Source of the DNA: an uncultured Prevotellaceae bacterium
GTDB lineage: Bacteria > Bacteroidota > Bacteroidia > Bacteroidales > Bacteroidaceae
Assembly: GCA_900316355.1 (NCBI GenBank)
Contig: ONCQ01000022.1
Coordinates: 1 to 39,063 of the forward strand
Direction: 5' to 3'
DNA length: 39,063 nt
In this document: one piece after another, positions 1 to 39,063 of the stretch
Numbering within the stretch: position 1 is the first letter of the stretch
Layout: each line of letters begins with the position of its first letter
Position numbers and translations under genes: made by a program
The notes under the pieces: model-generated
Database searches by the model: none
The model's input: the letters and a program-made list of their open reading frames with translations, nothing else
Told to the model about the DNA's origin: nothing

Positions 1-89
1 GCATGTTCAACAGGGCAAGGCCGGAAGTCCTAAGGGCGAAGATGATATATGGAGGCCTGAAATGCAACTGGAATTACCACCCAAATTGA
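1..89 (+). other. Possible 3' end of an unidentified CDS
   Basis: A frame that is open from the left edge stops with TGA at 87-89; its last residues include NRARPEVLRAKMIYGGLK. A second frame is open from base 2 to a TAA at 149-151. I recognise neither. The intrinsic terminator at 235-265 on this strand implies that some transcript arrives from the left, so one of these frames may be the end of a real gene, but the piece is too short to decide. Confidence 0.2.
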
Positions 90-130
90 CGCAGAACCAT
101 AATTGTATATGTTTTGTCGCCGAAAGCCCC

Positions 131-161
131 CTTAAACTCTTAAACCCTTAAACTTTAAACC
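131..161. repeat. AT-rich TTAAAC word repeat
   Basis: Short tandem-like words of the form cTTAAACtc/TTAAACcc/TTAAACtt. The same kind of array fills 13262-13318 before dedA. It is one of several intergenic low-complexity families in this window. Confidence 0.5.
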
Positions 162-234
162 GTTTATACAATAAACCAATAGGTTGACATACAGACAAAA
201 GCATCCGCTTAGATCCTTGTTCTTCTGATATTTG

Positions 235-265
235 CCTCTCCACCACAATTGGAGAGGTATTTTTG
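235..265 (+). terminator. Intrinsic terminator
   Basis: CCTCTCCA (235-242) pairs perfectly with TGGAGAGG (250-257) around a 7-nt loop and is followed by TATTTTTG. A second small hairpin, TTTTTGTGG/CCACAAAAA, covers 260-281 and overlaps the tail. This likely ends transcription from whatever gene lies to the left of the window. Confidence 0.6.
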
Positions 266-293
266 TGGCCAACCACAAAAATTCATTGATTCT

Positions 294-325
294 TTTGGCT
301 GATTCCGAAAACATAGCTACTTTTG
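294..325 (+). promoter_or_regulatory. Bacteroidetes sigma-ABfr promoter
   Basis: TTTG at 294-297, 20 bp, then TACTTTTG at 318-325, a full match to the TTTG/TAnnTTTG consensus. It would start transcription near 331, ahead of a short ORF at 373 and the BspA-like gene at 641; no better promoter is visible between 520 and 640. Confidence 0.65.
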
Positions 326-372
326 CGGCGTGATACCTCTGATACACAACATCCTTGCATGATGTGAGGAGT

Positions 373-519
373 ATGGTTGACGAGATTGGCGGACAGCGGT
401 CTGCCCACAACTTATTGGAATTCAAGGAAGCGTTATGCTCGTCTTGCGTTCTGAAACCTGAGAAATTTCAAGCTAAGCAAGAGAACATGATGGCTTCCAT
501 GCGTAAGCGTGGACTATAG
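373..519 (+). CDS. Short leader-like ORF (48 aa), unrecognised
   Basis: An ATG preceded by a good Shine-Dalgarno (GAGGAG, unusual for this genome) opens a 48-residue frame ending at a TAG. The product is hydrophilic and basic at its C-terminus (ends MRKRGL) with no membrane segment or known domain. It lies about 40 nt after a consensus promoter and 121 nt before the BspA-like gene, so it could be a small independent gene, a leader peptide, or the tail of a decayed gene. It has no family I recognise; the case rests only on promoter, ribosome site and frame. Confidence 0.3.
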   Translation: MVDEIGGQRSAHNLLEFKEALCSSCVLKPEKFQAKQENMMASMRKRGL

Positions 520-640
520 CCACATCTCTTTAGCACGGTTTTCTCAGGACCTCAGAACGGAGAAGTGGACATTGGTACCACGCTTCTTGTGTTTCATAGA
601 GTTCATCGTAAACAATAACTCATTCATAACATCAACTCTT

Positions 641-3352
641 ATGAAAACAAAATTACTCCTTCTCGCGTTTCTCATGCAACTCTTCGCCCTCAATGCATCG
701 GCCTACGATGCTCTCGTTGGTGGCATTTATTACAATTTGGACACAACCAATAGGACGGCATCAGTAACTCATGGTTCCTCAAAATATACAGGCATCATCA
801 CTATCCCAACCACATTCACTTATAACAACATCGATTACAGGGTAACGTCTATTGGTGGATCTGCTTTTTCAGAATCAAAAGGACTAATATCCGTGTCTCT
901 CCCTTTATCGATAGCTGATATAGGAATAAGAGCTTTTTATGGTTGTACATCCTTGGACACCTTTGACATCCCTTCTTCTGTGACTTCTATACGCCGTGAA
1001 GCTTTTAGCGGGTGCACGCAGTTAGTATCTATTAGTATCCCTGAATCAGTCACCTTTATAGAACGTGATGCTTTTTTGGACACCCCTTGGTACAACACGT
1101 GGTATGATAATAAACCAAATGGTTTATGTTATATCAATGATAATGTTCTATATAAATATAAAGGTAATACACCTGAGAAAATTGTAGTCAATGATGGAAC
1201 AGTATGTATCGGAGGTCGGGCTTTTGAAGACTGTAATCTCGAAACTATCGTCATTCCTCAATCCGTTACTAGTATCTGTAGCTATGCATTCAGCAATTGT
1301 TATAATTTGAAGTCTATTATATGGCATAAGGATCTTCAACTGGATTATCTTGGTGCTGCAGCTTTTCATAGATGTATTGGACTGAAAACAATCGAAGTTC
1401 CGGCTTTCTCGGTCGGCGGGGAACAAAACCCTTCCAGCTGTAGAATGTTATCTGATGGAAGCATCTCGACTTCAGGTAATTACCATTTCTATGGCTGTAA
1501 CGGATTGGAATCTGCTTATTTAGCAGAAGGGCAGACAGAAGTCTTCCAGGGAATGTTCAAAAGATGTACGAACTTGACTACACTCTATCTTCCCTCAACC
1601 ATTAAGAAATTTGGTTTGGAACTTGGAACGCCTTTCGACGAATGCGAGAATCTCACAGTTGTTTATGCCAATATGGCTAGGCCCGTTGAAATCAATTCCG
1701 AGACTTTTTCCAAACGTTATGTAGGTACGCTTTATGTTCCCAAAGGCAGCAAGGCAGCTTACCAGAGTGCAGAATATTGGGGCGACTTCAAGGAGATTAT
1801 AGAGATGGTCCAGTTACAAAAAATCACATTACCAGAATCGATAGAGCTCACAACCGGAGAAAGTACGAGATTGACCGCCACAATTGTGCCGGAGAATGCG
1901 ACAAATAAAGACCTCAAATGGGAGAGCAGTGATGAGACTGTCGCTAAGGTTGAAGATGGTATAGTAACTGCTAATAAGGAAAAAGAGGGTACTGCTATTA
2001 TCACTGCGTCTGCCACCGATGGCTCGGGTGTTAGCGCCACATGTGAGGTGACCGTCGTAGCTAGTGGTCAAGGCACTGACATCTCTCAATTGAACAATAT
2101 CATCTATTTAGGGACAGCAAAAGCTGGTTCAACAGCGACACTCTCCTTCAACATGAAGAACACGGCTGCTATCCGAGGCTTCCAGTTCGACCTCTATCTG
2201 CCTGAAGGAATAACAGTGGTGAAGAATGCCAAGGGACGCATTCAGGCTTCGCTGAGTAGTGGAAGGCTGCCAGAGGATGATGAGCACACGCTGACCGTCA
2301 CAGAACAGGCTGACGGTGCCATCCGCTTCCTCTGTGGTTCGCAGTATGACGAAACCTTCACGGGCAATGAGGGCGAAATCCTTACCCTACAGATCAATAT
2401 TGATGAAACTCTCCCCGATGGAGCCTATCCAGTTATCCTGAAGGAAATGCGCCTGAGCGAGACCGACATCAGCAAATTCTATGATACCAAGCGCATTGTT
2501 TCAATCCTCACACTGCCTCTTTACATCTTAGGTGATGTCAATGGTGACGGCATTGTCAATGTAAGTGACTACATTGGTGTCGCCAACCATATCCTTGGTA
2601 TTCCGCAAGATGTGTTCATTGAGAAGGCCGCAGACGTGAATGAGGACAATGCCGTGAATGTAAGTGACTATCTTGGTGTTGCCAACTTTATTCTTACTGG
2701 TTCGTTCTATGGTGGCAGCAATAGCAATGTGAAAGCAGCGCACATGCCCGCCAAGGTAACAGATTTGAATGAGAAGGACAATGTCATCTTTGTGGAACCC
2801 CTGATAATCAGCGGAGAGCCCCAAGAAGCAACGCTCTCTATTCAGATGAAGAACACGGCTGCTATCCGAGGCTTCCAGTTTGATCTCTACCTACCCGAAG
2901 GAGTAACGCCTGTGAAGAACGCCAAAGGGCGCATACAGGGCTCGTTGAGCAAAGGACGACTGGAGGACGGTGATGAGCACACTCTGACAATTCAGGCACA
3001 GGCAGACGGCGCCATTCGCTTCCTCTGTGGCTCGCAGTATGATGAAACGTTCACGGGAACAAGCGGCGAGATAGCCACCTTAAAAGTGAATATTGCTGAA
3101 GGACTTACCGATGGCTCATATCCTATTGTCCTAAAGAACATGCGACTGTCGGAGACGGATATCAGTAAGTACTATGATTGGGATAAGGTGGAGACAACTA
3201 TCACCGTTGATTTCATCGAAAGCATAGAGTATGAAAAGGCTTCAAGCAGCCAATACTATAATCTTGCAGGCCAATTCCTGACTCAGCCTCAGCGCGGCGT
3301 GAACATCATCCGCTCCGGTGACGGCACAACGCGCAAAGTGCTGGTGAAGTAA
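641..3352 (+). CDS. Secreted BspA-like LRR protein with Big_2, cohesin-like and dockerin-like domains
   Basis: A 903-residue secreted surface protein. The frame is open from 509, but the ATG at 641 begins a classical signal peptide (MKTKLLLLAFLMQ...NASA), so I start there. In order: BspA-type leucine-rich repeats (about 63-360, repeated 'VTSI..AF..C..L..I.IP.SVTSI'), a bacterial Ig-like Big_2 domain (about 388-471), a cohesin-like domain (about 500-616), a dockerin-like segment with two calcium loops (DVNGDGIVNVSDY and DVNEDNAVNVSDY, about 627-687), a second cohesin-like domain (about 735-846) very similar to the first, and a C-terminal tail (NLAGQ...RGVNII...KVLVK) shared with other secreted proteins here. 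BspA-like LRRs usually bind host or matrix ligands; the partner is unknown. Ends at a strong hairpin. Confidence 0.9.
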   Translation: MKTKLLLLAFLMQLFALNASAYDALVGGIYYNLDTTNRTASVTHGSSKYTGIITIPTTFTYNNIDYRVTSIGGSAFSESKGLISVSLPLSIADIGIRAFYGCTSLDTFDIPSSVTSIRREAFSGCTQLVSISIPESVTFIERDAFLDTPWYNTWYDNKPNGLCYINDNVLYKYKGNTPEKIVVNDGTVCIGGRAFEDCNLETIVIPQSVTSICSYAFSNCYNLKSIIWHKDLQLDYLGAAAFHRCIGLKTIEVPAFSVGGEQNPSSCRMLSDGSISTSGNYHFYGCNGLESAYLAEGQTEVFQGMFKRCTNLTTLYLPSTIKKFGLELGTPFDECENLTVVYANMARPVEINSETFSKRYVGTLYVPKGSKAAYQSAEYWGDFKEIIEMVQLQKITLPESIELTTGESTRLTATIVPENATNKDLKWESSDETVAKVEDGIVTANKEKEGTAIITASATDGSGVSATCEVTVVASGQGTDISQLNNIIYLGTAKAGSTATLSFNMKNTAAIRGFQFDLYLPEGITVVKNAKGRIQASLSSGRLPEDDEHTLTVTEQADGAIRFLCGSQYDETFTGNEGEILTLQINIDETLPDGAYPVILKEMRLSETDISKFYDTKRIVSILTLPLYILGDVNGDGIVNVSDYIGVANHILGIPQDVFIEKAADVNEDNAVNVSDYLGVANFILTGSFYGGSNSNVKAAHMPAKVTDLNEKDNVIFVEPLIISGEPQEATLSIQMKNTAAIRGFQFDLYLPEGVTPVKNAKGRIQGSLSKGRLEDGDEHTLTIQAQADGAIRFLCGSQYDETFTGTSGEIATLKVNIAEGLTDGSYPIVLKNMRLSETDISKYYDWDKVETTITVDFIESIEYEKASSSQYYNLAGQFLTQPQRGVNIIRSGDGTTRKVLVK

Positions 3353-3375
3353 TAATCCTCTTTCGAATTAACAAT

Positions 3376-3412
3376 CTGCCGCCAATGTCCTTCTGATGGG
3401 CATTGGCGGCAG
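3376..3412. terminator. Bidirectional hairpin between convergent genes
   Basis: CTGCCGCCAATG (3376-3387) is perfectly complementary to CATTGGCGGCAG (3401-3412) around a 13-nt loop. It lies 24 bp after the BspA-like stop and 31 bp beyond the stop of the convergent small gene. There is no clear U-run, so it may act as a bidirectional terminator or mRNA-stabilising stem. Confidence 0.6.
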
Positions 3413-3442
3413 TGGTATATCAACGCGATGTCAACAAGAGAG

Positions 3443-3628
3443 TTATGAACCCTGCAAGAATTCCTGCTCAAAGTCTGAATATAGCTTATCGAAATCTATA
3501 TCATCTGTTGGAGACAGATGAGAATACAACTCGCTATTATAAAAGAAGCGGATTGCTGTCTGTAGGTCACAACCTTGAGCCTCTATCAGCCTACGCGTAA
3601 GCTCTCTCCCTATCTGATTGGTATTCAC
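3443..3628 (-). CDS. Small partner protein of a DUF3791-type pair (61 aa)
   Basis: Second gene of a two-gene minus-strand unit. I start it at the GTG at 3628 because GGAGG lies six bases upstream and the GTG overlaps the previous TGA as GTGA, the usual sign of translational coupling; a longer frame begins at 3652. The 61-residue product (RELTRRLIEAQGCDLQTA..FFYNSELYSHL) matches the style of small helical proteins that accompany DUF3791 proteins in Bacteroidales, where the pattern 'A...FY.S..Y..L' recurs. Such pairs are often annotated as toxin-antitoxin-like, but a toxic activity has not been shown to my knowledge. Function unknown. Confidence 0.6.
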   Translation of the reverse strand: MNTNQIGRELTRRLIEAQGCDLQTAIRFFYNSELYSHLSPTDDIDFDKLYSDFEQEFLQGS

Positions 3629-3846
3629 AAACGTCCTCCATAAGCTTGGCACACCTCCTGCACATCTTGTATGGCATAGGCGAAATCCATTGTGTGAATG
3701 GCATCATAATGCTTATCAACGAAAACAAGCCCCTTATGGGCGTCCAAATAGTTGAATGCCTGACGTTCTGTGAGGCCGAACTTGTCTGCGAACATCTTCA
3801 CGAAAACCATGAGATAGTTAAACTTTTTATAATGCTTTGCTGACAT
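3625..3846 (-). CDS. DUF3791-type small protein (73 aa)
   Basis: First gene of the pair. It has a consensus promoter 34 bp upstream and ends in a 4-base overlap with its partner. The 73-residue product has the DUF3791 features: an N-terminal F..F.KMFADKFGLT..QAFNYL helix-rich half and the conserved C-terminal 'HT..F.YAI.DV.E.C...GG' stretch. DUF3791 proteins occur next to small partners or to DUF3990 putative toxins, so an antitoxin-like or regulatory role is possible but inferred only from such context. No membrane segments or signal peptide. Confidence 0.7.
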   Translation of the reverse strand: MSAKHYKKFNYLMVFVKMFADKFGLTERQAFNYLDAHKGLVFVDKHYDAIHTMDFAYAIQDVQEVCQAYGGRL

Positions 3847-3879
3847 GTCGATAAGTCTTTATTTCGTCTTAGTTCGCTG

Positions 3880-3911
3880 CAAAGGTATTGTTTTTCTGCT
3901 GACGTGCCAAA
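3880..3911 (-). promoter_or_regulatory. Promoter of the DUF3791-type pair
   Basis: On the minus strand, TTTG (3911-3908), 20 bp, TACCTTTG (3887-3880): a perfect Bacteroidetes housekeeping promoter. The start codon is at 3846, giving a leader of about 25-30 nt. Confidence 0.8.
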
Positions 3912-4088
3912 CTTTATCCTGAATTATTTGATTATTAGAAGACATCTACATCGTCCGCTCGACGCAAAGCGGAACTTCTCACCTGAAGAATGGGTGTATA
4001 GAGGAAATGTTGGGCGTTATATGAATCGAAACGACGCAGAGAGGTTCAAAAGATGTTTATACACGAGCGAGACGTGGTGCTGGCCGAA

Positions 4089-4120
4089 GCCTAAAGGTTT
4101 TTGGCCAAAACCCTTTAGGC
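4089..4120. repeat. 32-bp near-perfect palindrome
   Basis: GCCTAAAGGTTTTTGGCC reads into GGCCAAAACCCTTTAGGC, sharing the central GGCC, with a single mismatch between arms. Eleven bases further on, AACCCTAAAGGGTT (4131-4144) repeats the CCCTTTAGG/CCTAAAGGG word as a smaller inverted repeat. Confidence 0.75.
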
Positions 4121-4172
4121 TTTTCGCAGAAACCCTAAAGGGTTCGGAGAGGGGGAGTATAGTCCCTAAGCG

Positions 4173-4212
4173 TACCCTCTATAGTGTCTGCGCGTAGTCT
4201 CTATAGAGGGTA
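4173..4212. repeat. Inverted repeat with 12-bp perfect arms
   Basis: TACCCTCTATAG at 4173-4184 and CTATAGAGGGTA at 4201-4212 are exact reverse complements around a 16-nt loop. There is no following U-run, so it is not an obvious terminator. It could be a protein-binding site or the end of a small mobile element. Confidence 0.75.
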
Positions 4213-4464
4213 AGGCGAGGGAGTAGTAGTGTCTAGCTTAAAAGCCTACACCCCGCGCAGAATGACTGCAAGTAATTCGATTGTTTTTCATTGAGGTTAT
4301 AAAGGTTTTGCGCAAGGTGTAAGGTTTTTGTATGTTTCAACAATTTTTTGTTTCGGAAGACTACCGAAAGAAAGTGCATGGGGTGTGGGGTGTGTTGGCT
4401 ATTGGCTGTTGGGCTGATTTTAATCACTTTTTTACTGCGAAACGAAAGAATTGTTGAGTAGAAT

Positions 4465-4495
4465 TTTGCAAAATCGAGGAAAATGTGTTCCTTTG
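4465..4495 (+). promoter_or_regulatory. Promoter of the 50-aa/173-aa gene pair
   Basis: TTTG at 4465-4468, 19 bp, TTCCTTTG at 4488-4495, one mismatch from TAnnTTTG. The first start codon is at 4520, so the leader is about 17-20 nt. Confidence 0.6.
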
Positions 4496-4519
4496 CGGCA
4501 CGAAAGAAGTAATATACCT

Positions 4520-4672
4520 ATGGCATATACAAAAGAAACACTTGTGGTTAGCAACCCTTCGGAAAAAGTGCTGAAAGCGGTTGAGGAACTGAGGAAGTAC
4601 AAGCTTACCCAGTTGCAGAAGTTGCGTTCGATGAAGCCAGAAGACTTCTCTCGTCGTGTGATTTTGGCATAA
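4520..4672 (+). CDS. Small protein (50 aa), first gene of an unrecognised pair
   Basis: A 50-residue protein starting MAYTKETLVVSNPSEKVL. I use the ATG at 4520 rather than the upstream frame opening at 4451 because the promoter -7 element ends at 4495. The body is predicted helical and basic (VLKAVEELRKYKLTQLQKL), ending EDFSRRVILA. Its TAA overlaps the next ATG by one base (TAATG), so the two genes are translated together. Size, position before a larger gene and tight coupling are like an antitoxin or chaperone of a two-gene module, but I recognise no named antitoxin fold. Function unknown. Confidence 0.6.
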   Translation: MAYTKETLVVSNPSEKVLKAVEELRKYKLTQLQKLRSMKPEDFSRRVILA

Positions 4673-5193
4673 TGGAAGCCTACTATTCCATCATTCAAAA
4701 AGATAGTGAATATCGCATCTTATTGACTCCCGTTAATACAGGAGTCTTGCCACATCATATTCAAAATGTTCTTACAGAAAGGAAAATTGATATCAGCGAA
4801 CTGATTATCGAACGTATTGCTGGTGAAAGCGCAACTGGACAGGATGTTTTGCACGATATTACGGGCTGGGTGGCTGAATTATTTGCGAACAATCCTAATC
4901 TGATTATTTACTATTCTTGCGATGACATGAATCCCATTCCATCAAGAAACAAGAATAGTGGCAACAAGGACCTGCCTGTTAATGCATACCGAAGCCGTTT
5001 GTTCTCCCATATTTTTGAGTCTTACATGATAAGTCACCAAGTATCGGGAGTGATGAATACCCCTATTCAACTTGATAACTATGATGATAATGGCGTAGGA
5101 TATAGCTTATTTTTTCATTTTATTGCCAGAGACTCTCACAGCGACATCGTGGAAATGCTGAAAGAGGATATTATTGAGGTGAGTGGTAAATAA
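4672..5193 (+). CDS. Hypothetical protein (173 aa), possibly DUF6169-like
   Basis: A 173-residue soluble protein with no signal peptide or membrane segment. A central stretch 'NLIIYYSCDD' followed by 'YRSRLFSHIFESY' and a C-terminal 'YSLFFHFIARD' resembles the layout I associate with the DUF6169 family of Bacteroidetes (a CD-containing strand, then an R..LF..W-type helix); I hold this with low certainty. It is encoded downstream of and overlapping the 50-aa protein, sharing its promoter. Composition is AT-rich compared with the his cluster that starts 190 bp later, which fits an accessory module. No catalytic motif is evident. Confidence 0.65.
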   Translation: MEAYYSIIQKDSEYRILLTPVNTGVLPHHIQNVLTERKIDISELIIERIAGESATGQDVLHDITGWVAELFANNPNLIIYYSCDDMNPIPSRNKNSGNKDLPVNAYRSRLFSHIFESYMISHQVSGVMNTPIQLDNYDDNGVGYSLFFHFIARDSHSDIVEMLKEDIIEVSGK

Positions 5194-5216
5194 TGCTTTT
5201 ATCCATCCCTTCCGTC

Positions 5217-5233
5217 TCACCCTCTGAGGGTGG
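5217..5233. terminator. Weak terminator-like hairpin
   Basis: Around 5218-5233 the sequence CACCCTCTGAGGGTGG can fold into a 6-7 bp stem with a tiny loop, 25 bp after the 173-aa gene. A purine-rich G-run stretch follows rather than a U-run, so termination is uncertain. Confidence 0.3.
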
Positions 5234-5366
5234 CAGCCATAAAATGGGGAGTTCGAGAGGGGTTTCAGGGGGAGTTCAAGAGGGTTTTCGGGGGTGTTGG
5301 TGGGCGTTTTCTGTGTTCTTCGTGATTTTCTTGGGCAAAGAGGCAGGGAAAACGGCAAAAAATATG

Positions 5367-5374
5367 TACCTTTG
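5367..5374 (+). promoter_or_regulatory. Promoter of the his-lys gene run
   Basis: TACCTTTG at 5367-5374 matches the -7 consensus and is followed by CGCCCGC and then the hisH ATG at 5382. No good TTTG lies at the -33 position. With the usual start about 6-8 nt after this box, the hisH message would have almost no leader. Confidence 0.65.
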
Positions 5375-5381
5375 CGCCCGC

Positions 5382-6017
5382 ATGAAAATAGCCATTGTAA
5401 AATATAACGCAGGGAACATCTATTCCGTGGTGCACGCGCTGCGACGCTTAGGCGTGGAGCCCGTGCTGACGGACGATGCCGCCGAGCTGCGGGCAGCGGA
5501 TAAGGTGTTGTTCCCCGGTCAGGGCGAAGCGAGCCAGGCCATGAGCTATCTGCGCGAGCATGGCTTGGACGAGGTGATTCGCTCGCTGCGCCAACCTGTG
5601 CTGGGCATCTGCATCGGCCAGCAGCTGATGTGCCGCCACTCCGAGGAGGGCGACACGGAGTGTCTGGGCATCTTCCCCGCAGAGGTGAAGCGCTTCCAAC
5701 CGCAGCGACACGAGGACAAGGTGCCGCACATGGGATGGAACGAATTGAGAATTAAAAATGAAACATTAGAAATGAAACATGAGGGGGAGGAAGTGAGCGT
5801 GAATCCGCTGTTCCGCGGCCTGGCGGACGGGGACTTCGTGTACTTCGTGCATAGCTTCTATGTGCCGCAGTGCGAGTTCACCACCGCCACGACGGACTAT
5901 ATCCTACCCTTCTCCGCCGCCCTGCACAAGGATAACTTCTACGCCACTCAGTTCCACCCCGAGAAGAGCGGAGCCACAGGCGAGAAAATTCTCCGCAACT
6001 TCCTGGAAGTTGAATGA
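5382..6017 (+). CDS. hisH: Imidazole glycerol phosphate synthase, glutaminase subunit HisH
   Basis: Class-I glutamine amidotransferase subunit that supplies ammonia to HisF in histidine synthesis. The frame runs open from 5193, but homology starts at the ATG at 5382 (MKIAIVKYNAGN). The catalytic triad is visible: Cys77 in LGICIGQQ, His192 and Glu194 in QFHPEKSG. Length is 211 residues, slightly long because residues about 123-139 (RIKNETLEMKHEGEEVS) form an extra segment between the conserved HMGWN and NPLF parts; its DNA is AT-rich and repeat-like, unlike the GC-rich gene around it. First gene of hisH-hisA-hisF-hisIE, directly after a promoter. Confidence 0.97.
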   Translation: MKIAIVKYNAGNIYSVVHALRRLGVEPVLTDDAAELRAADKVLFPGQGEASQAMSYLREHGLDEVIRSLRQPVLGICIGQQLMCRHSEEGDTECLGIFPAEVKRFQPQRHEDKVPHMGWNELRIKNETLEMKHEGEEVSVNPLFRGLADGDFVYFVHSFYVPQCEFTTATTDYILPFSAALHKDNFYATQFHPEKSGATGEKILRNFLEVE

Positions 6018-6030
6018 TGAATTAATAAAA

Positions 6031-6097
6031 GCCCCCGAGCCCCCTAAAGGGGAGCGTAGATGCCCCCGAGCCCCCTAAAGGGGAGCGTAGGGAATGA
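6031..6097. repeat. Two tandem GC-rich repeat copies
   Basis: The unit GCCCCCGAGCCCCCTAAAGG + GGAGCGTAG occurs twice, at 6031-6059 and 6062-6090, the second followed by GGAATGA. Further copies are at about 6883-6918 and, inverted, at 35991-36025. Each contains the small hairpin CCCCTAAAGGGG. Confidence 0.85.
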
Positions 6098-6102
6098 AAC
6101 TT

Positions 6103-6132
6103 GAATTATTGAACTATTGAACTATTGAAACT
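6103..6132. repeat. TTGAACTA tandem words spanning the hisA start
   Basis: Copies of 'TTGAACTATTGAACTATTGAAAC' type lead straight into hisA, whose TTG initiator is part of the array. A longer array of the same words lies at 6957-7047 before hisF. Confidence 0.75.
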
Positions 6133-6925
6133 CATTCCTGCCATAGACATCATCGGAGGCCAGTGCGTACGCCTGACCAAGGGTGACTACGCCCAGAAGA
6201 CTGTCTATCGCGACTCGCCCGCCGAGGTGGCTGCCGAGTTCGAAGCGATGGGCTTCCAGCGTCTGCATGTGGTGGATCTGGACGGCGCGAAGTCCAAGCA
6301 TATCGTGAACAGCGCCGTGCTGAGCGCCATCACTGAGCGCACGTGCCTCACGGTGGATTTCGGTGGCGGCATCAAGACGGATGCTGACATCGAGGCGGCC
6401 TTTGCCGCGGGGGCAGCGATGGTGACGGTGGGTTCCGTCGCCGTGCAGCAGCCGGAACTCTTCATGCGATGGCTGGAGCGCTATGGCGCTGAGCGCCTGA
6501 TTCTGGGCGCCGACGTGCGTGGCGGCAAAATCAGCATCAACGGATGGAAGGAGGACAGCACCGAGGACCTCCTACCCTTCCTGCAACGATATATCGACGC
6601 GGGCATGCGCAACGTGCTGTGCACGGAGATCAGCAAGGACGGCACTCTGGCAGGCCCCGCCATCGACCTCTACAGCTCCATCATGGAGGCCTACCCCGAC
6701 ATCTGCCTCATCGCCAGCGGTGGCGTGAGCTGCATCGAGGACATCCGCGCCCTCGACGCTGCCGGCATCCCGGCTGTGGTGTTCGGCAAGGCCATCTACG
6801 AGGGGCAAATCAATCTGCGGGACCTCATCGCGGAGTTTCCGCAAAATGCCCCTAAAGCCCCCGAGTCCCCTAAAGCCCCCGAGCCCCCGAGCCCCCTAAA
6901 GGGGAGCGTAGGGAATGACGAATGA
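6125..6925 (+). CDS. hisA: HisA, phosphoribosylformimino-AICAR-phosphate isomerase
   Basis: TIM-barrel isomerase of histidine synthesis. The start is a TTG at 6125 (MKLIPAIDIIGG), the only start consistent with the family; it sits inside a TTGAACTA repeat array and has no ribosome site. The two catalytic aspartates are Asp8 (PAIDI) and Asp130 (LGADVRGG), and phosphate-binding glycine loops (VDFGGGI, ASGGVS) are intact. At 266 residues it is about 20 longer than usual: after 'LRDLIAEF' the frame runs on through a GC-rich repeat, giving the tail QNAPKAPESPKAPEPPSPLK and GSVGNDE. 107 bp after hisH. Confidence 0.96.
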   Translation: MKLIPAIDIIGGQCVRLTKGDYAQKTVYRDSPAEVAAEFEAMGFQRLHVVDLDGAKSKHIVNSAVLSAITERTCLTVDFGGGIKTDADIEAAFAAGAAMVTVGSVAVQQPELFMRWLERYGAERLILGADVRGGKISINGWKEDSTEDLLPFLQRYIDAGMRNVLCTEISKDGTLAGPAIDLYSSIMEAYPDICLIASGGVSCIEDIRALDAAGIPAVVFGKAIYEGQINLRDLIAEFPQNAPKAPESPKAPEPPSPLKGSVGNDE

Positions 6926-6963
6926 CGAATGATGAAGGACGAGTGAAGAATGACGAATGGAAC
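6846..6963. repeat. GC-rich repeat plus GAATGACGAATGA array
   Basis: Partial and complete copies of the GCCCCCGAGCCCC...TAAAGGGGAGCGTAG element (6855-6918) end inside hisA and are followed by GAATGACGAATGA-type words to 6963. The same composite occurs in reverse orientation at about 35910-36025, before the MBL-fold gene. Confidence 0.8.
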
Positions 6964-7047
6964 TTGAAACTTGAAACTTGAAACTTGGAACTCCTTGAAC
7001 TATTGAACTCCTTGAACTATTGAACTATTGAACTATTGAACTCTTAA
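6957..7047. repeat. AT-rich GAACTTGAAA / TTGAACTA array
   Basis: Four GAACTTGAAAC-type words followed by several TTGAACTCC and TTGAACTATTGAA words fill most of the hisA-hisF gap. The hisF start codon is 11 bp beyond. Confidence 0.8.
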
Positions 7048-7057
7048 ACAATATATA

Positions 7058-7813
7058 GTGTTAGCCAAACGCATCATACCCTGCTTAGATGTCAAGGACG
7101 GGCAGACCGTCAAAGGCACCAATTTCGTGAACCTGCGCCACGCCGGTGACCCTGTGGAATTGGGTCACGCCTACAGCGAACAGGGCGCCGACGAACTGGT
7201 GTACCTCGACATCACCGCCTCGCATGAGGGCCGCAAGACATTCACGGAGCTGGTGAGCCGCGTGGCCGCCACCGTGAACATCCCCTTCACCGTCGGCGGC
7301 GGCATCGGCGAACTCAGGGATGTGGACCGTCTGCTGAATGCCGGTGCCGACAAGGTGAGCGTGAACAGTGCTGCCCTGCGCCGCCCTGAGCTCATCGACG
7401 AGATCACAAGCCACTTCGGTTCGCAGGTCTGCGTGGTGGCCATCGACGCCCGGCTCGACGAGGGTGAATGGCGCTGCTACCTCAATGGTGGCCGCATCCC
7501 CACAGAGCGCTCGCTCTTCGACTGGGCCCACGAGGCGCAGGAGCGCGGCGCGGGCGAGATACTGTTCACCTCGATGAACCACGACGGCGTGAAGACTGGC
7601 TTCGCCAACGATGCCCTGCGCCGCCTGTCGGACTCGCTCTCCATACCCATCATCGCCTCGGGCGGCGCAGGCTGCAAGGAGCATTTCCGCGACACCTTCC
7701 TCGAAGGGCATTCGGATGCGGCGCTGGCGGCCTCGGTGTTCCATTTCGGCGAAATAAAGATTCCAGAACTCAAGGAATACTTGAAGGGAGAAGGGATAAC
7801 GGTGAGGATATAG
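7058..7813 (+). CDS. hisF: Imidazole glycerol phosphate synthase, cyclase subunit HisF
   Basis: TIM-barrel cyclase that joins ammonia from HisH with PRFAR to make imidazole glycerol phosphate and AICAR. It starts with GTG at 7058 ([15 protein letters not shown]), a textbook HisF N-terminus. Catalytic Asp11 (PCLD) and Asp130 (VVAID) are present, as are the phosphate-binding TVGGGI and IASGGAG loops. Length 251 residues is standard and there is no insertion. It is separated from hisA by a 132-bp repeat-filled gap, which is unusual since these genes normally abut, and from hisIE by a gap holding a GC-rich palindrome. Confidence 0.97.
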
Positions 7814-7818
7814 AAAAA

Positions 7819-7852
7819 GACCCACCCCCTACCCCTCCCGTTAGGGAGGGGA
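7819..7852 (-). repeat. 34-bp GC palindromic element, copy 1
   Basis: In the minus orientation CCCCTCCC-TAAC-GGGAGGGG followed by a G-rich tail ending GGGTGGGTC. It is nearly the same as copies at 7959-7992 (inside hisIE) and 36775-36808. Confidence 0.8.
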
Positions 7853-7926
7853 GAGCCTGCGGAATAGGGACCGAAACAACGAAAACGAAATATCGAGATT
7901 ACTAAAATAACAAAAAATTACAGACT

Positions 7927-8601
7927 ATGCCAAATAACGATACTACGCGCCAGCCAATCCCCTCCCTCATGGGAGGGGTCGGGGGTGGGTCCATTGACTT
8001 TGCCAAGATGGGCGGCCTCGTGCCTGCCATTATCCAGGACGCTGACACGCGTCAGGTGCTGATGCTCGGTTACATGAACCAGGAGGCCTACGACAAGACG
8101 GTGGCCGAAGGACGTGTCACCTTCTACTCCCGTACGCGCCAGACGCTGTGGACGAAGGGTGAGACGAGCGGCAACTTCCTCAACGTGGTCAGCATCAAGA
8201 ACGACTGCGACCAGGACACACTCCTCATCCGCGTACACCCCGAGGGCCCGGTCTGCCACACCGGCACCGACACCTGCTGGGGCGAAGAGAACACGGGCAA
8301 TCCTCTGCTGTTCCTCTCAGACCTGCAGGACTTCATCGAGCAGCGCCACCGCGAGATGCCCGAGGGCAGCTACACGACATCGCTCTTCAAGGACGGTCTG
8401 AACCGCATGGCGCAGAAGGTGGGCGAAGAGGCGCTGGAGCTGGTCATCGAAGCCTGCAACGGCACCGACGAGCGCATGATCTACGAGGGCTCTGACATGC
8501 TCTACCACCTCATCGTGCTGCTCACCTCCAAGGGCCTGCGCATCGAGGACATGGCGCGCGAGCTGCAGGAGCGCCACCAACCGGGATGGAAGAAGCACTA
8601 A
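7927..8601 (+). CDS. hisI: Bifunctional HisI/HisE (PRA-CH / PRA-PH)
   Basis: Fused phosphoribosyl-AMP cyclohydrolase (about residues 24-115) and phosphoribosyl-ATP pyrophosphohydrolase (about 120-224), steps 3 and 2 of histidine synthesis. The cyclohydrolase motifs GYMNQEA, FYSRTRQTLWTKGE and zinc-ligand CHTGTDTCW are visible; the HisE half has the QKVGEEALE helix and a YEGSDMLYHL stretch. Length 224. Residues about 10-22 (PIPSLMGGVGGGS) are encoded by a complete copy of the 34-bp palindromic element found twice elsewhere in the window, placed in frame just before the conserved domain. Upstream gap 113 bp, downstream gap 43 bp. Confidence 0.97.
   Translation: MPNNDTTRQPIPSLMGGVGGGSIDFAKMGGLVPAIIQDADTRQVLMLGYMNQEAYDKTVAEGRVTFYSRTRQTLWTKGETSGNFLNVVSIKNDCDQDTLLIRVHPEGPVCHTGTDTCWGEENTGNPLLFLSDLQDFIEQRHREMPEGSYTTSLFKDGLNRMAQKVGEEALELVIEACNGTDERMIYEGSDMLYHLIVLLTSKGLRIEDMARELQERHQPGWKKH
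7959..7992 (+). repeat. 34-bp GC palindromic element, copy 2, inside hisIE
   Basis: CCCCTCCC (7959-7966), TCAT, GGGAGGGG (7971-7978), then TCGGGGGTGGGTCC. It differs from the copy at 36775-36808 at only two positions by eye and lies entirely within the coding frame of hisIE. Confidence 0.85.
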
Positions 8602-8644
8602 CGGCCCGACCCCAATACTTACGAATTTGAAGATATAACGGATT

Positions 8645-9445
8645 ATGGTTATCGATTATAAGGAAGTGGACATCTGCCGCGACGAGGACACCATCCTCTA
8701 CAACGTGAACATGCACGTGGAGGAAGGCGATTTCGTGTACCTCACCGGCTTCGTGGGCAGCGGCAAGTCCTCGCTGCTGAAGACCATCTACGGCGAGCTG
8801 GACATCACCACCGGCAGCGCCGAGGTGCTGGGCAACGATATGCGCAACATCAAGCGCCGCCGCATCCCTGCCCTGCGCAAGCAGCTGGGCATCGTCTTCC
8901 AGGACTTCCGACTGCTCACAGACCGCAACGTCCGCGAGAACCTCGACTTCGTGCTGCGCTGCACCGGATGGAAGAACCGCACGGAGCGCGCACAGCGCAT
9001 CGCACAGGTGCTGGAGATTGTGGGGCTGCCTGACAAGCAGGAGTCCATGCCCCACGAGCTGTCGGGCGGCGAGCAGCAGCGCGTGTGCATCGCCCGTGCC
9101 ATCCTGAACACGCCCAAGCTCATCCTTGCCGACGAGGCCACGGGCAACCAGGACGAGGAGTCAGGGCTCCGCACCACGCAAATCCTCTATGACCTGTCCA
9201 AGCAGGGCACAGCCGTCATCATGGCAACCCACAACAACGGCATCATCGACCATTTCCCCGGCCGCGTGTATGAATGTCGCAACCACCAGCTCCTCAGCCT
9301 CGACAAGGCGCAAGAGGAGAGCGCCGGCAAGACTCCCGAGGCGCAAGTGGAACCTGAGGATAACGAAGCGAGCGCGGCGCCTGTTGATGACGACATCCCC
9401 GTGGCATCGGTGGCCGCAGAAACCAGTCAACCACAAGACAACTAA
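8645..9445 (+). CDS. FtsE-like ABC transporter ATP-binding protein
   Basis: A 266-residue ABC ATPase most like FtsE, which with FtsX controls peptidoglycan hydrolases at division. Walker [10 protein letters not shown] is at 35-43, Q-loop at VFQDF (84-88), signature LSGGEQQR at 139-146, Walker B LILADEA at 159-165 and switch His196 (MATHN). The D-loop region reads ADEATGNQD instead of the usual ADEPTGNLD. After residue 220 there is an acidic, proline- and alanine-rich tail of about 45 residues not found in typical FtsE. No ftsX is next to it; it sits between hisIE and lysC in one co-directional run. An alternative is a LolD/MacB-type ATPase. Confidence 0.85.
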
Positions 9446-9465
9446 ACATAAAACGACATACTAAG

Positions 9466-10809
9466 ATGAAAGTACTGAAATTCGGGGGCACCAGCGTAGG
9501 CAGTGCCCAGCGCATGAAAGAAGTGTGCAAGCTCATCACAGAAGACGGGCAGCAGAAAGTCGTTGTGCTCTCTGCCATGAGCGGCACCACAAACACACTG
9601 GTGGAAATCTCGGACTATCTCTACAAGAAGAACCCCGAGGGAGCATACAATGTCATCAACCAGCTGGAGCGCAAGTACATGCAACATATCGAGGAGCTCT
9701 ACAGCACCGATGAGATGCGCGAGAAGACGGCGCAGTTCCTGAAAGAGGAGTTCGCCTATCTGCGCTCAATGACGAAGACGCTCTTCACCTCGTTCGAGGA
9801 GAAGGTCATCCTGGCACAGGGCGAGATAATCTCCACGAATATGGTCGTCAACTACCTGCAGGAACAGGGCATCAACGCCATCCTGCTCTCGGCGCTCGAC
9901 ATGATCCGCACAGACAAGAACGCTGAGCCCGACCTCGCCTACATCCGCGAACGCTCGAAGGCACAGCTAGAGGCCAACCCGAACTACGACATCTACATCA
10001 CACAGGGCTTCATCTGCCGCAATGCCTACGGCGAGATTGACAACCTGCAGCGCGGCGGTTCCGACTATACCGCATGTCTCATCGGTGCTGCCATCGGCGC
10101 TGAAGAGATTCAAATCTGGACGGACATCGACGGTATGCACAACAACGACCCGCGCGTGGTGGAGGGCACGGAGCCCGTGCGCCAGCTCTACTTCGAAGAA
10201 GCTGCCGAGTTGGCCTACTTCGGCGCCAAGATCCTGCACCCCACCTGCATCCAGCCCGCGAAGTTCGCGAGCGTGCCCGTGCGCTTGCTGAACACCATGG
10301 ACCCTCAGGCCCCTGGCACCATCATCAACAACCAGATGCACCGCGGCACCATCAAGGCCGTGGCCGCCAAGGACAACATCATCTGCATCGGCATCCAGAG
10401 CTCGCGCATGCTCCTGGCACACGGTTTCCTGCGCAAGGTCTTTGAGATTTTCGAGACCTACAAGACCAGTATCGATATGATTGCCACCTCAGAGGTGGGC
10501 GTCAGCGTGACCATCGACAACCGCTCGCATCTGGCATCCATCATCGACGAGCTGAAGAAGTACGGCACCGTCACCGTGGATGAAGACATGTGCATCATCT
10601 GCGTGGTCGGCGACCTGACCAGCCAGAACGTGGGCTTCGAGACACAAGCCATGGACGCGCTGCGCCAGATTCCCGTGCGCATGGTCAGCTACGGCGGCTC
10701 CGAGCACAACATCTCCTTCGTGGTGGCCAAAAACGACAAGCAGCGGACGCTGCAAGCACTGCAGAAGACCCTGTTCACGTACAACGACCACGTGCGTCGT
10801 CCCTCCTGA
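9466..10809 (+). CDS. lysC: Aspartate kinase (monofunctional)
   Basis: Phosphorylates aspartate, the first step toward lysine/diaminopimelate, threonine and methionine. The 447-residue protein starts MKVLKFGGTSVG, the amino-acid-kinase signature, and has SAMSGTTN and GGSDYTA motifs for nucleotide and aspartate binding. The C-terminal third (about 305-440) forms two ACT domains for feedback control (region KTSIDMIATSEVGVSV). There is no fused homoserine dehydrogenase. It begins 20 bp after the FtsE-like gene and is followed 30 bp later by lysA, so the two lysine genes are a natural pair; no separate promoter is seen. Confidence 0.96.
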   Translation: MKVLKFGGTSVGSAQRMKEVCKLITEDGQQKVVVLSAMSGTTNTLVEISDYLYKKNPEGAYNVINQLERKYMQHIEELYSTDEMREKTAQFLKEEFAYLRSMTKTLFTSFEEKVILAQGEIISTNMVVNYLQEQGINAILLSALDMIRTDKNAEPDLAYIRERSKAQLEANPNYDIYITQGFICRNAYGEIDNLQRGGSDYTACLIGAAIGAEEIQIWTDIDGMHNNDPRVVEGTEPVRQLYFEEAAELAYFGAKILHPTCIQPAKFASVPVRLLNTMDPQAPGTIINNQMHRGTIKAVAAKDNIICIGIQSSRMLLAHGFLRKVFEIFETYKTSIDMIATSEVGVSVTIDNRSHLASIIDELKKYGTVTVDEDMCIICVVGDLTSQNVGFETQAMDALRQIPVRMVSYGGSEHNISFVVAKNDKQRTLQALQKTLFTYNDHVRRPS

Positions 10810-10839
10810 CATCCACACACTCACATACTCGACAGCCCT

Positions 10840-12006
10840 ATGCTCGACATCACACACCTCCCCCGCGTGCAGACGCCCTACTACATCTATGACACTGCCC
10901 TGCTGGCACGCACTCTCGATGCCATCAAGGCGGAGACCTGCACCCATGACCACTGGCACGTGCACTATGCCGTGAAAGCCAACGCCCACCCCGACATCCT
11001 GCGACAGATTGCCGCTGCCGGCTTCGGTGCCGACTGCGTGAGCTTCGGCGAGGTGCAGGCCGCCCTCGACGCCGGCTTCCCCGCCTCGGAGATTGTCTTC
11101 GCCGGTGTCGGCAAGGCTGACTGGGAGATACGCAAGGCGCTGAAAGCTGACATCGCCATGTTCAATGTGGAGAGTCTGGAAGAGTTAGAGGTCATCCACG
11201 AAATCGCCACCTTATTAAATACACGTGCGCGCGTGAGCTTCCGCATCAATCCCGATGTCGGCGCCCACACCCTCGCACATATCACCACCGGCAAGGCCGA
11301 GAACAAGTTCGGCATCGCCAAGGAGGACATGGTGCGCGTCGTACGTGAGGCACAGCAGATGGCCCGCATCGATTTCACAGGTCTGCATTTCCACATCGGC
11401 TCACAGCTGTTGGAGATGGACGACTTCGTAGCCCTCTGCACACGCATCAACGAGCTGCAGGATGAGCTGGAGGCCGCAGGCCTGCACGCCGACAACATCA
11501 ATGTGGGCGGCGGCTTGGGCATCGACTACGAGGCGCCGGACACACACCCCGTGCCCGACTTCAAGGCTTACTTCCAGACCTTTGCCGCAGGCCTGCGACT
11601 GCGCGCGGGGCAGCAGTTGCACTTCGAGCTGGGACGCTCCGTGGTGGCACAGATGGGCAGCCTCATCACACGCGTGCTCTATGTGAAGCATGGCACCAGC
11701 AAGCACTTCGTGATTGTCGATGCAGGCTTCACAGACCTCATCCGTCCTGCCTTCTACGGTGCCTACCACAAGGTGGAAAACCTCAGCGCAGCCTCCCGCA
11801 CAGCAAGTCAAGAGGCGACGGAGGAGAACATCTACGATGTCGTAGGTCCCATCTGCGAGTCATCGGACGTCTTCGTCACCGACTATGCGCTGCCCGCCAC
11901 CCGACGGGGCGACCTCATCGCGCTGCGCTCTGCCGGTGCCTATGGTGAGATCATGGCCTCCCGCTACAACTGCCGCGAGCTGCCTAAAGGTTACCTGATG
12001 GAATAA
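10840..12006 (+). CDS. lysA: Diaminopimelate decarboxylase
   Basis: PLP enzyme, alanine-racemase-like TIM barrel plus beta domain, converting meso-diaminopimelate to lysine. The PLP lysine is Lys46 in HYAVKANAH. Other family marks: HFHIGSQL, NVGGGLGIDY (phosphate loop), ELGRSVV, and the substrate motif CESSDVF near the C-terminus. Length 388, normal for the Bacteroidetes form. Starts 30 bp after lysC and ends 29 bp before the glycosyltransferase, all apparently one transcript. Confidence 0.96.
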   Translation: MLDITHLPRVQTPYYIYDTALLARTLDAIKAETCTHDHWHVHYAVKANAHPDILRQIAAAGFGADCVSFGEVQAALDAGFPASEIVFAGVGKADWEIRKALKADIAMFNVESLEELEVIHEIATLLNTRARVSFRINPDVGAHTLAHITTGKAENKFGIAKEDMVRVVREAQQMARIDFTGLHFHIGSQLLEMDDFVALCTRINELQDELEAAGLHADNINVGGGLGIDYEAPDTHPVPDFKAYFQTFAAGLRLRAGQQLHFELGRSVVAQMGSLITRVLYVKHGTSKHFVIVDAGFTDLIRPAFYGAYHKVENLSAASRTASQEATEENIYDVVGPICESSDVFVTDYALPATRRGDLIALRSAGAYGEIMASRYNCRELPKGYLME

Positions 12007-12035
12007 CCCTTTTATCCTGTGAAGTCTGTTAGCCC

Positions 12036-13262
12036 ATGCCTCTGCTCGCCATTCAAATCATTCTGCTGACCGCCCTCTTCGCATGGCTGGTGTGCATCTA
12101 CACCGCCTACGGCGACGGCATCATCGGCCGACGCATGCGCCTCAAGGAACCCACGGTAGTGAATACCCCTTTGGAGACACCACCGCTGAGCATCGTCATC
12201 GCAGCCCACAATCAGGCCACGGCCTTGCGACGCCATCTACCCGAGATTCTTGCTCAGGAGTATGAGCGCTTCGAGGTCATCGTTGTGGACATGCGCTCCA
12301 CCGATGAGACCAAGGATGTACTGGAACGCTTAGAGCTGCAACATGCCCAGCTGCGCCACACCTTCGTGCCGGCCTCAGCCCGCGACATCAGCATCGAACG
12401 CCTGGCACTCACACTGGGTTTCCGCGCAGCTGTCAACGAATGGGTTGTCATCACCCGTCCCGACTGCCGGCCCGCCTCACCGCTGTGGCTGCAGCGTATC
12501 GGCGAGACCATCGCACAGCCTAAATCCGGCATCCAGAGTCCCCGCCTGCAGACGCCCGACATCGTGCTCGGCTATGCCCGCTACGATGAACAGCGCGACA
12601 CGATGCTCGACCTGAAGACGGGCTTCTACCGTCTGTGGGCCACCATGGCCAACATCCGTCATATCCTCGGCGGTAAGGCCGCCGTGCGCGCTGATTCCTG
12701 CAACATGGCCTACCGCAAGAGCCTCTTTATGGAACATGGCGGCTTCGCTGCCGACCAGGACCTGAAGGCCGGTGCGGAGGAGTTGCTGGTGAACCACAAC
12801 GCCACCGCCACGAATACCGCCATATTGCTGTCGCCCGCCGGCATGGTCATCCAAGACCGCATCACCGACAAGCACACTTGGGAACAGATGCACATGTTCT
12901 ATGCCGAGACACGCCATCACCAGCACCACACGGGGCTCTATCGCTGGCATCAGTTCCTGCGGATGGTGACTCCATGGATGGCCCTGCTGCTGCTCACCCT
13001 CCCCGCGGTGGCCGGCATAGTCCTGGCATTATCGATGCCCGAGACGGCTACTATCCTGACGGCCATCGTGCTCTTCATCCTCAGCGTGACTTATTACTAC
13101 GTGCGCATCACCGCCTTTCACACAACCGCCTCTTCGCTGGGTGTCCGCAATCACATGTGGCTGCAACCCTATCTGGATCTCTGCATCATCATCTGGCACA
13201 TCAAGGACCGCTTTGCCCGCCGCATGACATCGCGCAATGAGTTCCGCAAGAAATTTGTGTAA
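12036..13262 (+). CDS. Membrane-anchored family 2 glycosyltransferase
   Basis: A 408-residue inner-membrane protein with one N-terminal transmembrane helix (LLAIQIILLTALFAWLVCIY), a GT-A domain (about 47-290) and two helices near 308-355. The GT2 domain begins LSIVIAAHNQA and shows VIVVDMRSTDET (nucleotide-sugar binding) and ITRPDCRP at the DxD-like position. The layout is like glycosyltransferases that build surface glycans or peptidoglycan-linked polymers. The acceptor and sugar cannot be told from sequence. It follows lysA by 29 bp and may be co-transcribed; a repeat array separates it from dedA. Confidence 0.88.
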   Translation: MPLLAIQIILLTALFAWLVCIYTAYGDGIIGRRMRLKEPTVVNTPLETPPLSIVIAAHNQATALRRHLPEILAQEYERFEVIVVDMRSTDETKDVLERLELQHAQLRHTFVPASARDISIERLALTLGFRAAVNEWVVITRPDCRPASPLWLQRIGETIAQPKSGIQSPRLQTPDIVLGYARYDEQRDTMLDLKTGFYRLWATMANIRHILGGKAAVRADSCNMAYRKSLFMEHGGFAADQDLKAGAEELLVNHNATATNTAILLSPAGMVIQDRITDKHTWEQMHMFYAETRHHQHHTGLYRWHQFLRMVTPWMALLLLTLPAVAGIVLALSMPETATILTAIVLFILSVTYYYVRITAFHTTASSLGVRNHMWLQPYLDLCIIIWHIKDRFARRMTSRNEFRKKFV

Positions 13263-13318
13263 ACTCTCAACCTTAAACTCTAAACTCTAAACTTTAAACT
13301 TTAAACTTTAAACTATAA
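13262..13318. repeat. TTTAAAC tandem array
   Basis: Roughly seven words of AAACTCTAAAC/AAACTTTAAAC fill the whole gap between the glycosyltransferase stop and the dedA start, like the array at 131-161. Confidence 0.8.
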
Positions 13319-13321
13319 AGC

Positions 13322-13945
13322 ATGTCATCACTCATAGCATGGTTTGGCGACCATCTCAACTATTGGACCATCACACTCCTCATGACGCTGGAAAGCACCG
13401 TGGTGCCCGTACCCAGTGAACTTGTCGTAGCCCCCGCAGCCTACAAGGCCGCTGACGACGGCGAACTCAGCGTCTATCTCATTATCCTTTTCGCCACCCT
13501 CGGTGCCAACATCGGTGCCACCATCAACTATGTGGTAGCCCGCTTCCTCGGCCGCCCCGTCATCTATGCTTTTGCCAACAGCCGCCTTGGGCACATGTGC
13601 CTGCTCAACGACGCCAAGATCCAGCGCACAGAAGACTACTTCAACGAGCACGGTGCCGTCGGCACCCTCATCGGACGCCTCGTTCCCGGCATCCGCCACC
13701 TGATAAGCCTACCGGCGGGTCTGGCACGCATGCCCTACTCACGTTTTCTGCTCTACACCACCATCGGTGCCGGCCTTTGGAACATCATCCTGGCCGCGCT
13801 GGGCTACCACCTGCAGAGCGTCATTCCCGAGGATGAACTGTTAGTCGTCGTCGAGAAATACAGCCATGAGATAGGCCTCGGCATGCTCGCCCTCTTCGCC
13901 GGACTCATCGCATACCTCGTGTTTACGCACAAAAAGAAAGGGTAA
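13322..13945 (+). CDS. DedA family membrane protein
   Basis: A 207-residue polytopic membrane protein of the DedA/SNARE-associated family, members of which flip undecaprenyl phosphate or other lipids and support membrane potential. Family marks are the acidic ESTVVPVPSE segment near the N-terminus, and GRLVPGIRHLISLPAG followed by a hydrophobic stretch with GAGLWN. ATG at 13322 follows directly on a TTTAAAC repeat array. Its 3' end lies two bases from the stop of the convergent TPR gene, leaving no room for a separate terminator. Confidence 0.92.
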   Translation: MSSLIAWFGDHLNYWTITLLMTLESTVVPVPSELVVAPAAYKAADDGELSVYLIILFATLGANIGATINYVVARFLGRPVIYAFANSRLGHMCLLNDAKIQRTEDYFNEHGAVGTLIGRLVPGIRHLISLPAGLARMPYSRFLLYTTIGAGLWNIILAALGYHLQSVIPEDELLVVVEKYSHEIGLGMLALFAGLIAYLVFTHKKKG

Positions 13946-13947
13946 CG

Positions 13948-15405
13948 TTACTGTGGCCAATGGCCATAGATGCGGTAGTAGTAGTAATCCCGATACTCCG
14001 CGGGCTGCACATTGGGGAACTCCTCGCTGAAGAGTTCGCGCAGGCGGTCCTCAGCCAAGGGCATGGCGCGCTGCAGGTAGTCAAGCGTCTGTTCGGGCTG
14101 TTCCAACATCATCGAGCAATAGGCCAGGTAGGCACAGTAGTCGGCCTGCTGGCGGGAGTCATCGTCGTGTTGCAGAAGCTCCACGAGCATGTCGCGCGTA
14201 ATCTCATAGTAGCCACAATCGAAGAGCGTCAGTGCGCCCTGAAAATAGATGAGCAGATGCTTATCCTCATGGCGGTTGTAGGCCTGATGGATGTAGTCCA
14301 ATGCCAGGTCTGGCCGCTCGTTCTCAGCTTCCACGCGGGCCCGCAAGAGGTCCAAGTCCATCACATCGTTGTCCGGTTCGAAGAAGGTCTGCGCCTTGTC
14401 CAGTTGCTCCAAGGAACCTTCCACATTACCCTTCCGACTGAGGATTTGCGCATGCTGTTCGTAGATGACGGCTTGCTCGGGGCTCATGCCTTCTGACAAC
14501 GCCTCTGCTTTCTCTATCGCAGTGAGTGCCTCATCCAGGCGGTCGGCATCCAACAGGCAATACGAGGCATAAAGCCAGTGCTGCTCGTTGTCGGGTGCCC
14601 ATTCTATCAGTTGCTCATAGAGCTTCAAGGCCTCGGTGTAGTGCTCCTGCTGCAATAAGACCCATGCCTTCAGCTGCGTGGCGCGCTCGTTCTGTGCGTC
14701 AATAGCCAAGGAGTACTCCGTGCTGTTGAGGGCCTCTGCGTAGTTACCGAGCTCGCAATAAGCCTCAGCACGCCAGTTCCACGATTCCGTGGAGAAGGGG
14801 TCCACATCCAACATACGCTCAATACATTTGAGCGCCAGGTGGTTGTTGTTCAGCCCGAGCTGCACGTCAGCCATTGCCTGCCACGTCTTATACCAGTCAG
14901 GTGCCATCTGTTCCAGGGCATTGGCAAAGGCAAGGGCATGGTCGTAGAGGTGATAGTCGATGAAGATGTAGGCGGAATCGTAAAGGAAGTAATCACGATC
15001 CTCAGTGACATTGGCGGACTCCTGCAGTAGCATCGTGGCAGCATCCTCCACCCGCTCTTCTCGAATCATGAGTTCCGCGCGCAGAAACAGCACCTCGCGA
15101 TGCTGCTGGTCTTCGATGGCATTGCAGAGGTCCTCGGCAGAACCTATCTCACCAGCCTGCATGAACTGGCGGGCCTTGAACACCTGTGGGTCCACGGCAT
15201 CCGGGTGTAGCTGCAGTGCCAGCGAGATGGCTTCCTCCGAGCGTTTGTCGTCGTGACAGACCATGGTGTAGTATTCTGCGATGTCCGTGAGTTCATCGGC
15301 TTCCATATACGGTCGCGCCCCTATCTCAAGGGCACCCTCGTAGGTCATCAGGATATCCTTGAACTCCGGACTCTCAAAATACTTTAGGTCATCGTCAAGA
15401 CGCAT
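13948..15405 (-). CDS. TPR-repeat protein (485 aa)
   Basis: A cytosolic protein made almost wholly of tetratricopeptide-like helical pairs; repeats of the type 'NNHLALKCIERMLDVDPFS', 'GNYAEALNSTEYSLAIDAQ' and 'EHYTEALKLYEQLIEWAPD' recur every about 34 residues. There is no signal peptide and no extra catalytic domain. Such proteins scaffold complexes; the partner is not evident. Third gene of the minus-strand run ribE-glnS-TPR, starting 9 bp after the glnS stop. Confidence 0.88.
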   Translation of the reverse strand: MRLDDDLKYFESPEFKDILMTYEGALEIGARPYMEADELTDIAEYYTMVCHDDKRSEEAISLALQLHPDAVDPQVFKARQFMQAGEIGSAEDLCNAIEDQQHREVLFLRAELMIREERVEDAATMLLQESANVTEDRDYFLYDSAYIFIDYHLYDHALAFANALEQMAPDWYKTWQAMADVQLGLNNNHLALKCIERMLDVDPFSTESWNWRAEAYCELGNYAEALNSTEYSLAIDAQNERATQLKAWVLLQQEHYTEALKLYEQLIEWAPDNEQHWLYASYCLLDADRLDEALTAIEKAEALSEGMSPEQAVIYEQHAQILSRKGNVEGSLEQLDKAQTFFEPDNDVMDLDLLRARVEAENERPDLALDYIHQAYNRHEDKHLLIYFQGALTLFDCGYYEITRDMLVELLQHDDDSRQQADYCAYLAYCSMMLEQPEQTLDYLQRAMPLAEDRLRELFSEEFPNVQPAEYRDYYYYRIYGHWPQ

Positions 15406-15414
15406 ACTTCACCA

Positions 15415-17259
15415 CTAATTCTTCGGTTTAAAGGAATCCTTCAGGCCCACGGTCTTGTTGAAGACCAGATGGTCAGGGGTGGAATCCGTGTCGATATTGA
15501 AATAGCCGATACGCTGGAACTGCAGGTAGGTCAGTGCGGGCAGCGATTGCACGAACTTCTCGACGTAGCAATTCTTGAGGATGTGCAGCGAGTCAGGATT
15601 CATCATCTGGCGCATCGCTTCGACATTCGAGAGGCCTTCGCCCTGCAGGCGTGCCAGCTCGTCGCGCGGGTTCTCGACCTGCCACAGGCGCTCGTACATG
15701 CGCACCTCTGCGGGCAGGCAGTGTCCACAGCTGAGCCAATGCAGCGTCTTGCCCTTAATCTTACGGTCGGCGCCGGGCTGTCCGCTGCGCGTCTCGGGAT
15801 CATAGGTTGCGTAGATGCAGGTGACATTGCCATCGGCATCGAGGTCGTAGGGATGTTCGCCTTCCTCGTTGCATTTGATGATGTATGCATTCTTCAGGCG
15901 CACCTCCTTGCCGGGAGCCAGGCGCATGAACTTCTTCTCGGCCACCGTCTGGAAGTCGTCGCGCTCTATCCACAGCTCACGTGAGAACTCAATGGTGTGC
16001 GTGCCGTCCTCCGGGCGTTCGGGGTTGTTGACAGCTTCCAGCTCCTCGACCTGTCCCTCGGGATAGTTCGTAATGACGAGCTTCACGGGGTTCACAACGG
16101 CCGAGACACGTGTGGCACGGCTATTCAAGTCGTCGCGTACAGCGCTCTCAAGGAGGGCAAAGTCATTGAGGGCATCGTAGGTGGTGTAGCCTATCTTGTT
16201 GATGAAATTGAGGATGCTCTCGGGTGAGTAGCCGCGACGGCGGAAAGCACAGATAGTGGGCATGCGGGGGTCGTCCCATCCGCTGACGAAGCCGTTCTGC
16301 ACCAATGCCAGCAGGTTGCGCTTGGACATCAGCGTGTAGTTCAGGTTCAGCTTATTGAACTCCGTCTGTCGGGGGCCCTGATAGGCCCCCTCTTCGTCCC
16401 CCGAGGGGGACACATATCCGCCGTCAATGAGTTTTTGGACCATCGAAGCCCCCTCGGGGGTTTGGGGGGCCTTCGCCAGCGACTCAAACCACTCGCGCAT
16501 CCATGTGACGAAGAGGTCATACAAGGGTCGGTGTTCCACAAACTCCAGCGTGCACCACGAGTGTGTGACGCCCTCGAGGTAGTCGCTCTGACCATGAGTG
16601 AAGTCGTACATGGGATAGGCATTCCACTTGTTGCCTGTGCGGATATGCGGCAGATTCAGCACGCGATAGATGAGCGGGTCGCGGAAGAGCATATTGGGAT
16701 GTGCCATGTCAATCTTCGCACGCAGCACCAAGGTGCCGGGCTCGCACTTACCGCTGTTCATGAACTCGAACAGGCGCAGGTTCTCCTCTACGGGGCGGTC
16801 GCGGAAGGGGCTGTTGGTGCCGGGTGAGGTGGTGGTACCCTTCTGCTTGGCAATCTCCTCGCTCGACTGCTCATCCACGTAGGCGCGGCCTTGCTTGATG
16901 AGCCATACGGCGAAGTCCCACAACTCCTGGAAATAGTCCGAGGCGTTGTAGATATGTCCCCACTCGAAGCCCAGCCAGCGGATGTCCTGCTCGATGGCGT
17001 CCATATATTCGGTGTCCTCCTTCTGAGGGTTGGTGTCGTCGAAGCGCAGGTTGCACACACCGCCGTACTTCTTTGCCAATCCGAAATCGATGGCGATGGC
17101 CTTGGCGTGGCCGATATGCAGATAGCCATTGGGTTCGGGCGGGAAGCGCGTCTGCAGGCGTCCGCCGTTCTTGCCTTCGGCCAGGTCGTTGATGACTTTC
17201 TGTTCGATGAAGCTCACGCTCTTTTTCTCCTGAGCTTCGCTGTTGTTAATCTCTGCCAT
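15415..17259 (-). CDS. glnS: Glutaminyl-tRNA synthetase
   Basis: Class I synthetase that charges tRNA-Gln. The start MAEINN at 17259 is followed by PPEPNGYLHIGHAKA (HIGH at 48-51), the FDDTNP motif, and LMSKRNL in place of KMSKS; the C-terminal half is the anticodon-binding beta barrels. Length 614 is longer than the usual 550-580. Residues 264-295 (AP QTPEGASMVQ ... EEGAYQG), encoded by 16375-16470, are an extra 32 residues inserted exactly in frame between the YDLFVTW region and PRQTEFNKLNL. The insert DNA consists of C/G-run palindromes like those in intergenic repeats here. Middle gene of ribE-glnS-TPR. Confidence 0.96.
   Translation of the reverse strand: MAEINNSEAQEKKSVSFIEQKVINDLAEGKNGGRLQTRFPPEPNGYLHIGHAKAIAIDFGLAKKYGGVCNLRFDDTNPQKEDTEYMDAIEQDIRWLGFEWGHIYNASDYFQELWDFAVWLIKQGRAYVDEQSSEEIAKQKGTTTSPGTNSPFRDRPVEENLRLFEFMNSGKCEPGTLVLRAKIDMAHPNMLFRDPLIYRVLNLPHIRTGNKWNAYPMYDFTHGQSDYLEGVTHSWCTLEFVEHRPLYDLFVTWMREWFESLAKAPQTPEGASMVQKLIDGGYVSPSGDEEGAYQGPRQTEFNKLNLNYTLMSKRNLLALVQNGFVSGWDDPRMPTICAFRRRGYSPESILNFINKIGYTTYDALNDFALLESAVRDDLNSRATRVSAVVNPVKLVITNYPEGQVEELEAVNNPERPEDGTHTIEFSRELWIERDDFQTVAEKKFMRLAPGKEVRLKNAYIIKCNEEGEHPYDLDADGNVTCIYATYDPETRSGQPGADRKIKGKTLHWLSCGHCLPAEVRMYERLWQVENPRDELARLQGEGLSNVEAMRQMMNPDSLHILKNCYVEKFVQSLPALTYLQFQRIGYFNIDTDSTPDHLVFNKTVGLKDSFKPKN
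16375..16470 (-). repeat. Palindrome-rich 96-bp insert within glnS
   Basis: It contains three small hairpins on the plus strand: GGGGGCC/GGCCCCC near 16371-16390, GTCCCCC/GGGGGAC near 16397-16412 and CCCCC-TC-GGGGG at about 16449-16460. On the minus strand the end nearest the gene start (GGCCCCCCAAACCCCCGAGG...) resembles the intergenic element at 35838-35872. Confidence 0.65.
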
Positions 17260-17279
17260 AGAATATATATGATGTGTCT

Positions 17280-17909
17280 TTAATTCTTCAAGAACTCTGC
17301 ATAGCGGGCGATGTACTTGCCCAGGATGTCGAACTCGATGTTCACCACCGTGCCCACCTTGATGTTATGGAAGTTGGTGTTGTCAAAGGTGTAGGGGATG
17401 ATGCACACGGCGAAGGTCCCCTTCCCGGCACCTTCAAGAGATGTCGTGGGGCGGCACACGGTGAGCGAAACACCATTGACGGTCACGGAGCCTTTATCGA
17501 CAGTAAAGTAGCCGCGACGAACCATCTCTGCATCCACGTCGTACTCGAAGGTGAACTCATAGCTGCCATCCTGATCCTCCACACGCACGCAGCGTGCCGT
17601 CTGATCGACATGGCCCTGTACGATGTGCCCGTCCAGGCGCCCGCCCATTTGCATGGAGCGTTCCACGTTCACCTCATCGCCGACCTGCAACAGTCCGAGA
17701 TTAGAGCGCTCCAGCGTCTCGCGCATGGCGGTGACGGTGTAGGTGTCGTCCTTGATGCGTACGACGGTGAGGCACACGCCGTTGTGCGCGACACTCTGAT
17801 CTATTTTCAGCTCATTCGTAAAGGGGCAGCGCAAGGTGAAATGCAGGTTGTCCTGCTCGCGCTCGATGGCCACGACGGTGGCGGTTGTTTCAACGATTCC
17901 AGAGAACAT
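17280..17909 (-). CDS. ribE: Riboflavin synthase, alpha chain
   Basis: Converts two 6,7-dimethyl-8-ribityllumazine molecules to riboflavin. The 209-residue protein starts with the diagnostic MFSGIVE and is made of two lumazine-binding beta-barrel repeats, each with a 'G.V.. NGVSLTV'-type motif (SVAHNGVCLTVV in the first, SVTVNGVSLTV in the second) and GHVD. Length is typical. First gene of a minus-strand operon with glnS 20 bp downstream; a TACCTTTG box lies 49-56 bp upstream. No FMN riboswitch-like structure fits in the short leader. Confidence 0.95.
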   Translation of the reverse strand: MFSGIVETTATVVAIEREQDNLHFTLRCPFTNELKIDQSVAHNGVCLTVVRIKDDTYTVTAMRETLERSNLGLLQVGDEVNVERSMQMGGRLDGHIVQGHVDQTARCVRVEDQDGSYEFTFEYDVDAEMVRRGYFTVDKGSVTVNGVSLTVCRPTTSLEGAGKGTFAVCIIPYTFDNTNFHNIKVGTVVNIEFDILGKYIARYAEFLKN

Positions 17910-17957
17910 CGGTGATATCTTGTTGATGGATGAATGTGAGAGTTATGTTTGAGAGTG

Positions 17958-17965
17958 CAAAGGTA
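17958..17965 (-). promoter_or_regulatory. Promoter of ribE-glnS-TPR
   Basis: CAAAGGTA on plus reads TACCTTTG on minus, about 50 bp before the ribE ATG. No clear TTTG is at the -33 position. Confidence 0.6.
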
Positions 17966-18118
17966 GTCATTATTTTGCGTTTCTCACGCTCGCGGCGAGA
18001 TATTTTTGCGTTTCAGCACCTAAAAAGATGGCTGCTGCGTCATTCGTAGTCTTTGAAGTTACGCCAACACCTTATTAAAGTAAAATCATTCTGCATAAGG
18101 GGAATTATTGCCATAAGA

Positions 18119-18150
18119 TTTGTCCATACAGTTCAAAAGTAGTATTTTTG
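18119..18150 (+). promoter_or_regulatory. Promoter of the repeat-rich secreted protein
   Basis: TTTG (18119-18122), 20 bp, TATTTTTG (18143-18150), a full consensus match. The start codon is at 18192, so the leader is about 35 nt. This also argues against the upstream TTG at 18120 as a start. Confidence 0.8.
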
Positions 18151-18191
18151 CACGCTATTTTATAAATACTATTTACTTAAATAATACTTAT

Positions 18192-21068
18192 ATGGTAAAA
18201 CATTTACGCTTGCTATTGTCAGCTGCTATCGCGATACTGTGGGGTAGCGCCATAGCTCAGACCAATGTGACATGGACCGTAACAGCGACGTCGGGCATTA
18301 TTCCCGACATCAACATGGACGAGAATATCACGTTGACATGGTCAACGGGAAACGGTGACACAGCCCCCAGATACAGCACTTATGGCAAGGGCACACCCGT
18401 GGCGAATCTGGGCGCCAACAACGTGGTGACCATCGCTGCTGCCAACGACAAGAAGATTACCAAGGTGGTCTTTACTTTCAAGGGCGACAATATCGGCATC
18501 AGCACATGCGATATTAGCGGCAAGACCTCCACGATGAGCTCAGAAGGTATCACCACGAGCTATTTCGACGACAGCTCTACATGGGCCGGTGAGGCTACCA
18601 CCATCAATTTCGGAAGCTCGGGTCGCCGCTATATAACCTCTATCACCGTCACCTATGTCGGCGAGGAGCCCGTAGAGCTGAAAGCCGACCTATCGATTAC
18701 CAGTGCGAATCCTGCGTCATCCGTTGACATGACCAAGGGTGCAACAACGTATGTCAACTACAAGAACCTTGGCGATGCCGCCTCAGAGAATACAGCGGTG
18801 AACTTGTATGTGGATGGTGTCATCAACAACACGGTGGCTGCGGGTGCTGTTAACCCTGGGGCCGCTGGTTTCAAGAGCATCAGCTACAACATGGAATCCA
18901 TCACCGCGGGTGACCACGAGGTCTATCTGGCTATCACCGCTGACAACGACGATGCTGAAGGCAGCGGTGTGAAACAGACAACGGTGAAGACCGTCAACTT
19001 CTACACGCCGGTGGTAGCTCCCACCTACACCGTGACAGCTGAGAATGTAGAGGTGGAATATGATGCCACATCATACACCGTAGTGGCGCAGGTGACAAAC
19101 ACCAACAATGTGGCCAAGGAGGATGTGAAGGTGCAGCTACTGAGCGGTGCGACCGTAATGGCTGAAACAACGGTCAATGTGCCTGCCAATGAGACTGCTG
19201 TGGCAAACCTCATCGTGGAAAACGGTCCTTTCGAGGTGAACACGTATGAGATGCAAGTAGTTGCCAACAATCAGGCACAGAAGTGGATTAATGTGGTCGT
19301 GAAACCCGCTCCCATCATTGAGACCAAGGACCTGGCCATCATTGACATCACGGGAACGTTGGATCTGGCTAATGCCACGAACGATGTTCGCGTGACGGTG
19401 GAGAACCGCGGTAATGTGGACATCACCGACGCTACCGTTACACTGAAGGCTGCCGAGAAGGTTCTTGGCACCGCCACGGTGTCAGCAAAGGCAGAACAGC
19501 AGGGCTGGTGTTACATCACCGTTGCCTCCGAAGGTCTGGAGGCCGGCGAACTGGAGGTGACCGCCATCGTAGAGGTGGAGGGTGATGCCGTAGCCACTGA
19601 CAACACCGCCGTTACCACGCTGACCGTGAAGGCAGCACCCGTTCCGGAGGCCACCTACAGTATCTCTGCCGACGATGTCAATGTGGAATATGGTGCTGAG
19701 AGCTTCGACATCGTGGCTACGCTGACGAACACCAGCGACGTGGATGCCGCCGAGGTCAGCGTGACGCTGCTGAAGGGCATCACCGAAGTGGATAGCAAAG
19801 TGATTCCGACGCTCGCCGCAGGTGCATCAACCAATGTGACATTCACCATCCAGGCTACCGACGAGGTGCCTTTTGAGGCGGGTACGACTGCAACCTACTA
19901 TGTGCAGGCTCCCAAGAACCAAGCATTGGCTGAGGTGACCGTGACCTTCGAAGAGGCTCCCATCGTGGAGGTCGTGGATGTGGAGCTTACCGCCATCCAG
20001 GGCATCAGCAATATCGACCTGGCAGCAGGTGTCGAGAACACGGTGACCCTCTGGGCCTTCAATGCCGGTAATGTGGCCGCCGACGTGACCTTCAGCGTGA
20101 AGCTGAACGAGACGGTTTTGGAATCCAAGGTGGTGAATGTGATGCCGGAGCAGAATGGCTACGCTACGTTCGTGCTGCCCACCGAAGGCCTGGAAGTCGG
20201 ACAGACGGCTACGATGACCGCTACCATCACGGTTGCCGATAACATCAACACCGCCACATCGCAAATCCGCCAATACGAAGTTGTGAATAGCGACATCGTG
20301 GCAGAACCTGTCCTCAGCGTAGCAGTAGAGGATGTAACGGCACTCTTAGGCGAAGGCATCAGCGTGAAGGTGACGGTGAGCAACACCAGCGAAGTGGATG
20401 CCACCGGCGTAGAGGTGAAGATTGTGAAGGGTCTCACGGACATCGACAGCCAGACCATCGCAGAACTGAAGGCTGGTGCCTCCACAGATGTCATCTTTGA
20501 GATTCCCGCAGTGGCCGTGTCCCTGATTTCCGAGAATGCAGGTGTCTTCGAGCTCATGGCTATTGCCGGCAAGAGCAGCGATGACTTCACGCTGACGCTG
20601 AACGAGCGTCCCATCGTGCAGAAGGTAGACCTCGCCGTCACCGCCGTCACAGGAACGCTGAGCACGGAAGTTGAGACCAACTACCTGACCATCTTTGTCG
20701 AGAACATGGGTACGGTGGATGCCACAGATGCTCCTGTCACCGTGAAGGCTGGCGACAAGGTGTTGGGCACAGGTATCGTGAGCCCGAAGGCTGGCAACAG
20801 CGCCCTCTGCTCAATTGCCGTGGCTGCTGAAGACCTCATCGTCGGCGAGTTCGAAGTGACGGTGAGCGTTGCTGCCCAGTATGATGTGGATACCGAGAAC
20901 AACACGGTTGTCAAGACTTATACCATCGTGGCTTCGGCCATCGGTGATGTCAAGGCTCAACAGGAGCTGAAGAACGCACCCGTCTTCACCCTCGACGGCA
21001 AGCGCGTCAGCCACATCAAGAAGGGCACGACCTACATCATCAACGGCAAGAAGATGAGGATGAAGTAA
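18192..21068 (+). CDS. Secreted protein with alternating CARDB-like beta-sandwich repeats (958 aa)
   Basis: Starts at the ATG at 18192 with a signal peptide (MVKHLRLLLSAAIAILWGSAIA). After an N-terminal beta domain (about 25-160) come two repeat types in strict alternation, B-A-B-A-B-A-B: B units begin near residues 165, 378, 595 and 812 ('DLAIIDITGTL... V.V.N.G.....'), A units near 277, 489 and 708 ('Y.V.AE.V.VEY... V.NT..V...'). B units look like CARDB cell-adhesion domains. The protein ends in FTLDGKRV...KKGTTYIINGKKMRMK, a tail shared with two other secreted proteins here. Likely an extracellular or surface-exposed stalk or adhesin; ligand unknown. Own promoter and strong terminator make it monocistronic. 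Confidence 0.88.
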   Translation: MVKHLRLLLSAAIAILWGSAIAQTNVTWTVTATSGIIPDINMDENITLTWSTGNGDTAPRYSTYGKGTPVANLGANNVVTIAAANDKKITKVVFTFKGDNIGISTCDISGKTSTMSSEGITTSYFDDSSTWAGEATTINFGSSGRRYITSITVTYVGEEPVELKADLSITSANPASSVDMTKGATTYVNYKNLGDAASENTAVNLYVDGVINNTVAAGAVNPGAAGFKSISYNMESITAGDHEVYLAITADNDDAEGSGVKQTTVKTVNFYTPVVAPTYTVTAENVEVEYDATSYTVVAQVTNTNNVAKEDVKVQLLSGATVMAETTVNVPANETAVANLIVENGPFEVNTYEMQVVANNQAQKWINVVVKPAPIIETKDLAIIDITGTLDLANATNDVRVTVENRGNVDITDATVTLKAAEKVLGTATVSAKAEQQGWCYITVASEGLEAGELEVTAIVEVEGDAVATDNTAVTTLTVKAAPVPEATYSISADDVNVEYGAESFDIVATLTNTSDVDAAEVSVTLLKGITEVDSKVIPTLAAGASTNVTFTIQATDEVPFEAGTTATYYVQAPKNQALAEVTVTFEEAPIVEVVDVELTAIQGISNIDLAAGVENTVTLWAFNAGNVAADVTFSVKLNETVLESKVVNVMPEQNGYATFVLPTEGLEVGQTATMTATITVADNINTATSQIRQYEVVNSDIVAEPVLSVAVEDVTALLGEGISVKVTVSNTSEVDATGVEVKIVKGLTDIDSQTIAELKAGASTDVIFEIPAVAVSLISENAGVFELMAIAGKSSDDFTLTLNERPIVQKVDLAVTAVTGTLSTEVETNYLTIFVENMGTVDATDAPVTVKAGDKVLGTGIVSPKAGNSALCSIAVAAEDLIVGEFEVTVSVAAQYDVDTENNTVVKTYTIVASAIGDVKAQQELKNAPVFTLDGKRVSHIKKGTTYIINGKKMRMK

Positions 21069-21086
21069 TCCCCTATCCTACCCGAT

Positions 21087-21124
21087 AAAAAGCCACACAG
21101 CAGAAAACGCCGTGTGGCTTTTTT
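21087..21124 (+). terminator. Strong intrinsic terminator
   Basis: AAAAAGCCACAC (21087-21098) pairs with GTGTGGCTTTTT (21112-21123) and continues into a T-run. Classic rho-independent form, 19 bp after the stop of the repeat-rich secreted protein. Confidence 0.92.
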
Positions 21125-21152
21125 GTTCTTTCGCGAAAAAAACGTACCTTTG
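21122..21152 (+). promoter_or_regulatory. Promoter of the HAD phosphatase
   Basis: TTTG at 21122-21125, 19 bp, TACCTTTG at 21145-21152. The -33 TTTG is formed by the end of the preceding terminator's T-run. The ATG at 21179 leaves a leader of about 20 nt. Confidence 0.8.
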
Positions 21153-21178
21153 CGCCCGAATCACAATCTATCGTCTCA

Positions 21179-21886
21179 ATGAGCAAGACATACACAGATT
21201 TATTCATCGATTTCGACGACACGCTCTACGACACCCACGGCAACGCCGTCATTGCGTTGCGCGAGCTGTTTGACGCCATGCATTTCGAGCGTTGGTTTGC
21301 AGACCCTGAACTCTTCTATACAGAATACTGGCGCGCGAACATCGACCTCTGGAGTCGCTATGCAAAGGGTGAGATCACACGCGACTTTCTCATCGTGGAG
21401 CGCTTCCGCATACCGCTCAGCTACGGCGACGGCCTTGTGCCCACGGAGGACTATTGCCGCGAGGTGGGAGATATCTTTCTGGACTTCTGCGCCAACAAGC
21501 CAGGTCTCATTGAGGGAGCTCGCGAACTGATGGACTACCTGCGGGAAAGAGGATACCGCCTGCACATGTGTAGCAACGGCTTCCATGAGGTGCAGTACAA
21601 GAAGCTGCGTGCCTGCGGACTGGACAAGCATTTCACCACGGTGATCCTCAGCGAGGATGCCGGAGCCAACAAGCCCTCGCAGCAGTACTTCGACTATGCT
21701 TTCAAGAAAAGCGCCGCCCCCAAGGAGACGACGCTGATGATTGGCGATAACTTCCAGACGGACATCCTCGGCGCCAAGCACGCGGGGCTGGACACGGCTT
21801 TCTTCAACCGCTTCCCAGAGTATCCTGCGCCGGAGGCTGTCACCTACGAGGTGACGAGCCTGCGCCAGCTAATGGATATTCTCTGA
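21179..21886 (+). CDS. HAD-family phosphatase, YjjG-like 5'-nucleotidase
   Basis: A 235-residue cytosolic haloacid-dehalogenase phosphatase. Motif I is DFDDTLYDT near residue 11, motif II SNGFHEVQ, motif III lysine in the GANKPSQQYFD stretch, and motif IV IGDNFQTDILGA. The helical cap between motifs I and II and overall length fit the YjjG/YfnB group, which dephosphorylates (often non-canonical) nucleoside monophosphates. The exact substrate is inferred. Own promoter; convergent with the GH51 gene, whose stop is 30 bp away. Confidence 0.9.
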   Translation: MSKTYTDLFIDFDDTLYDTHGNAVIALRELFDAMHFERWFADPELFYTEYWRANIDLWSRYAKGEITRDFLIVERFRIPLSYGDGLVPTEDYCREVGDIFLDFCANKPGLIEGARELMDYLRERGYRLHMCSNGFHEVQYKKLRACGLDKHFTTVILSEDAGANKPSQQYFDYAFKKSAAPKETTLMIGDNFQTDILGAKHAGLDTAFFNRFPEYPAPEAVTYEVTSLRQLMDIL

Positions 21887-21916
21887 GATGCCACCGCAGC
21901 CTGGGAGCACCAGGAC

Positions 21917-24403
21917 TTACCACTCGATGACGGTAAAGCTGTAGGGCGGAAGCACGATGGTGCCGCTGCTCAAGTCGATGGGAGCAGGCTCTGTAGCACG
22001 GGCATCAACGCTGTTCCAGTCACCCGTGAGACGGCGGAAGGTGGCAGTGGCGGGAAGTTGAAGACCAGTGGCGGCGAGTGTCGTATTCGCTGCCACAGGC
22101 AGGAGATTAACCAGTTTCACATAGGTCCTACCACTGTGGCTGTCGCGCACCGTGGAGACAGCCACGCGGCCGGCCTGCTGTGCATCCAACGGGGAGATGT
22201 GCTGGCCGTCGGGCTGCAGGGCTGCCACCGAGGAAGCGATATAGCTGTCGCCCTGCGACTGTCCGCATAGGCGCTGCACCTCATAGTCAACAGTCGGATA
22301 GACGCGCTCATTGTCGAAATAGACGAGGTCGGGATTCCACTGCGTGTGGCCATGCTTGGCAAACAGAGGCGCATAAGAACTCATAGCCACGATGTCACCA
22401 TTGCGCTCCAGACCGCAGATATGCATGGCGCAGCAGAGGGCACTCTCAATGGTGGACTTGCGACCCTTGACATGGCAGGCGTATTCGCCGAGATAGACCT
22501 TGGAAGCGCTGCGGTCGTACTGGTCGTAGAAATCCTGATGGTGCATATACCAGCCGGGTGAGACATAGTAGTGCTCATCGACCATGTCGATGTGGTGTTC
22601 CTTGGCCAGTCGCCATCCCTCTTCATAGTCGCTGCCCTCGAAGAAGGGGCCTGTGGTGCCGCAGACGATGATATCCGGGTACTTGGCCTTCACGGCTTCG
22701 ATGAGCGGGAGGTAACGCACGATGAAGGTGTCGGAAATGAGGTCTTCATTACCGATGCCGATATATTTCAGATTGAAGGGCTTCGGATGACCGGCCTCGG
22801 CGCGCATGCGTGCCCACTTGCTGGTCTTAGCGTCGCCGTTGGCCCATTCTATCAAATCCAGCACATCCTGCTTGTATTGCTCAAAGGCGGGACCAAAAGG
22901 TATGCCGCCCTGCTGACCGCCGCCGAGGACGGGATCTACTCCTGTGTTCTGACAAGGAACAGCAGCCGAGAGGACAGGAAGCGGTTCGCAGCCGAGGTCC
23001 TCACACAGCTGGAAGAACTCGAAGTAGCCGAGGCCGCGCGTCTGATGGTAGCCCCAGATATTGCCGAGTCCCTTGCGCTCATGGAGGGGGCCTATGGTCT
23101 CCTTCCAATGGTACATATTACCGAGTCCGTCGCCATGCACGAGGCAGCCGCCGGGGAAGCGCATGAAGCGGGGATGCAAGTCGGCCAGCACCTGTGCCAT
23201 GTCGGCACGCATACCGTTCTTGCGGTTCTTGAAGGTCTTCTGCGGGAAGAGGCTGACGAAATCCAAGGCCAGCTCACCGACGGCGGAAGGTACAATGGCG
23301 AGGGTGGCCGTCTTGGCATCGGCTGAAGCCTTGAGGGTGCCGCGCAGCTGTTTCCATTGCTTCGAGGGGGCGCCGAGCGTCGTCTCGCCGATGACGCGGT
23401 CGCCGTCGCGCAACTGCACCTTCAGGCGACCGGCCTTACCGCCCATCTGACGGGCGAAGAGGCTGACATCATAGCGTTCTCCCTGACGCACGACAATGCC
23501 GTCGAAGCCGTCATTCTCGAAGGCTGCGCCCGTGGCTGAGACTTTCAGGACAGCATAGTGCAGCTGGTTATCGTGGAGGGGGTCTTCTGTGGCAATGTCG
23601 AAGGTCATCCCCTCCCCTTTCACACTCCAGGAATGAGTGGCGGACCAATTCGGTTCGCGACCGTGGTCGGTGTTGTTGTATTCGAAATCGCGGTTCTGCA
23701 GCAGCTCAGCATACAGGCCGCCATCGGCGCTGTAGTTGATGTCCTCGAAGAAGATACCGATGAGTTTGTCGGAGATAGGCTTCGAAGATGTGGCATCGAT
23801 GTTCACCTGCAGATGAACAGGCTTCCCCTGCAAATGGCTGAAGCGGTCGGCATCATCTGACAGCGACTCTGCATCGAGACGCGCACGCTGCTCGGCAGCG
23901 GCCTTGGCATCCACCATCAGGCGTACCTGCCTGAACGGCACTCGTAGCACGTTACCCTTGCGGCTCTCGCCGAGGATGACGGCGGTGGTGTAGCTGCCAC
24001 GTATGGCCAACAGCATTTGATGCACAGCATCGGCAGAAGCAGCCATGGGATAGTCCTGCGGCTTCCAATGGATAAGGTCGGGGGATATCGTGTGACCATA
24101 CTGACGGATGCCCTCGCCCAAGCCGAAGACGAGGTCCCAGGTGCCGTCTTCACGCTGTGTCAGCTGCGGGGAGTACATCTTCTTATTCGTGCCCCAACGA
24201 GCGAAATCGCTGGTCACGAAGGAGGCACCACGGCCGATGCTGCGCCAAGTGCGGCCGTCGGCCGAATAGGCAAATGACAAGCCCGTCTGTGGGCCGATGT
24301 TATAGGCAAAGAGATAGACGGAATCCGGCTCGTTGGCCATCATCGAAGAGGTGGTTGCTCCAAGGGCTGCTATGAGCCAGAGGCGGCAGATCAGTTGTTT
24401 CAT
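21917..24403 (-). CDS. GH51 alpha-L-arabinofuranosidase with N-terminal extra domain
   Basis: An 828-residue exported enzyme that removes terminal arabinofuranosyl residues from plant arabinans or arabinoxylans. Signal peptide at 1-23. Residues about 25-165 form an extra domain (SFAYSADGRTW, YSPQLTQREDGTWDLVFG) resembling blades of GH43/GH32-type propellers. The GH51 part begins near 205 (SDKLIGIFFEDINYSADGGLY), contains a carbohydrate-binding-like beta segment (about 240-385), then the barrel with FMRFPGGC. The acid/base is probably Glu553 (IGIGNED) and the nucleophile Glu640 (YLGEYAC); the C-terminal beta domain follows. Last gene of lptD-BACON lipoprotein-GH51, starting two bases after the lipoprotein stop. 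Confidence 0.93.
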   Translation of the reverse strand: MKQLICRLWLIAALGATTSSMMANEPDSVYLFAYNIGPQTGLSFAYSADGRTWRSIGRGASFVTSDFARWGTNKKMYSPQLTQREDGTWDLVFGLGEGIRQYGHTISPDLIHWKPQDYPMAASADAVHQMLLAIRGSYTTAVILGESRKGNVLRVPFRQVRLMVDAKAAAEQRARLDAESLSDDADRFSHLQGKPVHLQVNIDATSSKPISDKLIGIFFEDINYSADGGLYAELLQNRDFEYNNTDHGREPNWSATHSWSVKGEGMTFDIATEDPLHDNQLHYAVLKVSATGAAFENDGFDGIVVRQGERYDVSLFARQMGGKAGRLKVQLRDGDRVIGETTLGAPSKQWKQLRGTLKASADAKTATLAIVPSAVGELALDFVSLFPQKTFKNRKNGMRADMAQVLADLHPRFMRFPGGCLVHGDGLGNMYHWKETIGPLHERKGLGNIWGYHQTRGLGYFEFFQLCEDLGCEPLPVLSAAVPCQNTGVDPVLGGGQQGGIPFGPAFEQYKQDVLDLIEWANGDAKTSKWARMRAEAGHPKPFNLKYIGIGNEDLISDTFIVRYLPLIEAVKAKYPDIIVCGTTGPFFEGSDYEEGWRLAKEHHIDMVDEHYYVSPGWYMHHQDFYDQYDRSASKVYLGEYACHVKGRKSTIESALCCAMHICGLERNGDIVAMSSYAPLFAKHGHTQWNPDLVYFDNERVYPTVDYEVQRLCGQSQGDSYIASSVAALQPDGQHISPLDAQQAGRVAVSTVRDSHSGRTYVKLVNLLPVAANTTLAATGLQLPATATFRRLTGDWNSVDARATEPAPIDLSSGTIVLPPYSFTVIEW

Positions 24404-24405
24404 AG

Positions 24406-25074
24406 TTATTCTTCGTCGGGTTTCTTGGTTTGTGTGATGGTGATATTCTCGCTGACACCGCGGGAGGTGAGCGTGACGATGGCAGAGCGGTCAGCACCCG
24501 TCTCATTCGTGGACATGGTGACCGTCACCCGCCGTTCGCCTTCTCCGCCCTGAGTCTGCGACAGCTGCAGCCAGGTGGCAGACTCTTCCAGCGTGAGTGT
24601 CCATGTGCCGAAGGCCGTGAAGGCCAGCTGTCCCTGTGTGGCATCATAACTCAGCATGAGCGGTACGAGTCCTTCGCCATAGCGTCTGGGACTGGTGATA
24701 CAAAGGAACGGATACTGGATGATGCACCCATCGAGGCTGTAATCGCCGGCAGCGAGATGGACGATGGCGGTGCGTTGCTTACCCGTCGTGTTAGGCTCGA
24801 ACCGTAGCCATGCAAAGCAGTCCACGAGCGCATTGGAGTATGGAATCTTCAGTTCCTTGTACATGTCCTCCACCTGGCACCAAGAGACATCGGTGGAGAG
24901 CTGATAGGACTCCGAACTCTGGAAGGCTATAGAGTCCATTTGCTGGTCGGCATACACGAGCAGAGGTGTGGAACCGGGCCGCAGGAAGCGGGTCTGATGA
25001 AACTCTTCCTTGTTGCAGGCCACAAAGGCAGCCGCAAGCAGGAAGGCAGGAAGGAGAAAGCGCAGGGTCTTCAT
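24406..25074 (-). CDS. BACON-domain lipoprotein (222 aa)
   Basis: I start at the ATG at 25074, which gives a lipoprotein signal peptide with Cys20 (FVACNKEE); a longer frame upstream overlaps lptD and has no signal. Two BACON-type beta domains are visible, the second ending in the typical 'W..L..TQGGEGERRVTVTMSTNETGADRSA..T' layout and finishing ITITQTKK. BACON domains occur in Bacteroidales carbohydrate-active or mucin-binding envelope proteins. The gene starts 16 bp after lptD and ends two bases before the GH51 arabinofuranosidase, so it is likely a partner of that enzyme at the cell surface. Confidence 0.85.
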   Translation of the reverse strand: MKTLRFLLPAFLLAAAFVACNKEEFHQTRFLRPGSTPLLVYADQQMDSIAFQSSESYQLSTDVSWCQVEDMYKELKIPYSNALVDCFAWLRFEPNTTGKQRTAIVHLAAGDYSLDGCIIQYPFLCITSPRRYGEGLVPLMLSYDATQGQLAFTAFGTWTLTLEESATWLQLSQTQGGEGERRVTVTMSTNETGADRSAIVTLTSRGVSENITITQTKKPDEE

Positions 25075-25090
25075 AGGCTGAAATATGTTT

Positions 25091-27973
25091 TTAGTACCAT
25101 TGGAGTGTATTGGTATAGCTGCTCTGCTTGCGCCACTTGAGCACGTCGGCGAGCGTCGAGGAGTTAGCAGCAAAGGTGAAGTTATAGGAGGTGTAAGGGG
25201 TGATGACCATGCTGGCCGACATCGTGAAGCAGTGGAGGTCGCGCGACACGGAGGCGGTGGTCATGGAGAGCTTCTTATAGTTGAAATCATAGCCCGACGA
25301 CCATGAGATATTCCAGCCAGAGGCAATCTGTATGTTGCCGGAGAAGTTCAGCGTATGGGTGAGCTTATAGGGATAACGCATGCGCTTCTCATTGATCTTG
25401 GCTTGCGTGTCCTCACGCAAGGAAACGCCGTACGACACCGACACCGACCAAGGAATCTTGAACTTCACATAGCCGTCCTCGTCGAGGTCGTCACCTTTGC
25501 TTTCGCGCCGGGCAGCATGTTGGCCCTTGGTCAGTTCAGGGTCGAGGTTGGTGTCGTTCAGATTCTCCGCATAGTTCTCATCCTCCTCATCCTCGCTGTC
25601 ACGTTTGCGACTCTCCTTGTCCTTACCGAAGAGTTTGGCAAATGTCTGGTTGTTGAAGGTATAGGAGAAGTTCTGGCTCATACCCTGGAAGCGGCCGAAG
25701 CGACCATGACTCCATTCCGTGCGCTCACCCACCACGACATTGCCCTGCTCGTTGAACTCATAGGCATACGTAGCGAACTGGGCATTGAGGGAGAAGGTGT
25801 AGCTCTTGGTGAGCTTCAGGCGGATGCGCATGTTCAGGTCGCTCCACGGGCGCGACTTGGCAGCCATGTTATAGCTGAGTGAGCCACCGAGTTCATCAAT
25901 CAGACTTATCTTCTTGTACCCCGTGGAATCCTTTGAGGAGGGGACCTTCATCTCCACGTTGTTAGACACATCGAGCGCCACATTACCCGTCATGCCTTGT
26001 CCGGGAACGCCGTACATGGCGCCTTGATAGGGAGAGTAGTTGACGGTGGAGACATTGCCCTTGCTGTCGGTCTTCACATAGGTGTCATAGAAGCCCCAAT
26101 GGGAGGCACCGAAGTCGGGGGCATAGGAGAAGCTGAGCGAGGGCGTGAAGACGTGGCGGATGCGTGTGCGGCGCAGCGCAGAGTTCTTCTTGCCGATGAG
26201 CGGCACGAAGGTACCGTAGAGCTTCGTGGAGGCCGAGAGGCTCATGTTGAAGTCATAGACATTGTAGAAGCCGTAGGTGGTGTCGCGCACCTCCTGCTGT
26301 GCCTCCTGGTTCCAGGAACGGTTGACCTTGTTGAAGTACATGCGGTCCTGGAAATTGAACGAGGGCGTGATGTTGATGTAGTTCGCCACCGTGAACGAGG
26401 CGTTGATGGGGATAGAATGGCGCATGCCATTACGCCAGTCCTTGATGAGGTTTGATTTCAGAATCTTGTCCTCCTTGGTGGAAATGGAGTTGGAGAAGGT
26501 TCCCGTGTAACTCATGGCAATCTTCTCATACCAGCGCTCCTTACCGGTCATCTTCTTGCGCTTGAAGGGATTGAAGCGGGCCAGGGAGATGTTGACCGAA
26601 GGCAACGTCATGGAGATGCTGGAGTCGCGCACGTTCTGCGACAGGTTCATCGTGGCGGCGATGGTCAGACCGATATCCGGGAAGCTACGGCTGTAGGAGA
26701 TGGACGAGGTACGCGTGCTCTGCGTGTAGCTCTGCGGATTGTACATCGACGTGAGGTTGTTACGCTCATAGCTGGAGGTGGCGAAGTTCACGCTGGCAGA
26801 GAAGCTCTGACGCGGATTGGCCTTGCTGTCCTGGCGGTGACTCCACTGCACCTTGAAACTCTTGGACACGCTGTAGTCGGGCATGTTCTTCTCGCCTTCT
26901 ACCGTGTTTTGATAGGAGATGTTGATGGCGCCGCCGAAGCGATAACGCTTCTTATAGTTGCTCTGTGCGGAGAGGCCCCATGAGCCTTTGGTGTATATCT
27001 CGCCCAGCACTTTCAAATCCAGCTTGTCGCTGATGGCGAAGTAGTAGCCGCCATCGCGGAGATAGAAGCCGCGCGTGGTTTCATCACCGTAGGTAGGCAT
27101 GATGATACCGCTGGAATAGCTGCTGGTGAAGGGGAAGAAGCCATAGGGTATGGCCAGCGGCAACGGGACATCTTCCACGACGAGATAGGCAGGACCGAAG
27201 ACGACATCCTTGCCCGGGCGCATCTTGGCGCGCGTCAGCTGGAGATAGAAGTGGGGGTGCTTGGCATCGCACGTCGTGTAGCGCGCGTTGCGGATGTACA
27301 TCGTTCCCGAGGAGTCACGCTTGCTCTCATTGCTCACCATGAAGCCCTCGCCCTGCTGGGTGAAGACATTATGGATGAAAGCCTTGCGCGTCTTGAAGTT
27401 ATAGGCGATATCGTCGGGCTCGTACTCATCGTCGCCTTGTTTGAAGACGGGCGGCGAGACCATATTTCCCAGCGAGTCCTTGCGGCCAAGGGCATGCACG
27501 ACGCTGCTATCGACGCTCATCGTAATGTAGTCGGCCGTCAGGTCCAGGTTCTGGTATTTCACATTCGCCTCACCGTAGAAGTTCACGCGGTTGGCGCCAT
27601 AGTCATAGACGAGGGAGTCCTTGGCCACGAAGTCCACAGGCGCATCCAGCGCGCTCTTGCTCTGCTTCGTGGTATCCACCTTCACCGTGTCGGCCTTCGT
27701 CTGCCCGCCGACGCCCAGATATACCGTGTCGCCGTTCACAACGAGATAGCGCAGCGTGTCTGCCACCGCACTGTCAAGCCTCACGCTGTCGATTGCGGGG
27801 ATGCTGTCATTTGCGGGGATGCTGTCGTTCGCGGGGATGCTGTCGTTCGCGGGAATGCTGTCGCGGCGCAGCTGCGGTGACTGGCGCAGACGTGAAGCAG
27901 GCGTGGTGACAGAGGCCATCACGAAGCTAACAATCGCAGCAAAAACGCATATCGGAAGGAGTCGTCTGCTCAC
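25091..27973 (-). CDS. lptD: LptD-like outer membrane LPS-assembly protein
   Basis: A 960-residue outer-membrane beta-barrel protein that inserts LPS into the outer leaflet. The frame extends to 28024, but a TATTTTTG box sits at 28001-27994, so I start at the GTG at 27973, which gives a clean signal peptide (SRRLLPICVFAAIVSFVMA). After it comes a four-fold DSIPAN/DSIPAI repeat, then an OstA/LptA-like periplasmic domain (about 105-270, VDFVAKDSLVYDYGANRVNFYG) and a long barrel (IPYGFFPF...GIIMPTYGDE, alternating strands to the C-terminus NTLQWY). It is followed by the BACON lipoprotein and GH51 genes. Product identity is good at family level. Confidence 0.9.
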   Translation of the reverse strand: MSRRLLPICVFAAIVSFVMASVTTPASRLRQSPQLRRDSIPANDSIPANDSIPANDSIPAIDSVRLDSAVADTLRYLVVNGDTVYLGVGGQTKADTVKVDTTKQSKSALDAPVDFVAKDSLVYDYGANRVNFYGEANVKYQNLDLTADYITMSVDSSVVHALGRKDSLGNMVSPPVFKQGDDEYEPDDIAYNFKTRKAFIHNVFTQQGEGFMVSNESKRDSSGTMYIRNARYTTCDAKHPHFYLQLTRAKMRPGKDVVFGPAYLVVEDVPLPLAIPYGFFPFTSSYSSGIIMPTYGDETTRGFYLRDGGYYFAISDKLDLKVLGEIYTKGSWGLSAQSNYKKRYRFGGAINISYQNTVEGEKNMPDYSVSKSFKVQWSHRQDSKANPRQSFSASVNFATSSYERNNLTSMYNPQSYTQSTRTSSISYSRSFPDIGLTIAATMNLSQNVRDSSISMTLPSVNISLARFNPFKRKKMTGKERWYEKIAMSYTGTFSNSISTKEDKILKSNLIKDWRNGMRHSIPINASFTVANYINITPSFNFQDRMYFNKVNRSWNQEAQQEVRDTTYGFYNVYDFNMSLSASTKLYGTFVPLIGKKNSALRRTRIRHVFTPSLSFSYAPDFGASHWGFYDTYVKTDSKGNVSTVNYSPYQGAMYGVPGQGMTGNVALDVSNNVEMKVPSSKDSTGYKKISLIDELGGSLSYNMAAKSRPWSDLNMRIRLKLTKSYTFSLNAQFATYAYEFNEQGNVVVGERTEWSHGRFGRFQGMSQNFSYTFNNQTFAKLFGKDKESRKRDSEDEEDENYAENLNDTNLDPELTKGQHAARRESKGDDLDEDGYVKFKIPWSVSVSYGVSLREDTQAKINEKRMRYPYKLTHTLNFSGNIQIASGWNISWSSGYDFNYKKLSMTTASVSRDLHCFTMSASMVITPYTSYNFTFAANSSTLADVLKWRKQSSYTNTLQWY
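27790..27865. repeat. 18-bp tandem repeat in lptD
   Basis: About four copies of an 18-bp unit (GGGGATGCTGTCNTTCGC on plus) encode DSIPAN repeats just after the signal peptide. Exact tandem copies of this kind readily change number by slippage. Confidence 0.85.
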
Positions 27974-27993
27974 TATAGCGGATAAAAATCGTG

Positions 27994-28025
27994 CAAAAAT
28001 ACACCTTCTCGCGCGCATACGCAAG
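27994..28025 (-). promoter_or_regulatory. Promoter of lptD
   Basis: On minus: CTTG (28025-28022), 20 bp, TATTTTTG (28001-27994). One mismatch in the -33 element. It lies inside the longest possible lptD frame, which supports the GTG start at 27973. Confidence 0.55.
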
Positions 28026-28054
28026 AATTTTCAGCATTATTAACCACAAAGACG

Positions 28055-28594
28055 CTATAAATCTCCAAATCGGCGCAACCAACCTTGCATACGGTCGATA
28101 CCTTCGCTGCCGAATTTCTCTAAACTGCGCAGCACCTGCTCGGGTGTTCTCACGCGTTCCAAATGGCTCTTGGAAAAGAACTTATCAGCGTAGCAGATAA
28201 TCTGTTCCTCGATGGTTTCGGGGGAGTAGTCGGCAAGGGGTAAGGGTAATTGCTGCCGCTCAATGGTCTCGCGCGTCAAGCCCGTACCTGTGTGGCGCTC
28301 GGCCACGCGTGCATGGCGAGGCAAGCCCTCGCGGCGAAGCAGTTCACCGCCCAAGAGACCATGCTTGATATAGGGTTCCGTGCCATAGCATTGAATGCCA
28401 GGGGCATCGGTCAGGTAGATGCCGATGTCATGGAGCATGGCGGCCTCATACAAGAACACCTCGTCAGCGCCCAGCTCAGGATGCCTGCGTGCCACAGCCA
28501 CAGCCATCTCTGCCACGCTCTGGCTATGCGTCACAAGGATATGACGAAGCGCCGGCTGGTCATGATAATATTTGTCGATCAGTTCCTCAACCAT
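28055..28594 (-). CDS. HD-domain hydrolase (179 aa)
   Basis: A small metal-dependent phosphohydrolase of the HD superfamily. The metal ligands are visible as His in LVTHSQSV, the HD doublet in AAMLHDIGIYL, a downstream His in YIKHGLLGG and the Asp in CYADKFFSK. The 179-residue length and the 'ERHTGTGL' motif fit the stand-alone HDIG-like group that acts on nucleotides; the substrate is unknown. Its start overlaps the end of the C10 protease gene by 16 bp in a different frame, so it is likely translated from the same message. Confidence 0.88.
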   Translation of the reverse strand: MVEELIDKYYHDQPALRHILVTHSQSVAEMAVAVARRHPELGADEVFLYEAAMLHDIGIYLTDAPGIQCYGTEPYIKHGLLGGELLRREGLPRHARVAERHTGTGLTRETIERQQLPLPLADYSPETIEEQIICYADKFFSKSHLERVRTPEQVLRSLEKFGSEGIDRMQGWLRRFGDL

Positions 28595-30348
28595 CGTTTC
28601 TTACCTTGTTGGATGATGATGCCGCGCGCCGGTTGATGCACAGGGCGGCCCATGAGGTCGTAGGAGGAGGGCCATGCCTTGCGATGGCTCTCGGATAGCG
28701 GGGATGTCGCCTGCGGCAGGCTGTCGATACCCGTGGCCACCGGCGTCGTGAACTCCACCTGTGCCCGGATGTCCCAAGGACAACGCACGGCGAAAGAATA
28801 GTGCATATCGGATGCCAGCCCCGTGAAGGTGACATGCAAAGTGGTCTCACTGCCTGCGGCCAGGGACAGGACGCGGTAATGACGGGTGTCGCTCGTCGAG
28901 TGATTGGGGATGAGGCTGAAGGTGACATCATCGCCGGCATAGCCCGCGTCAGCATCGTTGCGGAGGGGGATGCTGAAGTCGTAGTCAAAGGTGCCGTCGG
29001 CGTTCTCCCTGACGTCATCAATATGCACCTCTCCCCACACCAGTCGGGAGGGTGTACCCTCGTCGACATGCACCGCCTGCTGATAGGGAATATTCACATC
29101 GTCATTGGAGATGCCCAGCAGGCGGTCGCCAGCAGCGCTGAAGCGCAGCCACACGCGCTGTGTCCGCCGTTCGCCCGGCTGTAGCGTGATGGCACTGAGC
29201 CCCACATAATCTGCTTTCTTGAAGATGTCCGTTTCCGAAGGCTCCCATGTCATGACCTCATAGGTATAGGTGATGGTCTCCACATCGTCATTGCGAAAGT
29301 GAAAGTCCGCACCGATGTAGCCTTGCACATCTGGCGTACGGTCGAAATCGATACGTTCCAGCACAACCTTCATCTCGTCGAGCTTCATGGTGTCTGGTGC
29401 CAAAGGTTTCGCATCGGCAGAGGGGTGCATGAACATGGCACTCTGGTTGGAGAAGAAGCCCATCTCCAAGCCTTCGTCATCAGGGCGCAGCGGTTCCCAT
29501 GGGCAAAGGAGGTCGAGGTCATACCATCCATCATAATCCCCGTTATACCCCCAGTTGACATGATAGAAGCCTGTGCCGTCGATGCCATCGATGTTGAAGG
29601 CATGGCCGTTCATCGCCATCGTATGGCCGGTATAGACGATGGGGCGCCCCTGTTCCAACTCATGGCGCAGCATGGCATGCCACCTCTCGGGCGTATAGAG
29701 CATGCGCTCGCAATACTTGACCATGCCATAGCCAAAGGCGCGCTGCAGGGGTTCCACGCCGACGCTGACATTGGCCCCCGACGCATGGGGACCATAGTTC
29801 ATGTGCACGGCCATTCCCGCTGCCAACGAGGGCAGTGCGATGGCAAGGCCCTGGGCTTCTGTCCAGCCGTCGCGATAGTCCAGGAGATAGTTGTCCCAGT
29901 CGAAGCGCGTGCCGGGCAACATGTCATCCACGGCAAAGCGCTCTGCCGTCCAGCCGTGAAGCGTGTCGAGAAGTGCCTCTGGATAGCGATAGTAGGCCAT
30001 CACCTGTTCGATGGCGGTGGCCACACAGCCGGACAGGCATCGCTGCGTCGTGGGCGTGCCGTCCTCCTGCAACCAGATAGGACACAGGAGATTATAGGGC
30101 TCTTCCTGATCGCGGATAGAGGACAGCAGCGGACCTATCGTGGCGGTCATCACTGCCGATGGGGCGCTGCGGGCCGACGGGCGCTGCGTGAGCGAGCGTC
30201 CCTGCATGAGCTGCAGCAGGGCTTCCGGCATCGTGGTCGTACGGCTCACACCGCGCGCCACCAGCTGACCATCCACATACAAATCCGTTTGCGCGACCAT
30301 CATGGCCGCGCAAAGGACGCATAGACAGAGGGACAGCAAGCGACGCAT
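28579..30348 (-). CDS. Secreted C10-family (streptopain-like) cysteine protease
   Basis: A 589-residue exported protease. The ATG at 30348 is preferred over the GTG two codons earlier; residues 1-19 are a signal peptide. A short propeptide (to about 75) precedes the catalytic domain: Cys108 in LSGCVATAIEQVM and His249 in MNGHAFNIDG, followed by YHVNWGYNGDYDGWY, the pattern of family C10 (SpeB, interpain). Further C-terminal beta domains lead to a tail, YDLMGRPV...ARGIIIQQGKKRW, like those of two other secreted proteins in this window. It starts 12 bp after the DUF3298-like lipoprotein gene and overlaps the HD gene. Confidence 0.93.
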   Translation of the reverse strand: MRRLLSLCLCVLCAAMMVAQTDLYVDGQLVARGVSRTTTMPEALLQLMQGRSLTQRPSARSAPSAVMTATIGPLLSSIRDQEEPYNLLCPIWLQEDGTPTTQRCLSGCVATAIEQVMAYYRYPEALLDTLHGWTAERFAVDDMLPGTRFDWDNYLLDYRDGWTEAQGLAIALPSLAAGMAVHMNYGPHASGANVSVGVEPLQRAFGYGMVKYCERMLYTPERWHAMLRHELEQGRPIVYTGHTMAMNGHAFNIDGIDGTGFYHVNWGYNGDYDGWYDLDLLCPWEPLRPDDEGLEMGFFSNQSAMFMHPSADAKPLAPDTMKLDEMKVVLERIDFDRTPDVQGYIGADFHFRNDDVETITYTYEVMTWEPSETDIFKKADYVGLSAITLQPGERRTQRVWLRFSAAGDRLLGISNDDVNIPYQQAVHVDEGTPSRLVWGEVHIDDVRENADGTFDYDFSIPLRNDADAGYAGDDVTFSLIPNHSTSDTRHYRVLSLAAGSETTLHVTFTGLASDMHYSFAVRCPWDIRAQVEFTTPVATGIDSLPQATSPLSESHRKAWPSSYDLMGRPVHQPARGIIIQQGKKRWLRN

Positions 30349-30360
30349 CACCACCCTATC

Positions 30361-31299
30361 CTATTTCACGTAATACATTCCCAACTCTGAGAGCAGACCT
30401 TTCTCCTGCAGCGTCTCCATAGGTATCGTGACATCCGGACGGCCATAGGCATAGGCCGCCACCTCATACTCCTGATAGATGAAGTTGAGGCCGTCGCGCG
30501 AGAGATAAGGCTCCGTGGCAGGCAGGGGAACACCGGCGGCCGACTCGTCCTCGGGGGTCTCGGGGTCGTCGTAGAGCTGCAGGATTTCCATCAGCTGCTC
30601 GTCGGTCTCTATCTTTTCACCAGACGCGCTAAAGTACGTCTTCAAGCCTTCCTTCAGCAAAGCCACCAGCGCGTCCCTATCGGTGATTTTCAGGAGACTC
30701 CAGCCCAGGCGCTCGCCCGTTGTCTTGCTGAAGCTGGCACCGTCGAGCAGCTGGCTGCCGTGGGCACCGCCCATATAGACGTCATACTCCCTGACGAGCG
30801 TGACATACTTCTCGGTGTCGGCCAACAGCTGTATCTGCAGCATGTTCATGAAGTTCACTTCAAAGTCGGGGGCGAAATCTTCATTCTCTGTCAGCATCTT
30901 GTGCATGCGGTCGAGACCTTGCTTGCCGCATGACATGACGAAGGGTTCTGCATAGCGCTCCACCTGGTCGATGCCGAACTCCACGGCCGAGTCCAACTTC
31001 TCGCCCTCGAAGCTGGGGAAGCTGCAGGACATGACCTGCTCCCGTATCCACCTCAGGGCCATGACCGTTCCCCTGTCGGCCTCATTCAAGTCCTGATTGG
31101 CGGGGAAGTCGATATGCATCTCCTGATAGGCCTTGGAAGTGCCCACGCTGATGCTGTCTTCATAATCTATGGTGCACCATTCATAGGTGAGGGCATCACC
31201 GCCCTTTCCCTTGAACCAGTCACAGCTCACGAACGAGAAGGCGATGGCCAGCGTGCCTGCCACAACAGGGAGCCAACGCGAAGAATAAAGGGGTTTCAT
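30361..31299 (-). CDS. DUF3298-like lipoprotein (312 aa)
   Basis: The frame is open from 31383, but the ATG at 31299 begins a lipoprotein signal peptide ending at the cysteine of FSFVSCDW, so I start there. The body has the DUF3298/RsiV-like layout: an N-terminal beta part with a YEDSISV segment and, later, EYDVYMGGAHGS...FSKTTGERLGWS...ALLKEGL, matching the 'Y.GGAH......D..TG..L...' hallmark. Such envelope proteins include deacetylase-linked and sigma-regulator domains; a sugar- or lysozyme-binding role has been proposed for relatives. Between eda and the C10 protease with short gaps. Confidence 0.82.
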   Translation of the reverse strand: MKPLYSSRWLPVVAGTLAIAFSFVSCDWFKGKGGDALTYEWCTIDYEDSISVGTSKAYQEMHIDFPANQDLNEADRGTVMALRWIREQVMSCSFPSFEGEKLDSAVEFGIDQVERYAEPFVMSCGKQGLDRMHKMLTENEDFAPDFEVNFMNMLQIQLLADTEKYVTLVREYDVYMGGAHGSQLLDGASFSKTTGERLGWSLLKITDRDALVALLKEGLKTYFSASGEKIETDEQLMEILQLYDDPETPEDESAAGVPLPATEPYLSRDGLNFIYQEYEVAAYAYGRPDVTIPMETLQEKGLLSELGMYYVK

Positions 31300-31324
31300 A
31301 AGGTTGTCTGTAGGGGTGAAACAA

Positions 31325-31996
31325 TCAGCCTTTGCGCACCTCGGCGATGATGTCCAGACACTCGCGGCATTTGTCGGTGACATACTGCCAGTCCTCGGCA
31401 GCCACCTTGTCCTTGGGGAAGAGCTTCGAGCCCATGCCCACGCAATAGACGCCGGCCTTGAACCATGCCTTCAGGTTCTCTGCCTCGGGGGCTACACCGC
31501 CCGTGACCATGATCTTGGACCACGGCATGGGTGCCATCAGACCTTTAACCATGTTGGGGCCATAGACATCGCCGGGGAAGAGCTTCGTCAGATCGCAGCC
31601 CAGCTCCTGTGCCTTTCCAATCTCGCTGACGCTGCCGCAGCCCGGGCAGTAAGGCACCAGACGGCGGTTGCAGACGGGAGCTATCTCGGGGTTGAACAGG
31701 GGACCTACAACGAAGCAGGCACCCAGCTGCAGGTACATAGCGGCCGTGGGGGCATCCACGACGCTGCCGATGCCCAGCGCCAGCTCGGGGCACTCCTTGG
31801 CGGCGAACTTCACGCACTCGGCAAAGACCTCCTGGGCGAAATCGCCGCGGTTAGTGAACTCGAAGGCGCGCACGCCACCTTCATAACAGGCCTTGATGAC
31901 CTTCTTGGCCACCTCGGCATCCTTGTGGTAGAACACCGGCACCATCGGTGCCTCCTTGATCTTGGCCAACACAGCCATCTTATCGAATCTTGCCAT
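31325..31996 (-). CDS. eda: KDPG/KHG aldolase-like protein
   Basis: Class I aldolase cleaving 2-keto-3-deoxy-6-phosphogluconate to pyruvate and glyceraldehyde-3-phosphate, the step after KdgK. I start at the ATG at 31996 ([10 protein letters not shown]), the usual Bacteroidetes start; six codons further upstream are repeat sequence. The Schiff-base lysine is in LTKLFPGD and the catalytic glutamate in AFEFTNRG; the phosphate loop is TGGVAPE. Length 223. The kinase gene kdgK is 450 bp upstream on the same strand, interrupted by a four-helix-bundle gene. Confidence 0.93.
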
Positions 31997-32004
31997 CGTT
32001 TTTA

Positions 32005-32041
32005 TATTTGACAATTTGACAATTTACAATTTGACAATTAG
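32005..32041. repeat. AATTTGACAATT tandem words
   Basis: Three to four words of AATTTGACAATTTACAATTTG type between eda and the four-helix-bundle gene. Related arrays are at 32405-32450, 33622-33690 and 34965-35037. Confidence 0.8.
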
Positions 32042-32046
32042 ATACT

Positions 32047-32406
32047 TTAGCTATTTAAATGATACCGTGTTGTGACAATAGACTTTACAATAATACTTAA
32101 CAATTCTTTTCCTTCATTATAAAGAGGCTGTAATCGATTAGAAGACATCATGTTTGTTTCCATGATGATTTCAAGCCAATGTACGGTTTCATCTAGTTCT
32201 TCTTCAACCATTTTCAATTTGTTGATGAAGTCTTTTTCTGATTTTGAAATGCAAGCGGCACGATAATTTGCAGAAGGAGAAGTCCCGGAGCGGACAATCT
32301 GACTGGCAATAGCTCTTCCAGAAATGGTATTGGGCATACTGTCAACCATTTTGACAATTCGCACCGCGAACGATTTGAACCGTTTCTTCAACTCTTCCTC
32401 TGTCAT
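32047..32406 (-). CDS. Four-helix-bundle protein (S23/IVP-like, 119 aa)
   Basis: A 119-residue all-helical protein of the four-helix-bundle family related to the 23S rRNA intervening-sequence protein and to Avd of diversity-generating retroelements. Its marks are SQIVRSGTSPSANYRAA and the later F..KL..VEEELDETVHWLE. I use the ATG at 32406 (MTEEELKKRF) since the longer frame is repeat-encoded. It is AT-rich against its GC-rich neighbours, sits between kdgK and eda, and is bracketed on both sides by the same AATTGTAAATTGTC-type arrays, so it looks acquired. No reverse transcriptase or variable repeat is present in the window. Function unknown. Confidence 0.85.
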   Translation of the reverse strand: MTEEELKKRFKSFAVRIVKMVDSMPNTISGRAIASQIVRSGTSPSANYRAACISKSEKDFINKLKMVEEELDETVHWLEIIMETNMMSSNRLQPLYNEGKELLSIIVKSIVTTRYHLNS

Positions 32407-32450
32407 TGCATTTGCAATTGTAAAATTGTAAATTGTCCAATTGTCCAATT
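32405..32450. repeat. AATTGTAAATTGTCC array
   Basis: Words of the type TTGTAAAATTGTAAATTGTCCAATT lie between the four-helix-bundle gene start and the kdgK stop. They match the arrays at 33622-33690 and 34965-35037. Confidence 0.8.
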
Positions 32451-32453
32451 AGG

Positions 32454-33476
32454 TTATCGTTGTACTCTGCCGTTGGCATTACCGCCGGCCAGTGCCTCCA
32501 CTTCCTCTACGCTGACGAGGTTGAAGTCGCCGTTGATGGTGTGCTTCAGGGCGCTGGCAGCTACGGCGAACTCCAGGGCCTCGCCCTGTGTGGCCTTCGT
32601 CAGCAGGCCGTGGATCAAGCCGCCGGAGAAGCTGTCGCCACCACCCACACGGTCGATGATGGGGTCGATGTCGTAGCGCTTGCTCTGGTAGAACTCCTTG
32701 CCGTCGAAGATGAGGGCCTTCCAGCCGTTGTGCGTAGCCGAGAAGCTCTCGCGCAGCGTGGAGACGACATACTTGAAGCCGAACTCCTCGCGCATCTGGC
32801 GGAAGATGCCTTCGTAGCCGGCAGCGTCGGTCTTACCGCCCTCGACATCGGCGTCGGGCTTGAAGCCGAGGCAGAGCTCTGCATCCTCTTCGTTGCCGAT
32901 GCAGACATCTACATATTGCATCAGCGGGCGCATAATGCTGATGGCCTTCTCGCTCGTCCACAGCTTCTTGCGGAAGTTGAGGTCCACGCTGACGGTCACG
33001 CCGTGACGCTTCGCAGCCTCGCAGGCCAGACGCGTCAGCTCAGCAGCCTTGTCGCTGATGGCAGGCGTGATGCCGCTCCAGTGGAACCAGTCGGCACCCT
33101 CCATGATCTTGTCGAAGTCGAAGTCGGCGGGCACAGCCTCGGCGATGGCGCTGTGAGCGCGGTCGTAGATGACCTTCGAGGGGCGCATAGAGGCGCCCGT
33201 CTCAGCATAGTACAATCCCACACGGTCGCCGCCACGGGCGATGAAGCGGGTGTCCACGCCATAGCGGCGCATGGCATTCACGGCAATCTGGCCGATCTCA
33301 TGCTTGGGCAGCTTCGACACGAAGTAAGCCTCGTGGCCGTAGTTGGCCAGCGAGATAGCCACATTGGCTTCACCGCCGCCGGGGATGATACGGAAAGATT
33401 CACTCTGAATGAAACGGTCGTTGCCGTTGGGAGAAAGGCGAAGCATCAGTTCGCCAAGGGTTACAATCTTTGACAT
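32454..33476 (-). CDS. kdgK: 2-keto-3-deoxygluconate kinase (PfkB family)
   Basis: PfkB-type sugar kinase phosphorylating 2-keto-3-deoxygluconate, the last step of hexuronate degradation before the aldolase. The 340-residue protein starts MSKIVTLGELMLRLSP, shows the N-terminal PfkB signature GGGEANVAISLANYG and the C-terminal signature DRVGGGDSFSGGLI, whose Asp is the catalytic base. It has a strong promoter and sits upstream of eda, confirming the pathway. A sugar specificity other than KDG is possible for this family, but the pairing with eda makes KDG likely. Confidence 0.94.
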   Translation of the reverse strand: MSKIVTLGELMLRLSPNGNDRFIQSESFRIIPGGGEANVAISLANYGHEAYFVSKLPKHEIGQIAVNAMRRYGVDTRFIARGGDRVGLYYAETGASMRPSKVIYDRAHSAIAEAVPADFDFDKIMEGADWFHWSGITPAISDKAAELTRLACEAAKRHGVTVSVDLNFRKKLWTSEKAISIMRPLMQYVDVCIGNEEDAELCLGFKPDADVEGGKTDAAGYEGIFRQMREEFGFKYVVSTLRESFSATHNGWKALIFDGKEFYQSKRYDIDPIIDRVGGGDSFSGGLIHGLLTKATQGEALEFAVAASALKHTINGDFNLVSVEEVEALAGGNANGRVQR

Positions 33477-33510
33477 AGTATGATTTTACGATTGAACTAT
33501 TCACAGCGGG

Positions 33511-33541
33511 CAAAAGTACACAATTTGACCCGAATATCAAA
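33511..33541 (-). promoter_or_regulatory. Promoter of kdgK
   Basis: On minus: TTTG (33541-33538), 19 bp, TACTTTTG (33518-33511), a full consensus match, about 35 bp before the kdgK ATG. Confidence 0.8.
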
Positions 33542-33592
33542 AAGAATTGTCTAAAAAACGTTCGTTTTTCAACAAAAAGCCCTACCTTTGCA

Positions 33593-33600
33593 CACTGCGA
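33593..33600 (+). promoter_or_regulatory. Promoter of the NhaC-type antiporter
   Basis: TACCTTTG on plus, divergent from the kdgK promoter. The -33 position reads TTCG, so only the -7 box is good. The leader of about 85 nt contains a TTGTCCAAT-type repeat array. Confidence 0.55.
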
Positions 33601-33621
33601 GGGGCCCTCACAGCCCTAATC

Positions 33622-33690
33622 GTCAAATTGTAAATTGTCTAATCGTCCAATCAACGAGGTTGTCCAATTGTCCCATCAACAGGGTTATCC
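33622..33690. repeat. TTGTCCAATTGTC / CAATCAAC array before nhaC
   Basis: AATTGTAAATTGTC words followed by two copies of GTCCAAT..TCAAC(G/A)(A/G)GGTT. The array runs to within two bases of the chosen antiporter start; the longer reading frame from 33635 is repeat-encoded. Confidence 0.75.
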
Positions 33691-33691
33691 A

Positions 33692-34960
33692 ATGAAAGCG
33701 GGAATGCTTGCACTAAGTCCTATTGCGGTGTTTCTGGTCGTGTATGTCGCGGCCAGCATCATTGCCGGCGACTTCTACAAGGTGCCCATCAGCGTGGCTT
33801 TCCTGCTGACCAGCATCTATGCCATCGCCATCACGCGGGGTGATTCCCTACGCCAGCGCATCACCCTCTTCTCGCAGGGTGCCGGCCAACCAGACATCCT
33901 GCTGATGATATGGATCTTCATCCTTGCCGGTGCCTTTGCTGCCTCGGCAAAGACCATGGGAGCTATCGATGCTACGGTTCAACTATCGCTTCAACTGCTG
34001 CCCGATAACTTACTGTTAGCCGGACTATTCCTCTCAGCATGTTTTATCTCCCTGAGCATCGGCACAAGCGTCGGCACCGTGGTGGCTTTGGTGCCGATAG
34101 CCGCCGGCATCGCCGATGCCACCACGGCCTCCGTGCCCATGGTCGTGGGCGTTGTCGTGGGCGGCGCCTTCTTCGGCGACAACCTCAGCTTCATCTCCGA
34201 CACCACCATCATGGCCACGCGCACACAGGGGTGCCGCATGAGCGACAAGTTCCGCGTGAACTCGCGCATCGTCACGCCTGCTGCCATACTCGTACTCTTG
34301 CTATATATCGTGATGGGCACCCGGATGCACTCCCCGCAGGTAACGGAAGCCGTGGATGTGATGAAGGTATTGCCGTATGTCGTCGTCCTCGTCACGGCCA
34401 TCGCCGGGCTGGATGTGATGCTGGTGCTGGTCACCGGCCTGCTCCTGAGCGGCATCATCGGCATCGCCTACGGCAGCTACGACCTCTTCGGCTGGTTCGG
34501 GGCCATGGGCGAAGGTATCCTGGGCATGGGCGAGCTGATCATCGTGACGATGCTTGCGGGCGGACTCATGGCCCTCATCCGCCATGGCGGAGGGCTGGCA
34601 TTCATCATCCGGCTGCTGACACGCCGCGTGCACAGCTCCCGCGGTGCCGAGCTCACCATCGGCAGCCTCGTGATGCTCACCAATTTCTGCACGGCCAACA
34701 ACACCGTTGCCATCCTCACCGTGGGCCCCATCGCCCGCGAGATTGCCGAGCGCTTCGGCGTGGACCCCCGCAAGAGCGCCAGCCTGCTCGACACCTTCTC
34801 CTGTCTGGCGCAGGCCATCATCCCCTATGGCGCGCAGCTCCTCATGGCCGCCTCGCTGGCAGCCCTCAGCCCCGTAGAGATCATACCTTATTTATATTAC
34901 CCCTTCTGCATGGGCCTCTTCGCCATAGCAGCCATCCTCTTCCGTCGCCCCAAATTGTAA
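33692..34960 (+). CDS. NhaC-family Na+/H+ antiporter
   Basis: A 422-residue inner-membrane antiporter with about eleven to twelve predicted helices. The chosen ATG at 33692 begins MKAGMLALSPIAVFLVVY, straight into the first helix; 19 upstream codons of the longer frame are repeat sequence. NhaC marks include SIGTSVGTVVALVPIAAGIA, GGAFFGDNLSFISDTTI (a conserved acidic ion-binding segment) and TNFCTANNTVAI. The likely role is sodium or small-ion exchange for pH or salt balance, though some relatives move organic acids. Divergent from kdgK. Confidence 0.9.
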   Translation: MKAGMLALSPIAVFLVVYVAASIIAGDFYKVPISVAFLLTSIYAIAITRGDSLRQRITLFSQGAGQPDILLMIWIFILAGAFAASAKTMGAIDATVQLSLQLLPDNLLLAGLFLSACFISLSIGTSVGTVVALVPIAAGIADATTASVPMVVGVVVGGAFFGDNLSFISDTTIMATRTQGCRMSDKFRVNSRIVTPAAILVLLLYIVMGTRMHSPQVTEAVDVMKVLPYVVVLVTAIAGLDVMLVLVTGLLLSGIIGIAYGSYDLFGWFGAMGEGILGMGELIIVTMLAGGLMALIRHGGGLAFIIRLLTRRVHSSRGAELTIGSLVMLTNFCTANNTVAILTVGPIAREIAERFGVDPRKSASLLDTFSCLAQAIIPYGAQLLMAASLAALSPVEIIPYLYYPFCMGLFAIAAILFRRPKL

Positions 34961-34964
34961 AATG

Positions 34965-35037
34965 TCCATATAATTGTCAAATTGTAAATTGTCTAATTGT
35001 CCCATAATCGTCCAATTGTAAATTGTCCAATTGTCAA
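34965..35037. repeat. AATTGTCAAATTGTAAATTGTC array before rsmG
   Basis: Repeated words of AATTGTAAATTGTCCAATTGTC type fill the gap between the antiporter and rsmG. The rsmG ATG is formed by the last word (GTCAAATG). Confidence 0.85.
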
Positions 35038-35814
35038 ATGATCATAGCCCATTACTTCCCCACCCTCACCCCCGAGCAGCGCGAGCGCTTTGCAGCCCTC
35101 GACGCCCTCTACCACGACTGGAATGCCAAGATCAATGTCATCTCGCGCAAGGACATCGACAACCTCTATGAGCACCATGTCCTCCACTCGCTGGGCATCG
35201 CCGAAATCATCAACTTCCGCCCCGGCACACGCATCATGGACCTCGGCACCGGCGGCGGCTTCCCCGGCATACCCCTGGCCATCATGTTCCCCGAGGCGCA
35301 GTTCCATCTGGTCGATAGCATCGGCAAGAAGATACGCGTCTGCAACGAGGTCATCGCCGCCCTCGGCCTCACCAATGTCACCACCCAGCACGCCCGCGCC
35401 GAGGAAGTGCGCTACGTCCCCAATCCCAAGAAGCTGAAGAAACACGGCACTCCCGCCCCCGCTCCCGCGCCAATGACAGCTGCCCCCCATCCCTCTGCAT
35501 CGCCTTTGGCGATGGCGGGCGGCGATTCCGTCGCCGTCGCCCCATCCTCCCTCCTTCAGCCCGCCCGCTTCGACTTCGTCGTCAGCCGCGCTGTGATGCC
35601 CCTGGCCGACCTCGTGAAGATTGCGCGCCCGCATATCGCACAGAACCCGAACGCCGCCAACGCCCTCCCCAACGGCCTCATCGCCCTCAAGGGCGGCGAG
35701 CTGGAGCATGAGGCTGCCGCCGTGAAGGGCGAGAAGCTCATCACACCCCTCTCCGACTACTTCTCCGAAGAATACTTCGAAACAAAGAAAGTCGTGTATG
35801 TTCAACTCAGTTGA
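35038..35814 (+). CDS. rsmG: 16S rRNA m7G527 methyltransferase RsmG
   Basis: SAM-dependent methyltransferase acting on G527 of 16S rRNA. ATG at 35038 gives MIIAHYFPTLTPEQ; upstream codons are repeat. Family marks: WNAKINVISRKD, the SAM loop MDLGTGGGFPGIPLAI (67-82), LVDSIGKKIR, and FVVSRAV. At 258 residues it exceeds the usual 205-215 because about residues 127-175 (PNPKKLKKHG...SSLLQPA), rich in Ala and Pro, intervene between the AEEVRY strand and FDFVVSRAV. The insert DNA contains a perfect hairpin at 35498-35514 and looks like the GC-rich repeats around it. Confidence 0.95.
   Translation: MIIAHYFPTLTPEQRERFAALDALYHDWNAKINVISRKDIDNLYEHHVLHSLGIAEIINFRPGTRIMDLGTGGGFPGIPLAIMFPEAQFHLVDSIGKKIRVCNEVIAALGLTNVTTQHARAEEVRYVPNPKKLKKHGTPAPAPAPMTAAPHPSASPLAMAGGDSVAVAPSSLLQPARFDFVVSRAVMPLADLVKIARPHIAQNPNAANALPNGLIALKGGELEHEAAAVKGEKLITPLSDYFSEEYFETKKVVYVQLS
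35498..35514. repeat. Hairpin inside the rsmG insertion
   Basis: CATCGCC-TTT-GGCGATG, a perfect 7-bp stem, followed at 35520-35543 by a weaker GGCGA/TCGCC inverted repeat. Both lie within the non-conserved segment of rsmG. Confidence 0.7.
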
Positions 35815-36031
35815 AGAGTTTAAGAGTTCAAGAAGTGGCCCCCTCTAAATCTCCCCGAGGGGAGACTTGGGGAATGGTTCAAGAGTTTAAGAGTTCAAGG
35901 TAATTTTTATTCATCATTCGTCATTCTTCATTCGTCATTTTTAACTTTTCACTTTTTTATTCGTTATTCATCATTCACCCCCCCTCTTCATTCCCTACGC
36001 TCCCCTTTAGGGGGCTCGGGGGCTTTCCAAT
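35815..36031. repeat. Mosaic of four repeat families
   Basis: The gap between rsmG and the MBL gene is built of GTTCAAGAGTTTAAGAG words (35810-35835 and 35877-35900), a CCCCGAGGGG palindromic element (35838-35872), TTCATCATTCGTCATTC words (35910-35970) and an inverted copy of the TACGCTCCCCTTTAGGGGGC element (35995-36025), which ends six bases before the next ATG. Confidence 0.85.
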
Positions 36032-36676
36032 ATGATCATCAAATCCTTCCCCGTCAATCCCCTCAGCGAGAACTGCTACGTCGTCAGCGACGACACCCGC
36101 GAGGCCGTCATCATCGACTGCGGCGCCTACTACGACGATGAAAAAGCCATGATCGCCAAGTACATCCGAGACAACGACCTCAAGCCCGTAGCCCATCTGC
36201 TCACCCACGCCCATTTCGACCACTTCTGGGGCGCCGACTACATTGCCGAGCTCTACGGCCTGCCGCCCCGTTGTCCGCAGCCCGACCGTCCCCTCTACGA
36301 CGACGTCGATGAACAAGTCCGCAGCATCCTCCACCACTCTATCCGCTGTGCCAACCCTCCCGCCGGCGAGGACATCACCCCCGAGAGCGTCATCCCCTTC
36401 GGCAGCCACCGTCTCACCGTCATCCCCTGCCCCGGCCACACCCCCGGTGGCGTCTGCTACTACTGCGAAGAAGAAAAAGTCCTCTTCTCCGGCGACAGCC
36501 TCTTCCAGAACAGCATCGGCCGCACCGACTTCCCCGGCGGCAACCTCTGGACACTCATCGACGCCCTCAAGGCCCTCATCAAGACCCTCCCCCCCGACAC
36601 CACCGTCTATCCCGGCCACGGCCTCAAGACCACCATCGACGCCGAGCACCACCACAACCCCTATCTCTTCGGGTAA
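36032..36676 (+). CDS. MBL-fold metallo-hydrolase (GloB/YcbL-like)
   Basis: A 214-residue cytosolic metallo-beta-lactamase-fold hydrolase. The metal motif THAHFDH is at 58-64; further ligands are the His of PCPGHTPGG, Asp of FSGDSLF and His of VYPGHG. Length and GRTDFPGG match the YcbL / glyoxalase-II-like group, which hydrolyses thioesters such as S-lactoylglutathione or related substrates; the natural substrate is not certain. ATG at 36032 is immediately preceded by an inverted repeat element and lacks a ribosome site. A GC hairpin follows the gene. Confidence 0.92.
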   Translation: MIIKSFPVNPLSENCYVVSDDTREAVIIDCGAYYDDEKAMIAKYIRDNDLKPVAHLLTHAHFDHFWGADYIAELYGLPPRCPQPDRPLYDDVDEQVRSILHHSIRCANPPAGEDITPESVIPFGSHRLTVIPCPGHTPGGVCYYCEEEKVLFSGDSLFQNSIGRTDFPGGNLWTLIDALKALIKTLPPDTTVYPGHGLKTTIDAEHHHNPYLFG

Positions 36677-36685
36677 CCAACAACA

Positions 36686-36717
36686 AGAACCCCGCCGTCA
36701 GCTGACAGCGGGGTTCT
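36686..36717 (+). terminator. Terminator after the MBL gene
   Basis: AGAACCCCGC (36686-36695) and GCGGGGTTCT (36708-36717) are exact complements with a 12-nt loop, followed by a C/T-rich run. Confidence 0.75.
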
Positions 36718-36774
36718 CCCTTACTCTCTCTTCCCTCTCTGTTCCCCCTCTCTTCCCCCTCTCTCTTCCCCTCT

Positions 36775-36845
36775 CCCCTCCCTCACGGGAGGGGTCAGGG
36801 GTGGGTCCTTAGGGGTCGGGGGAGGGTCTTCTGGGGTGGGTCCTT
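36775..36845 (+). repeat. 34-bp GC palindromic element, copy 3, with partial tail copies
   Basis: CCCCTCCC (36775-36782), TCAC, GGGAGGGG (36787-36794), TCAGGGGTGGGTCC, nearly identical to the copy in hisIE. The tail word GGGTGGGTCCTTAGGG recurs at about 36834-36848 and reaches the stop codon of the HU-like gene. Confidence 0.8.
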
Positions 36846-37362
36846 AGGGCTCTGGTGTGGGCTCTTCCTCCTCACTCCAGTCCGCACTCTGCTCACCCTT
36901 CTTCTGGGCACGAAGGGCAGCAGCCTGGGCAGCACGTGTGATGGTAACATCGAACGTGGCACCGGAGAGCTTGTCCTTGAGACGCTTGCTCTGTGTGAAG
37001 TTCACGTTCAGCCCCTTGATATTGGCGGCGGAGAACATCTCGGCTGCCGTCTTGGGGTTGCCGTCCTTGTCCATACCGGCCAGTGTGCCTTCGCTGCTGA
37101 TGGAAGTCTTGATGACACCCAGATTACCCAGATGCACATTGTTACCTTCCTGCAGGGCCTCGGCGATGCAGTCCGTGAGATCCACCAGGATGCCCTGTAT
37201 GCTGCCGCTGGAGAACGGCGAGCCGTGCTCTACGATGTGGTCAGCCATCTCGGGCAGGGTGATGGTCTTCTGATGTTGGATGGTGGCGTAAGCCTTCACC
37301 GGCTCTTCAGGATGAGCGGGATTGGTGCGTTCACAAACGCTGTACTTAATACTTTCACGCAT
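36844..37362 (-). CDS. HU-like DNA-binding protein (Bacteroidetes histone-like family)
   Basis: A 172-residue member of the HU-related family (TIGR01201 type) common in Bacteroidales. An N-terminal extension (MRESIKYSVCERTNP...KAYATIQHQKTITL) precedes the HU-like core with VLDLTDCIAEALQEGNNVHLGNLG-like features (here VDLTDCIAEAL, GNNVHLGNLGVIKTSI); the C-terminus becomes Ala-rich, then acidic (SEEEEPTPEP). The last codons coincide with the edge of a GC repeat array. Likely a nucleoid or accessory DNA-binding protein. Single gene with its own promoter and a leader of about 115 nt. Confidence 0.9.
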   Translation of the reverse strand: MRESIKYSVCERTNPAHPEEPVKAYATIQHQKTITLPEMADHIVEHGSPFSSGSIQGILVDLTDCIAEALQEGNNVHLGNLGVIKTSISSEGTLAGMDKDGNPKTAAEMFSAANIKGLNVNFTQSKRLKDKLSGATFDVTITRAAQAAALRAQKKGEQSADWSEEEEPTPEP

Positions 37363-37481
37363 GGTAAAAAAAGATTTAAGGTTAATGAAATTTGTTTGTT
37401 TTTCTCGTGAGTCCTTCGAGCGATTTCAAGGCCCCCGCTGGCGCCTCTGCGAGAACGATGTATCACTCTCATTTCTCACTG

Positions 37482-37513
37482 CAAAGGTAGTGAAAATCTG
37501 CGATATACCCAAA
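37482..37513 (-). promoter_or_regulatory. Promoter of the HU-like gene
   Basis: On minus: TTTG (37513-37510), 20 bp, TACCTTTG (37489-37482), a perfect match. The start codon is at 37362, so the leader is about 115 nt long. Confidence 0.8.
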
Positions 37514-37563
37514 CATTTCACCCACTTTTTTCACCCCTCCCCGCACTTTTTTTAATGCGCATT

Positions 37564-37849
37564 TTATCCGCTCGTACGAGACGCCGGAATGTCCTTGCGC
37601 ACCTTCTCAATCACCTCGGCATGCGCCTCCAGCAACACCAAAGGCAGAAGCCACGAACATGAGATTATTAGACCTTTGAATCATCGTCCCAGCCTTCATC
37701 AGATGGACGTCTGGCCCCATCTTCTCATCATGACGGCTCAACAGGCTGTTCCGTTGAGCGATTAGTCTCCACTTCATCATCCAACAGACGCGGCATAAAT
37801 CTGTAGGATGCATAAGATTTCGTAGGAGGTGAACATCTACGGCGTGCAA
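37564..37849 (-). pseudogene. Possible frameshifted gene remnant
   Basis: Between the HU-like promoter and the ATPase no intact gene is clear. A minus frame at 37607-37849 (…DEKMGPDVHLMKAG...SNNLMFVAS) and a second frame ending at 37564 (LVLLEAHAEVIEKVRKDIPA) both look protein-like and meet near 37635, as if one reading frame had shifted. I recognise no family, so this may also be chance. Confidence 0.22.
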
Positions 37850-37855
37850 GCGATC

Positions 37856-38966
37856 TTATAAGAAAGGTGTCATGTAAACTGGAAGCAGAAGAGTTTCTTC
37901 ATCCTTATTCAAATCCTTTGTGTAAATCAGATACCGCCGTTCGACTATGCGTGAAAACTTCTGGCAGAATACATCGAGAGATTTGTGAGACCTGTAACCA
38001 GAAGATTTGACCTCGATTGGATGAAGCTTTGCGCCTCGTGAGAGAAGGAAATCAATCTCATAATTGTGATTCTCGTCTTTGGGCCATGTGTAGTAGAACA
38101 GCTTGTTTCCTGAAGTAGCCAGCATTTGTGCAATGATATTCTCATAGACATAGCCCAGATTGGTACTCAGTTTGTCATTCAGCAGTTTCTGGTAAATGAC
38201 GTTCTCTGTATGGTCTTTGTCCCAAAATGCAAGTGTTACGAACAGGCCGGTGTCAGCACAGAATATCTTAAACTTTGAACTGCCTTTGGTCAGCGACATG
38301 CCTACGTTTGGGTCATTAGAATGATAGGAGAAGAGTGTCGTCTTGCTGTCTTCAAGGTCTTTCAGTAATTCCCGCAGTTTGCTGTCATCGACATCGCCTA
38401 GCACAGCGTATGGTTTATAGCGGTTGTTTGTTTGGCTGAGTTGTGACGGGATTTCCATAAAGAGCGTTTCCAGACGACCTGTCTCGTCAAGTTTCTGAAA
38501 ATCGTCTTGATAAACTTTAATGATGCCGCGCTTAGCATGATCTACCATACTGAAATTGTTGGTTTCAATATATGCATTCACGGCTTGGGGCATACCTCCA
38601 ACAAGCATGTACAATCTGAAATCACGCATCTTGTCGCGATGAGCTCTGTCAAGCGGGAGTCGCTTTTCATAGAAAGTGCGAAGCAAAGGCACTGTTGCCT
38701 CGTCTCCCAACGCCCATCTGAATTCCTCATAATCCATCGGGTAAAGAGTGACGCGCTCCTCCTCACTTGGAATCGTGATGTTCTTCGTGTTCTTTTTTAT
38801 GCTGATGAGAGAACCTGTTTCAATATAATCGTAACGACCGTCCTTAACGAGGTATTTTATTGCTTGCCTGGCAAGGGGGCATTTCTGCACCTCATCGAAA
38901 ATAATGACAGACTTTCGCTCTTTCAATACTACGTTATACAGAGCTTGCAGCTGAAGAAAGATATAA
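37856..38966 (-). pseudogene. AAA/DUF4143 ATPase, 5'-truncated by an insertion sequence
   Basis: The C-terminal about 370 residues of an AAA_14/DUF4143 ATPase, a family of unclear cell role. Visible: Walker B VIIFDEVQKCPLARQAIKYL, the ETGSLISI sensor-like segment, the long DUF4143 middle, and the C-terminal restriction-endonuclease-like motif EIDFLLSRG...HPIEVKSSG. The upstream part with Walker A is absent: at about 38966 the sequence changes abruptly to the end of an insertion sequence. A frame starting at 39037 (MGKSGLCFLKK) is a chance fusion reading out of the element. The missing 5' part may lie beyond the element, outside the window. Confidence 0.85.
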
Positions 38967-39063
38967 GAGGTCGTGTCAAAAGTAACAGACACGGCCTCTT
39001 TTAGTTTTTTTAAGAAACAAAGCCCCGACTTTCCCAAGCCAGGGCTTTGTCATGTCCCAGATT
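38966..39063 (-). mobile_element. End of an insertion sequence (IS1182-like?)
   Basis: The end begins GAGGTCGTGTCAAAAGT (from 38967), similar to the GAGGcxGTxTCAAAA terminal repeats of IS1182-type elements. AGAGGTCGTGTC (38966-38977) also pairs with GACACGGCCTCT (38988-38999). Inside, CAAAGCCC/GGGCTTTG (39018-39049) forms a minus-strand terminator that would follow a transposase gene located to the right of the window. Family assignment is tentative. Confidence 0.6.
39018..39049 (-). terminator. Terminator inside the insertion sequence
   Basis: CAAAGCCC (39018-39025) and GGGCTTTG (39042-39049) pair around a 16-nt loop; on the minus strand the stem is followed by TTTCTT. Confidence 0.6.

What the first reader, a model, noticed from the sequence alone, without database searches (positions are those of the whole stretch)
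5740..35560. Dispersed repeats inserted in frame inside conserved housekeeping genes
hisH, hisIE, glnS and rsmG each carry an extra in-frame segment absent from the usual family layout, and hisA has an extra tail. In every case the extra DNA is palindromic or low-complexity and like intergenic repeats nearby. The length is always a multiple of three and the site is between conserved blocks. This is the outcome known for Rickettsia palindromic elements, but I know of no described equivalent in Bacteroidales. It suggests a class of small elements that spread through genes, tolerated at surface loops.
Basis: partly seen in the sequence, partly recalled or inferred. Interest (0 to 1): 0.78.

Follow-up and report, generated by a model that had tools for sequence, protein, structure and literature searches.

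The report
Palindromic repeats inserted inside housekeeping genes
In gut bacteria related to Prevotella, short palindromic repeats have spread into essential genes without visibly breaking them, adding about 15 extra amino acids at tolerant places, often as mirror-image pairs around a piece of the gene's own DNA.

Summary
The observation largely holds and reaches beyond the window. HisIE (N-terminus) and hisA (tail) carry copies of two dispersed palindromic families (B, A). The GlnRS insert matches two further palindrome motifs (J type). The hisH and rsmG inserts are low-complexity and were not tied to a family; rsmG's ends are shared with five relatives. One UvrA arm is missing in all 16 orthologues aligned; the IorA N-terminal arm in all 26 that reach it. 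Relatives hold other repeats in the same HisH, GlnRS and UvrA loops. Close pairs of B/B' arms are tails-outward (29 of 29; in G003 17 of 20, the rest same-direction) and match by subfamily, yet in IorA, UvrA and CTP synthase they bracket the gene's own sequence. B is patchy: 33 of 301 genomes, 7 of 30 genera. Best reading: REP/RPE-like non-autonomous elements that selection keeps at in-frame, tolerant sites. A Y1 transposase (RAYT) does not track them. The kind is known from Rickettsia and some REP-rich bacteria; host group, scale and paired geometry look new.

The parts
7819..7859 (+). Family B arm (tail-first, 'L' form) just after the hisF stop codon
   Evidence: Inverted partner of 7951-7991; consensus nnnnAAGACCCACCCCCGACCCCTCCCGTGAGGGAGGGGAG
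7951..7991 (+). Family B arm (tail-last, 'R' form), read inside hisIE as RQPIPSLMGGVGGGS
   Evidence: not in the 34 orthologue rows printed
7860..7950 (+). Interior between the two arms; holds the hisIE start codon (ATG 7927) and leader MPNNDTT
   Evidence: predicted RNA fold pairs the two arms with the start codon in the loop, z -8.3
36771..36810 (-). Single intergenic family B arm downstream of the MBL-fold hydrolase gene
   Evidence: (I3)
6845..6925 (+). hisA C-terminal extension made of family A repeat
   Evidence: (D5, D6, I1)
6028..6098 (+). Two tandem family A copies (31-nt spacing) between hisH and hisA
35985..36026 (-). Family A copy between rsmG and the MBL-fold hydrolase gene
   Evidence: (I1, I2, I6)
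5742..5807 (+). hisH loop (residues 121-142) lengthened by low-complexity DNA; about 14 residues more than the consensus loop of 8
   Evidence: AlphaFold2 pLDDT 74 and 54 for residues 121-130 and 131-140, mean 90.2
16378..16485 (-). glnS insert (residues 259-294) with two GC-rich palindromes of the J type; limits taken from the split matches
35410..35568 (+). rsmG insert; ends similar in five relatives, middle not shared
6101..6129 (+). Low-complexity TTGAACTA array at the hisA start
6913..7043 (+). Low-complexity arrays (GAATGAC, AACTTGA, TTGAACTA) from the end of hisA to just before hisF

Best explanation
These are several families of short, non-autonomous, palindromic repeats (family B/B' is the clearest, with arms of about 45 nt) that multiply in patchy bursts in this genus and some other genera of its family. 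Insertion is probably broad; selection then keeps intergenic copies and copies that stay open and in frame in a loop, soon after a start codon or near a stop codon, so the gene still makes a working protein with about 15 extra residues. Arms often come as tail-outward pairs, REPIN-like, that can fold into one long hairpin. Shown: copy numbers, in-frame location with conserved protein on both sides in several genes, absence at orthologous sites, pair geometry, subfamily matching. Inferred: mobility, translation, the order of events, and an enzyme, which is unknown.
For: Genome-wide counts with zero reversed-pattern hits. 64 of 103 B/B' copies in called genes with score over 40; 67 of 577 such genes hold a palindromic arm, in a sample partly chosen around hits. 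Of 68 B/B' units 31 lie inside one gene, 18 across a gene edge, 19 between genes. Orthologues: UvrA arm missing in 16 of 16 aligned; IorA N-terminal arm in 26 of 26; plain GlnRS loop in 23 of 29. Gaps at the insert against solved proteins. Pairs 29 of 29 tail-outward, matched by subfamily (0 of 10,000 shuffles). G003: 61 arms, 43 in genes, 17 LR of 20 close neighbours, 3 of 5,000 shuffles. Same peptides in genus g54 (G207: 8 of 14 arms in called genes). Patchy: 33 of 301 genomes. In IorA no ATG, GTG or TTG codon lies in frame between the N-terminal arm and the first conserved residues, so the arm must be translated.
Against: No mobile enzyme was identified: Y1_Tnp has no match at E 0.001 in B-rich G015, G018 and G019. 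No target-site duplication or exact empty site could be read, because the loops have diverged. Within family B alone the arms of a pair are no more alike than shuffled arms (9,039 of 10,000 shuffles reach the score), nor in the 4 short B' pairs. In two cases G019 seems to have one arm where G000 has two, one UvrA arm of G000 is also in G015, and one B arm site is shared with G019, so insertions are not all species-specific or paired. 'Inside a gene' rests on my own caller, which only calls open frames; with frames judged on each flank separately, 22 of 68 units were same-frame and open, 20 had flanks in different frames, 13 a stop between, 11 a non-coding flank, 2 opposite strands. Most pairs among these sit at gene junctions; the single arms were not checked one by one for broken genes. 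In the LeuRS alignment the insert is not a gap.
Confidence: 0.8

Rival explanations
1. True REPINs moved by a RAYT (HUH, Y1-type transposase) encoded in the same genome.
For: Inverted doublets with variable spacer, as in REPINs (PMC3116915, passages). Two weak Y1_Tnp matches in G000, one gene (C44:7107-8264) ending about 12 nt from a family A copy. G003 has one weak match.
Against: Three of five B-rich genomes of the genus have no Y1_Tnp match, though they are 73-85% complete. The nearest B or B' arm in my sample is about 1 kb from one G000 gene (C44:9226) and 2.7 kb from the other (C34:66083). The B consensus has no GTAG or CGTC tag. Most B/B' copies are intragenic.
Confidence: 0.15
2. No mobile element: a local mutational process (slippage for the 7-8 nt arrays, template switching that copies an inverted arm nearby) expands and mirrors repeats at tolerant sites.
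For: Period 7-8 arrays. Close inverted pairs also occur in low-complexity families, each in one order only (D 2, F 2, G 5, H 5). G019 seems to show one arm where G000 has two.
Against: Family B is one specific sequence of about 45 nt shared by distant loci and by 7 of 30 genera sampled, which local mutation alone does not make. A and E give no close inverted pair, and direct neighbours also occur (D 2, E 3, H 2, A 1).
Confidence: 0.2
3. The pairs are selected regulatory RNA structures: arms around gene junctions hide or expose the start codon.
For: Arms pair over the hisIE start with z -8.3. In G000 10 of 18 tail-last B arms lie within 60 nt of a start, none of 28 tail-first.
Against: In G003 one tail-first arm also lies within 60 nt of a start, against 5 tail-last. 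Eight of 29 pairs lie wholly inside genes. No intact pair is seen at the orthologous junctions examined. The bias can follow from which orientation stays open near a start.
Confidence: 0.1
4. Inserts are skipped or removed (translational bypass or RNA processing), or are assembly artefacts or pseudogenes.
For: Strong predicted hairpin in the mRNA.
Against: Where conserved protein lies on both sides (IorA, UvrA, CTP synthase, transcarbamylase) the reading frame runs through the insert, which skipping would not require; the same peptides recur in independent genomes.
Confidence: 0.04

Closest known systems
Rickettsia palindromic elements (RPE; also Wolbachia)
   Same: Several palindromic families inserted in frame in unrelated conserved genes and between genes (PMC2229807 and PMC10969869, passages).
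   Different: RPEs are given as about 105-150 bp units in obligate intracellular alphaproteobacteria; here arms of about 45 nt, single or paired around host DNA, in gut Bacteroidales.
REP / REPIN sequences with RAYT transposases
   Same: Short palindromes, inverted doublets with variable spacer; intragenic REPs are known in several species, even in uvrA (PMC3733652, section 15 read; PMC3116915, passages).
   Different: Mostly intragenic here; no GTAG/CGTC tag in B; no consistent Y1 transposase; spacer is native coding DNA in three genes.
Bacterial MITEs with fused reading frames (RU-1/ERIC, Correia, QMITE)
   Same: Non-autonomous repeats that fuse in frame to host genes (PMC2759123, abstract and outline; PMC2229807 and PMC10969869, passages).
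   Different: No target-site duplication or parent insertion sequence found here.
BrickBuilt (Porphyromonas gingivalis) and PINSR (Prevotella intermedia) repeats
   Same: Dispersed repeats amplified in one lineage of Bacteroidales (PMC4596501 and PMC4755523, passages).
   Different: Both are reported as intergenic; sequences were not compared.
Heptamer arrays (TAACTGA repeats; cyanobacterial STRRs, recalled)
   Same: Period-7 arrays near starts, reported in some Bacteroidetes (PMC4679880, passages including the abstract).
   Different: Here also inside genes and as inverted pairs.
Coding inverted repeats of Nematomorpha mitochondria
   Same: Inverted repeats inside protein genes (PMC6649704, abstract and outline).
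   Different: There both arms encode conserved native sequence; here arms are dispersed repeats.

Membership tests
RPE | Palindromic repeat family found both between and inside protein genes, in frame | tested here: met
RPE | Unit length about 105-150 bp | tested here: not met
   Arms about 45 nt; pairs 126-253 nt with 24 nt counted beyond each palindrome
RPE | Sequence homology to a described RPE family | not tested
   No RPE sequence was compared
RPE | Insert-bearing protein is made and active | not testable with these tools
   Needs proteomics or enzyme assay
REPIN | Inverted doublets of one palindrome | tested here: met
   29 of 29; 17 of 20 in G003
REPIN | Extragenic location | tested here: not met
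   64 of 103 copies in called genes; 43 of 61 in G003
REPIN | RAYT (Y1 transposase) in the same genome, flanked by the repeat | tested here: not met
   No Y1_Tnp match in G015, G018, G019, which are 73-85% complete; nearest B/B' arms about 1 kb and 2.7 kb from the two G000 matches
REPIN | GTAG or CGTC tag next to the stem | tested here: inconclusive
   Absent in the B consensus; family A has GTAG a few nt past its stem
MITE | Terminal inverted repeats | tested here: met
   Arms of a pair are inverted copies
MITE | Target-site duplication | tested here: inconclusive
   No exact empty site; loops diverged
MITE | Parent insertion sequence with the same ends | not tested
   Only Y1_Tnp was searched

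The most novel reading that the evidence does not exclude
A sequence-blind two-ended insertion process: when a short stretch of DNA is nicked on opposite strands 20-200 nt apart, the same short sequence is added to both 3' ends, so any repeat in the genome (GC palindrome or heptamer array) ends up as a fixed-order inverted pair around unduplicated host DNA. This would be a new way to spread DNA, neither classical transposition (no duplication of the enclosed target) nor local slippage.
Probability: 0.12. Interest if true: 0.88.

Novelty: new variant of a known kind. Interest (0 to 1): 0.72.

Why it matters
It suggests that in-frame palindromic invasion of conserved genes, best known from Rickettsia, also runs at large scale in gut and rumen bacteria, with several families at once and patchy bursts. 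Related species with and without inserts in the same GlnRS, HisH, UvrA or IorA loop make a natural test of how proteins tolerate insertions. The fixed-order inverted pairs around native sequence pose a concrete, testable question about how such repeats move. It also matters for annotation: N-terminal extensions of this kind can be mistaken for native sequence.

Tried and rejected
RAYT as the mover of B: not supported as a general rule, because Y1_Tnp does not track B. Chance palindromes: rejected. The reversed-sequence control is not valid for family H, whose motif reads almost the same backwards (32 control hits), and gave 4 hits for G and 1 each for C2, E and F; H and G copy numbers are therefore not used as evidence of excess. 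A shared interior (ordinary MITE) was considered for the pairs: interiors of B pairs look unrelated by eye, and three in-gene interiors are native (IorA, CTP synthase, UvrA); the other five in-gene interiors were not shown either way. For B' the leader next to the R arm looks shared by eye, not tested. No tree of B copies was made. The gene caller is my own simple hexamer model, so gene counts are approximate; it was used on other genera without retraining. The B' list overlaps its B list and is not counted apart.

Rows dropped or partly seen: one search printed 34 of 76-80 orthologues per protein; one search aligned 16 of the 29 UvrA orthologue loci fetched; one search had one locus (G013) with the cores not placed; the gap printed as 0 for site 81399 comes from overlapping flanks and is not read as an empty site; one search found a two-mismatch palindrome match in the G015 IorA gene near the first internal loop and single two-mismatch matches in L166 and L178, which I read as decayed or chance.

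Full report
What was given. The window is contig C25 of an unnamed 3.16 Mb genome in 69 contigs, 91% complete. The named relatives by HisF are mostly MAGs labelled Bacteroidales, Bacteroidaceae or Prevotellaceae, many from rumen or gut.

The window. Family B occurs as an inverted pair at 7819-7859 and 7951-7991 and singly at 36771-36810. The pair brackets the hisF stop and the hisIE start: the left arm follows the stop, the right arm is read as part of an N-terminal extension. Of 25 relatives examined, eight (L033, L034, L035, L045, L048, L049, L051, L054) have hisF and hisIE 6 nt apart by the measure that gives 183 nt in the window; the others placed range from 11 to 127 nt and one (L036) was not placed. 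L031 has a leader there that may be a decayed B' arm, by eye. Family A makes the hisA tail and lies between genes at 6028-6098 and 35985-36026. GlnRS holds two palindromes whose motifs recur in the sample. HisH and RsmG hold low-complexity inserts that I could not assign.

Genome scale. The exact family A core occurs 72 times and the family B palindrome 56 times on each strand (a palindrome is mostly seen from both), with no hit for the reversed patterns. I sampled 838,821 bases, window included, partly around hits, so rates per genome are upper estimates. With one mismatch allowed, 32 of 48 B copies and 17 of 64 A-like copies lie inside called genes. With looser loops 64 of 103 B/B' copies are in genes with score over 40, and 67 of 577 such genes hold at least one palindromic arm. 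On four large stretches (C34, C37, C41, C32), also picked for having hits, 26 of 307 genes hold B/B'. Family models match several carriers, above the curated cut-off for MutL, HisRS, MutS2, SufS and PorX and below it for IorA and PurM; two of ten proteins tried matched nothing. LeuRS, CTP synthase, a transcarbamylase and UvrA matched solved structures. Model matches to IorA, SufS and PorX begin right after the arm, at residues 23, 23 and 29.

Comparison with relatives. IorA: 27 orthologues were aligned, 26 reach the N-terminus, and none shows the N-terminal arm; the inner two arms sit where relatives have short, variable loops, with one degenerate two-mismatch match in G015. UvrA: the arm RPTPDPSREGGEPSG is missing in 16 of 16 orthologues aligned and falls on a gap against solved 3pih; but the arm near residue 620 has a close counterpart in G015, and G019 seems to keep a decayed right arm of the pair. 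GlnRS: 22 of 29 relatives have a 51-nt loop and one 48 nt; G018, G026, G027, G028 and G007 carry other segments in frame (63-126 nt), and G013 could not be placed. HisH: among the 34 rows printed of 76, most loops are short while five carry other long inserts. At site C34:90665, G019 has a B arm, G015 a GACCATT-type array, and G002 and G016 neither. So the same tolerant loops hold different repeats in different species. RsmG is the exception: five of 29 relatives share the ends of the insert.

Geometry. Of 68 B/B' units, 29 are pairs (less than 180 nt apart), all tail-outward; 21 and 17 are single arms of either direction, one is unclear. Arms of a pair belong to the same subfamily far more often than shuffled arms (score 28.8 against 20.5, 0 of 10,000); within family B alone (13 pairs) there is no extra likeness, within the 12 long B' pairs there is (2 of 10,000), within 4 short ones not. 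In G003, 409,589 bases gave 61 arms, 43 in genes, and among 20 close neighbours 17 LR, 2 RR, 1 LL and no RL. Other repeat families also show close inverted pairs in one order only (D 2, F 2, G 5, H 5); E and A show none, and direct neighbours occur in D, E, H and A. Near-start copies: in G000 10 of 18 tail-last B arms lie within 60 nt of a start and 0 of 28 tail-first; in G003 5 tail-last and 1 tail-first. In IorA, CTP synthase and UvrA the DNA between the two arms is the gene's own. In two cases G019 seems to have one arm where G000 has a pair, so pairs are not always gained or kept together.

Distribution and enzyme. In the family, 33 of 301 genomes and 7 of 30 genera match the longer B pattern with up to one mismatch, with many copies in few (forward and reverse hits: own 26 and 27, G304 21 and 31, G150 13 and 13, G207 7 and 12). 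The shorter pattern is frequent (27 or more per strand) in 5 of 37 genomes of the genus, rare (at most 8) in 10, and absent from 22 of them and from 24 genomes of other families. Y1_Tnp is found in 13 of 38 genus genomes but not in B-rich G015, G018 and G019, which are 73-85% complete. In other genera 7 of 22 arms (G304), 8 of 14 (G207) and 0 of 3 (G150) fell in called genes.

Structure. The HisH model has mean pLDDT 90.2, with 75, 74 and 54 for the blocks 111-120, 121-130 and 131-140, and matches solved HisH. The hisF-hisIE RNA is predicted to fold into one long stem made by the two arms (z -8.3). The insert falls on a gap in UvrA and the transcarbamylase, largely on gaps in CTP synthase, and not on a gap in LeuRS.

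How it probably works. Shown: dispersed families, in-frame location, absence in orthologues, pair geometry. Inferred: the repeats multiply by an unidentified enzyme or repair process, insert broadly, and persist where the protein tolerates them. Translation of inserts is very likely, since flanking conserved parts lie in one frame and IorA has no other start codon of the common kinds, but it was not measured.

What is known. RPEs in Rickettsia and Wolbachia, intragenic REPs in several other bacteria, and MITEs with fused reading frames are the same kind of thing (abstract and outline, one section, passages). Eight searches of the held library listed no title or abstract that describes such elements in Bacteroidales genes; I saw listings, and passages of three Bacteroidales papers on repeats, of which two report their repeats as intergenic. 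Subscription papers are mostly not held. I therefore file this as a new variant of a known kind, not as RPE or REPIN proper, because length, location or transposase features fail.

Noticed in passing
L050, L053, L056, L058, L060, L062, L065, L066 and others (hisF loci of relatives): HisF matches are 789 nt instead of 753, an apparent 12-residue insert in a group of relatives; L032 and L077 have smaller ones.
   Followed up: no
G000 C34:62097-63431 (L151) and C44:7107-8264 (L152): Two Y1-transposase-like proteins each carry an in-frame low-complexity repeat (DESKARG..., SPSSPSASLA...) at what looks like the same place.
   Followed up: partly
G000 C24:135599-138910 (L132): Carbamoyl-phosphate synthase small and large subunits (recognised by eye) look fused in one reading frame that also carries several repeat inserts.
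   Followed up: no
window 27785-27863: An 18-nt tandem repeat (4.4 copies) lies inside the lptD-like gene, a multiple of three.
   Followed up: no
G000 C24:149866-150000, C20:31491-31636, C32:18016-18137: Inverted H-type arrays (GTGAAAA/TTTTCAC) bracket called start codons, and the second arm seems to encode the hydrophobic part of a signal peptide (by eye).
   Followed up: partly
L313 (G033 UvrA) and L165 (G033 IorA): G033 has long tandem KQGKEL and SDLSDK repeats in loops where other species have other sequences.
   Followed up: no
G304 C1:156794-157127 (L234): In a 99% complete genome of another genus, B arms form a tandem array with about 70-nt spacing, outside the called genes.
   Followed up: no
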